Part shown: one piece after another, positions 1 through 64,000 of the stretch
How positions within the stretch are numbered: the first letter of the stretch is position 1
Layout of the letters: the number at the start of each line of letters is the position of its first letter
Assembly: GCA_905221615.1 (NCBI GenBank)
Contig: CAJNDT010002802.1
Coordinates: forward strand, 199,001-263,000
Length of the DNA: 64,000 bases
Source: Symbiodinium sp. CCMP2592
Lineage: Eukaryota > Sar > Dinophyceae > Suessiales > Symbiodiniaceae
Direction: 5' to 3'
The notes under the pieces: model-generated
Told to the model about the DNA's origin: nothing
What the model saw: the letters and a program-made list of their open reading frames with translations, nothing else
Databases searched by the model: none
Translations under genes and position numbers: made by a program

Positions 1-409
1 CCGTCTTTCGAAAAAGCCGTTTCTTGGGCAGCTTCTTGGCTGCCATGGTCTTGGACCAGTTGCAGCTCCAAATCTTGCGGCCGTGGACAAGGAGCTTGTG
101 GCCCATGACCTTCAACACGTGTGTCGACTGGATGCGACCAGCCACCAGCATGCTGTGCCGGATGGCGGTGCTCACAGCCGACACTTTCACGTCTTGCTCG
201 GCCGGGTACGTGCCGGACCAGACTTGTGCTCCGGAGAGCATCCGGGCCTGGACAACCAGAAACCCAAACCTCAGCCGGCCGGTCAAGGACACTGCCACGG
301 CCCGGACCTCAGCAGGCCGAGTGACCATCCACTTGAGGAGGCCACCTCGCTCGCATCTCCAAAGGCGAGCTCCCTGGCCCAGCTCCCTCGACAAGTAACA
401 AGCATATCC
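1..409 (-). CDS. Partial exon of a minus-strand gene, unknown function
   Basis: An open minus-strand frame begins just after a CAG acceptor-like triplet at 410-412 and runs off the left edge without a stop. The translation has normal composition: an N-terminal stretch with SRELGQGARLW, then TRPAEVRAVAVSLTG, then ARMLSGAQVW, and a strongly basic end (AAKKLPKKRLFRK). The segment around ARMLSGAQVW is vaguely like the ubiquitin-like N-terminal modules common in dinoflagellate proteins, but I cannot assign it. The exon at 753-1001 on the same strand is probably upstream in the same gene, with 410-752 as intron. Plus-strand frames over the same bases look like shadows: they are rich in Arg, Pro and Cys and overlap each other. 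The exon border is inferred from sequence only. Confidence 0.4.
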
Positions 410-752
410 CTGATGCGGAAAATAATCGTGTCCTACATGTATACGATAGCATTTCAGCAATCCCAAAGGCTCGAACTTCTCGTTCCCCGGCACAAGCTGA
501 TTGGGCTCGCTCCATGCCGCTTCCAGTTGTTGTACGTCCGGACGAGCGACCACGGCCATGATTACGATAAAAGGTGCGGCTTCGAAGTTGTATGCTCTGC
601 TTGCGAGCAAAATGCCCTGCAAGCGAGATACAACTGATAAGCTGACCCTGCTTGCTGCGACCTATTAATGCATGACAGTCTACAGTGCACAGCAGAAATC
701 ACTCATGAAATGCCATGATGCACAGACGGCTTTCTTTGAATCGCAGCACAAG

Positions 753-1001
753 TCAATCCATTGTTCCTAGTGAACCAGCAAAAAGTCTCTGGAGCTGCAC
801 TGCTATGTAACAGGAGCTCTCGTGGTCACGGAGCAGCACAGCATCGTGGCACGAGTCCACGGCCATGATGGACATCCAGACACCTTCGTCTTTGTAGATG
901 GGGCTTCCAACAATGCCTAGCACGAGCCACTCCAGCACACGTTCCCGATCTTCGGTTTCCAGGCTCCACGTCTGCAGATTCTCGGTCTGCAGTTTTCGCA
1001 A
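753..1001 (-). CDS. Probable exon of the same minus-strand gene
   Basis: The minus-strand frame reads as an ordinary soluble protein segment of about 75 residues, including LETEDRERVLEWLVLGIVG, then GSPIYKDEGVWMSIMAVD and AVLLRDHESSCYIAVQLQRL. The balance of acidic, basic and hydrophobic residues differs sharply from the low-complexity frames around it. Splice borders are uncertain. No family was recognised. It lies 340 bases upstream, in the minus sense, of the exon at 1-409, and the two are most simply exons of one gene. Confidence 0.4.
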   Translation of the reverse strand: MRKLQTENLQTWSLETEDRERVLEWLVLGIVGSPIYKDEGVWMSIMAVDSCHDAVLLRDHESSCYIAVQLQRLFAGSLGTMD

Positions 1002-1142
1002 CCAGCTAGTGACTAGTGGCGAAGAACATCGTAACTATCTGGCATCCACAGACTGATTTCCGTGCAGCAGAGCCAAAGCTCTCGGATGTTCTACCTATTT
1101 TGTTGTGGGCTTTCGTCATCCTTGCACTGGAGCCTCCAAAGT

Positions 1143-1172
1143 CGCAGGCAGGGCTGTCAGCTCGCCAGCAGG
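1143..1172. repeat. 30-nt repeat, copy 1 (possible intron-borne element)
   Basis: The block starts CGCAGGCAGGGCTG and ends AGCTCGCCAGCAGG. It recurs at 5875-5904 with changes only in the two central bases. Both copies sit beside minus-strand exon-like frames. Confidence 0.5.
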
Positions 1173-1557
1173 CAGAAGCACATGTGCAGAGCCAGTGCAC
1201 GTGGGAGGCTGAAACACACGGTTGTGTTATTGCTTCCGTGGTTGTTCTGACTGCTGTTGTTGCTGTGGCTGTGGTGCTTTCTTGTTGTTGGTGCCTGGTG
1301 GTTGTCTCGGTGGTCCTGTTGTTGCTGTTGTCGCTGTTGTTGATGTATGTAATATAAAAGAATAGATAATATACCAGGATCGTAATACATTATATAGTAA
1401 TATATAATATCGTGGTATAGTAGTATATACAGTATAGTGCATTATAGTATACAATGTAGAATATATTCTGTATACTATACTATACAGGAGTATAGCATTG
1501 TCATGTAGTATAATATATAATAGTATATTCTGCTGACAGACTACAGAGACAGAGAGA

Positions 1558-2210
<653 letters not shown>

Positions 2211-3228
2211 CTGCACCGGAAGTCTATCCGCACAGGACTTGTTTTCGTGCCCAGGGCACCCGATCACTTGTGTGGTTGGTCGGCAGCAGCATCAGCTGCA
2301 GAAAGCAACAAGTTGCAGAGGCCGGGCACGGCTATGTGTATGACTGTATATGCAGCAGCCCAGAAGGTGCCTAACAGCTTCGTGTGTTACCCTAGCAGCC
2401 CTAGCACGATAGCCTGGCCCCTGCAGTTGGGAGGTCGGACACGTCTATGCATTCCGGCTGCAGCAACACAAGTGTCTTCAGCAGAAGCTAGATCACAAGG
2501 CCTGTGTGTTATGTTGCATCAATGCAGAGCAGCCAAGCTACGTGGCAGAAACCACCAGGTTTATGCATGAATAAACCCCGGCAGCCTCGAAGCTAGAAAA
2601 GTTTATCCGCGAATATTTCTGGTATAGAAGTAAGGCCTTAAAGCCCCCAAAATTTATTTATGGATAAACCTTAGCAACTTTTTAGCTCCGAAGGTTTATC
2701 CATGCATAAACCTGGCCAACTACCCGAAGGGATGCCATTGGACCTGTTGCCCCCAATTTCAGAGCTCCGGGAAGCTGCGGCGGCACCTGCATCGAGTCAG
2801 GATAACCACGGCCAGCAACCAACACAACCACTGCAACTGCACCACACTCGTCAGCCAAGGCAGAAGCCTCTGTGCACAGCCACCACAGCCGATGCTGTCC
2901 CAGCACCTGGGACCGCCAGACAGGAAAACCGCACCGAACCCACGGGCACAGCCAAGGACGGAACCGTCCGGGCTTTCACCCCTGGCGGTCCTGAAGCAGG
3001 CTTGTCAGAGGAATACCCAGAAACAACCATGGTGCTCTACGGCGGCACTCCTTCTGCAACCTCTCCATGCTTTTCGCCATGAGGTGCATCGTCGAGACCG
3101 AGGTTCGCAGGTCCTGGCAAAATGCTTTGTTTTGTGGGGGGGTGGGTTGTTGGCGATGCTTTGTTGGGATTATAGAAGGGTGTCCTCCAAGTGCTGGGTG
3201 CTGTCCTTGGCCTGCTGCTTCGCCTCGA
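2211..3228. other. No supportable gene outside the small foldback element
   Basis: Apart from the inverted-repeat element at 2555-2715, this stretch has only short overlapping frames of low-complexity composition on both strands. I see no convincing coding or RNA gene. Confidence 0.4.
2555..2715. mobile_element. MITE-like foldback element with 23-bp terminal inverted repeats
   Basis: The left end at 2555-2577 and the right end at 2693-2715 are inverted copies matching at 22 of 23 positions; the repeat starts CCAGGTTTATGCATG. The 115-bp interior is AT-rich and noncoding, with further GGATAAACC-like pieces. No clear target duplication is visible. The small size, foldback ends and absence of coding are typical of MITEs, but mobility is inferred. 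Confidence 0.6.
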
Positions 3229-3402
3229 TCAAGCGGATAGCAGCTCCTCCACGGGTCCGGCCACGTGTCCGACCACCACCCGGAGGGCAAGCCTGCCAGG
3301 CTGGAACGAACGATCCGGCCCAGTGGCAATGCTTCCGGCCTTCCCATTCTCATCGATGTAGTGGGGGGCCACGTAGTGGCCGCCCTTGCCGGAAGCACGA
3401 AA
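3229..3402 (-). CDS. Possible terminal exon, unknown protein
   Basis: A short minus-strand frame of about 57 codons ends at a TGA at 3229-3231. It begins FRASGKGGHYVAPHYIDENG and ends GPVEELLSA. The composition is clearly protein-like compared with the overlapping Ser/Pro/Trp-rich frames. Its upstream border is open; an AG acceptor may lie just beyond 3402. The minus-strand region at about 3440-3695 (with PLPLQAFFVLDYLDRMEEAH) may hold the preceding exon. No family was recognised. Confidence 0.3.
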   Translation of the reverse strand, partial: FRASGKGGHYVAPHYIDENGKAGSIATGPDRSFQPGRLALRVVVGHVAGPVEELLSA

Positions 3403-4120
3403 GTGCCTGTTGTCGGCAGAATAAAAGCTATAATCTCGGCTGACCTCGACTCCCCAAACACCTGCCTCTGCCCTTGCTCGGCATGGGCTTCTTCCATCCT
3501 GTCCAAATAATCAAGAACAAAGAAGGCTTGCAAGGGCAGGGGTTTCATAATGAATCGGTTTCGGTGCACCTGCTGCACTGGAGCTTCCTTTCCACTTTTT
3601 GTCCTACCGTGGCACACAGAACCCTGCATGCTTCCAAGCCAAGAAGAAATGCCGGCCTGGCCCCATCCATCCTCTTCGTCCTCCTGCACAATCACTTTTA
3701 TTTGTTGGGACGGGCTTGCTCAAGAATTGGACCCGAGCCTCGTCCTGGGCCATCTTGCCGTGCCCCTGACAGTACAGTGTTCTCTCAGACATGTATAATC
3801 ATGTCAGAGACAGAGCATGCTGGCAGCCTCCCGACCTATATTCTATCCAGAAACCCAACATCTTATCTAAGTCTTCCTCTCCGATAAGAAAGCGCCAGCC
3901 TTTGACCTGTGCCCCGTATCGCCCGCCCGGACATGCCAAAGTGCACCTATACTCAACATTTTGTTCCTGTACTGAAGTCACACAAATTGGCGCACAGGAA
4001 GGCATTCCAGCCGTATAGGGGGTTTCTATACAGGGCTTTTAAGGTTTTTAATATTTAAGATTTATACAGGAAACCTGCCGGCGACCTAGAAGCCCTGCCT
4101 GCGATCCTCTCTAGACATCT

Positions 4121-4123
4121 ACA

Positions 4124-4197
<74 letters not shown>

Positions 4198-4200
4198 GTA
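4121..4200. repeat. (TA)n / TATG microsatellite
   Basis: An alternating TA tract with periodic TGTA interruptions. The flanking DNA at 4020-4380 is AT-rich and noncoding. Confidence 0.9.
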
Positions 4201-4384
4201 CACAGGATCTACAGATATCTGTGTATCTGTGAATCTATGTCTTATATAATCTAATCCAAACTATATATAACTTAACCTACAAGCTTTCTAAGCTGCTACA
4301 TACCTACTTATGTATAATCTTTATATACCCTAATGTATACCCATTTAATTTCACCCAAGCAACCTAATTTAATTGAATCTAAGA

Positions 4385-4432
4385 TCCAATGTCAGCCTAT
4401 CTATATATGTATATAGATAGGCTGACATTGGA
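4385..4432. repeat. Perfect 23-bp inverted repeat with a 2-nt centre
   Basis: Bases 4385-4407 are the exact reverse complement of 4410-4432, separated only by TG. The arm begins TCCAATGTCAGCCTATC. It could extrude as a cruciform or form an RNA hairpin. No gene is attached. Confidence 0.9.
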
Positions 4433-4929
4433 ACCTGAAGCCAAACCTTTTAATTACACCCTTTCCAAATTCCAGCCTTCATCTTCTTTGGCGGCGGATC
4501 TGCCGGCTCCATGGGCCGTCTCTTCTGGTCCTGCCAAAGGAGATATATCTATATGGCACATATATACCAATAAGAAACTCCAGAACCTCGCTTGCAGGCC
4601 TTGATCTTCGGCTTTGCCTTTAGGACTACGGCGGCTTTCCCGCCTTCACATGCCATGCACAACACTTGCAAGGAGGGCCAGAGGCGAAAACCGTGGAAAA
4701 CCGTGCACGGCCTGCATCCTCCTCCTCGTCATCGTCCACCTCCACCGTCTCATAGACTGGTGAGTCCTCGTGTCCTGCCCAGAGGCATGTGTAGGTTTAG
4801 GGTTCATATTGGGTTTAGGGTTTTTTCAGGGGTTTATAAGGGTTTTGTTTTATGTAGGGTTTCGGTTTAGGGTTTATATTCATCTATGTCGATCTATATA
4901 GATTCTATTTGCAGTTCTTCTATAAAGTG

Positions 4930-4968
4930 ATTTATGATATGGTATACATTATATATATATATATATCT

Positions 4969-5000
<32 letters not shown>

Positions 5001-5003
5001 GTG

Positions 5004-5037
<34 letters not shown>

Positions 5038-5113
5038 TGTATATGTATATATACACATTTATACATATATACATGTAAAGACACATATATCTAAATATAT
5101 ATATATATATATA

Positions 5114-5157
<44 letters not shown>

Positions 5158-5165
5158 TATTTACT
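4930..5165. repeat. (TA)n-rich tract
   Basis: About 230 bp of TATATA with CATA and GTATA interruptions. It lies immediately 3', in the minus sense, of the exon cluster at 5179-5689. Confidence 0.9.
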
Positions 5166-5178
5166 ATTATATGTCATC

Positions 5179-5689
5179 TCAAGATGTGCCTTCGACACAG
5201 ATCGCAGCGGCTGTGCCGTCCCAGTAGACCCAGCCACTGGTCGGCACATCCACCTTCTTCTTGTCGGAGTGGGTCCAAAGGATCTCTCCTGCCAGTTGAT
5301 GCAAGAATCCCTCAGCCCTGCAACCCCGACACCCCGCCATGAGAGCCCATGGCACCTCCAGCCCCAAGGATCTTCCACCCCATGGTGGTAGACCAGCTGA
5401 TCCCGGCTCCTGCATGGTTTTGTCTGTTAACTCCGTATCTCTGCAAAAGGCTGGGCAAACCCGCCTTTGTCGTTGTACCACTTGCCCTTGGCCTTCGAGG
5501 TGAACGGCTCGTTGAGGCCGCAGGTCTCGAAGCTGTCCGCCTGCATTGCAAGCACAGAAACACAAAAACAAGCTCGTGCATCACTCTTTCCATGGCCTCC
5601 TCCGCCGTGGGCATGTGGCCATTCAGAAAGCCGAAAGCCAGCATGGCAAAAAAAGGACCCAGCCTCCCGTGGGAGGCAAGCAACTTGAG
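5179..5689 (-). CDS. Multi-exon minus-strand gene fragment, unknown function
   Basis: Three exon-like blocks in different minus-strand frames. Block 1 (about 5689-5576) follows a T-rich CAG acceptor and reads [19 protein letters not shown], then [19 protein letters not shown]. Block 2 (about 5540-5446) follows a second CAG and reads [20 protein letters not shown], then [15 protein letters not shown]. Block 3 ends at the stop at 5179, after [20 protein letters not shown] and [11 protein letters not shown]. Donors would be GA or GC rather than GT, as is common in dinoflagellates; borders are approximate. Block 1 has a hydrophobic helix following HGRL that faintly recalls light-harvesting helices, but the match is too weak to name. 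The 5' exons are not identified; an (AC)-rich stretch at 5790-5850 lies in the presumed upstream intron. Confidence 0.4.
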
Positions 5690-5874
5690 CTGAAAAACAG
5701 CTGATGATCATTGCAATATATGCCGCACATGTGCACTTTAAGCAGTGCATGACCTTGCAAACGGAAAGGTGCAACCTGCCACTGCTGCAGAGACACACAC
5801 ACACACACACTGCACACACACGCACACACACACGGACACACACAGAGACTGACTTGCAAGCTCGTGTGTCGCAC

Positions 5875-5904
5875 CGCAGGCAGGGCTGCAAGCTCGCCAG
5901 CAGG
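5875..5904. repeat. 30-nt repeat, copy 2 (possible intron-borne element)
   Basis: Same block as at 1143-1172, differing in the two central bases. It lies upstream of the exons at 5179-5689, so probably in an intron. Confidence 0.5.
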
Positions 5905-6075
5905 TTTCACAACCCACCCTGCCCATGAACTTTCCATCGTCATCATTGTACATTGCAAGCACGTATGTATAGTGCATGCAAAAGGGTTTTTGAAACATGC
6001 CAGATTGCACAAAACTTGCCACATGTATAAGGCTTAGTATAAGGTTCTCTGAACCTCCCGGACAGCATGATGGCA

Positions 6076-6621
6076 TCACTGCTTTGGCTTGGCCTCCCCC
6101 TTCTTCTGACGAGGCTTTGCCTCTTCCTTGTCGACACAAGACTTGAGCCAGGAGAGGTTTTCGGGACGGAGCTCCATCCAGATCGTTCCAGTCGACAGCC
6201 CCTCCGAAAGCAAGGACATCTGGAATTCAGCCACCGACACGTCCACTATTTCAGGAAGGAGGTGGAGGTCCTTGGCCGATGACCTTCGAATGGTTTTCTT
6301 GGCTTTCTTCTTCGGCTTCTCATCCTCGTCGCCCAACCCATCCTCGACTTTCAGAGCTTCCTCAAGGGCTTTGTCGCAGGCCGACTGCCGGGCTTCCAAG
6401 ATCTTGCCGATCACTGGCACGTTCAAGGAACCACTTTCTGCAGCCCGCCCACCCCCAAGCTGAAGTCGCTTGCCGGTCATCATGCGAGTCAGCTGTGCAG
6501 ACCACTTCGTGAAGGAGAAAAAGGTCCGCTCCTCGACTATTTTCTGAGTGGGGCACCACTCATGCTTGCCGAAAAAGATGATCTTGCGAGTCTCCACTTC
6601 GAAAGTTGGATCCTCTGCCAT
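6076..6621 (-). CDS. 181-aa lysine-rich protein, unknown family
   Basis: A continuous minus-strand ORF from ATG (MAEDPTFEVETRKIIFFGKH) to stop. The N-terminal 75 residues are globular, with WCPTQKIVEERTFFSFTKW. A middle segment has an acidic/lysine-rich linker (DEDEKPKKKAKKTIRR). A second globular part has DVSVAEFQMSLLSEGLSTG, and the tail is Lys/Pro/Glu-rich (EEAKPRQKKGEAKPKQ). The lysine clusters could act as nuclear localisation or nucleic-acid contacts. It lies 395 bases downstream of the 7016-9228 reading frames on the same strand and shares their lysine-rich ending, so the two may belong to one unit. I know of no named family. Confidence 0.5.
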   Translation of the reverse strand: MAEDPTFEVETRKIIFFGKHEWCPTQKIVEERTFFSFTKWSAQLTRMMTGKRLQLGGGRAAESGSLNVPVIGKILEARQSACDKALEEALKVEDGLGDEDEKPKKKAKKTIRRSSAKDLHLLPEIVDVSVAEFQMSLLSEGLSTGTIWMELRPENLSWLKSCVDKEEAKPRQKKGEAKPKQ

Positions 6622-7015
6622 GGCGACTCAACAGCTTCTCACTGTGTCTGTCCTTGAGATGCAAAGCCTGCCAAGCGAGCAAAGTTGCCCTGCTGAGGCG
6701 GCTCCAGCACAACTCAAGTGCAAAACCTGCATGCACTGCTGCAACAATGCATTCGATGCTGCACTGAATCAAGGCTTGCATGCAACTGTCAAGAGAAAAC
6801 AAACATGCTCAAGCACCGCAATTTCTGTGAACCAATGCAGCTGGACCTCTGCTTATGCCGATCGTGCCACCCTGCAGCCTGAAAAGCGCCTGATCATGCT
6901 GTCAGGTTGCCATATGAGGCTGTGCCCGGGTGGGCCTTCGTTCCAATGCCAAGCGAAAGCAAAACCGCTGGCATCCACATGTGCACATGATGCATATATA
7001 GAAATCACATGCCTC

Positions 7016-7933
7016 TCACTTCTTCGCTTTCTTCTTCGCTGCAACTGCCACTCCGCCGGACGACGATCGCTTCGCCGCACTGGGGGAGAGGTGGAGGGGT
7101 GGAGCTTTAAGGTCCTTGGCCTTATAGCACAAAACGACCTCCCCGGCAGCAATCTTCTTGGTGCTTTTGAAGACGGGGATCTTGATGGAGGAAGACTTTT
7201 CTGCTTGCATGGGCTGCAACTTCACGTTGGCCTCGTCCTCGTCCTCTGTGTAGTTCACGAAGAAAAACGGGGGGACTATGAGAGGCTTGATCTTGTCATC
7301 ATCTTCCTTGGGCAGCACACAAGAGGAGCTCAGGTAGAACTTCCTCGCATCCATCGTCCAGTCCGTCGTCACCTCGAACCAGCTCGCTTGGCTGGAGCCC
7401 TTGTGGAGGGTCTTGCTCGTCAATGGCACCAATGTCACCTTTCCCTTGGGGATGTCCTGCGAGGCCTGAAGCTGCTTCTGGGGCTTCGTTTGCAAGGCAA
7501 GCTTGTCGATGCCAGAGGACTGTTCATCAAAAAGTTTCTGAAGCTGCCTCGCGATCTCTGCCTGGAGCATGAAGGCCTGGAGCTCAACATTCGTTGAAGG
7601 GCTGTAGATGCTCAAATCTTCCAGTACCTCTGCCTCACTTTTGGGGGTGAAGACGGCCCACTCGTTGCCCAGAATCTTGTCAATGGATTCCTTCGCGACG
7701 TCGCCGGAGTCCAACTGGATGTACACAAGGCCGCCTTTCACATCTTGGATCTTGCCAGTGGTCTTGTCAGCTCGCCTCCTCACATTGCTGCCCAATGCAT
7801 AGCCTCGGGATTCCAGCAAACCCACCGGATTCTTGATTGCACCATGCTCATCCAACTCAAGCAGCACCGGTGCACTCGCGACGATGCCTTTGCCGCTGCA
7901 GGTGCTGCTGTTGCCTCGGCGAAGCCTTGCCAT
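7016..7933 (-). CDS. C-terminal half of a frameshifted large protein, unknown family
   Basis: Minus-strand ORF whose convincing coding part starts near 7880 (VASAPVLLELDEHGAIKNP) and ends with a basic tail (VAVAAKKKAKK). It contains NVRRRADKTTGKIQDVKGG, a likely beta-rich small domain, then ILGNEWAVFTPKSEAEVLED, a helical segment, and a region with FFFVNYTEDEDEANVKLQPM. The first residues after the nominal ATG are Arg/Ser-rich and look out of frame. The natural N-terminus is the ORF at 7780-9228, read in a neighbouring frame, so the two are one protein of about 730 residues broken by a single-base shift near 7880-7930, or by an assembly error. No function is recognised. Confidence 0.5.
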   Translation of the reverse strand: MARLRRGNSSTCSGKGIVASAPVLLELDEHGAIKNPVGLLESRGYALGSNVRRRADKTTGKIQDVKGGLVYIQLDSGDVAKESIDKILGNEWAVFTPKSEAEVLEDLSIYSPSTNVELQAFMLQAEIARQLQKLFDEQSSGIDKLALQTKPQKQLQASQDIPKGKVTLVPLTSKTLHKGSSQASWFEVTTDWTMDARKFYLSSSCVLPKEDDDKIKPLIVPPFFFVNYTEDEDEANVKLQPMQAEKSSSIKIPVFKSTKKIAAGEVVLCYKAKDLKAPPLHLSPSAAKRSSSGGVAVAAKKKAKK

Positions 7934-9228
7934 TTCAAGGGAAGGGTCCTCCCAGTGAGCTCCTGGGCCACAAGGCAGAAATCATGGGCCACGGCCTGCA
8001 AGGTCCTGTAGTCCTTCTCGCCCTTCTGCTTCAAGCCAAGGACCATGCTGCACATGCACATGTCCATGGTTGCAAGGGCCTTCACCAGGCCGGCATCCTT
8101 CCACTCCCCGAGTTGCTCTGTTAGCATGGCCCGCACAGCCAACATGATCTCGTCTGCTTCTTTCACCTTCGTGAAGTTCGCAGCGAGCTTCCGGCAGTCC
8201 CCCACAGAGACGTTTTGCCGCACATATGCCGACTTGACCAGGCCGTTGCGAAAGCAAGCAACGGCCTCGGAGCCATGCCCCTTGATCTCCATGGACAAAG
8301 CCTGCCACAGATCCGGCCCCAGCTGTCTTGAGGAAGGGCAGCATGCTCGCACAAAGAGCTCCGTTTCTTTGAGATGTACGGCCTCTTGGCCCCCGCTGCA
8401 CTTGAGGCAGTAGGAGTACATGTGAGGGACGGATACCCCGCACTTCGGTTTCGAAGCCAATATCTGCTTCTTCAGAGAAGCAAACGAGGGGGTCTGGCCC
8501 GAAGCCTGCATCTTACAGTAGAGGCCATGAATTCGGCGAAGGACTTGGAGTTCATGCTCCCGCCTCTGCAGGGAGGTGTTGCCCGACCTGGAGACCAGCT
8601 CGAGGATTTCGGGCACCTCGCGGGCGACGGCTGCAGAGATTACATCCCACGACAAACCTTCGGTCGCGGCTTCGTGGAAAGCAGGATCGCGATTTTTCAG
8701 CATCTCCATGCTCAATCGCCCCCCGGTGCACACGAGCTCGTTGGAGTGTGGCACGGCATCGCGAAAAAGTCGCAAGGCCGAGTTGGTGTGAGAGCCGCAG
8801 ATGCTGGTCACCTTGAGGAGATCCGGCTCCATGGAGCCGAGGCCCCCGTTGGCCGAAGCGAAGAGATTGGAGTTCCAGTCCCTCACGTGCTGGCTTTCAA
8901 CTTCCACGCCTACGGCATGCACTCGGCCTTTCACGAACCCCACATCGATGATGCTGTCCACAAGGTCCAGCACGTCCTGGGGGTTCACCCCGTAACCGTC
9001 TCGGTTACTGGGGTGAACCCCCACCAGCTTGGGCTCCAGCTTCATGGTCGACAGCAGGTGGTTCTTCCTGAGCAAGTCCAAGGTGGCTTCAACCACTTTA
9101 ACCATTTTCTCTCCGTCGGCAGCTTCCTCCAGAAAGGACTGCAGCTGCACCTTCACTTCGTGCGAAAGGGACATGTCGATGACACCGAAGATCACCGAAG
9201 CAAGGCTGCCAGGATCCCGCAAACTCAA
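7780..9228 (-). CDS. N-terminal part of the same frameshifted protein
   Basis: A long minus-strand ORF. The first Met may be at 9228 or at the second Met, before SLSHEVKVQLQSFLEE. It has an amphipathic helical N-terminus, then KLVGVHPSNRDGYGVNP, an unusual Gly/Asn/Pro motif followed by helical DVLDLVDSIIDVGF. The helical body includes DVISAAVAREVPEILELVSR and a Cys-containing segment (SYCLKCSGGQ). Coding character fades after LPLKWQGFAEATAA, where the last 40 residues become Cys/Trp/Met-rich; the true frame continues in the ORF at 7016-7933. From memory, proteins with a similar HPxNRxGxG motif are abundant in dinoflagellates, but I cannot name a family. No catalytic motif is seen. Confidence 0.5.
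   Translation of the reverse strand: MSLRDPGSLASVIFGVIDMSLSHEVKVQLQSFLEEAADGEKMVKVVEATLDLLRKNHLLSTMKLEPKLVGVHPSNRDGYGVNPQDVLDLVDSIIDVGFVKGRVHAVGVEVESQHVRDWNSNLFASANGGLGSMEPDLLKVTSICGSHTNSALRLFRDAVPHSNELVCTGGRLSMEMLKNRDPAFHEAATEGLSWDVISAAVAREVPEILELVSRSGNTSLQRREHELQVLRRIHGLYCKMQASGQTPSFASLKKQILASKPKCGVSVPHMYSYCLKCSGGQEAVHLKETELFVRACCPSSRQLGPDLWQALSMEIKGHGSEAVACFRNGLVKSAYVRQNVSVGDCRKLAANFTKVKEADEIMLAVRAMLTEQLGEWKDAGLVKALATMDMCMCSMVLGLKQKGEKDYRTLQAVAHDFCLVAQELTGRTLPLKWQGFAEATAAPAAAKASSRVHRCCLSWMSMVQSRIRWVCWNPEAMHWAAM
8979..9022. repeat. Hairpin-forming inverted repeat inside coding sequence
   Basis: Arms 8979-8997 and 9003-9022 (GGGGGTTCACCCC...) are inverted copies with one extra base, around a 5-nt loop. 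On the minus strand the hairpin encodes the GVHPSNRDGYGVNP motif. Confidence 0.8.
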
Positions 9229-9299
9229 AACTCAGCTTGAGCAACAGCATGCACACACTGCTTGCGAGCCGGTGGCCCTGCAAAGCGTCTTAAGCATGC

Positions 9300-9450
9300 C
9301 TGCCTGCATGCATTGCTCTGAGCACAGCAAGAAAGGTTTACATCATTTTCTCATATGCATGCATGCTCTGAGCACAGCAAGAAAGGTTTGCATCATTTTT
9401 CTCACATGCAAAGAAAGCTTCCAACTTCATGCAAAGAAAGCTTCCAACTT
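9300..9450. repeat. Short tandem duplications
   Basis: A unit with GCTCTGAGCACAGCAAGAAA occurs twice (about 9310-9360 and 9365-9415). It is followed by a doubled 22-bp unit with GCAAAGAAAGCTTCCAACTT. The next 350 bases are AT-rich (ACTTAC/TAAGTTA-like), with no gene seen. Confidence 0.7.
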
Positions 9451-9895
9451 CATTGGACGTGCAGAAAAACATCCTTCCCATCATCTCCTGGCCAGAGACC
9501 ATGTCAACTTGTTCAACTTATTATCTGACTTACAAACGAATACCTAAGTCACCTAAGTTACTTACCTGAGTTACTGTAAGTCACTTATTAACTCACACCT
9601 ATAACATATATAAGTCTCTTATTCACTTACACTACTTACTATCTTGTCCTCAACACTTAGTAAGTTATACCTCTCCACATAGCATAGTTGCTGAACTTAT
9701 AACCAGACTTACTTCATTTATAACTTAACATACAAGAGATAGGTAACTATATCAAGTCTGTTATTCATTTACTAACCACACCGGCCCTTTAAGTAGGGGC
9801 CAGGATCACTGGAGAGACGAAGCGGCGGCCTTCATTGAACGGGGTGGAATCGGCCCAGGCATTCAAATCCCGTTCATCTCTACTGAACTGAGCTG

Positions 9896-10066
9896 ATGCC
9901 GCATCTCCATGAGCAGAATCAAGATACACACCGATACGGTTTTTACCGCCTACAGGAGCTGTGTGAGCAGCGCAATTACCAGATGTTGTACATGTTGCGC
10001 GAATCCCACTTTCCGACCAGCGGCAACGACATGCAGCGCCTGCTGGATTCTTGGCCGCGGCCGTAA
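9896..10066 (+). CDS. Small ORF of 56 aa, unknown
   Basis: ATG at 9896 to TAA at 10064. The peptide has good composition and an amphipathic helical core, beginning MPHLHEQNQDTHRYGFYRLQ, then ELCEQRNYQMLYMLRESHF and ending MQRLLDSWPRP. The YRLQELCEQRNYQ segment resembles a short helix-extended-helix, SAP-like module, a weak impression only. It may be a free-standing short gene or the leftover start of a larger element, since the sequence downstream (10070-10400) shows no continuing frame. Confidence 0.3.
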   Translation: MPHLHEQNQDTHRYGFYRLQELCEQRNYQMLYMLRESHFPTSGNDMQRLLDSWPRP

Positions 10067-10504
10067 CTGGATTATACCCAGTGACGGTGTTGGACCGCGC
10101 TCAAGATGATCAGAGTCATCTATTATGACCAGCGACATACGTCGTAGGGTCCATTTCCTGGCTCTTGCCACTGGTTGTGGATTGTGCACGATCGCGACAC
10201 AACAGGACCCCGGGGCTGACCGTTGTTCGACGGAACTAGAACGGCGGCCGGAGCTCCGACTTTGGGCTCCACCGGTGGTTTTGGACAGCTCTAGGCGACG
10301 GCCTTTTGCTGTTGTGGATCGGTCGCTGAGGCCCCGTAGCTCGTGCTGAACGGCTAACACCGGCAAAGCCTGTGCGCCGCAGCTAGCTCTTTGCCCCATT
10401 TTATTGAGCCGCCCTGTTTCACCGCTGTTTTGGTTTGTTTGTTGGTTTGTCTTGTTTGTAGGGACCGAGTGCTACAGCCGTAGTCGACGAGGCCCGCCCA
10501 CGCC

Positions 10505-11040
10505 AAAAAAATTTTAAATTTGGGTTTAAACCCAGGGTTAGAGCCTGGGTTTCAATCCTGGGTTTGGAACCTAGGTTTGACCCTGGGTCAAACCTAGGTT
10601 CAAACCTGGGTTTGAACCTGGGTTTATTAAACCTGCGTTCCAAACCTGGGTTAGAAACTGGTTTTCAAAACTGGGTTTGGAACCTGGGTTTAAACCAGGG
10701 TGAATCCTGGGTTCATTAATTCCGGGTTCCAAACGTGGGTTAGAACTGGGTTTCAAAACAGGGTTTTGGAACCTGGATTTAAACCTGAATTAAACCCCAG
10801 GTTCCAAATCTGGTTGGAACCTGGGTTTCAAACCTGGGTTCAAACCTGGGTTTTAACCTGGGTTTAATCCGGGTTTTATCCAGAGTTGAACCCAGGTTCG
10901 AACCTAGGTTTAACCCAAATTAAAACCCAGGTTAAAACCAGGTTTCAAACCTGGGTTCCCTGCATTGTTGTTGTTGTTTCCCTCCCCCCGGGGGGGAGGG
11001 AACCCAGGTTCAAGCCCAGGTTCAAAGCTGGGTTAAACCG
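10505..11040. repeat. Array of degenerate self-complementary AACCTGGGTTT units
   Basis: About forty 10-13-bp units such as AACCTGGGTTT, AACCTAGGTTT and AAACCCAGGTT follow one another. Because the unit is close to its own reverse complement, the array reads alike on both strands. It is interrupted at 10965-11000 by a TTG and CCCCCGGGGGG stretch. Frames here give Pro/Asn/Gly repeats and are not genes. Confidence 0.9.
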
Positions 11041-11394
11041 CGGGCGGGGAGGGAACCAGCCTCGCTCGTTCGCCGTTCACAGAACTTCTCCGCCTCTCTT
11101 GGGCGGAACGCGAACCAGCAGTCCGCATTCTCTCGGGTTCTCCACACTGCACCATTCATTGCTTTGAGTTGTCTGCCACCTTGCTGGCGGCGGAGCCGGT
11201 GAGCGTGGTGGAACTGGCAAGCTATTTCGTGCTAACGACTTCGCCGACTGTCGCAACAACTCGTTTTTTCACTTGTGCAGTTGTTTGATCACATGTTTCT
11301 TCTTCTTTTCGAGCTTTTTTCCCCAAACAGGTACGGTTTGGGGTTCTCTCCTCAGAAAAAAGGTGGGCCGCGGTGGGTTGGATGGCTGGGCCGC

Positions 11395-12900
11395 GGCAAA
11401 CTGGCTGCGTTTCATTGGGCTCCCTTCATGTTTCCTTTCTGGGCTCCTGGGTTGGACGGGTGGGACGCGGCGAAGGACCTCGGCTCCCCTTCACTTCCCT
11501 GCATGTTTCCTTTCTGGGCTCCTGGGTTGGACGGGTGGGACGCGGCGAAGGACCTGGGCTCCCCTTCACTTCCCTTCATGTTTCCTTTCTGGGCTCCTGA
11601 CTTGGACCGGTGGGCCGCGGCGAAGGACCTGGGCTCCCATTCACTTCCCTTCATGTTTCCTTTCTGGGCTCCTGGGTTGGACGGGTGGACCTGGGCTCCC
11701 ATTCACTTCCCTTCATGTTTCCTTTCTGGGCTCTTGGGTTGGACGAGTGGGCCGCGGCAAAGGACCTGGGCTTTATTGGGCTCCCTTCATGTTTCCTTTC
11801 TGGGCTCCTGGGTTGGAGCGGCGAAGGACTCCCATTCACTTCCCTTCATGTTTCCTTTCTGGGCTCCTGGGTTGGACGGTTGGGCCGCGGCGAAGGACCT
11901 GGGCTCCCATTCACTTCCCTTCAGGTTTCCTTTCTGGGCTCCTGGGTTGGACGGGTGGGCCGCGGCAAAACCTGGGCTTTATTGGACCCCTTCATGTTTC
12001 CTTTCTGGGCTCCTGGGTTGGACGGGTGGGCCGCGGCAAAGAACTGGGCTATCGTTGGGTTCCCTTCATGTTTCCTTTCTGGGCTCCTGGGTTGGACGGT
12101 TGGGCCGCGGCAAAGGACCTGGGCTCCCATTGGGCTCCATTCATGTTTCCTTTCTGGGCTCCCATTCACTTCCCTTCAGGTTTCCTTTCTGGGCTCCTGG
12201 GTTGGACGGGTGGGCCGCGGCAAAGGACCTGAACTCCATTGGACTTTTCATGTTTCCTTTCTGGGCTCCTGGGTTTGTCTCTCGTTGGGCTCCCTTCACG
12301 TTTCCTTTTTGGGCTCCTGGGTTGGACGCGTGGGCCACGGCGAAGGACCTGGGCTCCCCTTCATGTTTCTGGGTTCCTGGGTTGGACGCTGGGCTATCAT
12401 TGGGTTTGTTTCATGTTTCCTTCCTGGGCTCCTCCTGGGTTGGATGGGTGGGCCGCGGCGAAGGACCTGGGCTCCCACTCAGTTCCCTTCAATTAGTTTT
12501 TGGGCTTGGTTGGACGGGTGGGCCGCGGCAAAGAACCTGGTCTATCATTGGGTTCCGTTCATGTTTCCTTCCTCGGCTCCTGGTTTGGACGGGTGGGCTG
12601 CGGCAAAGGACCTGGGCTCCCATTGGGCTCCATTCATGTTTCCTTGCTGGGCTGGTGGGTTGGACCTGGACTCCCGTTGGGCTCCCTTCATGTTTCCTTG
12701 GGCCGCGGCAATCCCGTTTACTTCCCTTCATGTTTCCGTTTTGGGCCCCTGGATTGGATGGGTGGGCCGCGGCAAAGGGATTGTGCTGCCAATTGGGCTT
12801 CCTTCCTGTTTCCTTTCTGGGCTCCTGGGTTGGACGGGCGGGCCGCAGCAGAGGGCCTGAGCTCCCGCTGGGTTCCCTTAATGTTTCCTTTCTGGGCGCC
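11395..12900. repeat. 75-bp minisatellite, roughly 20 copies
   Basis: The unit contains TTTCCTTTCTGGGCTCCTGG, then GTTGGACGGGTGGGCCGCGG and CAAAGGACCTGGGCTCCC. Early spacing is exactly 75 bp (11441, 11516, 11591, 11666), then units vary by deletion. As 75 is a multiple of 3, frames on both strands stay open for hundreds of codons (for example plus 11275-13074, 599 codons of FPFWAPGLDGWAAAKDLGS-like repeats). This open length is explained by the repeat; no other evidence for a protein is visible. Confidence 0.9.
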
Positions 12901-12904
12901 TGGT

Positions 12905-15710
12905 CTGCCACAAACGTCTACAGCAGAGGCCAGGCATCCGGTATCCTGTCTTGCAAGGCAGCAATGCTGCAACAGTTGCGTGTTTTTTCCGTGCGTGGTT
13001 TCTGCTGCAGCAAGATCCTGTGGACGACGTTCTTCGTTTTGTCGGCGGAAAAAATCGTCAACGGTTTCGTGTAAAGAAAGATTTTCGTTTGCGATGTAAG
13101 CCGACAAACCCCTTCGCTTTCCTTTTTGCCCTGTTTGTGGGGCAAAGTTGCCCGTCTTTCCCGTGCTACAGCCAACCGATCCGTATACTAATCTCTTTTG
13201 TGCTTCTTCCATGAACGTCTACAGCAGAGGCAAGGTATCCTGTCTTGCAAATCGGCAAGGTTGTGACACTTGCGGGAAACTTGCCGCAATATCCTGTGGA
13301 CGACGCTCTTCGTTCGGTCTGCGGAAAAATCGTCAATGGTTCCGTGCAAAAGAAGATTTTCGTTCGCCTTAGAAGCCGACAAACCCCTTCGCACTTCTTT
13401 TTGCCAAGTTTGCACGGCAAAGTTCCCAATTTGCTCCGTCCGACAGGCGACCGATCCGTATACCAACCTGCTTCGTGCTTCTTCCGCAATCATCTACAGC
13501 AAAAGTCAGGTATCCTGTTTTGCAAAGCAGCAATGTTGTAACAGTTAATTACAGTTAGTTGATCGAATACGACGTTCCCTGTCCTTGTATCGGTAACATG
13601 TCTGACTGTGTAGCTTAATGTGCCAATGACATGATCTTTGGCTCAAGTAATGAGAAAAGAGGTACGCTTGCAGCTTGTGTTCCTCTTCGGGCTTGCCTTG
13701 CCCGGCGATCCTACCCCAATATCGTTGTGCTGCTGTTGAGGGTCGGATTAACTCAGTTGCGGGAAAGTTATATGTGTGTGTGTGTGTTCTCCGTGCGTGG
13801 TTTCTGCGGAAGTAAGATCCTGTGGACGAAGTTCTTCGTTCGGTCTGTGGAAAGATTCGTCAGTGGTTCCGTGTAAAGAACGATATCTATTTTGCCTTGT
13901 AAGCCGAAACACCCCTGTGCGGTCTTCTTTTCGCCAAGTTTGCGCGGCAAAGTTCCCATTTTGCCCCGTGCGACAGCCAATCGATCCGTAAGCCAACCTC
14001 TCTTGTGCTTCTTCTACAAACGTCTACAGCAGAGGCCAGGTATCCGGTATCCTGTCTTGCAAGGCAGCAATGTTGTAACAGTTGCGGGAAGGTTGTGTGT
14101 TCTTCCGTGTGTGGTTTCTGCGGCAGCAAGATCCTGTGGACGACGTTCTTCGTTTTGTCGGCGGAAAAAATCGTCAATGGTTCCGTGTAAAGGGGAACTT
14201 GTGTGTTTCTCCGTGCGTGGTTTCTGCGGCAGCAAGATCCTGTGGACGACGTTCTTCGTTTTGTCGGCGGAAAAAATCGTCAACGGTTTCGTGTAAAGAA
14301 AGATTTTTGTTTGCGATGTAAGCCGACAAACCCCTTTGCGTTTCTTTTTGCCAAGTTCGCGCGGCAAAGTTCCTACCTTTTCCCGTGTGGCAGCCAACCG
14401 ATCTGTATACCAACCTCTTTCGTGCTTCTTCCACAGACGTCTACAGCAGAGGCCACATATCCTGTCTCGCAAAATGGCAGTGTTGCGTGTTTTTTCCGTG
14501 AGTGGTTTCTGAAGCAGCAAGATCCTGTGGATCTTCGTTCGGTCTGCGGACAAAACCGTGAATGGTTCCGTGTAAAGAAAGACTTGTGTTTGCGACGCAA
14601 GCCGACAAACCCCTTTGCGTTTCTTTTTGCCAAGTTCGCGCGGCAAAGTTCCTACCTTTTCCCGTGTGGCAGCCAACCGATCTGTAGACCAACTTGTTTT
14701 GCGCTTCTTCCATAGACGTCTGCAGCAGAGGCCACATATCCTGTCTCGCAAAACGGCAATGTTGCGTGTTTTTTTCCGTGCGTGGTTGCTGCGGCAGCAA
14801 CATCCTGTGGATCTTCGTTCGGTCAGCGGACAAAATCGTGAATGGTTCTGTGTAAAGAAAGATTTTTGTTTGCCTTGCAAGCCGACAAACCCATTTGCTC
14901 TTTTTTCCCCCATAATTGCGCCGCAAAGTTCACACTTTTTTCCTGTGCGACAGCCGACCGATCCGTGTACCAACCTGTTTTGCGCTTTTTCCACAAACAT
15001 TTACGGCAGGGGCGACATATCCTGTCTTGCAAAAGCAAAACGGCAGTGTTGTGTGTGTTTTTTTCCGTGCGTGGTTTAAGATTCTATGGATCTTCGTTCG
15101 GTCTGCGGGAAAAGTCGTGAATGTTTCCGTGTAAAGAAAAATTTTTCTTTTGTGTTGTAAGCCGACGCACCCCTGTGTGCGCTTCTTTTCGCCAAAATTG
15201 CGCGGCACAAAGTTCACACTTTTTTCCCGTGCGACAGCCAACCGATCCATATAGCAACCTCTGTTGTGCTTCTTCCTCCAATGTCTAGAGCGGAGGCAAG
15301 GAATCCTGTTTTGCAAAACGGTAATGTTATGAAAATTGCGGAGAAGATGCGTTTTTTCTTTGTGCGGTTCCTGCGGCAACAAAATCCTGTGGGCAATGCT
15401 CTTCGTTCGGTCAGCAGAGAAAACGTGAATGGTTCCGTGTTAGGAGAGCTTTTTGTTTGCCTTGTAAGCCGACAAATCCCTTCCTACCTTTCTTGCCAAA
15501 CATGCACGGCAAAGTTCTCGTTTTCTTCCCGTCCGCCCGCCAACCGAAGCGGACACCAAGCTCTTTTGCACTTCGTCCGCGAACGTTTGCAGCAGAGGCC
15601 AGGTATCCTCTTTTGCAAAGGCGGCAACAATGTGGCAGTTGCGGGAGAAATGTGCATGTTTTCCGTGCATGGTGTTGCAGCAAGATCCTCTGAACGATGC
15701 TCCCTGGACC
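12905..15710. repeat. Tandem array of about 280-300-bp units
   Basis: Unit landmarks such as ACGTCTACAGCAGAGGC recur near 12914, 13214, 13490, 14019, 14437, 14713, 14993, 15283 and 15584. Each unit also carries CGTGCGTGGTTTCTGCGG, GATCCTGTGGACGACG and GCCGACAAACCCCTTCG blocks. Units have diverged and some are partly doubled (14090-14330). A 250-bp foreign segment interrupts the array at about 13540-13790. Frames on both strands are repeat-driven and shift between units, so I call no gene. Confidence 0.85.
13637..13647 (+). other. Possible spliced-leader remnant
   Basis: TTTGGCTCAAG is identical to the last 11 nt of the dinoflagellate trans-spliced leader exon. It lies in the segment that interrupts the 290-bp tandem array, which could be a retroposed trans-spliced transcript. 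The match is short. Confidence 0.35.
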
Positions 15711-17600
15711 CTCCCAAAAACCTTCCCACATGCTTGAGTTCCACCACCCACTCTTCTTTCGCAGAAATATATCGCCCAATGCCTGTTTCTTCTTCGCAAA
15801 ATCTGCTGGCGAAGCCAGATTGGGATCCAACACATTCCAACTTGAACCGGTATGATTCGATGCATTCTGTTTGGGGTCTTCGCTGGTGTAATTCGGTTGT
15901 ATTGCAGAGTTGCAGATTGATCGATAAGAGCTCGAATGCCTGTGGATCTGCATGGACTGTGCCGACTCAATCGGACCCACTATGTCCTTTTCGTGGTGCC
16001 GCTGGCGCACTTCACGCTGCCGACTTGTTGCGGAACGACTTATGCCGACTTGTGTGCACGTCGCTTTCGTTTCACAACAACTTCTTCGTTTTGCTCGTTT
16101 TTTTCAGCTTCTCAAAACCGAGCGGCAGCCGCCGTCGACAAGACTTGAGCGCGTCAAATAAAAGAGGTCCATACCACGGACGCCACGGACGTCCGCCCAC
16201 ACGGACGTGGAATATGCGACGACGCCGTTGTTTTTTTTGCACGCCATATGCTCCCATATGCGAGGCATGTCCCTTGGCCACCATTGGCCACGATAAAGGT
16301 CGGCTGCTTGCAATTACCTCTCTGTTTGACCACTCTTCCTGTCAATCTGCCAGCGCGACTTCTGCCAAGCCAAGCCCCAGCCTTTTCTAAAGAAGTACGT
16401 ATTGACCCAAAGCCTGACTCGCAAGATCTTGGAACAGTTTTAACTTGCAACTCATCCGCGAGGGAAGATGCAAAGAAACGATACGCACCGGAAATGTTCA
16501 GCAGAGTTCATTTAATCACGAAGTCTTTGAACCATCGAGCAGATTGTTCGAATGAATTCCCCAACTCGCGAAAAAAACTCTTCTAATTTTTATCCCCCTC
16601 ACAACATATCATGTCGTCCAAGATGTCATATCTTGGCCGCATTTGAGACATGGCGATTCGATAGAACATATCCCCACATGCTAAGCAGCTTATGCACGCC
16701 GGCGCCTCCACAAAAAACGACGAGGCCATCAATGAGAGGTTTTTGACCTTAGTTCCAGGATTGGAGCTCCAGAGCAACTTGCAGATCTTGTCTTATCCAT
16801 TTATCAAGACTCCCACTTTAAGGTCAAAGATTTTGGACATACTTCTACAAAAGCCAAATTTGCCCAAGGCACCCGCCAAGGGCCCCTTTTCACCGTACGT
16901 TTTTGTCATCATCTTATCGGTGGTTTCCATGACTCCTGTGCAGCCTGTCTATATTCTGTCATCGACACATCTTTTCGACGGAATCTTTGTCTGCGTGATA
17001 CGTATTCTGTCATGCAAGATGTGCCGATTCAGCATTCAGCGGTGTGTATTACGGCCGGGTGAAGCAAGAACCCCGGGACCCGCAACGACAGCAACAAATT
17101 GCCATCCCCCCCAACCCTACAATGACAGCAAAAAATCAAAACACAGCACATTTTGGCCACGACAGCTAAACAACAACGACAGCAACAAAAGCAACTCTTA
17201 CCCAATTCCCGGTTCTGTTTCCATTTATACCTTTCATTTCGAAGGATGAATCCGTTTGCGGGAGAGAAACGAAGAGTCTCCCTTCGGGTGGGCCGGTCGC
17301 AGAAGGCTCATGTGCGGTTGAACACTTCGTGGCCGCTTAGGGCTTGGCTGCTAGGCCGTAGTCCCTGAAGCCGCATCCCAAAGCCCCCAAGCCCCAAACC
17401 CCAAATCCGAACAGTGCCCCAAATCACCATGCATTCGACTCTCACTCTGAACCTCAAAAGCCTACAAACCGTAATCAAAGCCTTTAAATGCCAAATCCGG
17501 ACAAGCAAAACGAGACTTTCCCAACCGTCCCAACCTTCCCTAATACCAGGGAGTGGGCTCTCACTTGCTGCCGTTTGCGGCTGGTGATGAACCATCCGAA
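15711..17600. other. No supportable gene
   Basis: Only short overlapping frames without protein-like composition are present on either strand. The sequence at 17050-17210 is A/C-rich with ACAACGACAGCAACAA-type runs. I see nothing further. Confidence 0.4.
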
Positions 17601-17639
17601 GCAGGCACCAAAGCCGGATGTTTGGTTGTGGTACGATTG

Positions 17640-17990
17640 TGCGAAGTACCCGCAGTCCTTGTAGTACCCATAGTACCCATAGTACCCGTAGTTCTCGTGG
17701 TGTCGTAGTAGTCGCAGCAGTCGAAGCGGTCGTCGTCGTAGTAGCAGTTGTTGTAGTGCTAGTCGTAGTGGTAGCCGTAGTCGTAGTCGTAGACGTATAG
17801 CCGTAGCCCTAGTCGTCGGAGGAGTAGCAGTAGTAGCAACACGAGTCGGCAGCAGTAGCAATGGCAGACAATAATTGTAGCGCTTGCAGCAGCAGTGGCA
17901 GTAGTGACAGCAACGGCCGATACTTCTAGCAGTGCTGGCGACAGCAGTCTTAATAAGAGTTTGCTGAAGGAGAGCCATGCCACTACTAGT
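17640..17990. repeat. Degenerate trinucleotide tract (GTA/GTC/GTG)
   Basis: Runs such as GTAGTCGTAGTCGTAG and AGTACCCATAGTACCC make up most of the stretch, with CATCAT/CACCAT runs further on at 18140-18230. Frames here give Ser/Arg or Val runs on one strand and Thr/Leu/Arg runs on the other; not a gene. Confidence 0.75.
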
Positions 17991-18249
17991 TACTAGTGAC
18001 TTGTGAGGGGAAGAGTCGCAAGACTTTTGACAGTCCGTGACGGTCCGTCGTCCCACAGGTGAACTTCCACCAAGTTCAAGATCCCTCACCATTGTCATCA
18101 GTGCCATCATCTTCTTCTTCGTCGCGATCATCGAACATGGTCAGCATCAGCATCAACGGTCCACAACAACACCAGCACCATCACCACCAGCATCAACTTT
18201 TGTAGAGCATCATCATCATCATCATGCGCATCACCGAGGAACTCCGCAG

Positions 18250-20630
18250 CAACGTCAATGCTTGTCAAAAATGTTAGACTGGTATTTGCAGGCAAAGAGG
18301 GATCACGGCCTGCAGCTGCCGACGAAGGTGGTCTGGGTGAAGAAGTGCTTCGTGTGGGGGCAGAATGGTTTGACTCGCAGGATTTAGGGTTGAGGGTTTG
18401 GGCCGTCAGGTTCAGAAGCTTGCAGAATTGGGGTGGGCGGAATTGAAGTGGCAGAAATAGCCTCCGCAGACGCCGTGCCCAAGCAAAGCCCCAAAGCCCA
18501 GAAGACCATGAAAGAGCGATGCAGGTGTCTGACCGGGCGGCAACGCTTCTGAAGGCTTCGTGCTCCAGAGAAGGGATGCAAGGAGGTTTGGGGGCACGAC
18601 GGTGTGCTGTCGGGGTTGTTGCTGTGATCTTGAGAGCAATTAGTGCTACAGGTTCAGAGCTTCCGCGCGAACACGTAGACGTAGCTGAAGCCCCGTCAAG
18701 ATCTCCCTCAAAACCCGTTCCTGAACCGCTCCGAAGCGACGCGGGACGGCTGAAAATGGAAGTCACGGTTGCAGTATTTTGGATGGTCGTGGTCGCGGTT
18801 GCACTAGCAGACTTAGACAAAATTAGAAGTTGCGCCAGTAGCCGGAGTGCGTCCCTTCGAACTCTTAGCAGGACCAAAGGCGGTCGCATTCGTCATGGAG
18901 GCTGTTTCTGAAATAGGAGTTGGCACAACCTGCAAGAACCGCGACGAACCCAAGCAGTAAACGCCCCCAATCCTCCAACCCGAACGCCATAAAACCCGTG
19001 TCCTCGAGCTTCCTGAAGATCTTGGACCTCGAAGCCTTGGGCTTACATCTCTCAAGCCCTGTGAACACCGTAGGCCTATGGCGTGCACCCCGATTGTGGG
19101 CAGGCCTTGCCCGGCATTCAGGGTTTGGAGGTTCGGGTTCACTGCAGGGTTCAGGGCTTCGTCGAAGAGACCCAGATTTTTCAAGATATTTCGGCAGCTC
19201 GGTCAGGGTTTTTGGTGTCGAGCCTTCGAGACTGGGAGTGTTTTTGAATTCAACCCCGTTGCCTCCTCCTAAGTGGAGCACGGCTACTAACACGGGGTTC
19301 TCCGGGTTCGAGAGCGCAAGCCCTGCCGAGGCATTTGGATCCCAGTCTCAAAAACGGCTCTGTTTTCAGGCTGCGGGTCATGGATCATTGAACTTGATGA
19401 CGACTAGGATGATGATGACTGTCTGTACCCTACCCCCCTAGACCCAGTACACCCCTAAAACCCAGCCGTGTGAGACGACCCAAATCAACCCCGAACACGG
19501 AAGGACCCCATGCTCAACCCTGAAACTTGAACCCCCAGGAGAAGCCGGAGAAGATGCCACTTCCGGGGCCGGGGCCCGTGCGCGTTGTGCCGAAGTTGGA
19601 TCCGGACCGGCTGGCGCCGCTTGGCCCGGTGGGTTTGGACTTTTTGTTTTCTTGATTTTACATGGTTTTGGGCAAGGGGTTATTGTTTGGGGGGTGTTGT
19701 TTTGCTTTAGTGTTTTTTGTGCTTAGGCCGGGTTGATAGTTGAGGCTGTTTGATACCCTCTGCCGATGCGAGGTAGAGGTGCAGGTTTCTTTGCGGGCCT
19801 TCATCGCGACAGCAAGAGTCAGAGTTCGAGAGTCATAGATGTTGGTTTCCTGCTTCCTCCAGTTGCCATTCTGTGCGTGGCTGCATTACAGTGAACATAC
19901 GGGCTCAACAGCATCGAAGTCCCCTTGCCAAGTGTCTTGGGTTCTGCAGGAGCTTGGATGCTTCCTAGGAATCTTCCAACGTAAAAATCGGATGAAAGCA
20001 ATTAGGATGTGGGTTGTTCCTTAAACTAGGATCCGCTTTTGGATCCCCCAAACAGGGACCGTAACTTAGAGAACTACCCATGTGCCCGGGCCCTGTCCCT
20101 CAGGTCCTAAGACCAGTACGGCAAGAACGGCTGAAGCCTGATCTGGATAGATGCACTTGCTACAGCAAAAAACGGGCGTTAACACACCCGTTCGAGGAGC
20201 TTTCTCAACAAGACCCTAAGATTTCCTCAACCCTAAACGTCCTAGCCCCCCCGAACCGTAAAGCCCAAAGCCCCTAAAAGCCCCTAAAGCCAGGAGAAGG
20301 GATTGGCAACCATAGCATAGAGTGGAGCTTCCAAATCCTAGACAAACCTAAACCCAGGCCCATTAGGGCCTCGAAAGCAGCCACTTAAGAACAGAGTTGC
20401 ATAAAGACACAAGAGTACAAATACTTAGTATGGTAATATACTAGTGCAACAGTAAAAAGCTATAGCAATATCAGTCGTAAAAATGACAACAATTATGAAA
20501 CCACAAAAGTTTCACTTGCCTTTATTCCTCGAGGCAGCTGGTTCCCCCGATGCTGCCATCCTCGCCAGCCGAGTTCCGCTTTCAGCGGCCGTGTCTTGAT
20601 TCTCTTGGCCTGTTTTCATACTTCGTAGCT
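18250..20630. other. No supportable gene
   Basis: Overlapping frames of up to about 250 codons exist on both strands at 18128-18889 and 18865-19440, but they compete with each other and lack consistent protein composition. The sequence has scattered CCCTAAA/GGGTTTA-like words. Nothing can be called with support. Confidence 0.35.
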
Positions 20631-20636
20631 AAATTC

Positions 20637-20746
20637 GTATGGGAGTTTCCGAAAACAAGGCACCCTAATATAGTACCCTACATAGTAGGATCTTTATTAT
20701 AAGGATCCCCAAACAAGGTACCCCCTATTTTAGGAAACTCCCGTAT
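20637..20746. mobile_element. MITE-like palindromic element, copy 1
   Basis: Terminal inverted repeats (left starts GTATGGGAGTTTCC at 20637, right is GGAAACTCCCGTAT ending at 20746) match at 12 of 14 positions. They flank a largely self-complementary interior with GGATCTTTATTATAAGGATC at its centre. A related copy lies at 21733-21834. Confidence 0.6.
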
Positions 20747-21118
20747 ATTTCGCACCTTGTGAGATAATACAATCGCCTGTAGAGCAGAATGCTTAACTGT
20801 TTGCGGCTTATGAACTCGGCAACTAGGAAGAGGAGCATGGGAGAAGCCGATTATCCCAAGTGCTGAGGCCTCTGCGGCACTGAGGGGCCAGCTGTTTGTT
20901 CTCCCAGTGGTGAAATTCGTAGTAGAGTTGGTGCTCGGCAGTGTTAGTATTACTTGCCATCGTTTGTTTGTAGAGTGTTGCGGACTATCACGGTCCTTGT
21001 TGTTCGTCATGTGGCTACTTGGCTACAATGCCTGGTGCTCTTGTTGCCTTAAATCTTTATCATCCGTCTGTCAATTCCTAACTCTGAAGCTCCTCTGAGT
21101 TCACATCCGAGGTGGACC

Positions 21119-21345
21119 CCAAAACCCTAAACCCTAAAACCCCCAAACCCCAAACCCTAAACCCTAAACCCTAAACCCGAAACCCCAAAACCCCAAACCC
21201 TAAACCCTAAACCCTAATCCCGAAACCCCAAACCCCCAAACCCTAAACCCTAAACCTTAAACCCAAAATGCCAAAACCCCAAACCCCAAACCCTAAACCC
21301 GAAACCCCAAAACCCCAAACCCTATTTGCAGGGGTATGGCAGAGC
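21119..21345. repeat. Interstitial telomere-like (CCCTAAA)n array, degenerate
   Basis: CCCTAAA units are mixed with CCCCAAAA and CCCGAAA variants. Heptamers equal the TTTAGGG-type telomere repeat on the other strand, the type reported for dinoflagellates and plants. Confidence 0.85.
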
Positions 21346-21359
21346 AGTACCTGCCAAAA

Positions 21360-21440
21360 AGGGGATGGGGGGGGTTCCTTCGTGTAGCTATAGTCTTATA
21401 TAGTCCCAAACCCCATTCTAATTATTAAGTCCCCTACATT
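21360..21440. repeat. Dispersed repeat, copy 1
   Basis: It carries GGGGGGTTCCTT, then AACCCCATTCTAATTATTAA and CCCCTACATTA. Close relatives of these blocks occur in the same order at 57555-57705, indicating a mobile or satellite-derived family. No coding. Confidence 0.5.
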
Positions 21441-21449
21441 ATCTTATGA

Positions 21450-21540
21450 AACCCTAAACCCTAAACCCTAAACCCTAAACCCTAAACCCTAAACCCTAAA
21501 CCCTAAACCCTAAACCCTGAAACCCTGAAACCCTGAATCC
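21450..21540. repeat. Perfect (CCCTAAA)n run
   Basis: About nine tandem perfect CCCTAAA heptamers followed by CCCTGAA variants. This is the cleanest telomere-type block in the window. Confidence 0.9.
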
Positions 21541-21732
21541 CTAAGGCCCTGAAGCTACAACTCTGAACTTCTCAAGCTCGAACTCCTGCAAGCGAGGAAG
21601 ACCAGCCACAAGCGCTGCAGGATGCCGTGCCAGGAGGGCCCCCCGCGGGTCTCCTAAAAGGGATCTATAAGGGCTCCTTTAAGGGATCTGTAAGACTGTA
21701 AGGGTTCTATAAAGGGTTTAGGGTTTAGAGCT

Positions 21733-21834
21733 TCCGAAAATTAGGGGGTAGCTTATTTTAGGGTCCTTATGATAAGGATCCTACTATTTTGCGTACTATA
21801 TTAGGGTCCCCTCTATTTTCGGAGACACCCGTAT
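21733..21834. mobile_element. MITE-like palindromic element, copy 2 (left end truncated)
   Basis: Ends with GGAGACACCCGTAT at 21821-21834, the counterpart of the right end at 20733-20746. It shares the TTATGATAAGGATCC centre and the TATATTAGGGT block with the first copy. The left end starts inside the inverted repeat (CCGAAAATTAGGGGG). Confidence 0.5.
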
Positions 21835-22436
21835 ACAGGGTGCTCATACACTCTCGCAGACAGAAGAGGCTTTTAGGGCTGGGGCGTGTGTCCCGAATCT
21901 TACAATGCTTAAATGAGTTCGGGCACAGGGTGAATCTATAGGCAGTGGATTGATTTATGGGGTCTGCGGTTCGAGCTTTGGAGTTTGTTTGCGGGTAGTT
22001 CCACAATCCCAAGCGTAATCCTGGACACTCGACTAGGCCGTAACCCCAATCCATAGCCCACTAACCACAACTACAAGAGGTTGCTCCCGTTGTTTGCTAT
22101 CATATGACCCTAAACCCCAAACCCTAAACCTTGAATCCCTAACCCCCGAACCCTAAGCTCTAAACATTACAAAAAACACCCAAGAACCCCCACAGCCGAA
22201 AAAAAATCAAAATCCCTAAACCCATAAACTGCTAAAGCCTGACCCCTAAACCCCTAAATGACTAAGCCCTAAACCCCTAAACCCTAAACTCCTAAACCCT
22301 TCAACCCCTCAAACCCTAAACCCCTGAATCCCTAAAAGCCCCTGAATCCCCAAAAGCCCCTAAACCCCTAAAACCCCTAAACCCTCAAAGCCCTTAAAAA
22401 CCAGTAAAACCCCTTTAAAAAACTTGCGAAAACCAC

Positions 22437-22840
22437 TTCCAAGCCCCTAAACCCTAAACCCTAAAACCCCTAAATCCTCAACCCTAAACCCTAAAGCCCC
22501 TAAACCCTCAACCCTAAACCCTAAAGCCCCTAAACCCTCAACCCTAAACCCTAAAGCCCCTAAACCCTCAACCCTAAACCCTAAAGCCCCTAAACCCTCA
22601 ACCCTAAACCCTAAAGCCCCTAAACCCTCAACCCTAAACCCTAAAGCCCCTAAACCCTCAACCCTAAACCCTAAAGCCCCTAAACCCTCAACCCTAAACC
22701 CTAAAGCCCCTAAACCCTCAACCCTAAACCCTAAAGCCCCTAAACCCTCAACCCTAAACCCTAAAGCCCCTAAACCCTCAACCCTAAACCCTAAAGCCCC
22801 TAAACCCTCAACCCTAAACCCTAAAGCCCCTAAACCCTCC
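22437..22840. repeat. 30-bp higher-order telomere-like tandem repeat, about 13 copies
   Basis: The unit CCTAAACCCTCAACCCTAAA plus CCCTAAAGCC repeats almost perfectly. The minus frame reads VEGLGALGFR ten-residue repeats only because 30 is divisible by 3. It is homogenised far better than the flanking degenerate CCCTAAA text at 22100-22440. Confidence 0.95.
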
Positions 22841-24390
22841 ATTTTCTGCAGGGCGCCGCCCTGCTCCGCCGAGAGCTCGGGAAGCCTCGAGGGAGCCTTG
22901 GGCCACGTTAGAGCGCGCAGGGGGCGCCTTGGGGTTTTTTAGGGGCTTTTTAGGGTTTTTAGGGATTTGAAGGGGTTGTTAAGGATTTTTTAGGGTTCTC
23001 TAGATTTTTAGGCTTTTTAGGGGTTTTTCGGGGAATTTAGAAGTTATTAGGGGTTTTTAGGGTTTTTTGGGAGTATAGGGAGGGTTTAAAGGAGTTTAGG
23101 GGGGTTTACAGGTGTTTAGGGGCGTTTAGGGGTGTTTAGGAGTTTAGGAGTTGAGGGGGGGTTTAAGGGCTTTTAGGGGTTGAGGGGGTTTTAGTTTTTG
23201 AGGGTTTTTTGGTGGTTTACGGGTTTAGGGTTTTTTCGGGGTTTAGGGTTTTAGGGGTTAGGGCTGTGGGGTTTTTGCGGGGTGTTGAATATGAGTGGTT
23301 AGGGGTTTTGGGTAAGAGAGGGGTTGGCTCTGGATGTTGACGGGGTTCAGGGTTGAAGTTTTGGGGTTTTCGTTGTAGGCCTTTGGGATTGGGGTTTCCA
23401 GTTTACTGTGAAAGGGCTTCGACAACCCCGGCCCCAGACCATAGATCGTACGAATCTTGTTTCGATCCCACAGCTACAGCTCTCATGTCATGTGCTCCGA
23501 ACCCCAAGCTCCCATTCTCACACTTAACTTTCAAGTCCTTAACCCGAACCGGAATAGAGTGTAGGGTTAAAGGCTCTGACCCGAAAGTCGGACCCCACAG
23601 CCTCAACTCTAGACGGTACAAATAGGAATCCGGCTGACCTCCCTGTCGCCTGGCGCCGACAAGTGCTTCAGAGGCAGATTTGCGACAACGATTTCGGGCT
23701 GACAATTTAGGAGTTATTTAGGCTAGATGACTTGATGGACAAGGATTCATGAATCACGGTTTAGGGTGAATCCTCGCATAGACGAAGAAGAGTCGTGTCG
23801 TTGTGAAGGGATCTCAGAAAAGGGCTAAGCGCATGAGCCGTAAACATCGAAAGACTTGCAGATTTCTTGGAAGCTCTGCAAACCTCAGCCTGGCAAATCT
23901 AAAACATGAAGGCCGGCTTCCAGCGGCGCTGCTTCCAGAGGACCCACCGGCTACAGGGCTCTGTCCACGTCTATGTCCCGGGCCGGATCACTGTCACACA
24001 TTGCTGTCTCCACAACCCTGAACACAAAGCCCGACACCCGGAAGTTGAGGCGTCCTTCTTGAATTTCAGTTTTCAACTTCATCTTCTCTAATTAGCTTAG
24101 AAGGACTTGGGGTTTGGGCGGTCGGGCTGCTTCAGAGGGGTTGGGGTGGGATCCGTCACATGGAAGATGCAGCTCCATGGAACAAGGGCCTCAACGACCA
24201 ATCGCGCAATGCATCAGCATCCACCTTGTCGGTGCCTATACTCTTGAGCAGGGCGCCTTGACTCTCCTCCCAACAATAAGTCGCGGAGTGCCTGAGACCT
24301 CCAGCGCATGGATGCTTCGTGCACAAAACATAGATGCCAGAGCATCAAGCATAAAATGCATAAGACACTATGACTATAACATAGTTAGCA
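22841..24390. other. GGGTTTA-rich DNA and unassigned sequence, no supportable gene
   Basis: 22920-23300 is degenerate TTTAGGG/GGGGTTT text in the orientation opposite to the arrays before it, so telomere-like repeats face each other across about 22850-22920. From 23340 to 24390 only short competing frames exist. Confidence 0.45.
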
Positions 24391-24391
24391 A

Positions 24392-24548
24392 AGATCTCTC
24401 TCCCTCTCTCTCTCTCTCTCCCTCCCTCTCTCTCTCTCTCTCTCTCCCTCTCCCTCTCTCCCTCCCTCCCTCCCTCCCTCCGTCCCTCTCTCTCTCTGTC
24501 GTCTCCGTCTCCGTCTCCGTCTCCGTCTCCGTCTCCGTCTCCGTCTCC

Positions 24549-24610
<62 letters not shown>
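24392..24610. repeat. (TC)n microsatellite with (CCGTCT)n block, 5' of the LINE
   Basis: A TCTC/CCTC tract contains a hexamer block (TCCGTC repeats) at about 24499-24552. It ends where the large retroelement begins. A similar (TC)n tract in the same orientation lies at the element's other end. Confidence 0.95.
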
Positions 24611-24675
24611 AAGCACCACGGCTCAGACCGGCTCTACAAGCAGAGCTTTGTATATACAGCCGGGTGCCGCATGAC

Positions 24676-25143
24676 ATGGCGTCTTCTCATGCTGCTTTCA
24701 ATGGTGAGTCTAGTGGCAAGTGCGCTGACCTTTCTGCCAGTACCGACAGGACCTCCGAATCGATCCGCAACCCCAACAAAATTAGCCACGCGTGGTTGGG
24801 ACCCGACTCAGGACCCGATTCAGGATCTGCAACCGGCCCCGTACGGGAGTCCGTGTTGGAACAGCGCTCCGTCATTGATCAGGGCCCGTGTGATATGGAC
24901 TGCTCTGCCGACACACCCGCAGAGTGCATTTTACTCTCCAAACTTGGATCTACACCGAAAAGGAAGGTGCGCCGCAGAACCTCCATACTTAGGTCACAGG
25001 ATCTTCTCGCTGTGCAGGCGCTGGAACAGGCACAGCGCAAGCACGATGCCACTTACGGCCCCTATCAGGGTGCCGATCAGGTTACGTCCCTGGCTCAGAA
25101 CTCTGAGAGTACTTCAGCACTGGACTTGCACTCCATGGATTGA
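24676..25143 (+). CDS. LINE first ORF, basic Ser-rich protein, unknown
   Basis: 155 codons from ATG at 24676. The product is Ser/Asp/Gly-rich in its first half and ends with a basic helical part (TPKRKVRRRTSILRSQDLLA, then QALEQAQRKHD) that could bind nucleic acid, as LINE ORF1 products do. No ORF1 domain (RRM, CCHC) is visible. Another frame starts at ATG 24671 and stays open to 25900, with a signal-peptide-like start (TWRLLMLLSMVSLVASALTF), but its remainder is Arg/Pro/Ser-rich and looks unselected. Which frame is used is uncertain. Confidence 0.4.
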   Translation: MASSHAAFNGESSGKCADLSASTDRTSESIRNPNKISHAWLGPDSGPDSGSATGPVRESVLEQRSVIDQGPCDMDCSADTPAECILLSKLGSTPKRKVRRRTSILRSQDLLAVQALEQAQRKHDATYGPYQGADQVTSLAQNSESTSALDLHSMD

Positions 25144-25151
25144 GCATGTGA

Positions 25152-25415
25152 ATGCTACCGGCGGCCCCGGTCCCGGGAGCCAGCATCGCTTTCTTGTCTT
25201 TGATGATCGCTGCGAGCGCGCTGCTCGCGGAAGCACTCGCGATGCTCTCCACAGACGGCTCCCTCAGCGGAAGCCGGTCCGAGCCGAGCCCGGTCCCAAG
25301 TCCGGGCCTCGATTTCGAATTGCCCATCACCATCCCGTTTGTCAGGCGAGGGGTGCGAGGGTTGCTGGATACCTTGCCTCAGGTCCAGCAGGAGCGGCTT
25401 ATTCAGCCCTCCTAG
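25152..25415 (+). CDS. LINE small ORF, 87 aa, unknown
   Basis: ATG at 25152 lies 8 bases after the previous stop. The peptide has a hydrophobic Ala/Leu segment (SIAFLSLMIAASALLAEALA) followed by a Ser/Pro stretch and a charged end (VRRGVRGLLDTLPQVQQERL). The hydrophobic segment could be a membrane span or a helical packing element. The tight spacing fits the chain of ORFs in this element. It could be chance; no family is recognised. Confidence 0.3.
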   Translation: MLPAAPVPGASIAFLSLMIAASALLAEALAMLSTDGSLSGSRSEPSPVPSPGLDFELPITIPFVRRGVRGLLDTLPQVQQERLIQPS

Positions 25416-25998
25416 TGCTATCACACACTAGTGCGAAGCCACGAGGTAGGCGATCTTCTTTTTCACCGAGCATCGTTGCAGCCTCAACATGCTGTACTGG
25501 TAATGCAGATCGCGAAACTCAGGTCATCCAGGTTCTCCTGGAAACCATCTTCTTCTTGTACCACCTTCTTGCCTCACCGGCCCTGCTTGGGGACCGCCTG
25601 CTCCGTTATCTTGCTCCTTGTGTAATCCTGACACCACCTCTGCAGGACTGCTGCTCAAGCCCAGGACCCGCACTAGATCCAACCTGTAGGGAGGCATGGG
25701 GGCCACGATCCGACGCAAGCCATCGAGCTGCATTGCCGGTACTGCCGGCCGTGTGGCGAAGAGGCCCAGCTCACAGAAGCCCAAGGCCGCTCTCAAACGC
25801 CCGAGCGTGCCCCGTTCAGTCACGGCCCCTTGCGGGATTTTCTGCTCCTTGTGTTACATCGGGCTCTTGGGGCCTCAGGTTCTCACTCCCAGAGCTCTAA
25901 TCATTACCCTTACCTCTCTGCTGAGATTTCCCTCCCATCTGAGCATAGACGATCCATCTTGGACCCCTGCACAACAGCATCAGGAGGACATATTGGCC

Positions 25999-27204
25999 AT
26001 GGGGAAGAGGGTCGGCCCTCGATCACGATGGCGGCCTGATGGCCGCCGCAGGCGCACCCAAGGAGAAATCGCCAAACGGAAGGCCAAAGCTGCAGAGCGG
26101 GCTGCTCAGGCAGCTGCCCAGGACCAAGACCAGGATCCGACAGACTCTGAGGAGGATGAGGACGGCCCCGAAAGGGAGCCGGTCCCGGCTGACAGAGACG
26201 CGGAAGAAGCAGACGATCAACCCCCAGAGCACGAGCCTGCTGGAGACAGTGTGGAGGTTCTCAATGATCCCAGTTCTGAAGAACAGCTCGAACTGCCACG
26301 CCTTTCTGGAAGCAGGTACGGGCTGAGGCCGGCCCCCGAAAGGGGAGCCGAAATGCGGCATCGCAGTACCCAACGGGGCTACCATCGCTCCAGATCGCCG
26401 GCACGATCACCAGCGCCGAGAAGAAGCCAGAGCTGGCAGGTCGAAACCTCCAAAGCAATGTCGCAGATCTTGCGACACACGGGGCGAGTACGCGAGGACG
26501 GTTATATCCCAGTGACAGAGCTACTGCGGCACCCACGTCTCCGGCAGGCGGGCGCTACCCTGACGGACATTCAGGAGGCGGTGCACGCCAATGACAAGCA
26601 GCGTTTCCAATTGTCATGGCAAGGGCGCGGGCATGGTCGCGAGCTCCTTATCAGGGCTACCCAGGGCCACTCACAGCAGCAAGTTCAGGACGACCTTCTG
26701 CTCACCCGTATTACGGCCCCACATGAGGTGCCGCTGGCTGTTCACGGAACCTACTTTCGACATTACTCCGCGATTTATCACCAAGGCCTGAAAGCGGGAG
26801 GAGACCGAGGGCAGCGGGCCAGGAAACATGTCCATTTCGCCATGGCCCTACCCAGAGATCAACACAGGGCCACTTCTGGAATGAGGAAAGATGTCGAAAT
26901 CCTTCTTTATCTTGACATTCCACGGGCTCTCCGGGACAACATGCGCCTGTATGTCAGCACCAACTCGGTGGTGCTGACGGAAGGCTTCAATGGATGTATT
27001 CCCATCGACTACATCATGAAAGTGCAATATATGCACCGGCAATGTGCCAATGACGTCCCAGGCGATTCCATTCCATCACCCGGCCGCCTGAAGGCGGCCT
27101 TTGCAGCGATTGGTGTCTCACCTCAGGAAGGAAGCCGCGGCCGCTCGCTTCGACCCCTGCAAGGTCATGCCCTCTTTAATCAGACCACCTGTGATCCTTT
27201 CTGA
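25999..27204 (+). CDS. LINE-encoded KptA/Tpt1-family RNA 2'-phosphotransferase
   Basis: 401 codons from ATG 25999; the frame is open further 5', but this Met opens a basic leader (RWRPDGRRRRTQGEIAKRKA) also seen in the next ORF. An acidic/Pro linker follows, then a complete KptA/Tpt1 domain at about residues 150-345: LRH (R159, H160), DGYIPVTELL, IRATQGHS (R219), HGT (H249), a KHVHFA strand, GMRKD (R296), then YVSTNSVVLTEGF. The family's catalytic Arg-His-Arg-Arg set is intact. Tpt1 enzymes use NAD+ to remove internal RNA 2'-phosphates left by tRNA ligation, and some ADP-ribosylate 5'-phosphate ends. A role in retroelement RNA or end processing is inference. The next ORF starts 292 bases downstream. 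Assignment to the family is firm by motif; the substrate is unknown. Confidence 0.85.
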   Translation: MGKRVGPRSRWRPDGRRRRTQGEIAKRKAKAAERAAQAAAQDQDQDPTDSEEDEDGPEREPVPADRDAEEADDQPPEHEPAGDSVEVLNDPSSEEQLELPRLSGSRYGLRPAPERGAEMRHRSTQRGYHRSRSPARSPAPRRSQSWQVETSKAMSQILRHTGRVREDGYIPVTELLRHPRLRQAGATLTDIQEAVHANDKQRFQLSWQGRGHGRELLIRATQGHSQQQVQDDLLLTRITAPHEVPLAVHGTYFRHYSAIYHQGLKAGGDRGQRARKHVHFAMALPRDQHRATSGMRKDVEILLYLDIPRALRDNMRLYVSTNSVVLTEGFNGCIPIDYIMKVQYMHRQCANDVPGDSIPSPGRLKAAFAAIGVSPQEGSRGRSLRPLQGHALFNQTTCDPF

Positions 27205-27496
27205 CTTTGTTCATGCTCAGGTCCTTTCTCACCCGACTCGCTGTCATCAAGCTCCCACCTCGGCTGCACGACCCCAGTGGTTTGTGCCTTCACCCTCTCT
27301 TTTTGAGGGACCGCTCTCACCCCATCCGCGGTATTGGCAGGCTCGGCCTCTACTTGGGCGCCGCCGCCGCTCCGGACAAAGATCTCGCGACAGGTTTTCC
27401 TCTCGGTCCTTCCTTAGCAAGTTCGTGCTTGATTGCTTCCAGTGCCTAAGCTCTCAGCCGACAGGGTTCGCTGACTTCCTGCAGCATTTCTCCATC

Positions 27497-28087
27497 ATGT
27501 ATAGGCCTGCAGGAGGGCCTAGACAGCACTACAGACCCGATGGCACCAGACGCCGAACAGCCGGCGAACTCGCCAAAAGAGCAGCACGAGCTGCTGCCAA
27601 GGCCCAGGGCACGGACGGAGCTCAACCGTCCCAGTCAGCTACCCCTGCGATGCCGAAAGGGCAGCAGTTGACTGTGGGACAAGGCATGGCTCCACCGCCA
27701 AAGCAGGTGCCAGTCGACGGCCCCACCACGGGTGCCGGAGATGCCTTCACGAACTCAGGAATGGGATCTACGACAGCTACGCCGGCAGCCAACTCCGCTG
27801 TCACTGGATCGCGCCCCAAGGAGTCGCAGAATGCTGGTTCCTGGACACCGGTGCTACCAAAGGCCAGACTACCTCCTCCACCACCTGTTCCTTTGTCCAA
27901 GAAGGCGAGTGGGAAGGGCCTGGGACGAGGACCTCCGCCTGCACCGAAGCAATTGGAGTGGGTTCCTAAACGTACCAAAGCTCCCCCACCGGGCATTGAC
28001 ACAACCCTGGGAGGGGCACAAGCGGCACCAGCGGAACCAGTGAGGCCAGCGACGGCGACCGAAGTCAGACCGGGGAGCCGACCTTGA
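27497..28087 (+). CDS. LINE proline-rich ORF sharing the leader motif of the Tpt1 ORF
   Basis: 196 codons from ATG 27497. The N-terminus (HYRPDGTRRRTAGELAKRAA) matches the N-terminus of the Tpt1 ORF (pattern RPDGxRRRTxGExAKRxAxAA). The rest is disordered and rich in Pro, Ala, Thr and Lys (LPPPPPVPLSKKASGKG; GRGPPPAPKQLEWVPKRTKA), suggesting an RNA-binding or scaffold protein. The frame is open upstream to 27101, but that part lacks protein character. The stop lies 23 bases before the next ATG. No family is recognised; a gag/ORF1-like role is a guess. Confidence 0.5.
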   Translation: MYRPAGGPRQHYRPDGTRRRTAGELAKRAARAAAKAQGTDGAQPSQSATPAMPKGQQLTVGQGMAPPPKQVPVDGPTTGAGDAFTNSGMGSTTATPAANSAVTGSRPKESQNAGSWTPVLPKARLPPPPPVPLSKKASGKGLGRGPPPAPKQLEWVPKRTKAPPPGIDTTLGGAQAAPAEPVRPATATEVRPGSRP

Positions 28088-28110
28088 CAACCACATCATT
28101 GACCCTGCGA

Positions 28111-28926
28111 ATGGATGCTGGTCAACCGCAGAAAAAACGTCGCAGCAAAACAGTGCCGCCGCCAAACACTGCACCTGCCCTTGATGCGCTGCGGCTCAAA
28201 TGGGACTTACTGCTGCGGGTTCACGAGGCAGCGGCTGAACTTCAAGACGCAGATGTACCTCACCTTCTCCACTTATACCAGGCGGCCGGCGGGTATACAG
28301 CAAGACACCATGACTTTCATCTCATGAGAGACAAGCTCATGCAAGAGGGTGTCGTCGGCCCCTCAGGGGTGCCGCTACCTTTGCCTCCAGTGGGTAATTA
28401 CATCCTAAGTCTCGGAGTGAGCATCCTCGGCTTAGAGAGCAGTGGTTACCTACCCCAGATCAGCAGCTCGAGCACGTGCGGGGACCTGATTGAAGCCTGG
28501 TCACTGGCTCTCTGGGAAAGCTCCCGTCGTGATCTGCTCGAACAACTTGGGGAACTTTTTACGCTGTTGCACAGTCTGGTCAGCAACATACCCCGCCGGG
28601 TTTACGATTCCCTCCCATGGAGAATCTCGCTCGAACAGCTGACCATGGTGTTCCACATGTGGCTCGGGTCTCCGGTTGCTCCTGCCCTCACTGATCAAGA
28701 AGCTGCTGCTCCAGGCCCACTTACTCTCCAAGACCGTCTTTTCCGGGCTCGTTCCCTTTCGCCGCGAAGCGGCCCCTTTTCGGAGAGCCGATCCCCTGCG
28801 ATGGAGGAGGCATATATGCTTTCCAGTGTTCCTGCAAGTGCTGAGCCAGGTCCACCCCTACAGTTGTTGCCTGCCCAAGTACTAGCCATCATCTGTAGCC
28901 AGCAACTCCTTTCTGTCGTATGCTGA
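28111..28926 (+). CDS. LINE ORF of 271 aa, helical, unknown
   Basis: From ATG 28111 (MDAGQPQKKRRSKTVPPPN), which begins with a basic, NLS-like cluster. A helical body follows (LRLKWDLLLRVHEAAAELQD; then a His/Tyr-rich segment YTARHHDFHLMRDKLMQEGV; then DLLEQLGELFTLLHSLVSNI), then a Ser/Pro/Arg C-terminus. The composition is convincingly coding. The TGA overlaps the ATG of the next ORF (ATGCTGA at 28920-28926), suggesting coupled re-initiation. The helical body could be a multimerising ORF1-type domain, but no motif identifies it. Confidence 0.55.
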   Translation: MDAGQPQKKRRSKTVPPPNTAPALDALRLKWDLLLRVHEAAAELQDADVPHLLHLYQAAGGYTARHHDFHLMRDKLMQEGVVGPSGVPLPLPPVGNYILSLGVSILGLESSGYLPQISSSSTCGDLIEAWSLALWESSRRDLLEQLGELFTLLHSLVSNIPRRVYDSLPWRISLEQLTMVFHMWLGSPVAPALTDQEAAAPGPLTLQDRLFRARSLSPRSGPFSESRSPAMEEAYMLSSVPASAEPGPPLQLLPAQVLAIICSQQLLSVVC

Positions 28927-29528
28927 GCCGGTGGATTCTCGTTGCTGTGATGGTACCTTTGCATCCCCTTACTCCTTTCTCAGGTCCAAGCACTACGTCC
29001 TGGGACAGCAGTCGCCTTCTCGGTTGCCGGCGCAACCCCAAGGCCCGAGTAGCTTCAGCAAAGGTTCGTGTCGTTACACGCATGCTCATATGTCTCTGTT
29101 TTTGCCTGACTCTAGGCTTAGCCAAAGGCGACCCTGGTTCGACTGCCCCCACTACCCCTCCCCCCCCAGCGGCGGATCAACAAACCAGCTCTGCTCCTCA
29201 ACACGAGGGCCAACCTATCCGTCCTGCACCTGTTCATGCAGGACGCCACTATCTGAGTCCCCGCGCTATCATTCGTAAACGTGCTCTACGCCGTGCCATA
29301 GGGCGTGCGACTCGGACTCCTACCCACACCACCACGTATCGAGGTAGGGTGTGTGCTCTCAATACGTTGCAGGGTGCCACAGCTCGTTCCACCACTCGGC
29401 CCGCTGGGCGGAGCCGCCCTCAGGTTACTGACCACCGCAAGGGCCCCAGGTTGCGAGCCATGACTTGGAACGTAGGAGGGCTCTCGCAGGACGCCTGCAT
29501 GGTTGGAAGTCCAGATCTGGTTACATAA
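28920..29528 (+). CDS. LINE ORF2 N-terminus: linker and start of endonuclease
   Basis: The ATG at 28920 overlaps the previous stop. The first 60 residues include hydrophobic stretches, the second of which (RMLICLCFCLTLGLAKGD) resembles a membrane or signal segment. A Pro/Thr/Arg-rich linker follows, then RLRAMTWNVGGLSQDA, the first motif of an APE-type endonuclease (the Asn of TWN). The frame then stops within about 40 bases, whereas the endonuclease continues in the frame of 29503-30672. A one-base change near 29495 is therefore the likeliest cause. The linker looks low-complexity and the true ORF2 start could be further in. Confidence 0.55.
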   Translation: MLSRWILVAVMVPLHPLTPFSGPSTTSWDSSRLLGCRRNPKARVASAKVRVVTRMLICLCFCLTLGLAKGDPGSTAPTTPPPPAADQQTSSAPQHEGQPIRPAPVHAGRHYLSPRAIIRKRALRRAIGRATRTPTHTTTYRGRVCALNTLQGATARSTTRPAGRSRPQVTDHRKGPRLRAMTWNVGGLSQDACMVGSPDLVT

Positions 29529-30672
29529 CCAAGAAGACTATGACCTTGTCTTTCTGCAGGAATCGCACTGGCGATTCACCAACTCCTGGTGCCTGCCTCG
29601 GTTTCATGTCTTTCATAGTGGTACCTCAGACCATCGCTTTCAAGGGTGCATGATCTTGGTGCGCAAGTCTCTAGCTCCCTTCGAAGACATCCGATGGTCC
29701 ACGCCACTTCAGGGCCACCTTCTGCATCTCCGACTCCCCATCAAGGGGCGAGACGTTGACCTAATCAATGTGTACCAATATGCTTTTCACACCGGCCCTG
29801 ACCAGGCAGCCGTTCTACACAAGAGAGAAAGAGTTCTGCACCACCTGGAGAAAACCCTCTCCTCGCTGCCTATTCGTAATGTCTTGCTGATGGGGGGAGA
29901 CTTTAATACTACCGGTACTAGGGACACCCGTGTGTATGGTCCTGGCACCCTAATTAGTCACCACCCCCACGCTGACAGACACCTTCTCGTCAATCTGGCC
30001 TCCACACACAAACTCACGGCCCTCAACACGTGGTGCCGAGGCTCCCAATCCTTTACGTATGAGCACGATAATGCTAAGAGCCACATTGACTTTTTCTTTG
30101 CACGCGAAGCCCAGGTCGATGGCCTTGCCAGGCAGGCCAAACCTGACCATGCTTTTCACCTGTTGCGTTGGAGAGGGGGAGCCCGGCACCACCCAGTCTC
30201 GGTTTCTTTACCCGCGATACACTATCAAACTGCGCCACCTGCCGCCGAAGTGCACCGACACAAGGCTGCCCGGTACGACTCTGAACAACCCAGCTCGTGC
30301 ATTCAAACCTTTCGCGACAGCCTCGCAGAGTCCCTACCAGCCCAACCTACCCCTGAACAGCTCGACGAAGCCTTGCAGTATGCAGCTCGTAAACTGCTCC
30401 CTGCTAGCCGCGGCCCTCCAACCCCGAGTGTTGCCGACAAGGTTCAAGGCACGGTGAAAGACATGTGGACCAGTCGCCAAGTTGCCCTGCGCTATGCGGT
30501 TGATACACTACGTCCCCTGACGGTTCCGGCCCAGATTCGACACTGGCGACAAACCGGAAATCGACTGTGGCTTAGCCTTGCAAATCTGTTCACCGCCTGG
30601 AAGCACCAGGCCCAATACTTGCACCTTCATCGTCAATTACGCAAACGTGGTCGCAAGGCAAACGCGCCTTGA
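29503..30672 (+). CDS. LINE ORF2: APE-type endonuclease domain
   Basis: Continues the endonuclease after the frameshift: DLVFLQESHW (catalytic Glu), LINVYQYAFHTG, LLMGGDFNTTG (Asp/Asn active-site motif), SHIDFFFA, and KPDHAFHLLRW as the terminal Asp-His motif. These are the expected order and spacing of LINE APE-like endonucleases that nick target DNA to prime reverse transcription. The last 150 residues form the helical linker before the RT (LDEALQYAARKLLPASRG; WRQTGNRLWLSLANLFTAWK). The frame ends at 30672, while the linker continues as LDEQLQQAWQADRQGDKSA in the next frame, so a second frameshift lies near 30655. The nominal first Met is not a real start. Confidence 0.85.
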   Translation: MEVQIWLHNQEDYDLVFLQESHWRFTNSWCLPRFHVFHSGTSDHRFQGCMILVRKSLAPFEDIRWSTPLQGHLLHLRLPIKGRDVDLINVYQYAFHTGPDQAAVLHKRERVLHHLEKTLSSLPIRNVLLMGGDFNTTGTRDTRVYGPGTLISHHPHADRHLLVNLASTHKLTALNTWCRGSQSFTYEHDNAKSHIDFFFAREAQVDGLARQAKPDHAFHLLRWRGGARHHPVSVSLPAIHYQTAPPAAEVHRHKAARYDSEQPSSCIQTFRDSLAESLPAQPTPEQLDEALQYAARKLLPASRGPPTPSVADKVQGTVKDMWTSRQVALRYAVDTLRPLTVPAQIRHWRQTGNRLWLSLANLFTAWKHQAQYLHLHRQLRKRGRKANAP

Positions 30673-33600
30673 CGAGCAACTTCAGCAGGCTTGGCAAGCA
30701 GACAGGCAAGGGGATAAGTCCGCAATTTGGCAGGTTATTCGACGCCTAGCACCGAAAACCGCTAGGGTTCGTATTCAACTTCGAGGCGCCAAAGGTGAGC
30801 TGTTGACCAAGCGAGAAGAGGCAAAAAGATTTACTCAGTACTGTGAACAGGTCTACCACCTGCCCCGTGATCTCTCATCTGAGGAGTCCTCTCTCCTTGA
30901 TCAACCATGTGCCGCTACTCCCACCCCTGCTCTGTCACCCGATACTCACAAGTATGCCCAGCCATCTCCGGCCCCCCTGGTGGATGGCCGGCCCCAACAG
31001 GCGCTAACCAGTCATCCTCTCAGTGAGGCCGAGCTTCTGTTGGCGATAAATACTCTCCCTGCCCGAAAGGCCACACCACAGCACCTTGCGCAACTTCTAT
31101 TATGGCACCTTGGCAAGGAGGCGGTAGTACCACACCTTGCTACCCTTTGTGAGAACCTATGGGAGAAGCCTGGGATGTTCTACCAACTATGGGCTGATGC
31201 ATGGGTAGCGTGGCTTCCTAAGCCAGGCAAACCGCCGGACCAGCCTGAGAATCTACGACCTATAGCATTGACGGAGGGAGGGGGTCGCATCGTTGTCAAA
31301 GCCTTAACCATGCGCCTTCGGCCCATCTTTGCCGAAGCCACTAAACTGTGGCCCCAGTACGCTTACACAACTGGCAGAAGCATCGACCATGCGATCATAC
31401 GTGCCTTGCATCACTGCTCCCAGGTCCAACAAATCCTGGCGTCGCAACGTCTTACACTACGAGAACGTCGTCACACTGGCCGGAAGCCCACCTCTTGTCA
31501 AGGGGGAGTAACGCTCTCTATTGATACGAGCAAAGCGTTTGACACTGTCAACAGACAGGTTCTCGAGCAAGAGCTGCGGGCGGCCCGTGTACCGGAGCCG
31601 GAGCTGGCAGTTATCCTCAATCTCCACCACTGCATTGGCTACTGGCCTGCAGGCCAGGACCCCACAACTCGCGTGGCGAGTGAAAGGGGTGTGCGGCAGG
31701 GATGCCCCCTAGCACCGAGCTTATGGACTCTCATCACCATCGCACTGTTTCGTGCGCTGGCAGGTGTTACCTCCGTCACATGGCTGCAAGAGGACACCAC
31801 GATGTTCGCGGACGATCTACTACTCCAGTGGATCGTCCACCGAGTTCAGGCTTTGGAGAATATGGTGGACCTCATAGCCCACACCTTTCGGATCCTCGCT
31901 CAGCTTGGCCTTCAGGTTCAGCATCGGAAAACACAACTCATTGTGGCATATAAAGGCAGGCAGGCCACACAATGGTGGCGCGCCCACACGGCCACCACTG
32001 CGGAGGGCCGCTTCCTGCTTATACCCCAACCTGGCAGCAAGGCACTCCGCCTGCCCATTGTGACTAAGCTGACGTACCTAGGCATTATCCTCTCCTATGT
32101 AGATGCCACCACTGCCACTGTTGACCACCGTCTGCAGGTAGCCGAAGCGCAGCGTGCTCGCCTTCTCAAGGTCCTCCACTCCCGGACACTGCCCACGACT
32201 AAGAGAGTCCAGCTCTGGCAAGCTTGTGTTCGGAGCTCTGCTCTGTATGGTCTACACCTAGTCGACTTACAGCAAAGGCATGTAGTCCGGATCACAGTCA
32301 CCTTGGTTAGGCATCTGAGAGCCATCGCACGCAGCTTTGCACACATGACTCAGGAATCTAGCAGAGCGCTGCTCGAGCGTCTGAACGTAGAGGACCCCTT
32401 ACTTTCCTTGCTGCAAAGGGGCCAAAAACTTCTTGTCAAGACTCGTGAGTCTAGCGATCCCATGGTTGCCAGGCCTCGGATCATGCGCTGGTTGGCTCAT
32501 ATTACTGAATCCAAACTGGCGCTGACCTCGCACCTGGACCGGACCGTAGCGGAGCCCTTGGTTATTCACCCGTCACCTCAAGATGCCGACCTCCAGTCTG
32601 AGGCAATCGCAGCTGCTTCTCCCACGCTCCTGCCCGGCCCCCTGAAAGGGGTGCCGTACGGAACCCCTGTGGCTGGCAAGCACGGTCCTAGGAACACTTG
32701 TTTCTCCTGCCCAACCTGCGACCTCTGGTTTCCGGACCTGGCTACTCTCAAAAGACACCACAATCAGTTCCATGAAACCCCCCTACCCAACCCTCTCCTT
32801 CAGATAGACGCTGCAGAGGTGCGCAAGCACAGCATCGATGGGATGCCCGTTTGTATGCACTGTCGTAAAGACTTCACCACCTGGCATAACTTTAGGAGAC
32901 ATATCGCGCAAGGACACTGTACCCAACATCGACAACAGCTGGACCCCTCCTTAATGATGTCATCCGAGGATACAGTCTCTGCATCACGTAGCCACACTGA
33001 CCCGGTTCGTGAGCCCTCTCATCCCTCTTCAGTTCCCACACCTACCACCGCTGACCCTCCCCAAGAGTCACTAGGAACCACAGTGCTTGAAGAGCAGATT
33101 CCTGCTACAGTGACCGAGGTGACTACGACAGCCACGGCCCCGACCCCGGGAGTGCTGTACACTGTTGCTGCTCCCACGGGCTCGCCGCTTGATGGCTTGC
33201 TGCCGGAAAAACCTGAGGACTGGCTACGATTCGCTCGACAGCCCAAAGCTCAGGAGCTTCTGCGGCAATTCTGCACTACGTGCGGACAGTGGCTCGTATC
33301 GGTCAAGAGCGTCAAGTTGCACTATCGCTCAGTGCATCAGGCTCTATATACGACGCACGGTGCGTCTGCGGCAGCAGATTGCCGGAAAATGGGGCATCTC
33401 CTTTCACCCTGCGTCTTTTGCGGCACTAAGGTTACACGAACCGACCAGCATGCTGCAACATGCCCGGTCCTTTGGCAAGCCCGCATCTGTTGTCTTGCTC
33501 AGAGTAACTTGGTTTCACCTGCCCCCGCTCTGATCGCCCCTCCCAATTGCGATGGCGACGGAGAGCTTGCAAATGGATCTCGACCAGGAAGAACAGAGTG

Positions 33601-35344
33601 TGTTTGGAGGGCTTCTAGGGAAAAGAGCCCTACAGACAGACTTGACAGAGAATCCAACCAAATATCAGCATCCAGGAGGCAAAGGCCCTCCGCCGAATCG
33701 GAGCAGCGGAACGCGCCAACAGCAGCAACCGTTGACGGGACGCGGCCGCCATGCGGCCCCCTTTCAGGGGAGCCGGGGCAGCGACGTCCCAGACAATCGC
33801 AATGGACCCTCCAAGATGCCTTCGGGAGATCATGCTCTGCTGCATCGAGTCGCAAAGGCCCTCATCGTCCAAGCAGACTATCTGTCACGCCTTCAGAGCG
33901 ATCACACTGTCATCTTCACATTTCGAACAGGCAACGGCCCACAGCTGATGGTGCCGCTTCTCCAGGAGGTGGCGACAACTTGGCGCGAACAACGACAACA
34001 GAACAAGGTGACCCGCTCCTTGAAGCAAACTCTCATCCAATATCTTGCAGCCGAACTGGTGACCAGGATCAATGCCTTCGCAACCGACACCGAATCCCAG
34101 AAGAGGGCCCAGGAACTAGGATGGATCACGTCGGAGGGGGAGTTCAACTTCTTGGACTGGGACTTCGAGGACAAGAAGCTCGTCCCCCGGCAGGAGGTGA
34201 CGCTTACTCACGATCAAATCCTCACCGATGCCAAGAGACTCAAAGCCCTGCTGAAGAATCCAGACCTAGTCTTGAAGTTCAGCGGAGGCCGCAACGCCAA
34301 GCCCGACTCGACATCCGAGACAGCGACATTTGTGTTGGAGCTGTCCATGCAGCAACCAGAAGCATCGGAGGCGATGGCGATCTTCCGGAAATGGTATGCC
34401 AACTCAGCGCTCCTGCTCCTCTCTCTCCGGCTCAAACCGGCCCGCCCAGAGCGGTCGCCGTTGATCAAGGAGATCCAGGAGGCCGTGGGATGGTAGATGG
34501 CAGGGAACTCAGATCTGTGTGCATTCCTGCGGCACTGCTCCATCTTGCACTGCACAACCCAGACAATCTTTGTTACTTAAATGCCACTACGTATCTGCTA
34601 GCCTACATTCAACACCTTGCAGGACCCTGTGCTCCAGTCCATGGCACCCAGTCTCTTGAGCGATCACTGCAAGATTTGTTGAGTGCTCCTGTCCCTACAC
34701 CTGGAGAGCGGATCACCATCCCTGACCTTCCCGGGTGGCACTCTTCTCTCAGAGGCTGGACGAACCTGCATCGCCAGCAAGATTGTCTTGAGCTCATACA
34801 TCACTTGTTTGACCAACACTGCCCAGCACACATGCGATGTCAGTGGGAGGCACGACCGATACCAGGTACTGTTGCGGCACGCAGACCCCTTATCAGTGGT
34901 CTATTCAACATTGACCTCCCTCTCCCTAAGAAAGCCTCCAGTGCCACCATCCAGGAATGCATTATCAGCTGGCACGAACAGAAGATTCCCCACGGCCTTC
35001 TCCATGCACCGCCCTACCTGCTCACTAGCCTTGCCCGATATGCCAACCCCACCAAGGGGAAAAACAAGACGCGTGTCCCCTGTAAGGCCATGCAGCGAAT
35101 CAGTTTCCTTGTCTTTCGAGGTCCTGGACATGAGATCCAATGGGCCACCTACGAGCTGGTGGCGGGGATTTTACACCTGGGGCTCAGCAAGGCCACTATC
35201 GTGCATTTCTTGCGCATCCACGTGATGCCCAAAACTTTGCATCCCAGGTGTCTGCAACTTCACGGCCAGGAGATGTGGCACCTGCAAGTGCATCGGGGAT
35301 TTCGGCCCCCTCGGGGAGACCGTCGGCCCCTTCGGGGAGCCTGA
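30578..35344 (+). CDS. LINE ORF2: reverse transcriptase with C2H2 zinc fingers (frame open into the USP-like domain)
   Basis: The frame carries a full LINE reverse transcriptase: TGRSIDHAI, SIDTSKAFDTVN (motif A, Asp at 31522), GVRQGCPLAPSLW (motif B), FADDLLLQW (motif C at about 31804) and TYLGIIL. A long helical thumb region follows. Then come three C2H2 fingers with identical C-x2-C-x12-H-x4-H spacing (CPTC at about 32709, CMHC at 32857 and CTTC at 33273) and one CCHC (CVFC...HAATC). Coding character is lost from about 33545 to 34490, where another frame looks real, yet no stop occurs before 35344. From 34490 the same frame encodes the USP Cys box. The nominal start is not biological; the ORF really continues from the endonuclease. 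Confidence 0.85.
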   Translation: MQICSPPGSTRPNTCTFIVNYANVVARQTRLDEQLQQAWQADRQGDKSAIWQVIRRLAPKTARVRIQLRGAKGELLTKREEAKRFTQYCEQVYHLPRDLSSEESSLLDQPCAATPTPALSPDTHKYAQPSPAPLVDGRPQQALTSHPLSEAELLLAINTLPARKATPQHLAQLLLWHLGKEAVVPHLATLCENLWEKPGMFYQLWADAWVAWLPKPGKPPDQPENLRPIALTEGGGRIVVKALTMRLRPIFAEATKLWPQYAYTTGRSIDHAIIRALHHCSQVQQILASQRLTLRERRHTGRKPTSCQGGVTLSIDTSKAFDTVNRQVLEQELRAARVPEPELAVILNLHHCIGYWPAGQDPTTRVASERGVRQGCPLAPSLWTLITIALFRALAGVTSVTWLQEDTTMFADDLLLQWIVHRVQALENMVDLIAHTFRILAQLGLQVQHRKTQLIVAYKGRQATQWWRAHTATTAEGRFLLIPQPGSKALRLPIVTKLTYLGIILSYVDATTATVDHRLQVAEAQRARLLKVLHSRTLPTTKRVQLWQACVRSSALYGLHLVDLQQRHVVRITVTLVRHLRAIARSFAHMTQESSRALLERLNVEDPLLSLLQRGQKLLVKTRESSDPMVARPRIMRWLAHITESKLALTSHLDRTVAEPLVIHPSPQDADLQSEAIAAASPTLLPGPLKGVPYGTPVAGKHGPRNTCFSCPTCDLWFPDLATLKRHHNQFHETPLPNPLLQIDAAEVRKHSIDGMPVCMHCRKDFTTWHNFRRHIAQGHCTQHRQQLDPSLMMSSEDTVSASRSHTDPVREPSHPSSVPTPTTADPPQESLGTTVLEEQIPATVTEVTTTATAPTPGVLYTVAAPTGSPLDGLLPEKPEDWLRFARQPKAQELLRQFCTTCGQWLVSVKSVKLHYRSVHQALYTTHGASAAADCRKMGHLLSPCVFCGTKVTRTDQHAATCPVLWQARICCLAQSNLVSPAPALIAPPNCDGDGELANGSRPGRTECVWRASREKSPTDRLDRESNQISASRRQRPSAESEQRNAPTAATVDGTRPPCGPLSGEPGQRRPRQSQWTLQDAFGRSCSAASSRKGPHRPSRLSVTPSERSHCHLHISNRQRPTADGAASPGGGDNLARTTTTEQGDPLLEANSHPISCSRTGDQDQCLRNRHRIPEEGPGTRMDHVGGGVQLLGLGLRGQEARPPAGGDAYSRSNPHRCQETQSPAEESRPSLEVQRRPQRQARLDIRDSDICVGAVHAATRSIGGDGDLPEMVCQLSAPAPLSPAQTGPPRAVAVDQGDPGGRGMVDGRELRSVCIPAALLHLALHNPDNLCYLNATTYLLAYIQHLAGPCAPVHGTQSLERSLQDLLSAPVPTPGERITIPDLPGWHSSLRGWTNLHRQQDCLELIHHLFDQHCPAHMRCQWEARPIPGTVAARRPLISGLFNIDLPLPKKASSATIQECIISWHEQKIPHGLLHAPPYLLTSLARYANPTKGKNKTRVPCKAMQRISFLVFRGPGHEIQWATYELVAGILHLGLSKATIVHFLRIHVMPKTLHPRCLQLHGQEMWHLQVHRGFRPPRGDRRPLRGA
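33552..34496 (+). CDS. LINE downstream ORF of 314 aa, unknown
   Basis: From ATG 33552 (MATESLQMDLDQEEQSVFGG) the product is globular and well balanced, unlike the competing frame. A Gln/Pro/Gly-rich linker is followed by a helical and strand-containing region: DHALLHRVAKALIVQADYLS, VIFTFRTGNGPQLMVPLLQE, GEFNFLDWDFEDKKLVP, LTHDQILTDAKRLKALLKNP and SMQQPEASEAMAIFRKWYAN. No known domain is recognised. The stop TAG overlaps the ATG of the USP ORF (ATGGTAG, 34490-34496), suggesting coupled translation. Its position between RT-zinc fingers and USP is unlike standard LINEs. Confidence 0.6.
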   Translation: MATESLQMDLDQEEQSVFGGLLGKRALQTDLTENPTKYQHPGGKGPPPNRSSGTRQQQQPLTGRGRHAAPFQGSRGSDVPDNRNGPSKMPSGDHALLHRVAKALIVQADYLSRLQSDHTVIFTFRTGNGPQLMVPLLQEVATTWREQRQQNKVTRSLKQTLIQYLAAELVTRINAFATDTESQKRAQELGWITSEGEFNFLDWDFEDKKLVPRQEVTLTHDQILTDAKRLKALLKNPDLVLKFSGGRNAKPDSTSETATFVLELSMQQPEASEAMAIFRKWYANSALLLLSLRLKPARPERSPLIKEIQEAVGW

Positions 35345-35460
35345 CCTACACCTGGTGGTGTACAGAAGATGGTCAATCGCCCGAGCTGTGTCATCCAACA
35401 TATGCTCGGATCCTGAGTGAGAATTGCTATATTCTCGGCTTTCGTCTCACTAAGCTTTGA
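34490..35460 (+). pseudogene. LINE-encoded USP-type (C19) ubiquitin protease, one frameshift
   Basis: ATG at 34490 overlaps the stop of the previous ORF. The Cys box is NPDNLCYLNATTYLLAYI (catalytic Cys at 34571, residue 28), like the NxGNTCYxN box of USPs. Further on are ISFLVFRGPG and YELVAGILHLG, then the frame fails. In the +1 frame the His box follows directly (QQGHYRAFLAH at 35185), then a Trp-rich segment (YTWWCTEDGQ) and ILSENCYILGFRLTKL ending at 35460, the normal USP end. A one-base loss in the GGGG run at 35179-35182 explains the break. The intact enzyme would have about 320 residues, a minimal USP fold. It would remove ubiquitin, for instance protecting element proteins; that role is inference. 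The domain call rests on both catalytic boxes plus the C-terminal strand pattern. Confidence 0.7.
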
Positions 35461-35690
35461 TCTGTATAGCCAGTGATGCCGGTGTTAGAGTTAGTATCGA
35501 ACTGCGGACTGCAAGTCCATGTAGTCCGAGCGCGATTTCAGTTCCAGTCACAGCTCATCGAGCTGATATTGTCTAAGGCGATGTACATTACAGCTCTAGT
35601 TAGCCGCGCTGAATTCATTTCTGAATTCGGCGTGTCGCCTACGCCGCGCAAGGGACCAGGGGACGGTTCTGCGATCGCAAAGTCAAAAAG

Positions 35691-35790
35691 TCTGTCTGTC
35701 TCTCTTTCTCTCTCTCTCTGTCTCTCTCTCTCTCTCTCTCTCGCTCTCTCTCTCTCCGTCTCTCTCTCTCTCTCTGTCTCTCCCGCTCTG
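35691..35790. repeat. (TC)n microsatellite, 3' of the LINE
   Basis: About 100 bp of CTCTCT with GTCT and GCTC interruptions. It has the same orientation as the tract at 24392-24610 and immediately follows the LINE 3' region. Confidence 0.95.
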
Positions 35791-35831
35791 TCGACATAGA
35801 TGATATAGCGAGCGTACTGTAGTTCAATAAA

Positions 35832-36263
35832 TGCGAACGGACTGCGATGCCTTGTCAAGTTCTAAGGTGTCACTATAAGAGCTGTGAGCATGACCGTGTA
35901 AAGTGCAAGAGAAGGGGGCACGCTACGCGTCCCTCGACTCTAAGGGGGGCACGCTACGCGTCCCTCGTCTTTACCTTTCTATGTGACCGCCCACGCAACG
36001 TTTGGCTCAAGTCAATGCCCATAGCTAAGTGCTATAAGTGTCTTCTATCCTGAGCAATCAGAGCTATCCCGTTGCACAGACGAACCGCCGCCGGCAGTGA
36101 GTGCAAAAGGAACGGCCGCCGGTTCTGCCTGCATAGGATTGCACGTGTGGAAGTGTGAGAGAGACAGGGTCCAGTCTGTGGAGAGTGCAAGCCAGCCACA
36201 CCTACATTCATTATAGCTCTGGTGGGGAGAGCAGCAACATAGTCGAGATCAATTCCCCACGCA
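35832..36263 (+). repeat. 5' LTR of the giant copia element
   Basis: 432 bp, TG...CA, matching 55148-55576 apart from about 18 changes. Inside are two direct copies of GCACGCTACGCGTCCCTCG (near 35919 and 35949) and TTTGGCTCAAG at 36001-36011. The LTR should carry the promoter and polyadenylation signals; no TATA box is evident. Confidence 0.92.
36001..36011 (+). other. Spliced-leader-like 11-mer in the 5' LTR
   Basis: TTTGGCTCAAG equals the 3' end of the dinoflagellate spliced leader and is conserved in the 3' LTR at 55315-55325. It may be a relic of a trans-spliced transcript captured into the LTR, or chance. Confidence 0.35.
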
Positions 36264-36275
36264 GGTTATCAGCCG
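36264..36275 (+). promoter_or_regulatory. Candidate primer-binding site
   Basis: GGTTATCAGCCG directly follows the CA end of the 5' LTR, where the tRNA primer-binding site should lie. GGTTATCA would pair with the 3' end of a tRNA ending in TGATAACCA, lacking the first T. The tRNA identity is not resolved. Confidence 0.45.
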
Positions 36276-36327
36276 TACGCGGCTCTGCCTTTCTACAGCA
36301 ACGACTACTTGATCTACTACGACCACA

Positions 36328-39300
36328 ATGAACTCGGGATCAAGCCAAGATACGACAATGACTTTCGGTGCCGATGTGGCAGCGCCAGCCGTTGGTGAGT
36401 CAACAGCTGATGACACAGTGGTGCAATCCGTTGATAGCTCCACGGAAGATGACAAAGGTCAATCTTCTGCGCTTGCCATTGCAAAGGCAGTTCCCAAGGT
36501 GAAAGCAAAGAGTCTACCAAGAGCATCTACGCCTTCGCGTCCGACATCCACAGGTTCGAGGACGGGCAAGGCTCCAGAACGACGAGCCGAAGCGTCTGGT
36601 TTTCAGGCACCTCGGACTACGTCCAGGGCCAAGGACAAAGGAGTGAAGACCTTGGAAAAGAAGTCGAGACCATCATCTTCGAGAAGCTCTTCAGCACGAT
36701 CGAGGACTTCGGCTACTCGTGGGCGTGACAAGTCCATGACTTGGAATCGGATGGTTACCAATCAACCACGCGATGCTGACGATCTGGATATGACTCTGGA
36801 CACTATTCCAGCACGTGGTGATGCGTCATCGGTGACCACGCCAGCCATAGCCGATGGTCCGAATGCCTATCAGGAACTGACGATTTCGCAACAGCTCGAA
36901 GCATCGAACCTTGCGCAGCAGATGTACTATCGCAGTCAGATGCAAGAGTACGAAGGAGTTGTCCAGACCCTGATGGATAAGATCAAGGAGATGCAACAAG
37001 AAGATGAAGGATCTGGGATTCGCATTGAAGAATTGGAACGACAACGTGACCATGCATGCTTAGCCATGAGGCACATCAACAATGTCAATCAGGAGATGAA
37101 GCGAGACTATGAAACAGCTTTGTTTCGCATGGATGAACAGAACTCTGCTCAACAACGTCAAGCACATGCCGTTGCCGAGGAGTTAGCTCAACAGCTACAC
37201 GTGTTCCGCACGGAGGCAGCCACTAACTTTGTGCAGTTGGAGGCAAGAGCGCAAGGCGATGGTGAGCTTATGGCACGTGAGTATGAGCGTCTGACTCATG
37301 AACTTCATGAACATGCCAGAGAGAACTTGTTCCTCCGGTCGAACACAGCAAGTTCGGAACAAGCCTTACAAGCAATGCAGGAACGATTCCACTTAGTCAA
37401 GAATCAGGAGTTGCGGGCCGTGAACGAGATCCAAGGGCTAGCTGGAAACAGCGCAGCCATTGATCAAGAACGACTTCGGCTTCGCGAACGTCTTGGTGAA
37501 GAGGAAGAGTACCGCAAAATGGCTGTGAGGAGGATGCAAGATGCAGAGGACCGACTTCATCAGAATGAAGATCATGCAAGGCGCGCATTGCCTACCTTGC
37601 ACGACGAGCTGAGTGAACTCAGGAAAACACTCAAAGCACAAGAAGATCTTCAAGCGAGGACACGCAGCGAATTGGAGGCAGCGCGGAACTCCAACTATGG
37701 CGGAGCGACACGGCCTTCGAGCATGCCCATGTCTTCGAGGACTACTGAGTCTGGCTGGGAGCACGTAGGAAAGGAAGTAGTGCCTGCATTTTCCGTAGGA
37801 GGTGAGGTACGATCCCCTGAAATACGGTCCCCAAGTCAAGTTAGTCCAGTCGCCAAAGAGAAGTTCGCATTCTCGGAATCGGACAAGGACAAGAACCTTG
37901 TGATGGATGGAATTCCATTTACCGGTGGAAACTTCTTCACTGGCCGCAATTCAATGCCAATCGTGGCGGATGCAATGCCCGAGCACTACGTGCCAGGTAT
38001 TAGCAGCCCAGCACTTGCGCGTTCCACGCCTAGTGCAGCCACTTTGTTGGCATACCAAGCGGATTTCATGGGAAAAGTGATGCGGCAGCCGTGCGTGATC
38101 GACAGCTACGCGAACTCTTGGAGGATCGCGGGATGTTGGGATCGAAGTCCACAGCATCTGCCAGCTCCTCAAGACCTGTTGGTGTCGACGGCATTCACCG
38201 CATCTACGAAGGGCAACGACCTCATTGGTCCCCCTGTTGCCTATGACGATTCCATCCATGAAGCAAGGAGACGTCAGATCGAGAAAGAGGTCGCGGAACG
38301 GTACGAAGAGAAGATTGCCGATCTGCGAAGCGAAGTACTCAAGGCTCAGAAAGCCGAACAGCGTCTCAGAGCTGATCGTGATGAGTGGAGATTATTCGCT
38401 GAAACGATTCAGGAAGATAATGGAGACGATGACGGTGACGAAGCTGGCGGCGAGAACGAAGAGGGAGAGCATGATGACGGAACCGGCACGGGGTATGACC
38501 CTCCAGACCCGCCTGATGATGACGATGATGATAAGAAGAGAAGCGGTGGAGGCAAACCTGAATCGGATCCTGGCTCTCATGCGCGTGATCCTGATGGAGA
38601 CGCAGATCCTGAAGTCACGGAGGTGAGAATTTCCAGGAGGGAGGCCGACAAAGTGACCGTTCCTCCATGGCCTACTCTCACTCATCTCAACAACTGGCGA
38701 TCCGTATGCACGGCGAATGTCTTAGGAGCATCAGCCGACCCAAATCATGAGGACTGGATGTTATGGCTGGCACCAGCGTTCAACCCATTCCCTGATGTCG
38801 AAGCACTGAACGATTCAGGACACAAGAAGTTCAAGAGCGTAGACGTCAAATTGGGGATCGCAATGGTCGCAATGCTACGCGCTGGTGGTGACAAATCTGC
38901 TGATCTGTACCTGGAGGTGAACCGGAAGGCCAACGATTACATCAGCAGGCCCGAAGGGAAGATCATCAAAGGACGACAAATCATTGCGATGATGTATGAA
39001 AGTTTTCGAACGCACGATCGTCTCGACATGATCATCACTCTCGAGTATCTGGTGAAGCTCCAGTACCAAGGCGACAACAAACTTCATACGTTCAAGCAGA
39101 CGTGGTTGGAAGTTCTGGGACGGATGAGGCCAGAAGACATACCATCCAAAACAGCTCTCCGTGATTGCTTGTACAGCAAGATCAAGGACTCGCCCGCAAT
39201 GAAGATGGAGTTGGGCATGCACTACGAACACTTGCCCTACAATCATGAAGACCGATCGTACGACAATCTGATGAAGATCATCGACCGTACCATCATGCGG

Positions 39301-40731
39301 AGACGAGAACAATCAAATCTCACTCAGACCCAAATTGGCTTGCGCCAGATGCTTGAGGGCAAGGATTTGCTTGCTGCACCGGCCAAGGTACCTGAGAAAC
39401 CAACGCCTAACGCAGCTCCATCCGCAAAGGTCAAGGCTTCGCCGACCAAGCCGGATAAAGCAACACCTGTACTACCTCAAAGCAAAGCGAAGAGTCATGC
39501 GAAGACCAAGCCAAAGCCCAAGAAGAAGACGAGGAGTGAGTCAGCGGACAACAGAGGCGACAAGAGCAAGAAGCAAATCCGCTGCAAGTTCCATTTCACA
39601 GATGCAGGGTGTCGAAATGGTGACAAGTGCCCATTCAGTCACTCGAAGAAGACTCCAGAGCGACCCTTTACGCCGAGGACGAGAACTCCAAGTCCATCTG
39701 GAGGAGGAGGAAACAGGATATGCTACTCGTTCAAGAACACAGGCTCGTGCTCAAGAGAGAATTGTCCTTTCAAGCATGAGGCAGCAGCTACCCCAGCTCC
39801 GGAACCAAAGGCAAAAGCTAAAGCCAAATCCGAAGCAAAGGCAGCTCCAGCGAAGCCGAATGCCAAGGCCAAGGCACTCCCTGCGGCACCCGCCATCAGA
39901 TTGTGCCGAAGGTGGAATCCATCAGCCCCGGCTATATGGAAGCGATCTTCAAGACAAGATGAGGAAGAGTCAGATTGTCCATCCGTTGACAGCGACGCTG
40001 ATTCGGATTGTTCAACAGACGACGAATCCTCGGGACCGACTACGTCGACCCGAAAAGAGATCAAGCGTAATGTGACATTCGCCGATGACGTGAAGTTCAT
40101 TTCTTCGTGTCCTAGAAGATCGAAGAAGGACAAAGAGCGGAAGGTGAAGTACGTCGACATGGAAGCGCTTGTCAACGATGAGGATCGCGCCGTGAATTTG
40201 GAATTCGCCAAGCACAAAGCGAGATTGAGGGCACAGATCATGAGAGACATGGTTGACGACGATGATGATCAATGCGGAGATCGAGTTTCATTCGTACGAA
40301 TCCCAGGAACGTCTCGGGTGGAGGAAGTTTCCTTCTACGACGGTGAGGATTCCATCGTTGAGCGTGAACTCGATGCTGCGCACAGCAAGCGGATCATCAA
40401 TCAAGGTGTGTTCAAATGCATGGTTCAACCAGTCATCCTCAAGAAGAAGATCAAGTTTCTCATGGACACTGGGTGTGGCCATGACCTCATATCTCAGAAG
40501 AAGATCGAGAAGCACAGTCTCGAGACACTCGTGACTCCAGAGCCCATATCATTTCAGACAGCAAATGGAATCACCGATACCGATCTCGTGTCGAATTTCC
40601 AGACTGAGTCGTTCGAGGAACCGATCAACGCTTATGTGTTGGATGACACACCGTCGGTGCTTTCCATAGGTAAGAGATGTATGAACTTCAACTACGGGTT
40701 TGTGTGGCCACCCGGAAGGAACCATTCATGA
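36328..40731 (+). CDS. gag-pol: gag and aspartic protease part of the copia polyprotein
   Basis: The first ATG after the 5' LTR opens 1467 codons. Residues 1-160 are Ser/Thr/Lys-rich. About 190-470 is a long coiled coil (KMAVRRMQDAEDRLHQNED; DELSELRKTLKAQEDLQART). About 640-800 is charged, and 800-1010 is a copia gag-like helical domain (ADLYLEVNRKANDYISRPEG; MIITLEYLVKLQYQGDNKLH). Two CCCH zinc fingers (C1086, spacing C-x8-C-x5-C-x3-H; C1132, C-x8-C-x4-C-x3-H) stand where a CCHC knuckle is expected. The protease motif FLMDTGCGHDLIS is at D1380. The frame ends shortly after the protease because one G of a GGG run near 40715 is missing; the copy at 59090 keeps it and reads straight on (WPPGREPFMINPQG). 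Capsid formation and processing are the expected roles. Confidence 0.88.
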   Translation: MNSGSSQDTTMTFGADVAAPAVGESTADDTVVQSVDSSTEDDKGQSSALAIAKAVPKVKAKSLPRASTPSRPTSTGSRTGKAPERRAEASGFQAPRTTSRAKDKGVKTLEKKSRPSSSRSSSARSRTSATRGRDKSMTWNRMVTNQPRDADDLDMTLDTIPARGDASSVTTPAIADGPNAYQELTISQQLEASNLAQQMYYRSQMQEYEGVVQTLMDKIKEMQQEDEGSGIRIEELERQRDHACLAMRHINNVNQEMKRDYETALFRMDEQNSAQQRQAHAVAEELAQQLHVFRTEAATNFVQLEARAQGDGELMAREYERLTHELHEHARENLFLRSNTASSEQALQAMQERFHLVKNQELRAVNEIQGLAGNSAAIDQERLRLRERLGEEEEYRKMAVRRMQDAEDRLHQNEDHARRALPTLHDELSELRKTLKAQEDLQARTRSELEAARNSNYGGATRPSSMPMSSRTTESGWEHVGKEVVPAFSVGGEVRSPEIRSPSQVSPVAKEKFAFSESDKDKNLVMDGIPFTGGNFFTGRNSMPIVADAMPEHYVPGISSPALARSTPSAATLLAYQADFMGKVMRQPCVIDSYANSWRIAGCWDRSPQHLPAPQDLLVSTAFTASTKGNDLIGPPVAYDDSIHEARRRQIEKEVAERYEEKIADLRSEVLKAQKAEQRLRADRDEWRLFAETIQEDNGDDDGDEAGGENEEGEHDDGTGTGYDPPDPPDDDDDDKKRSGGGKPESDPGSHARDPDGDADPEVTEVRISRREADKVTVPPWPTLTHLNNWRSVCTANVLGASADPNHEDWMLWLAPAFNPFPDVEALNDSGHKKFKSVDVKLGIAMVAMLRAGGDKSADLYLEVNRKANDYISRPEGKIIKGRQIIAMMYESFRTHDRLDMIITLEYLVKLQYQGDNKLHTFKQTWLEVLGRMRPEDIPSKTALRDCLYSKIKDSPAMKMELGMHYEHLPYNHEDRSYDNLMKIIDRTIMRRREQSNLTQTQIGLRQMLEGKDLLAAPAKVPEKPTPNAAPSAKVKASPTKPDKATPVLPQSKAKSHAKTKPKPKKKTRSESADNRGDKSKKQIRCKFHFTDAGCRNGDKCPFSHSKKTPERPFTPRTRTPSPSGGGGNRICYSFKNTGSCSRENCPFKHEAAATPAPEPKAKAKAKSEAKAAPAKPNAKAKALPAAPAIRLCRRWNPSAPAIWKRSSRQDEEESDCPSVDSDADSDCSTDDESSGPTTSTRKEIKRNVTFADDVKFISSCPRRSKKDKERKVKYVDMEALVNDEDRAVNLEFAKHKARLRAQIMRDMVDDDDDQCGDRVSFVRIPGTSRVEEVSFYDGEDSIVERELDAAHSKRIINQGVFKCMVQPVILKKKIKFLMDTGCGHDLISQKKIEKHSLETLVTPEPISFQTANGITDTDLVSNFQTESFEEPINAYVLDDTPSVLSIGKRCMNFNYGFVWPPGRNHS

Positions 40732-43700
40732 TCAACCCGCAGGGCAAGAGAATATCTCTGTTCGTGAACGGTGACATCCCGTACATTCGCGCCGGGAGTT
40801 CCAAGTCACTGGTTCATGATGATCCGGAGGCCAAAGCGATCACCGAAATCTTCAAGGGTATACTAACCGCCGGTGATGTTGACGTCAGTGTCGCAGCTGC
40901 CGCTGAAGCTGCACCGAGCGAGATTGAAGCAGAAGAAGAAGGTGACGATCATGAACGACCTCCTGATCCTGAACCCCAAGAACCTCCTATAGAAGAAGTG
41001 CCAGAGTCCGAGGCCGGTCGACCTCCGGACGACGACGAAGGAAAAGGAGTGGGTGAAATTCCATTGGACGGTGATGATGAGGTGATCATTGATGTGGAAG
41101 GCGACGGTGCGCCGAGCCGCAAGGCCAGAGTCGGAACACTGAAAGCCGAAGCCAAGACGTTGGCACATCTGTGTACTCATCGCTACCGCAATCCATATTG
41201 CGAATCGTGCATACGCGCGAAGATGAAGCACTTGCGGACACAACGAGGTGCGTTTCAACGTGTGATCAAACACTGGGGGGATCTTGTGACGTTCGACTTC
41301 CTCGATATGCGCAAGGCCGCCGAAGCAGGTATCGGACTCGATAATGGAGCACGTGAAGTTCTAGTCATCAGAGACATCGCCACCAAAATGATCGCAGCGA
41401 TTCCCACGGCTTCAAGGAATACTGACGAGGTCGTCATGGCCATCAGACGCCTAATGGGAAGACGCAAGATTCATATGGCGTATAGTGATGAAGCACCAGA
41501 GTTCGATTCAGCTATGGCGCAGTTGAAGATCGTGATAGATCATTCCCTTCCAGGGAAACCCAGTAACAATTCACTCGCTGAACGATCAAATCAGGAAGTG
41601 ATCAACACAGTCGCAGCATCCATGCTACACGCCGGATTACCCGCCCAATACTGGTCCTTTGCGCTGAATTGCGTGATGCAGAACCTCAACATCGAAGACG
41701 TGGAGGGCGATGGTGATTCAGCATGGAAACGTATGACTGGAAAGGACTTCGAGGGAAAAGCCATACCCTTTGGGGCCAAAGTCTTCTTCAAGCCTACGGA
41801 TACAAGGCCGAAGACATATGGCAACAAGTTCGATCCAAAGGGGATCCCAGGCATTTTCGCCGGATACATCATCACTGCTGGTCAAGGATGGTCCAAGAAG
41901 TATCGCGTGTGGGACATGAAGGAATTTGCCAATGCGAACTTGTCAATGGACGCATCTGTTCCCAGGAAGTTGATGAGACCGTACGAGACAGAAGTTATCT
42001 ACTTCCCAGAGGAGATAACGTTTCCCCTGAAAGCCGAGTACGAGAGGATGAACTCAACCATTGAGGGACTCAGGGACAACGTTGACCTCGCTGGCAAGGA
42101 GATAAAAGACGTCGATGACGGGGATGACGGTCCGCCTGGAGGAAATGGTGGCAACGGGGATGATGATGATCAAGATGGTCTTCTTCCTCCACCGGATCCC
42201 GGAGAAGATCCCGACTTACAGGACATAGATCCATCTGACATAGAGACGGAGCCGTCTGGCGAAGTCTTCAAGTCAGCAGAACATGAAGCTATTGATGCTA
42301 TAGGAGACAAAAGACTCGAAGAACTAGACGAAGAACTAGGTCTACGTGCAGCACCGCCTCCTTCTGAACCAAAGGTCACTGGAAAAGATCGACGATCGCC
42401 CCGCGAAGTCGGTCCAACCGGTAGACTCATCCCCGAAGGAGACATCGAAGAACCTGGAGAGATTATCAAGATCTTGAAAGAAAAGAAGTTGGCTCCCGAG
42501 GAGATTGAACATTGGAGTACGGGGAAGAAAGGGGACGGCATTGTATATCTCACTGATGATGGTGAAGCCTGCAAGATCGATAAAAGGGGAGTTCCGTACA
42601 AGATCCGAAGTGATGGTCGACGAACACTTCCTACACGGCGACCGATCCATTCCTATTCTCCGGAAGCATGGAAGAAAATGAGTGAAGCGGAGAAGAAGGC
42701 AGCGTACAAGAAAGAAAAGCGAGACAAAGCTCGAGTTGCCAAGAAAGACCGGAAGAAGGCTGTGATAGGAAAGAAAATAGTCACCAAGATTTTGGACAAC
42801 ATGATCTTTCCCAAGATTGTTCCATGTGAAGAAATTGATCTGCAACTCAACGTGTCCATTGACGACGACGATGGATGGTCCTGGGCACAGTCCTATGTGG
42901 ATCAATACACACAAGAACAATTCTTGGCAGACGTCGTGCCGGCCGTTCCGGCGCACATGGTCATGGATGACAACTGGATTCCGTCTATGCCGTGTACGAC
43001 TTCTCACAGAAACGTACATCGGGAAAAGAATCAGGCAGGAGGATCATGCTTCAATGCCATGGTCACTCGACCCGTCACACGCAAGGAGATGGTCAACAAC
43101 CCCAAGGCCATGGAAGCTTTCATGAAAGAATGGAAGGGATTGTGGGACCAAGAGGTGTTTGATTTCTCAACTACGCGTGAATATGACGACGTCGTCGCTG
43201 AGGCAAAGAAGAAAGGTGAGAAAGTACATATGGCGCGAGTACATGGACTGATATACGAGAAGAACTATCAGCTCAAAGAGGACGATCCTGCCAGGAAGTT
43301 CAAAGGGCGAGGTGTACTACTCGGTGATCAGGTCAAAGACCAGAACATGGAAGCCGCATTGTTTCAGGATTTGGGGAATTCCCCGGCTACGTTTGACGCC
43401 TCACGGTGGGCAGATTATTACGGATGCCTTCCTGGCAACGATGTCCAGATGGCGGATGCTATCCAAGCATACATTCAGGCGAGACTATCGGGCACTCCAT
43501 GTTGGGTTGAACTGCCTGATGAAGCCTGGCATCCATCTGCGAAACGGCATAAATTCCGTAGACCTGTGTGTCGCCTGATCAAAGCTCTATATGGACATCC
43601 TGACGCAGGAACCATGTGGGAACAACATTGCCATACCGCGGTACAGAAAGTAGGATTCAAGCCGATTGGCGACGAATGGCCATCATTGTATTTCCACCCG

Positions 43701-45338
43701 CAGATGAAGCTCTTACTTGTCATCTACGTGGATGATCTCAAGATGGCAGGACCCAAAGAGAATCTACCCAAGGGTTGGGACATGCTGCGCCAAGAACTTC
43801 GATTGGAAGAAGAAACGCCACTAGGTTTGTATCTGGGTTGTCGCATCTCCAAGGGCGAGGCAACGTTGCATGACAAAACGAAGGTGCAGACCGTTACCTA
43901 CGACATGGAGACGTACCTGGACATGACAGTCAAGAAGTACTGCGACGTGACTGGGTTCGATCCGACAAAATTCAAGACGGTACCATCGCCGAGTCCGGCT
44001 GAGGAGACTAAGAATCACCCAGCTCGCGCTCCGGCACAGTCAGGTAAAAGCCATCGATGCACGTGGTGTGGACACACCATGCCTGTTGATAAGGATGGTC
44101 GGCTTGTTCCGCCTCCACCTATTCCCAAGGCGCCAGAGGAAGAGGAGATCAACGAGGCTAATCGCGGTGCACTTGCTCCGCAGGCAGCAAGCATTCTCAT
44201 GAAATTGCTTTATGCCGCGCGCATTTGCCGCTTTGATCTTCTGCGCAGTATCAACAATCTCGCACGCAAGATCACGAAATGGACCAAGAAGGAGGATGCT
44301 CTTCTTCATCATCTCATGGCCTATGTGCACCAGTCCAAACATCACATGATGATTGGATGGGTCGGGAACTCCTTGGAGGACTCGTCCATCGGGCTGTTTG
44401 CAGATGCGGACTATGCAGGTTGTGGAGAAAGTTTGAAATCTACCTCCGGTGCTCACTTGCACATTCAAGGTTCTCACACAAGATTTCCCTTGGCGGGACT
44501 TAGCAAAAGGCAGGGGTGCTTGAGTCATTCCACACCTGAGGCCGAGATTGTCGCGGCCGACTTTGCCATGTCACGTCTTGGATTGCCTGCTATCACGTTG
44601 TGGCAGCAGCTTGGGGGGCAAGACCCCAACTTCGTCTTCTACGACGACAACCAGACCATGATCGGGGTGATTCGCACGGGCAAGAATCCGACTATGCGTC
44701 ACTTGGAACGTACCCACGGCATCTGCATTGGCTGGATGCATTCTATCTTTCAGGAAGGCTACGTTTCTCTTGCCTATGAGGTCACTGCCAAGATGTCAGC
44801 GGACATACACACCAAGTCGTTCAAGGATTCTGTGTCCTGGACACACGCGTGTCAGCTCATCAACATTTTTCCGCCGGCCCTCATTGGCTCCCAAGAGATT
44901 ATGGATCTGATGCGCCCTACTCATACACAAAGCACGGATGAGAAGGGCCAACAGCATTACTCGTTCAAGAGCGAGGTGCCTTGTTTTCCTTACACGCAGA
45001 CGCCGATCCTCCCTCAGGTGTTGTATCGCGCTGGATTGTCGAGTAAGGAAGGCTTGCAAGAACATGACAGTGTGGACCCCATCCTGGTTGTCAAGTTCCC
45101 GCGCATGTTGCGGGGGCCGCCTTCCGCGTTGCCGCCTGGTCGTTACCTTCGGTCGACTTGGATTCTTCGTGAAGGGCAGTGGCACCAGATGGAGGACCGT
45201 GCTGCTATCCTTGACACAACCGGGCAAGTTCGACCGCTATGTGGAGCGTGCTGTGTTTCAGTACCATCCGGTACGGGGGCATTTGCGCCCAGCCGCTATT
45301 GCGGACGTCCTTGCGCCGCCGTTTTTGCCTCCTCCTGA
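40677..45338 (+). CDS. gag-pol: copia pol: integrase, reverse transcriptase, RNase H
   Basis: Continuation of gag after a one-base deletion; the nominal first residues are out of frame and real coding starts at EPFMINPQGKRISLF. After an acidic linker comes an integrase zinc site (HLCTH...CESC), then the catalytic core (D207 in TFDFLDM, D271 in AYSDEAPEF, E302 in SLAERSNQE; 30 residues lie between the second Asp and Glu, shorter than the usual 35). An acidic/basic linker carries the lysine cluster KKAAYKKEKRDKARVAKKDR. The copia RT has YVDDLKMAG at 1017, an unusual CTWCGH insertion follows, and RNase H has ADADYAGC, STPEAEIVAAD and ADIHTKSF. An extra base near 45212 shifts the frame so the ORF ends at 45338; the second copy reads on into the extension. 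Confidence 0.92.
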   Translation: MYELQLRVCVATRKEPFMINPQGKRISLFVNGDIPYIRAGSSKSLVHDDPEAKAITEIFKGILTAGDVDVSVAAAAEAAPSEIEAEEEGDDHERPPDPEPQEPPIEEVPESEAGRPPDDDEGKGVGEIPLDGDDEVIIDVEGDGAPSRKARVGTLKAEAKTLAHLCTHRYRNPYCESCIRAKMKHLRTQRGAFQRVIKHWGDLVTFDFLDMRKAAEAGIGLDNGAREVLVIRDIATKMIAAIPTASRNTDEVVMAIRRLMGRRKIHMAYSDEAPEFDSAMAQLKIVIDHSLPGKPSNNSLAERSNQEVINTVAASMLHAGLPAQYWSFALNCVMQNLNIEDVEGDGDSAWKRMTGKDFEGKAIPFGAKVFFKPTDTRPKTYGNKFDPKGIPGIFAGYIITAGQGWSKKYRVWDMKEFANANLSMDASVPRKLMRPYETEVIYFPEEITFPLKAEYERMNSTIEGLRDNVDLAGKEIKDVDDGDDGPPGGNGGNGDDDDQDGLLPPPDPGEDPDLQDIDPSDIETEPSGEVFKSAEHEAIDAIGDKRLEELDEELGLRAAPPPSEPKVTGKDRRSPREVGPTGRLIPEGDIEEPGEIIKILKEKKLAPEEIEHWSTGKKGDGIVYLTDDGEACKIDKRGVPYKIRSDGRRTLPTRRPIHSYSPEAWKKMSEAEKKAAYKKEKRDKARVAKKDRKKAVIGKKIVTKILDNMIFPKIVPCEEIDLQLNVSIDDDDGWSWAQSYVDQYTQEQFLADVVPAVPAHMVMDDNWIPSMPCTTSHRNVHREKNQAGGSCFNAMVTRPVTRKEMVNNPKAMEAFMKEWKGLWDQEVFDFSTTREYDDVVAEAKKKGEKVHMARVHGLIYEKNYQLKEDDPARKFKGRGVLLGDQVKDQNMEAALFQDLGNSPATFDASRWADYYGCLPGNDVQMADAIQAYIQARLSGTPCWVELPDEAWHPSAKRHKFRRPVCRLIKALYGHPDAGTMWEQHCHTAVQKVGFKPIGDEWPSLYFHPQMKLLLVIYVDDLKMAGPKENLPKGWDMLRQELRLEEETPLGLYLGCRISKGEATLHDKTKVQTVTYDMETYLDMTVKKYCDVTGFDPTKFKTVPSPSPAEETKNHPARAPAQSGKSHRCTWCGHTMPVDKDGRLVPPPPIPKAPEEEEINEANRGALAPQAASILMKLLYAARICRFDLLRSINNLARKITKWTKKEDALLHHLMAYVHQSKHHMMIGWVGNSLEDSSIGLFADADYAGCGESLKSTSGAHLHIQGSHTRFPLAGLSKRQGCLSHSTPEAEIVAADFAMSRLGLPAITLWQQLGGQDPNFVFYDDNQTMIGVIRTGKNPTMRHLERTHGICIGWMHSIFQEGYVSLAYEVTAKMSADIHTKSFKDSVSWTHACQLINIFPPALIGSQEIMDLMRPTHTQSTDEKGQQHYSFKSEVPCFPYTQTPILPQVLYRAGLSSKEGLQEHDSVDPILVVKFPRMLRGPPSALPPGRYLRSTWILREGQWHQMEDRAAILDTTGQVRPLCGACCVSVPSGTGAFAPSRYCGRPCAAVFASS

Positions 45339-45942
45339 ACCGCCTTTGGGCCAGTCTTATGTGCGCGCCCTGCCCGCCAAATGGCGAGCGGTGGTTGTCA
45401 CACTGGCGCGTGCCATCCATGGGGGGTACCAGGGCTTTACATTACCTCTTTGTTTCAACGGCCAGTCCAAAAGTCAAGCCTCCCAATTCGGCTATGACCA
45501 ATGGTCGTCAGTGTACGAGGATGTATGGCATGATGCGGCTGAACAGAAAAGGGAATATCAAGGATATGATGGAGCAATTGTGCCTCACGTGGTCAATTTC
45601 GCCGAAAACAAACCCAAGGAGGGCCTGGTGATCCAATTCCTCGACCACGATGGAGGGTTGGTCCATACTTACAAGAATCCTTACAGCCGGTGGAAATACC
45701 GTATCACTATCAAAGATGCTCCAAAGGCAGTGACGGTGTGGACATTGGTAGGAGTCGATGAGGAGAACTGGTGGAATGAGTATGCTCCTGGCAAGGACTG
45801 CATTGCGCAGCATGCTCCCGATTCTCACTACGACCCTGGGATGCAAGTGAATGTTCTGAGTATGGGGCGAGAAGTTGACGACGCCATGTGTGCCTACCTC
45901 TTCGATGTGGTGGAAGCAAGGAAAACAACCCTAACTCCGTGA
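45213..45942 (+). CDS. C-terminal extension of copia pol, unknown domain
   Basis: In the second copy this sequence is fused in frame to RNase H (LDQPGKFDRYVERAVFQYHP); here an extra base just upstream separates it. About 240 residues: a Pro-rich segment (VLAPPFLPPPEPPLGQSYVR), then a globular part with WRAVVVTLARAIHGGYQGF, YDQWSSVYEDVWHDAAEQ, VVNFAENKPKEGLVIQF and VTVWTLVGVDEENWWNEYAP. The frame is open from 44938, but the part before 45213 is a shadow of pol. No family was recognised; its place after RNase H is where some retroelements carry an env-like or captured domain. It ends 55 bases past the nominal start of the next ORF, in another frame. Confidence 0.6.
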
Positions 45943-47222
45943 TCTTCATTGGCGCAGGGGTGTTGGGCAAGAATTCGTGGCTGAGTCGGAAAATCGCTGA
46001 CAACCCTGAAAGGGCCAAATTGCGGACAGACTACCCATGGGGGGAGGTCGTCCAAAGAATTGCGCGCAGAGCGGCATCATGGGGGTTCCAAATCATCATC
46101 GAAGTACCTCCTCGAGTACCAGTCCAGGAAACCAAGCAGTACAAGGGACTTCAGGAAGATGCCATGTGGAAGAGCATCAAGATCCAAGGATGCACTCACG
46201 GGCAACGTTATACCTTTCGGGATCCTGTATCTCCCGGAACCGCCGTTGAGCTCGGCTACTGCAAGGATGAATGGGAGTACATTGCCGCAAACGTCGCGTT
46301 GCATCCTAAGTCGTCTGACGTGTGCTCGTCCAAACATTTGCACATGACCGATTCGGACGCTAAGGATCGATCTGATAAATGCGAGTTGACTAGCCAAATC
46401 TCCAGGAGATTGCTTAAAGCCTTGAAATTTCAGGCAACGGGCGATGGGAGATTGGTAGCCATGCCGTCGAAGGCTGGTGGACGAAAGCCTGACCGCATGA
46501 TTGTTGACCTCTGTGGCTTGGGCAATGGCTACGCCGTGCCTAAGTCCACTAAGGGATGCGCTCGCATAACTTGCAAGGAGCTGATTGGCTCTAAGGCCGA
46601 TGAGGACAGCCTTATCGGTGCGATGAAGGATGCGTGCCGGAATGACCTGCGCACACCTGTGCTATTCGTGGCATCGCTTTTGCGATCAGGTGCTGGTCCT
46701 GGAAGTAGTGAAGGGGCTTGCGTGGGGGGTGAGAAACGTTCCGGTGGGAAGTACAAGGTTTTCAGAAGTGTCTTGAAATCTCTCAAACGCCTGCTGAAGA
46801 AGTGTGCGGAATTTTCCGACGTCTATTTTTCGCTTGACATGCCTTCTTCATGTTCATGTTGGTCTTGGCCAGAGTTGCATGCTCTTGTTTCAAGTGGCAA
46901 GGTGACGAAGGTTAAGATTGATGACCATGTTGGTGCTGGTGGCGATGGTGGTGGACGCAGGATCATGTTCTCTAACATGCCTGAAGCGGATCGTTTGATG
47001 GTGAGACTGGATGATTGCTTGGACCATGAATCGAAGAGCAGTTTGTCGCAGCGCATTGATGTTTCATGGCGGTCGATTGCGAGGAATGTTCGCAGCCTTG
47101 TTCGAGCTCATGTCAGTGTCAGTCATGATGCACATGAATCTGAGGACATTGCATGGCAGCAACATCAGTGTGTAGACGCTGATGAAGGGGCTATTAGACA
47201 GCCCCAACTAAGGAACAACTAA
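45888..47222 (+). CDS. copia accessory ORF, 444 aa, unknown
   Basis: Globular product with VIFIGAGVLGKNSWLSRKIA, IIIEVPPRVPVQETKQYKGL, a Cys-bearing stretch, MIVDLCGLGNGYAVPKST, and a segment with DVYFSLDMPSSCSCWSWPEL followed by LVSSGKVTKVKIDDHVGAG. This last part recalls a recurring block in dinoflagellate retroelement polyproteins (a Pro-Ser/Asn-Cys-x-x-Trp motif plus a later Gly-rich loop), an impression from memory and not a named domain. The GAGVLG loop could suggest a nucleotide-binding fold, but this is weak. The first 15 codons overlap the end of the pol extension and look out of frame, so the two may once have been one frame. A 112-base spacer separates it from the next ORF. Confidence 0.6.
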   Translation: MCLPLRCGGSKENNPNSVIFIGAGVLGKNSWLSRKIADNPERAKLRTDYPWGEVVQRIARRAASWGFQIIIEVPPRVPVQETKQYKGLQEDAMWKSIKIQGCTHGQRYTFRDPVSPGTAVELGYCKDEWEYIAANVALHPKSSDVCSSKHLHMTDSDAKDRSDKCELTSQISRRLLKALKFQATGDGRLVAMPSKAGGRKPDRMIVDLCGLGNGYAVPKSTKGCARITCKELIGSKADEDSLIGAMKDACRNDLRTPVLFVASLLRSGAGPGSSEGACVGGEKRSGGKYKVFRSVLKSLKRLLKKCAEFSDVYFSLDMPSSCSCWSWPELHALVSSGKVTKVKIDDHVGAGGDGGGRRIMFSNMPEADRLMVRLDDCLDHESKSSLSQRIDVSWRSIARNVRSLVRAHVSVSHDAHESEDIAWQQHQCVDADEGAIRQPQLRNN

Positions 47223-47334
47223 GGTCTGACCAGACGGATCGGGGAAGGGTGCCTCTTACGGAGAACCCGGAACCGTGAAGTCGAGTAGGGTGTAGGGACT
47301 TCTCTCCTACGGAGGAAGGACCGAACCCCGAGCC
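47223..47334 (+). promoter_or_regulatory. 112-base spacer before the 1698-aa ORF
   Basis: The only clear noncoding gap between extra ORFs of the copia element. It contains CTCTTACGGAGAACCCGGAA and CTCTCCTACGGAGGAAGGA, a near-repeated CTnnTACGGAG block. It could hold a trans-splice acceptor (several AGs) or a re-initiation signal; nothing decides. Confidence 0.25.
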
Positions 47335-50300
47335 ATGGCTGAAAGCTACAATGCCTACGAGCTGGCCTTCGAAGGAGTGGACCACGAAGAAGTTTTCCCA
47401 TCTGGTGGGATGATGCGGACGTTTCTGAAGTTCCACAAGTTTCTGCAGATGTATTCTGAGGACTCGTCGCAGAGCGTTTCGCTCCCGCCAAAGATTACGA
47501 AAGACAAAGTGGTCGACAATGATCTCATTCGCACATGGGCAGCTTTCAAAGCACCTCCGTTGGTCTTGCTGTTCACGTGTGCAAATCTGTCGCCAGGAGG
47601 GGATCTTTCCATTCGAGTCCGAGAAATCCTCAAGGCTTGCTTATTTGCCGCCCCGGAGGAGTACATGGACAAACCCTATGGGGAGATACTCGCCATGGTC
47701 ATCAAGTTTGGTGGAGGTCTCAAACACATTGTTGCTGACTACGGAGGGAAGTTTCATGCCATCACAAGATTTATGGTGGATGAGGAAGTGATCCGCGATG
47801 ATGCAAAGTTGGCTGTGGTTGAACTGGAACAAGAAAGAAAACAAGTTCGGTTCGACTTGAACACTGCAACCAGGAACATTGTCAGTGCGGACGTGTACTA
47901 CAATCTCGCCGTTCTCATCAATTCCGTGGAGACGCCCTACCAGGCCGTGACAGACACGAGGATTCAACAATGGTATACGGTGAATCAGGACTACTACCAC
48001 AAGTTGCCTATGTCAGGCAGAGCACCTGACCAATCCGACCTGTTGGGAGAGCCTACGTTATGTAGGGTGTGCAAGCTGATGTACATGTTCGCAAAGCACA
48101 CTGGGTATGGGCTTCGGACCTACAACCAGGAATGTGCAGCGGGCAACGATGGCGCTACGCCAATCAACGTTCACCAGCTGGCTTTGATGATGCGCACATT
48201 GCCTCAAGGCATGGGACATCCGCTCGCCTTTGCGATGAATTCACTCCAGGCGTTCAGTGTTTGTCTCCACGTGCTTCATTCCTATGTATCATGGATTGAT
48301 CCACAAACTGGACTCCCGCATTATCGATGGTCTAATGACGTGCTCCCCGATTCCGACTACACCACGTATGCTTTCCTCAAGTACCATGTGGATGCCGTAT
48401 GTGCAGCTCAGGACAAGAACGGTTTCCAATTGCCGGATGCGTTCCGTGGCTACACCTGGAATCAATGCGGAGTTGAATCTGGGTACGTGGTCGACTGCTC
48501 TACCAAACGCGCCACATTGGGCATATGGGAAGCGGAATTCCAACAGATGAGGGCACCAAATCCGCTTATGCAAGATGATGGCCTATTTCCGCCCAACCTT
48601 CAACGGCATCCTAGCTGGGTATACTCAACGGGGAGAGTTGCGATGCCTACGGCAAGCAACCTCGAACCGGAAGGAATCGTGCACCCTGAGCATGGAAGAA
48701 CGCCGGAACAATCGCAAGGATCCGCTGCCGGACCTCGAGCCACCCCTAGCCACGGACCAAAGAGGGCAAGGACGGACGAGGCAACGGCATCGGCGTCGTC
48801 ATCTTCTGCGGCACCTCCTCCACAACAACCGCCTTCGCAACCGGAAGAGGAACCATCGCAACCGACATGGGAGGAAGCTCCAATCCCCGCTGGCGCTCAG
48901 GAAAGTTGGTACCATTATGTCAACATCGATGAGAAGGGCTGTCGTTCGATCTTGCTGACGACGACCCGTGATCAAGACGAGTACCCACCTACCATTGATG
49001 AGACGCCAAAGTTTGTGGCCAACCACGACGTGGGGACCACACCGATTCAGCATTACGTCAGAAGACTGGTGACCTATTTGGCAAGGATCCGTTCCGTCTC
49101 TCAAAATGATGACAAGGGTCTCAACCTGAAGGTCTACGTGAAGCTGAGTACAAAGGTGTGGTTACGGATGTATTCACGGCTGTACCATGCATTGGCATTG
49201 GTATCATGCGTGCATCTTCCTTCTCCTCCAATGCTTACCTCGGCAGTGATGATCGAGGCAGATAGCGATCTTGTCGACAACGATGACATTCCGGAAGAAG
49301 CAAGGATCAACACCATGAACACGCTGAACGGATTTCGCAATAGTTTGGGTATGGGTGGCAAACCTGATGCCGCGACTATGCGCTCTCAGTGCACAATCCT
49401 CGTCCAGGACTTTGACATGGTTGCAAGGACCAGGGGATCAACGCACACGGTGAGAGAGAACCTCGGCATGCATGGATGGAGCGAGATCTACATTGTGAGC
49501 CCGTCGATCACCACAGGTGCCAACTACAACTTCCAAGTCACAAAAGGATCGTTGGAATCTGTGAATGCGACATTGGATGGCTTGACCGAAGAGCAGCTTG
49601 CAACCGTCACACTGCATTACCATCTGTCTCTCCAGGCAATCCTCATCGAGAACATGTCTTTTCCGATGAGTGAGGTCGGAGACGGAGCAGCGATTCGCAC
49701 TGACTTGCAGCGACAGCTCAAGGTGACGTACGTTGACCCTATCATTGCAGCAGGGAAGCGTACCACGCGCCCTCCAATTGTCAACATCAACCACGACTTA
49801 CGGTTCGTTGGAGCAGCTAGCAATTACCTTCAGCACAAAGCTTCTCTGTTCAACGGTTTCCACGCGCTGGGAATGTATATTGAACTGGAGTTGCGAGCCC
49901 GAGCATGCGTGGTGATTCATGGATCTTCGTTTTGGTCAAGAATGTACAGCCAGATGAAACATGCGTCATCAGGCGTGCATACACTGTCAGCCGAAAAGGT
50001 GCCAGCACCGGACAATCGGGTCAGGTTCAAATTGGGCTTCGCTATCTACGAGAAGCAGCTGTTCTGCGAGAAGATGGTATCCACGTGCTTTGTTGAGGCA
50101 TCGAAAGTTCGCTCATGGGACGAAACTGTCCGCGCCGACTCAGTCGCTCACCCGTCGCTTGTCGAGATTTGGGAGGACAAGAGTGAAGTCAAGACGTCCA
50201 CCAAGATTTCGCAGACATGGTTCACGGGAGAACAGCAGCAACAGATCAGGTCGGGTGCCCAGGGTGACACGGTCGCTGAATCGTCCGCAGTCACCTGGCA

Positions 50301-52431
50301 GGACTTTGACATCGCCATGACCGTCCCCGAAGCCTACTACGACAACAGGCACTACTGGTTCCGGATCGACACCTACGCGACCCCGAACACCGGCTATGTC
50401 AAAGGGAGAACGTTCTATTGCCCTGGATGTGACGCAATGAAGTTGGCTGAGTGCTACGCACAGGCCTTCTTCAAGCCGACTGGAAACGGGTATCCTGGAC
50501 ACTGCATTGGGTGCGCGCATACTTCAGCCTTGAAGATGCAGCATCAAATCGGCTCCTTCAATGACTTGGTCGCGTCCCAGAAGTACACCTTGGCTTGCGC
50601 AAAGCACCTTTATGACCTGAGGCTTCAATTTGTGGACCCTCGCATGGACATCAAGGAGTTCCTCAAAGCTTGTGCGGAAGTGGTCTACGAAGACATTGGC
50701 AAGACGGTTTCTCACTACGGTGGTCTCCGAATCACAGCCAGTCAGGCCATCGAGTACGCGGCATGGGGAAAGGCCAAACAGTTGGCATGGGACAGAGGAT
50801 ACGACTCCGAAGGCAAGACATGCTACATCTGCTACTACGATGCCGGGAACTGCGCTTATGCTGGTTTCATGAGAATGCTTTTGACTCCGGAGGAGCGCCA
50901 AGAATGCTACAGAGGGTCAGCCTTGCCCAAGGAGGAACTCCTGGGTGACACGGTGGAGCTGGCGCTCGGGCTTCTTACAATTGCAATGAGACACCCAAGT
51001 CATTTTCCGAATTGGGGTGGCCTTGAGGGAGCAAATGCGTGCGCGAGGGGAATCGAAAGATCATTCTTCCGCTACGCGTCGGCCGAAGCTATCGAGCTGA
51101 TCACGGTTGACTCCCCGCGCAAAAGGACACCGCCCAAGAAGAATGAAGCAGTCGCTGAGATCGTCAACAACATGTCCGCTGACCTCGTGATTGATTTCAC
51201 AGTGATCGTCGATGGTGATATCTACCCTGTAGAGATTGCGAGAACCGACGAGACACAGGCCGCTGACAACGTCACGGACGATCCAGGGTTCTCCGTTGCT
51301 CCACCAATACCTGCACAGGATGTAGATGTGGATGCGCAACCCGAAGAAGAACAAGGTGCAGAAGACCCTGATCCCAGGCAGATGATTCGTGAAGGATTTG
51401 TCGCGCAGCTTCAGGACTATGTGGGAGTACTCGCTCAGGGCGAAATGTCGGTCGGAAGCGATCGCCTCACGTTCTGTATCGCTTGTGGCAGTGATCAACA
51501 CCATCTGTCCAATTGCACGGAAAATGCTGCGACCCGGGATCTGGTACTTCGAGGCATCCAGATCATCAAGGAAAGCCTTCTTCGATATCCACGTCGAATA
51601 CCTCCACAAGAGGCTGAGCCAATGGACGTTGACACCACAGACCATGTGAGTGTTGCATCCTCGGACCGACGACCCAAGGCCAAAGCCCGACCGCGACGCG
51701 GAGGCGAAGCCGTACGGGGTGATGTGGTCTTGATCCGTTATGAGAACAAACACAATCTCTGCACGGATGTGGAGAACCGTCGGGGCCTACATGATGCTTG
51801 TGGCGTACCACTGCAGGAATCAGGACCAGAGAATAGCCAGCGGGTGGTGGACCTCATTGAGCAGCTTTCGGACCATCGCGACCGACGCCTACCTCAACGA
51901 GGAGACCGTCCTAGCTTTGATTATGATGATACCATTCAGGGCTACACCAATGCAGGCTACGAATGCATCGGCGGCGGAAGGCCAATCCGGTGCGGGATTC
52001 TCGACCTGATCCCAACCAAGGGTGCAAGCTTCATCCACAATCGATGGGACATCGTGAACGAAGTTGTCCTTCGCAACATCACCCATCATCGCAGAAGGAA
52101 CGCGGATTGGGCGCTATCATGCATTCAATCTGACCTGCGTCACAGAATCGCCAGGCGCCCAGGCTCGGAATGGCTTGACAACAGGTGCCAGGTGGCATTC
52201 AGCAGCGTCATTCGATGTGATGAAGGAGGGTGGGTGCTGATCGAGGATTTGGTGAGGCATGAGCAACTATGGACCCATGACAGCAGACGCATCACAGAAG
52301 CGGTCTCAAGGACCGATGAGCAACAGAGGAAGAGAGTGTACAATGAAAGACTCAGCTATTGTTCCAAGGGAACATGCTCGCAGCCACGAGACGCCACAAG
52401 GCCAAGATTCGGCTGCAGTTCCTGGGAGTGA
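47335..52431 (+). CDS. copia 1698-aa accessory protein; C-terminus starts a KptA/Tpt1-like domain
   Basis: From ATG 47335 (MAESYNAYELAFEGVDHEEV). The N-terminal 430 residues are globular (YLFAAPEEYMDKPYGEIL-type helices), then a Ser/Pro/Gln linker (about 460-520). Residues 530-1330 form a large globular region with a four-Cys zinc site (C1029, C1032, C1057, C1060). A CCHC knuckle CIACGSDQHHLSNC (C1381, C1384, H1389, C1394) is followed by a basic segment (RRPKAKARPRRGGEAVRGD). Residues 1590-1680 carry SDLRH (R1602, H1603), GGWVLIEDLV (W1633) and ITEAVSRTDEQQRKRV, matching the N-terminal lobe of KptA/Tpt1; the rest of that domain is in the overlapping next ORF. No other domain is recognised. 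Such a protein after pol is not normal for copia elements. It could be a capsid or RNA-handling protein, or captured host genes. Confidence 0.8.
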   Translation: MAESYNAYELAFEGVDHEEVFPSGGMMRTFLKFHKFLQMYSEDSSQSVSLPPKITKDKVVDNDLIRTWAAFKAPPLVLLFTCANLSPGGDLSIRVREILKACLFAAPEEYMDKPYGEILAMVIKFGGGLKHIVADYGGKFHAITRFMVDEEVIRDDAKLAVVELEQERKQVRFDLNTATRNIVSADVYYNLAVLINSVETPYQAVTDTRIQQWYTVNQDYYHKLPMSGRAPDQSDLLGEPTLCRVCKLMYMFAKHTGYGLRTYNQECAAGNDGATPINVHQLALMMRTLPQGMGHPLAFAMNSLQAFSVCLHVLHSYVSWIDPQTGLPHYRWSNDVLPDSDYTTYAFLKYHVDAVCAAQDKNGFQLPDAFRGYTWNQCGVESGYVVDCSTKRATLGIWEAEFQQMRAPNPLMQDDGLFPPNLQRHPSWVYSTGRVAMPTASNLEPEGIVHPEHGRTPEQSQGSAAGPRATPSHGPKRARTDEATASASSSSAAPPPQQPPSQPEEEPSQPTWEEAPIPAGAQESWYHYVNIDEKGCRSILLTTTRDQDEYPPTIDETPKFVANHDVGTTPIQHYVRRLVTYLARIRSVSQNDDKGLNLKVYVKLSTKVWLRMYSRLYHALALVSCVHLPSPPMLTSAVMIEADSDLVDNDDIPEEARINTMNTLNGFRNSLGMGGKPDAATMRSQCTILVQDFDMVARTRGSTHTVRENLGMHGWSEIYIVSPSITTGANYNFQVTKGSLESVNATLDGLTEEQLATVTLHYHLSLQAILIENMSFPMSEVGDGAAIRTDLQRQLKVTYVDPIIAAGKRTTRPPIVNINHDLRFVGAASNYLQHKASLFNGFHALGMYIELELRARACVVIHGSSFWSRMYSQMKHASSGVHTLSAEKVPAPDNRVRFKLGFAIYEKQLFCEKMVSTCFVEASKVRSWDETVRADSVAHPSLVEIWEDKSEVKTSTKISQTWFTGEQQQQIRSGAQGDTVAESSAVTWQDFDIAMTVPEAYYDNRHYWFRIDTYATPNTGYVKGRTFYCPGCDAMKLAECYAQAFFKPTGNGYPGHCIGCAHTSALKMQHQIGSFNDLVASQKYTLACAKHLYDLRLQFVDPRMDIKEFLKACAEVVYEDIGKTVSHYGGLRITASQAIEYAAWGKAKQLAWDRGYDSEGKTCYICYYDAGNCAYAGFMRMLLTPEERQECYRGSALPKEELLGDTVELALGLLTIAMRHPSHFPNWGGLEGANACARGIERSFFRYASAEAIELITVDSPRKRTPPKKNEAVAEIVNNMSADLVIDFTVIVDGDIYPVEIARTDETQAADNVTDDPGFSVAPPIPAQDVDVDAQPEEEQGAEDPDPRQMIREGFVAQLQDYVGVLAQGEMSVGSDRLTFCIACGSDQHHLSNCTENAATRDLVLRGIQIIKESLLRYPRRIPPQEAEPMDVDTTDHVSVASSDRRPKAKARPRRGGEAVRGDVVLIRYENKHNLCTDVENRRGLHDACGVPLQESGPENSQRVVDLIEQLSDHRDRRLPQRGDRPSFDYDDTIQGYTNAGYECIGGGRPIRCGILDLIPTKGASFIHNRWDIVNEVVLRNITHHRRRNADWALSCIQSDLRHRIARRPGSEWLDNRCQVAFSSVIRCDEGGWVLIEDLVRHEQLWTHDSRRITEAVSRTDEQQRKRVYNERLSYCSKGTCSQPRDATRPRFGCSSWE

Positions 52432-54185
52432 GAGTGAAGGACCCCGGCGTGGAAACTCTTGGATCCGCAGGTTCGAACATGTTGGTATCGATTCCTGACC
52501 AGATCACAGAGATCCAGAACAATGATCGTTGCCGGCACAGCCAGAGGTACCTGAACGTTTGCAACGGCTGGGTGAAGCCATGGGCAGTTCGGGCTACAAG
52601 TGGTCACTCTGCGCACTCAGATCCCCAGAACAATTTGCTTCAGTTGGACAAGAACAGGTTCGCAATATCTCCATCTATGACCCTCTTGCAACGTCTTGGA
52701 GGCGCGTTCCACGCTACGGCATGCCGCAACTTGGATTCCATTGTCACGCAAGGCATCATGCCTGGTTCGGAGGACCCCGACGGGGACTTCGACCATAGGC
52801 GCCAATTTCGAGGCAAGCAAGGCGGCAGACTCCACAGCTATTGGGGGGTATTTGCACCGTTCGATCACCGGAATGCGACGACCAAGATGCGGGTACATGG
52901 ACGAGATGCCAAGCACATGCCGCTGGCGGTCCTCCATGTCCCATCGCAGGACCTTGCACGAGAAGATGGACGTATCACAGACAGCGGCATCATGATCGTT
53001 GGCCGAACGATACCGTTCCAGTTCGTCAAGGAGGTATGGTTTTGCGTCCCGAACCCTCAAGATACACACTCTTTCGCTCTGGTGGAAAAGATCTACGATG
53101 AACGGTTGGAGAAAGAGATGGTGTTGGACTACAATGCATCACCTTTGCTCCCTGAGTTCGAGAGATACCGAACACCAAGCAAGATCATGGAATTGCTTTG
53201 CGAGATGCCTCCTGGACCCCACGACACCAGCAAGGAGCAGATCATTCGAGACCTTACGACTGTCCTGGAGTCCCACAGGGAGAACACGGTTCGGCATCAC
53301 TACATGGACAAAGGGATCAAGTTTGTCATCAAGAATTGGCGACCCGAAGACCTACGCAGAGACGAGGATGGAAGGAGAATGAGGGTGTGCCCGGCATGCT
53401 ACAACATCGTTCCAGCATGCTTCTCCCGATGCACGTCTTGCTGGTCACAATTCGTTTCTAGCGGATACTACCAAGGTTCTCCACAACGGGAGACTCCTAC
53501 GGAGATCCCCAGTGACTTCATTGCTCAGACAATGGAAGCCGCGGCAGCAGCAGTGCCTGAGGCGCCCGAAGAGGAGCAGGAAGCCATGGAGGTAGAGACC
53601 GTTGCGGAACCTGAGGAAATCCCAGAACCATCTGTCATCGCGGAGGACGATCCAGAACAGGAACCTGATGAAGAAATGGACACAGAGCCAGGAGAGGACT
53701 TTGATGACGCAGTACCAGATGCAGTTGCACAGGAACGCCGTCCCGTCCTCATCGCCGGCCAGTCTTTGAACATCGATCCTGAACTACAACTCGCACGTAC
53801 CGCCATGCAGCCATCCTACTACTCAGGGAAGCGAAATGCCCATTGCATTGACGCCAACATGGTCGCTCTTTCGTATATGGCATTCGTGGTATGCAGAACC
53901 ATCTACAAGGCTTGGTCAGGATTCGCGAAGTGGGCTACTATGCCGTTGTTCCAGATGAAGGAGAATTTCGCACTTGGCCAACGCTATGATGTGCTCGGAA
54001 AGTGGGGATCTTTGGCTGTAGTGGACAGAGAGACGGGTGTGAGCAGGGATGTGACTGACGAGGAGATCATTCGCTTTGCCAAGGAGCCTGAGAACCTCAA
54101 GCAGTACGATCCCAACGGGACTTACACTTTGAAGCGCTTCCGGACGAATCAGATGCTTTCGTTGCTTACACGGGAGCCAACATGA
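52359..54185 (+). CDS. copia 608-aa accessory ORF; C-terminal lobe of the KptA/Tpt1-like domain
   Basis: Overlaps the previous ORF by 73 bases in another frame. Residues 70-250 hold the remaining KptA/Tpt1 motifs: VRATSGHS (R78), FHAT (H118, the family's HGT with Gly to Ala), RLHSYWGVF, HGRDAKHMPLAVLHV (R182), then DGRITDSGIMIVGRTIPFQF and VKEVWF. A zinc site follows (C344, C347, C358, C361), then an acidic tail of about 100 residues. The final 150 residues are globular (IDANMVALSYMAFVVCRTIY). The two lobes in two frames imply a one-base lesion near 52370, in a GGGA run, or programmed frameshifting. With the HGT change, activity is uncertain. The stop overlaps the next start (ATGA). Confidence 0.75.
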   Translation: MFQGNMLAATRRHKAKIRLQFLGVRVKDPGVETLGSAGSNMLVSIPDQITEIQNNDRCRHSQRYLNVCNGWVKPWAVRATSGHSAHSDPQNNLLQLDKNRFAISPSMTLLQRLGGAFHATACRNLDSIVTQGIMPGSEDPDGDFDHRRQFRGKQGGRLHSYWGVFAPFDHRNATTKMRVHGRDAKHMPLAVLHVPSQDLAREDGRITDSGIMIVGRTIPFQFVKEVWFCVPNPQDTHSFALVEKIYDERLEKEMVLDYNASPLLPEFERYRTPSKIMELLCEMPPGPHDTSKEQIIRDLTTVLESHRENTVRHHYMDKGIKFVIKNWRPEDLRRDEDGRRMRVCPACYNIVPACFSRCTSCWSQFVSSGYYQGSPQRETPTEIPSDFIAQTMEAAAAAVPEAPEEEQEAMEVETVAEPEEIPEPSVIAEDDPEQEPDEEMDTEPGEDFDDAVPDAVAQERRPVLIAGQSLNIDPELQLARTAMQPSYYSGKRNAHCIDANMVALSYMAFVVCRTIYKAWSGFAKWATMPLFQMKENFALGQRYDVLGKWGSLAVVDRETGVSRDVTDEEIIRFAKEPENLKQYDPNGTYTLKRFRTNQMLSLLTREPT

Positions 54186-54925
54186 TGGGAATTGGCAGGG
54201 ACAACTTCAACCCTACTACGTACTTGAAGAGCAACAGGGATGAAGATGTGAAGGCTATGCACTTCTGTTGCCTGCACGTCCTGTGCGAGGTGATTCCGAT
54301 GGTGACAGGACACCAACAATTCTCAGTGCTACGACCAACGCCAACTGGACCGGTGGACTTCCTGTACATCGACCCCGTCGGTATCCTGCTGACTCATGCC
54401 GATCATTCAGTCCAGACCATTGGATTGCTGGTGGACCACAATGTGCAAATGCCTGCGCATTTCATGGACAGATTGGTCAGATCCAAGGCTGAGAGACAGC
54501 AAAATCCGACAACCAAACGTACATGGACAGCTTGGTCAGATCCAAGGCTGAGAGACAGCAAAACCCGACGACCAAACGTACTGAAGCCCTACATCACATT
54601 TCGGCCGCTGACTATCTCCCTCCAGGTGGTACTTCCATCCTGGACACGCCTGTCACTACGGAGGAACGTGCAAGCGCTTCTTCGGCCAAGGGACCTTCAA
54701 AAGGGCGTGAGAGAACCGGAGGTGAACAGCATGGAGGCTGGAACGCCAACTCCTACTATGACTACACCGCCGGCAAGGGCCGAAACAAAGGCAAGGACAA
54801 AGGAAAGCAAAGGGAACAGTATCCAGAGGAAAACCTCCGGCCCTGGGACCGCGATCCTGCGACCACGCGAAGATGGAGATGAATCAACGCTTGGTCTGCC
54901 TCGCCTTTCAGTTCGTGACCTCTGA
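54182..54925 (+). CDS. copia last ORF, broken by a 59-bp duplication
   Basis: ATG 54182 overlaps the previous TGA. The first 110 residues are globular (AMHFCCLHVLCEVIPMVTGH; GPVDFLYIDPVGILLTHADH; SVQTIGLLVDHNVQMPAHFM). At 54464-54581 a 59-bp unit is repeated in tandem, and because 59 is not divisible by 3 the frame changes. The original continuation is in the frame that reads EALHHISAADYLPPGGTSI and ends in a Lys/Gly/Arg-rich tail (KGRNKGKDKGKQREQ) at 54882. The 247-aa reading given here is therefore off-frame after the second unit. No family was recognised; the basic tail suggests nucleic-acid binding. Confidence 0.55.
   Translation: MMGIGRDNFNPTTYLKSNRDEDVKAMHFCCLHVLCEVIPMVTGHQQFSVLRPTPTGPVDFLYIDPVGILLTHADHSVQTIGLLVDHNVQMPAHFMDRLVRSKAERQQNPTTKRTWTAWSDPRLRDSKTRRPNVLKPYITFRPLTISLQVVLPSWTRLSLRRNVQALLRPRDLQKGVREPEVNSMEAGTPTPTMTTPPARAETKARTKESKGNSIQRKTSGPGTAILRPREDGDESTLGLPRLSVRDL
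54464..54581 (+). repeat. 59-bp tandem duplication
   Basis: Units 54464-54522 and 54523-54581 both start ATGGACAG and end CCAAACGTAC, differing at about three positions. Confidence 0.95.
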
Positions 54926-55141
54926 GCTTCGCCCATGGAATGCCATCGCGAATGCTTCTTTCTTCGGTGACGCCTGATTCGTCTGCCATTTCAGGGGATC
55001 GTTACTGACGTAGATGAGTGTCACAACGTTTCTAATTGGGATGCAAAGCTCTGATTTTTCAATGTCAACGTTGCGGCGGAACATTTTCTGTTGTCCTATC
55101 GTGCCATCTTCCGGGTGAGCAGCGTCGGAGACGCAACTCAT

Positions 55142-55147
55142 GGGGGG
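55142..55147 (+). promoter_or_regulatory. Candidate polypurine tract
   Basis: GGGGGG directly abuts the TG start of the 3' LTR, the expected place for the plus-strand primer. The tract is short and preceded by CAT. Confidence 0.6.
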
Positions 55148-55576
55148 TGCGAACGGAATGCGATGCCTTGTCAAGTTCTAAGGTGTCACTATAAGAGCTG
55201 TGAGCAAGACCGTTGTAAAGTGCAAGGAAGGGGCACGCTACGCGTCCCTCGACGCTAAGGGGGCATGCTACGCATCCCTCGTCTTTACCTTTCTATGTGA
55301 CCGCCAACGCAACGTTTGGCTCAAGTCAATGCCCATAGCTAAGTGCTATATGTGTCTTCTATCCTGAGCAATCAGAGCTATCCCGTTGCACAGACGAACC
55401 GCCGCCGGCAGTGAGTGTAAAAGGAACGGCCGCCGGTTCTGCCTGCATAGGATTGCACGTGTGGAAGTGTGAGAGAGACAGGGTCCAGTCTGTGGAGAGT
55501 GCAAGCCAGCCACACCTATATTCATTACAGCTCTGGTGGGGGAGCAGCAGCATAATCGAGATCAAATCCCCACGCA
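55148..55576 (+). repeat. 3' LTR of the giant copia element
   Basis: 429 bp, TG...CA, colinear with 35832-36263. It differs mainly by single substitutions and by loss of single bases in G runs. It keeps both GCTACGC-type direct repeats and TTTGGCTCAAG (55315-55325). Confidence 0.92.
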
Positions 55577-56335
55577 GTATTAGTCTTCACATCAATATGA
55601 ATATGACTATTGGTATTCGTAGGAGTATTAATGTTAATATTCGTATTAGGATCATCCATAGTCGTATTAGCCTTAGTATAAGTGTTAATAATGGTATTAA
55701 TACTGGCATTATTTTGAATATTCAACAAGTTATCAATGTCAGTATTAGTATTGGTGACAGCATTACTGTTAACAGCATAAGAGTATACGCAGTAGTATCC
55801 GTAGGAGTATCAATACTTATGTAAATCTTGGCGTTGGTATAAACATTGTGATTGGTATTAGTAATAGTGCTAGTGCTAATATTAAAATGAGGTTATGTAT
55901 TCGCATGAATGTTTGTCTTATATTAGTATTACTCCTGATTACATGAAAATATTAACAGATAGATACATGCACGAGCTAATGTACTTGTACTTTAATATAG
56001 TGGTATGTATATTTATGTACATTGGTATATGCAGGTGTGTATTAGTAGTGGTATTAAAATACAGTACTACCAATACGGGCATAATTATTGATATGCGAAG
56101 GAGTATGAACGTCAGTATTAATCATTATTAGTATTTGTATGGTGCCTGTTCGTATTGGTGTAAATAAAGTGTAAATATTAGTGTTAATGCTGGTATTAGG
56201 TTGGGCAGTCAGCAAATGATCCATATCAGTATTAGTATTGGTAATAGTGTTCGTAGGAGTACCACTTTAGAAAAAGTATATATATATATATATATAAACA
56301 CTGATAATCGTCTAAACAGACCTTGCCTTTGCAAG
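55577..56335. repeat. Degenerate ATTAGT/GTATTA-rich tract, no gene
   Basis: TATTAGTATTAGTGTTAATA-type words fill this AT-rich stretch and give Ile/Ser/Val/Asn-rich frames that are not genes. It ends in a (TA)n run at 56277-56296. Confidence 0.7.
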
Positions 56336-56336
56336 T

Positions 56337-56716
56337 GAGTCATAGTGCATGGTCTGTCATCCGATGGGTCACAATCAGCCCATTGAAAATCAATTCCAGA
56401 AGTTCCGAAATTTCCGAAATTTCCAAAAGTTCCAAAATTTCCTAAATTTCCAAAATTTCCAAAACGGCCCGACCTAGTCGACAGGATTTTTCCAAAACAT
56501 AAGGGCGGACTTTTTGGAAATTTCGGAAATTTTGGAATCCGAAATTTCCAAAATTTCCAAAACGGCCCGACCTAGTCGACAGGATTTTTTCAAAACATAA
56601 GGGCGGACTTTTTGGAAATTTTATAAAATTAGGGGAGAGAATTTTGGAAGTTTTGGAATTGAGTTTTTGAAAGCTGAGTGCCCCCTCCCCCGATCACAGA
56701 CCATGCGCTACGACTG
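56337..56716. mobile_element. Foldback element with 25-bp terminal inverted repeats
   Basis: 56337-56361 and 56692-56716 are inverted copies matching at about 21 of 25 positions; the shared core is GCATGGTCTGT. The interior is made of TTTCCAAAA/TTTTGGAAA words able to fold back, plus a directly repeated block (starting AAAACGGCCCGACCTAGTCG) at 56461 and 56559. A further GCATGGTCTGTCA lies at 56728. No coding. MITE-like; mobility is inferred. Confidence 0.5.
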
Positions 56717-56759
56717 AGTTGAAAGGGCATGGTCTGTCAACGGGGGGGGTGACCATACA

Positions 56760-57540
56760 TATATACATAGACTTTATACTTCGTAACTTTGTAGGGAATT
56801 ACAACGCTAGTAATTCAAGACGGAGACAAACCCTGTTTGCCGGGCAAGCTGAACTTGACAGCCGTTCGGATCGGGCCCCTCTGCTTGGGGACCCTTAAAC
56901 CCTAAATCCTCTGTAAACCCTCTTGCTCTACATCTCACTAGGGTTTAGGATTTATAGGGTTTAGGCGGTTTAGGGTCCTAAGCCCCAAACCCTAAACCGC
57001 AATTTCGCGCGAGGGATCTCAGGCCCGTCTGCGGCCCCTTTCCAGGTTCAGGGTTCCCTTGTGCCTATACCACACCCTTGTAGTAATCCTTACTGCAACT
57101 CCAGTAACCACGTTTTAAGCAGAGCCCTTCGTGAAACAGCAACTCTTATAGAACCACCCTGCAACATCGCCGTAGAGCAGGGAAGCCGTTCCAGGAGTCG
57201 CGAACATCCATGTTCTTCACCCGGCTGCTGCACGAATTTCTCTTCGCCCCTCGACGCCGAGAAGTGGGGTTGATCGGGTTCCCGGAGGCTTGATGATACT
57301 TTGTGTGTGCAGGAGCTGATCCTTAGCCCGGTTTCCATCAAATCCGTAAACTCCTGAATGTATATAGCCCATCTTATCACTCTAAAACCGTCTAAAAATC
57401 CCAGTCCCAGGCCCAACAGCCCTGGGGAGCCGGGAGTTTCGTGCCGAGCACGGACATCCGCTTGCAGCCTGCCGCCCTCCACTGCAGTCGCCTCGCCTTC
57501 CGGCACCAAGGGTACCGGCTCAGGGGTTTAAAAATAGGGG
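56760..57540. other. No supportable gene; some telomere-like words
   Basis: Short competing frames only (for example minus 57090-57509, low complexity). CCCTAAA/TTTAGGG words occur at 56890-57000. Confidence 0.4.
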
Positions 57541-57710
57541 CTTAAATAATTACTATTTTGGGGGGTTCCTTATATATAATTATAGGCTATAGGGGCCTGA
57601 TAAATGATTACCAATACTATTTGGGGAGGGTTCCTTATTATGATTATATATAGCATGAGGGGCCCCAAAACCCTATTCTAACAATTCAGGCCCCTACATT
57701 AGGAGCGTAT
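57540..57710. repeat. Dispersed repeat, copies 2 and 3
   Basis: Two GGGG(G/A)GGGTTCCTTAT blocks (57560, 57620) followed by AACCCTATTCTAACAATTCA and CCCCTACATTA, related to 21360-21440. Confidence 0.5.
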
Positions 57711-58627
57711 AAGGCCTCGGGGTTTAGGGGTTTTTGGGGTGCAGGGTTAGGGTGTTGACGGGGCAGCTGGTGCTTCGTTTCTGCGCTGAGGCCCAAGAGA
57801 CGGGCTTCAAAAAGGCTTCAGGGTTCAGGGTTGAGTGTTTAGGGGCATCGTGGTAGGCTAGACCCTAAAAACATGAACCCCAAACCCTAAAACGCTTAGG
57901 CAGGAAAGATCACGCAGAAGAATCAGGTGTCACGGTCACCATGTTTTCGCCTTGTGAGGGTTTACCTACAGTTACAGTCTCCATTGCAATTCCTTTTTTT
58001 GTTGAGCCGTTCAGCCATGTTTATGTTTAGGGCTCTGTAAGGTAGCCATAATATAGCGAAGCCAGCCACGAATGACAACGGTAGGAGCAGTCGCTGTCGT
58101 GGGCAAGACCACCCCCACCACCGTCACAGTCATCACGATTCACGATCCTCATAGTTCCAGTTTCCGAAGCATGAGACCCGACCTCAGGCCGCAAGCAGTA
58201 GGATCCTCAATGTAAGGGATCCCCTCCTAGTGGGGTAAATTCTTGTCCCGAGTTCCTCTAGAAGCTGAAAGGGCTGTGTCGCTGTTGCATGGGTTAGAGC
58301 ACAAGCCTGAGTTATCAGCTATTCCTTCTTTTCCATCTTGTTTTAAATAGACCCCACAACCCTATCCTAAGTTCTGTATTGTCCAGGGATTCAATAAAGC
58401 TCTGTGGATAAGTTCGGGTTCCGTGTAGGTAGCATCTCACAGGGCGGAACTGTTTGGGTGTGGGGCTATCGGGGATTAGGCTTGCTGCTACTTATGCATA
58501 CACACGATCGTTAAGTCTGAAATCCTTTGAGCCCGGAACTGGCGTCACCGAGCACGGGAGACGCTCACACAAGGGCAGACACTAGCCAGATCAGTTCTTG
58601 GTTTGTTTTCGTGTTTGTGTGTGTATT
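57711..58627. other. No supportable gene
   Basis: Scattered GGGTTTAGGG words and short frames only. The second copia copy must start within or beyond the gap, as no LTR is seen here. Confidence 0.4.
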
Positions 58628-58727
58628 NNNNNNNNNNNNNNNNNNNNNNNNNNNNNNNNNNNNNNNNNNNNNNNNNNNNNNNNNNNNNNNNNNNNNNNNN
58701 NNNNNNNNNNNNNNNNNNNNNNNNNNN
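58628..58727. other. Assembly gap of 100 N
   Basis: Exactly 100 N, so probably a scaffold gap of unknown true size. The 5' LTR and gag of the second copia copy are missing here. Confidence 0.99.
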
Positions 58728-61700
58728 TCGTTGAGCGTGAACTCGATGCTGCGCACAGCAAGCGGATCATCAATCAAGGTGTATGCAAATGCATGGTTCA
58801 ACCAGTCATCCTCAAGAAGAAGATCAAGTTTCTCATGGACACTGGGTGTGGCCACGACCTCATATCTCAGAAGAAAATCGAGAAGCATAGTCTCGAGACA
58901 CTCGTGACTCCAGAGCCCATATCATTTCAGACAGCAAATGGAATCACCGATACCGATCTCGTGTCGAACTTCCAGACTGAGTCGTTCGAGGAACCGATCA
59001 ACGCTTACGTGTTGGACGACACACCATCGGTGCTTTCCATAGGCAAGAGATGCATGAACTTCAACTACGGGTTTGTGTGGCCACCCGGAAGGGAACCCTT
59101 CATGATCAACCCGCAGGGCAAGAGGATATCTCTGTTCGTGAACGGTGACATCCCGTACATTCGCGCCGGGAGTTCCAAGTCACTTGTTCATGATGATCCG
59201 GAGGCCAAAGCGATCACCGAAATCTTCAAGAGTGTGCTAATCGCAGGTGACGTTGACGTCAGTGTCGCAGCTGCCGCTGAAGCTGCACCAAGCGAGGTTG
59301 AAGCAGAAGAAGAAGGTGACGATCATGAACGGCCTCCTGATCCTGAACCCCAAGAACCTCCTATAGAAGAAGTGCCAGAGTCCGAGGCCGGACGACCTCC
59401 GGACGACGATGAAGGAAAAGGAGTGGGTGAAATTCCATTGGACGGTGACGACGAGGTGATCATTGATGTAGAAGGCGACGGTGCGCCGAGCCGCAAGGCC
59501 AGAGTCGGAACACTGAAAGCCGAAGCTAAGACGTTGGCACATCTGTGTACTCATCGCTACCGCAACCCATATTGCGAATCGTGCATACGCGCGAAGATGA
59601 AGCACTTACGGACACAACGAGGTGCGTTTCAACGTGTGATCAAACACTGGGGAGATCTTGTGACGTTCGACTTCCTCGATATGCGCAAGGCTGCCGAAGC
59701 AGGTATCGGACTCGATGATGGAGCACGTGAAGTTCTAGTAATCAGAGACATCGCCACCAAAATGATCGCAGCGATTCCCACGGCTTCAAGGAGCACCGAC
59801 GAGGTCGTCATGGCCATCAGACGCCTTATGGGAAGACGCAAGATTCACATGGCGTACAGTGATGAAGCACCAGAGTTCGATTCAGCTATGGCGCAGTTGA
59901 AGATCGTGATAGATCATTCCCTTCCAGGGAAACCCAGTAATAATTCACTCGCTGAACGGTCAAATCAAGAAGTGATCAACACAGTCGCAGCATCCATGCT
60001 ACACGCCGGATTACCTGCCCAATACTGGTCTTTTGCGTTGAATTGCGTGATGCAGAACCTCAACATCGAAGACGTGGAGGGCGATGCTGATTCAGCATGG
60101 AAACGTATGACTGGAAAGGACTTCGAGGGAAAAGCCATACCCTTTGGGGCCAAAGTCTTCTTCAAGCCTACGGATACAAGGCCGAAGACATATGGCAACA
60201 AGTTCGATCCAAAGGGGATCCCAGGCATTTTCGCCGGATACATCATCACTGCCGGTCAAGGATGGTCCAAGAAGTATCGCGTGTGGGACATGAAGGAATT
60301 TGCCAATGCGAACTTGTCAATGGACGCATCTGTTCCCAGGAAGTTGATGAGACCGTACGAGACAGAAGTTATCTACTTCCCAGAGGAGATAACGTTTCCC
60401 CTGAAAGCCGAGTACGAGAGGATGAACTCAACCATTGAGGGACTAAGTGACAACGTTGACCTTGCTGGCAAGGAGATAAAAGACGTCGATGACGGGGATG
60501 ACGGTCCGCCTGGAGGAAATGGTGGCAACGGGGATGATGATGATCAAGATGGTCTTCTTCCTCCACCGAATCCCGGAGAAGATCCCGACTTACAGGACAT
60601 AGATCCATCTGACATAGAGACGGAGCCGTCCGGCGAAGTCTTCAAGTCAGCAGAACATGAAGCTATTGATGCTATAGGAGACAAAAGACTCGAAGAACTA
60701 GACGAAGAACTAGGTCTACGTGCATCACCGCCTCCTTCTGAACCAAAGGTCACTGGAAAAGATCGACGATCGCCCCGCGAAGTCGGTCCAACCGGTAGAC
60801 TCATCCCCGAAGGAGACATCGAAGAACCTGGAGAGATTATCAATATCTTGAAAGAAAAGAAGTTGGCTCCCGAGGAGATTGAACATTGGAGTACGGGGAA
60901 GAAAGGGGACGGCATTGTATACCTCACCGATGATGGTGAAGCCTGCAAGATCGACAAAAGGGGAGTTCCGTACAAGATCCGAAGTGATGGTCGACGAACA
61001 CTTCCTACACGGCGACCTATCCATTCCTATTCTCCGGAAGTATGGAAGAAAATGAGTGAAGCGGAGAAGAAGGCAGCGTACAAGAAGGAAAAACGAGACA
61101 AAGCTCGAGTTGCCAAGAAAGACCGGAAGAAGGCTGTGATAGGGAAGAAGATAGTCACCAAGATTTTGGACAACATGATCTTTCCCAAGATTGTTCCATG
61201 TGAAGAAATTGATCTGCAACTCAACGTGTCCATTGACGACGACGATGGATGGTCCTGGGCACAATCCTATGTGGACCAATACACACAAGAACAATTCTTG
61301 GCGGACGTCGTGCCGGCTGTTCCGGCACACATGGTCATGGATGACAACTGGATTCCGTCTATGCCGTGTACGACTTCTCACAGAAACGTACATCGGGAAA
61401 AGAATCAAGCAGGAGGATCATGCTTCAATGCCATGGTTACTCGACCTGTCACACGCAAGGAGATGGTCAACAACCCCAAGGCCATGGAAGCTTTCATGAA
61501 AGAATGGAAGGGATTGTGGGACCAAGAGGTGTTTGATTTCTCCACTACGCGTGAATATGACGACGTCGTCGCTGAGGCAAAGAAGAAAGGTGAGAAAGTG
61601 CATATGGCGCGAGTACATGGACTGATATACGAGAAGAACTATCAGCTCAAAGAAGACGATCCTGCCAGGAAGTTCAAAAGGCGAGGTGTACTACTCGGTG

Positions 61701-64000
61701 ATCAGGTCAAAGACCAGAACATGGAAGCCGCATTGTTTCAGGATTTGGGGAATTCCCCGGCTACGTTTGACGCCTCACGGTGGGCAGATTATTACGGATG
61801 CCTTCCTGGCAACGATGTCCAGATGGCGGATGCTATCCAAGCATACATTCAGGCGAGACTATCGGGAACTCCATGTTGGGTTGAATTGCCTGATGAAGCC
61901 TGGCATCCATCTGCGAAACGGCATAAATTCCGCAGACCTGTGTGTCGCCTGATCAAAGCTCTATATGGACATCCTGACGCAGGGACCATGTGGGAACAAC
62001 ATTGCCACACCGCGGTACAGAAGGTAGGATTCAAGCCGATTGGCGACGAATGGCCATCGCTGTATTTCCACCCGCAAATGAAGCTCTTACTTGTCATCTA
62101 CGTGGATGATCTCAAGATGGCAGGACCCAAAGAGAATCTACCCAAGGGCTGGGACATGCTGCGCCAAGAACTCCGATTGGAAGAAGAAACGCCACTGGGT
62201 TTGTATCTGGGTTGTCGCATCTCCAAAGGCGAGGCAACGTTGCATGACAAAACGAAGGTGCAGACCGTTACCTACGACATGGAGACGTACCTGGACATGA
62301 CAGTCAAGAAGTACTGCGACGTGACTGGTTTCGATCCGACAAAATTCAAGACGGTACCATCGCCGAGTCCGGCTGAGGAGACTAAGAATCACCCAGCTCG
62401 CGCTCCGGCACAGTCAGGTAAAAGCCATCGATGCACGTGGTGTGGACACACCATGCCTGTTGATAAGGACGGTCGGCTTGTTCCGCCTCCACCTATTCCC
62501 AAGGCGCCGGAGGAAGAGGAGATCAACGAGGCTAATCGCGGCGCACTTGCTCCGCAGGCAGCAAGCATTCTCATGAAATTGCTTTATGCCGCGCGCATTT
62601 GCCGCTTTGATCGTCTGCGCAGTATCAACAATCTCGCACGCAAGATCACGAAATGGACCAAGAAGGAGGATGCTCTTCTTCATCATCTCATGGCCTATGT
62701 GCACCAGTCCAAACATCACATGATGATTGGATGGGTCGGGAACTCCTTGGAGGACTCGTCCATCGGTCTGTTTGCAGATGCGGACTATGCAGGTTGTGGA
62801 GAAAGTTTGAAATCTACCTCCGGTGCTCATTTGCACATTCAAGGTTCTCATACAAGATTTCCCTTGGCGGGACTTAGCAAAAGGCAGGGATGCTTGAGTC
62901 ATTCCACACCTGAGGCCGAGATTGTCGCGGCCGACTTTGCCATGTCACGTCTTGGATTGCCTTCTATCACGTTGTGGCAGCAGCTTGGGGGGCAAGACCC
63001 CAACTTCGTCTTCTACGACGACAACCAGACCATGATCGGGGTGATTCGCACGGGCAAGAATCCAACTATGCGTCACTTGGAACGTACTCACGGCATCTGC
63101 ATTGGTTGGATGCATTCTATCTTTCAGGAAGGTTACGTTTCTCTTGCCTATGAGGTCACTGCCAAGATGTCCGCGGACATACACACCAAGTCGTTCAAGG
63201 ATTCTGTGTCCTGGACACATGCGTGTCAGCTCATCAACATCTTTCCGCCGGATCTCATCGGCTCCCAAGAGATTATGGATCTGATGCGACCTACTCATAC
63301 CCAAAGCACGGATGAGAAGGGTCAGCAGCACTACTCGTTCAAGAGCGAGGTGCCTTGTTTTCCTTACACGCAGACCCCGATCCTCCCTCAGGTGTTGTAT
63401 CGCGCTGGATTGTCGAGTAAGGAAGGCTTGCAAGAACATGACAGTGTGGACCCCATCCTGGTGGTCAAGTTCCCGCGCATGTTGCGGGGGCCGCCTTCCG
63501 CGTTGCCGCCTGGTCGTTACCTTCGGTCGACTTGGATTCTTCGTGAAGGGCAGTGGCACCAAATGGAGGACCGTGCTGCTCTCCTTGATCAACCGGGCAA
63601 GTTCGACCGCTATGTGGAGCGTGCTGTGTTTCAGTACCATCCGGTTCGGGGGCATTTGCGCCCCGCAGCTATCGCGGACGTCCTTGCGCCGCCGTTTTTG
63701 CCTCCTCCTGAACCGCCTTTGGGCCAGTCTTATGTGCGCGCCCTGCCCGCCAAATGGCGAGCGGTGGTTGTCACACTGGCGCGTGCCATCCATGGGGGGT
63801 ACCAGGGCTTTACATTTCCTCTTTGTTTCAACGGCCAGTCCAAAAGTCAAGCCTCTCAATTCGGTTATGACCAATGGTCGTCAGTGTACGAGGATGTATG
63901 GCATGATGCGGCTGAACAGAAAAGGGAATATCAAGGATACGATGGAGCAATTGTGCCTCACGTGGTCAATTTCGCCGAAAACAAACCCAAGGAGGGCCTG
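58728..64000 (+). mobile_element. Second copy of the giant copia element (partial)
   Basis: Colinear with about 40363-45640 of the first element at roughly 97-98% identity by eye, in the same orientation. It begins inside the protease region at the gap and runs off the right edge within the pol extension. Confidence 0.93.
58730..64000 (+). CDS. gag-pol: copia gag-pol, second copy: protease, integrase, RT, RNase H, extension (partial, uninterrupted)
   Basis: One frame stays open for about 1757 codons from the gap to the window end. It starts just before the protease (LMDTGCGHDLIS), passes WPPGREPFMINPQG without the gag/pol break of the first copy, then the integrase core, RT with YVDDLKMAG at about 62100 and RNase H (ADADYAGC, STPEAEIVAAD). 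It continues through LLDQPGKFDRYVERAVFQYH into the extension. The translation is nearly identical to the first copy, with scattered changes such as KRRG for KGRG near 61680. The open frame suggests this copy is young, or that the first has decayed. It shows that protease, pol and extension form one polyprotein. Confidence 0.92.

Follow-up and report, generated by a model that had tools for sequence, protein, structure and literature searches.

Tpt1/KptA-like domains as recurring parts of LINE and Ty1/copia retrotransposons in Symbiodinium

A Tpt1/KptA-type gene was found to be a recurring part of each of two retrotransposons of different classes, a LINE (LINE A) and a Ty1/copia element, which lie in one stretch of Symbiodinium DNA. 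The presence of Tpt1-like domains in both elements, claimed in a preliminary description of this DNA, proved to be real: PF01885 (cut-off 26 bits) was matched at 156 bits by residues 250-432 of the 504-aa LINE A ORF and at 31.9 bits by one copy of the copia element (L033). Both domains were met again at other genomic loci, each at a constant distance from the parts of its own element, and neither is therefore a chance neighbour. The two classes are unrelated, as had been stated, but the number of families was refined from two to four, namely LINE A, LINE B, LINE C and copia. The best explanation as a whole, given a probability of about 0.45, is that the Tpt1s are element-borne, with an old acquisition by LINEs and a separate one by copia, and that they would remove scars from element RNA.

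The host, Symbiodinium sp. CCMP2592, is a coral-symbiont alga. The window, i.e. the whole stretch of DNA analysed, comprises 64,000 nt of contig CAJNDT010002802.1 (199,001-263,000, forward strand), and the features of the two elements are given in Table 1. LINE A was recognised as a non-LTR retrotransposon by its endonuclease, its RVT_1 domain and its multi-copy nature. C2H2 zinc-finger and USP (UCH) matches in the reverse transcriptase ORF were both below the cut-off, and a scan of six LINE A ORFs at E up to 0.01 gave no DNA_methylase (PF00145) match. The other element has the LTR pair (95.9% identity over 434 columns) and the RVT_2 domain (34.4 bits, cut-off 31.6) of Ty1/copia. An integrase core was not matched in it at E up to 0.01; there was just a SH3_retrovirus match below the cut-off. 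The window copia copy does not encode its Tpt1-like domain in one frame. The reading frame shifts within it, in the interval from about 52347 to 52431, leaving LRH in the first frame and VRATSGHS, HAT and RLHSY in the second, and the C-terminal piece consequently scored 17 bits, below the PF01885 cut-off. In the copia copy L037 the domain lies within one 2509-aa frame.

Table 1. Positions in the window of the two retrotransposons and their Tpt1-like domains
Feature	Positions	Strand	Basis or remark
LINE A first ORF, 504 aa, with KptA/Tpt1 domain	25690..27204	+	PF01885, 156 bits
LINE A KptA/Tpt1 domain proper	26437..26985	+	LRH, KQRF, IRATQGHS, HGT and RKHVH motifs
LINE A further ORFs (27092-28087 and 28000-28926)	27092..28926	+	No Pfam match; similar in other copies
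LINE A endonuclease, Exo_endo_phos	29476..30672	+	37.5 bits
LINE A reverse transcriptase ORF	30521..35344	+	RVT_1, 72.6 bits
Copia 5' LTR	35832..36264	+	LTR pair
Copia gag/protease ORF	36313..40731	+	CCCH zinc finger; aspartyl-protease-like match below cut-off
Copia pol ORF	40674..45338	+	RVT_2
Copia extra ORF after pol, first part	47296..52431	+	Frame lost within the Tpt1-like domain of the window copy
Copia Tpt1-like domain (ends approximate)	52135..53000	+	Split over two frames in the window copy
Copia extra ORF after pol, continuation in other frame	52347..54185	+	ORF list, Pfam
Copia 3' LTR	55148..55577	+	LTR pair

The copia domain was compared with known families using Pfam, PDB sequence profiles, hhalign and a local HMM with shuffles. 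The PDB chains matched at E up to 10 were solely two RNA 2'-phosphotransferases (best E 0.049). With a wider KptA profile, copia rows gave 24.0, 18.6 and 17.4 bits, as against 8.4 for the highest-scoring of 4000 shuffles; the shortened sequence of the relative P0036 gave 4.7 bits, below that value. The motifs follow the order LRH - GGWV - RATSG[HQ]S - HAT - RxHSY, in which LRH and RxHSY are present. Together with the Pfam score of L033, which exceeds the cut-off, these results argue against a convergent match of short motifs in a domain that is no relative of Tpt1. Such convergence is considered quite improbable, but some observations favour it. Full-length copia relatives scored weakly against Pfam (13.9 bits for P0035, no match at E up to 1 for P0034 and P0036), the hhalign probability was 51.6%, and a host-type eukaryotic-only profile gave 14.4 bits for L037, 10.1 for P0034, 7.8 for P0035 and 1.7 for P0036 versus a best shuffle of 5.9. 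K-x-R-F was recognisable in none of the nine own-genome copies and none of the three relatives; the own-genome copies have QRY, and P0034 and P0035 have Q there. HAT stands in place of HGT in each of the nine own-genome sequences as well as in P0034 and P0035, the P0036 sequence being too short. Because of the missing HGT motif, the copia domain was classified as Tpt1-like and not as a proven member. It differs from cellular Tpt1/KptA/TRPT1 by these two motifs and by an insertion before RATSG. With good confidence, the copia domain is nevertheless regarded as a true derivative of Tpt1.

Two further LINE families, LINE B (136.4 bits) and LINE C (136.1 bits), were found to carry KptA according to PF01885. 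Every genome count given here is a minimum: for PF01885, scoring covered 150 of 1550 first-look candidates and resulted in 152 matches, and the corresponding numbers were 82 of 2705 for the LINE B reverse transcriptase, 72 of 4550 for copia pol, and 116 of 1149, 95 of 1947 and 104 of 1910 for the other element-part searches. The LINE spacing counts included 150 of the 152 PF01885 matches, all 82 LINE B reverse transcriptases and all 107 matches of another search. The LINE A endonuclease piece was located 2.9-3.4 kb downstream of KptA on the same strand in 15 of 15 cases among the matches listed. Thirteen endonuclease pieces on six contigs had no KptA on the same contig among the matches listed, which does not imply absence. 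Similarity to the locus L012 ended 3081-3145 bases past the KptA ORF start in eight of the eleven loci compared, which places the KptA ORF inside the repeated unit.

In LINE B, with at least 100 matches, KptA is located downstream of the reverse transcriptase. Among the matches listed, 68 of the 82 LINE B reverse transcriptases scored had KptA downstream, 66 of those at 5.0 kb, and 14 had none. Conversely, 56 of 132 LINE B KptAs had no reverse transcriptase or endonuclease within 12 kb upstream among the matches listed, again without implying absence; the 132 PF01885 matches were assigned to LINE B by score and profile range, and eleven loci were read individually. LINE C (RVT_1 31.6 bits) was seen in two places only among the matches listed. 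In other genome copies of the copia element, the domain again follows pol at a distance of about 8.85 kb. Among the matches listed, 17 of 72 copia pol matches had a partner 7.6 or 8.85 kb away, for one the distance was 17.9 kb, and no opposite-strand partner was found within 20 kb of these 72; the counts included 116 of 116 and 94 of 95 ORF matches (excluding that of the window itself) and 72 of 73 pol rows (the second piece of one locus left out). Five of six further readable copia loci had the Tpt1-like domain, the exception being L044.

Other Symbiodinium records contain relatives of the versions carried by LINE B and copia. For LINE A, the relatives search did not find a clear relative outside Symbiodinium sp. 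CCMP2592. PF01885 was matched in all 17 aligned relatives of the LINE B ORF from other species, and relatives at about 50% identity keep the KptA domain. The same ORF contains a second, PARP-like stretch (21 bits, below the cut-off of 26.7), which was matched at E up to 1 in nine of the 17 relatives.

The catalytic Arg-His-Arg-Arg tetrad was mapped by alignment with 6e3a as R18, H19, R68 and R121 of CthTpt1 (PMC6333775, where the third residue is given once as Arg66 and otherwise as Arg68; Arg68 was used). LRH, KxR[FY] and RxH were kept in all LINE loci read (11 of 11 LINE A, 11 of 11 LINE B and the single LINE C locus), as was the NAD+-binding motif HGT (23 of 23). The LINE domains are almost certainly Tpt1-family enzymes with putative activity.

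Values of dN/dS were 0.135-0.22 in 11 of the 13 pairs kept, which share sequences and are not independent. The LINE A KptA gave 0.135 at dS 1.0, the whole 665-aa LINE B ORF 0.15 at dS 0.73, and the copia domain 0.17-0.22 in four pairs. The two contrary pairs, L028 and L019, had higher values of 0.54 and 0.32, and in the same LINE A pair KptA was less constrained than the reverse transcriptase (0.082) and the endonuclease (0.043). L038 (0.835) was set aside because an in-frame stop dropped by the aligner upset the codon bookkeeping. No ratio resulted for L027, its sequence being the same as that of L012, and L023 was left out, its frame of 598 aa being below the 600-aa limit. These genes could be passengers, captured by chance and persisting without a role in transposition, since multi-copy elements amplify any cargo and some reverse transcriptase or endonuclease pieces were without KptA among the matches listed. 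This is very improbable in view of the LINE A and LINE B ratios at such dS values, the tetrad kept in 23 of 23 LINE loci and the domain kept in relatives at about 50% identity.

The search for a host gene yielded one Tpt1 locus of the intron type (150 of 257 first-look candidates scored), so the host could supply the activity. Neither domain appears to derive recently from the host gene: LINE A and host as one clade gave a p-AU of 0.033, and the branch length of the copia domain in the wider tree was 4.3. The AU tests gave p values of 0.336 for A+B, 0.355 for A+C and 0.357 for A+B+C+host. A+B+C and B+C each formed one side of a branch with support of 56/94 and 49/9. The wider tree left out P0036 and P0027; it contained 10 of the 80 loci retrieved from bacteria and 6 of the 22 from viruses. 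The AU-test tree left out 6 of these 16 rows, the four copia rows, P0012 and P0027. Because LINE C, host, P0012 and copia sit on long branches, statements on finer tree structure are unsafe. The preliminary claim of independent or old capture holds in part: since LINE A, B and C can form one group, independence is limited at most to LINE versus copia. One old capture fits the LINE domains but is not proven, and their old origin may be near the host gene. Judged from tree and sequence, a LINE lineage would have taken up a Tpt1 of eukaryotic type in the distant past, perhaps in a single event, and at least three families now have it, the copia domain probably being a separate, very divergent one.

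The mechanism favoured, though somewhat less probable than not, is that host nucleases cut element RNA and a putative ligase reseals it, leaving a 2'-phosphate at the joint. An element-encoded Tpt1 on the element's own RNP would then erase this scar and spare the RNA from renewed cleavage and degradation. In copia, whose arginine of importance for the second step is not recognisable, the reaction may go no further than ADP-ribosylation of the RNA phosphate. A selective pressure shared by the two classes, as suggested in the preliminary description, is hypothetical, and spliceosomal trans-splicing should leave no 2'-phosphate and is thus an unlikely source of substrate. A precedent is found in yeast, where 2'-phosphorylated HAC1 mRNA is cleaved and degraded without Tpt1 (PMC6456296). 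The yeast primer-extension product of reverse transcriptase extends beyond the 2'-phosphate joint (PMC6456296), which weakens the simple idea of a block to reverse transcription.

The enzymes could instead cap ends, by a putative ADP-ribosylation of 5'-phosphate ends of element RNA or cDNA that shields them. Precedents are human TRPT1 and KptA of S. coelicolor, which both ADP-ribosylate RNA ends carrying a 5'-phosphate; in the case of TRPT1 the modification shields the phosphate from phosphatase (PMC6582358). The PARP-like stretch in the LINE B ORF points the same way, but its match is weak. Any change of the TRPT1 tetrad to alanine abolished activity, capping included (PMC6582358), and the copia domain is without K-x-R-F. 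End-capping appears rather unlikely. The enzymes could also serve as a counter-defence against a putative marking of invading RNA with 2'-phosphate or ADP-ribose by the host or by competing elements, either removing the mark or forestalling it. This reading would fit the same type of activity in two retroelement classes of one genome and the divergence of the copia version. It is regarded as unlikely, selection being purifying and not positive (dN/dS of 0.22 or less in 11 of 13 pairs).

SymbioLINE-Dnmt and SymbioDIRS-Dnmt3 (de Mendoza et al. 2018, PMC5890265) are likewise an example of more than one Symbiodinium retrotransposon class with an acquired enzyme. SymbioLINE-Dnmt also has its enzyme ORF upstream of the reverse transcriptase in multi-copy LINEs under purifying selection. 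The enzyme is, however, a cytosine methyltransferase, Symbiodinium copia is described there as being without any DNMT domain, unlike the Tpt1-like domain of the present copia, and 'phosphotransferase' occurs 0 times in the main text of that paper. The LINE versions have the domain, the tetrad motifs and HGT in common with cellular Tpt1/KptA/TRPT1 (PF01885), but the retrotransposon versions are located in larger ORFs. KptA is found in a few RNA-virus polyproteins, also RNA-based replicons, with a suggested role in RNA processing (PMC9503650); those carriers are viruses, and 'transpos' occurs 0 times in the main text. Insect LINEs with helicase domains derived from RNA viruses (PMC5563155) have also acquired an RNA-acting domain, but enzyme and host differ. 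No report of Tpt1/KptA/TRPT1 in retrotransposons was found among the papers listed by searches of the open-licence PMC literature, preprints lying outside this scope. It is conceivable, though somewhat doubtful, that two unrelated retrotransposon classes armed with an enzyme of RNA repair or RNA ADP-ribosylation represent a new functional class of accessory genes, including two ADP-ribosyltransferase-type domains in one LINE B ORF downstream of the reverse transcriptase and a modified copia Tpt1 stopping at ADP-ribosylated RNA.

The results are also a warning for annotation. The protein P0001, named Trpt1, comes from a contig matching one LINE A locus, and P0026-P0030, named TRPT1, kptA or RNA 2'-phosphotransferase, are relatives of the LINE B ORF by protein sequence. 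Tpt1 is essential for fungal tRNA splicing, but its ablation in E. coli or mouse is without phenotype, and its job is unclear in taxa without a fungal-type ligase (PMC6333775). Retroelements that keep Tpt1 under selection would make 2'-phosphorylated or ADP-ribosylated RNA something that selfish RNA must handle. The elements are abundant and partly near-identical, which makes the question testable by biochemistry and RNA mapping. The findings suggest that damage to RNA, or its tagging, may genuinely hinder these retrotransposons.

The first open reading frame (ORF) of LINE A, the non-LTR element of the window, contains the KptA/Tpt1 (RNA 2'-phosphotransferase) domain. Downstream of it come an endonuclease ORF and then a reverse transcriptase (RT) ORF, in which the matches to zinc-finger and USP domains stay under their cut-offs. 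The Symbiodinium sp. CCMP2592 genome (1.098 Gb, 5383 contigs) was searched for further copies. KptA preceded endonuclease and RT in five further LINE A copies with long flanks (L017, L020, L024, L025 and L026). Among the matches listed, a same-strand LINE A endonuclease piece was found 2.9-3.4 kb 3' of KptA in all 15 LINE A KptAs, and none was found within 6 kb upstream of any of them. On the basis of this constant arrangement, KptA is a gene of the element. Thirteen endonuclease pieces on six contigs had no LINE A KptA on the same contig among the matches listed, and KptA is perhaps absent from some copies. A protein search returned 12 proteins, of which only Trpt1 of the same species (P0001) was clearly related. 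The pol frame of the window's LINE A copy was apparently interrupted, as judged by eye, and the copy is therefore probably damaged. Coordinates are collected in the table.

Positions and properties of the features in the window and at LINE B loci
Feature	Location	Properties
Long ORFs	window 7016-9231, minus strand	7016-7981 and 7780-9231; protein-coding look by eye
Degenerate repeat	window 11168-13074	codes for WAPGLDGWAAAKDLG-like units in all three plus frames
LINE A first ORF	window 25690-27204	PF01885 at residues 250-432, 156 bits (cut-off 26)
Apparent loss of LINE A pol frame	window 33534-34496	about 1 kb; long open frame in other phase (by eye)
UCH (ubiquitin-specific-protease-like) domain, C-terminus of LINE A pol ORF	window 34733-35188	19.9 bits, under cut-off 23.9
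copia LTR pair	window 35832-36264 and 55148-55577	95.9% identity, 434 columns
Second copia gag-pol copy	window 58728-63889	same orientation, offset 18.37 kb, 95-98% identical in stretches listed
LINE B ORF		665 aa; KptA at residues 451-638, 136.4 bits
LINE B PARP-like ADP-ribosyltransferase stretch	L012:6740-6889	residues 227-276, N-terminal to KptA; 21.0 bits, under cut-off 26.7
LINE B UCH/USP domain	L012:3366-3881	C-terminus of pol ORF; 32.5 bits, over cut-off 23.9
Three LINE B KptAs (L009-L011)	G000:C890:314951-335747	one orientation, 10.1-kb spacing, apparently head-to-tail

KptA was also found in two further LINE families. The LINE B KptA ORF is located downstream of the endonuclease-RT ORF (RVT_1, 79.1 bits). 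Among the matches listed, KptA was present 3-9 kb downstream of 68 of the 82 scored LINE B RTs, 66 of them at 5.0 kb, and 14 of the 82 were without KptA. RT or endonuclease was located within 12 kb upstream of 76 of 132 LINE B KptAs and downstream of 5, also among the matches listed. When set against the LINE B locus L012, eight of 11 loci lost similarity 3081-3145 bases past the KptA ORF start, where a G/T-rich simple repeat lies; of the others, L009 stayed similar as far as 3320, within simple repeat, L021, which is divergent (83% identity), as far as 1998, and L013 was not matched. LINE B relatives with 38-60% identity occurred in other records, those named being S. microadriaticum and Symbiodinium sp. 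CCMP2456 and KB8. PF01885 matched all 17 aligned relatives, and the PARP-like stretch was matched in nine (both E up to 1). In LINE C, KptA is part of a 757-aa ORF before the endonuclease/RT region, at two identical places. Pairwise identities between the three families were 23-26% for RT and 29-31% for endonuclease. LINE B KptA pairs at 10.1-10.6 kb were observed on contigs C5312, C459 and C980, and several tandem KptA-type stretches in a JGI metagenome protein of 776 aa (P0002).

The copia element consists of a gag/protease ORF and a pol ORF, followed by an extra ORF. A frame change within the Tpt1-like domain was observed in the extra ORF of the window copy; at locus L037 this ORF is a single open frame of 2509 aa, which by our own count was found in 22 of 116 scored places with the domain, among the matches listed. 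No other Pfam families were found in the extra ORF (window 47296-52431, E up to 0.01; four L037 pieces, E up to 0.5). The motifs of the domain follow the order LRH, EGGWV, VRATSGHS, HAT, RLHSY, and a piece from the copia locus L033 scored 31.9 bits against PF01885. Scored with a local KptA profile built without copia rows, L037 reached 24.0 bits and the database relatives P0034, P0035 and P0036 reached 18.6, 17.4 and 4.7 bits (best of 4000 shuffles 8.4); a profile of host-type eukaryotic rows only gave 14.4, 10.1, 7.8 and 1.7 bits (best shuffle 5.9). With a profile of three relatives, the only PDB chains listed under an E limit of 10 were two RNA 2'-phosphotransferases (best E 0.049). Pfam searches of the full-length proteins gave 13.9 bits for P0035 and no match for P0034 and P0036. 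Relatives with the domain had identities of 77, 44 and 45%, with only part of the domain in P0036, a Symbiodinium sp. KB8 protein whose opening stretch resembles, by eye, the last part of the pol ORF in the window.

In a genome search the copia domain was found in at least 116 places at 98-100% identity, among the matches listed and with the window's own counted. A same-strand domain partner within 20 kb was present for 18 of 72 pol matches (best of longer lists on both sides), 17 of them about 8.85 kb away (7.6 kb where the N-terminal piece was the match) and the last at 17.9 kb; no opposite-strand partner was found for the 72 among the matches listed. Eight stretches were picked for a pol match without a listed partner; one fell outside its contig and another covered just 189 bases, and of the remaining six the domain was present in five and absent from one, L044. 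The claim in the preliminary description that a LINE and a copia element at one locus both encode Tpt1-like enzymes was thus borne out by the presence of the domains in other copies of both elements. The contig carries a further copy of the extra ORF outside the window.

In a 30-row tree, LINE and eukaryotic KptAs were split from bacterial and viral KptAs (support 100/100), and the LINE A, B and C KptAs, which may form a single group, were together on one side of a branch (56/94). The independent or old capture proposed earlier stood in part: LINE A as a clade with the host gene was disfavoured (p-AU 0.033), whereas one clade of all LINE domains and the host gene was not (p-AU 0.357). The copia domain was found on a branch of length 4.3 without stable placement in a separate tree. 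A separate host-type copy was found on contig C4512, the one Tpt1 locus outside the three LINE families among the matches listed (242-aa open frame, 164 bits). A KLSSLLRH stretch upstream, its LRH 119 bases before the frame, suggests an intron in this gene. The next best place was 39% identical (best 150 of 257 candidates scored).

The catalytic tetrad of CthTpt1, R18, H19, R68 and R121 (PMC6333775), maps onto LRH, K-x-R-F and R-x-H-V-H in the 6e3a alignment, and was complete in all LINE loci read (LINE A 11/11, LINE B 11/11, LINE C 1/1). Among LINE B relatives, P0025 has KQRC, P0030 ends before the last motif and P0029 was not matched by the motif pattern. In copia, K-x-R-F was missing in nine own copies and three relatives, and HAT replaced HGT in these wherever the sequence extends that far. 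RslTpt1 without the corresponding arginine is described as slowed 210-fold in step 2 and only threefold in step 1 (PMC6333775); by analogy, the copia enzyme may be a step-1 enzyme.

The dN/dS values for LINE A KptA were 0.135 (window versus C4962, dS 1.0), 0.20 (window versus C353) and 0.14 (C353 versus C4962). RT and endonuclease gave 0.082 and 0.043 for window versus C4962; KptA is therefore constrained, but less so than these core enzymes. For the whole LINE B ORF, values against L012 were 0.15 (L021, dS 0.73), 0.18 (L010), 0.19 (L009), 0.21 (L022), 0.32 (L019) and 0.54 (L028), and four copia pairs against L037 gave 0.17-0.22 for the domain. In total, 11 of the 13 pairs kept had dN/dS of 0.22 or less.

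In the same genus, several classes of retrotransposon are already known to have acquired an enzyme, in that case DNA methyltransferases (PMC5890265), and KptA is reported in a few RNA viruses (PMC9503650). No published report of Tpt1/KptA in retrotransposons was found among the matches listed for searches of the open-licence PMC literature, preprints excluded. Membership in the elements, conservation and constraint are demonstrated for the domains, and their enzymatic activity is inferred. Capping of 5'-phosphates, for which PMC6582358 offers a precedent, and a role in counter-defence are alternatives for their function. A simple block of RT by 2'-phosphates is not well supported, since in the yeast experiment of PMC6456296 the RT product reaches past the 2'-phosphate joint. 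In the same experiment, religated mRNA retaining the 2'-phosphate in yeast without Tpt1 is cleaved and degraded, which would give a selfish RNA a reason to bring its own Tpt1.
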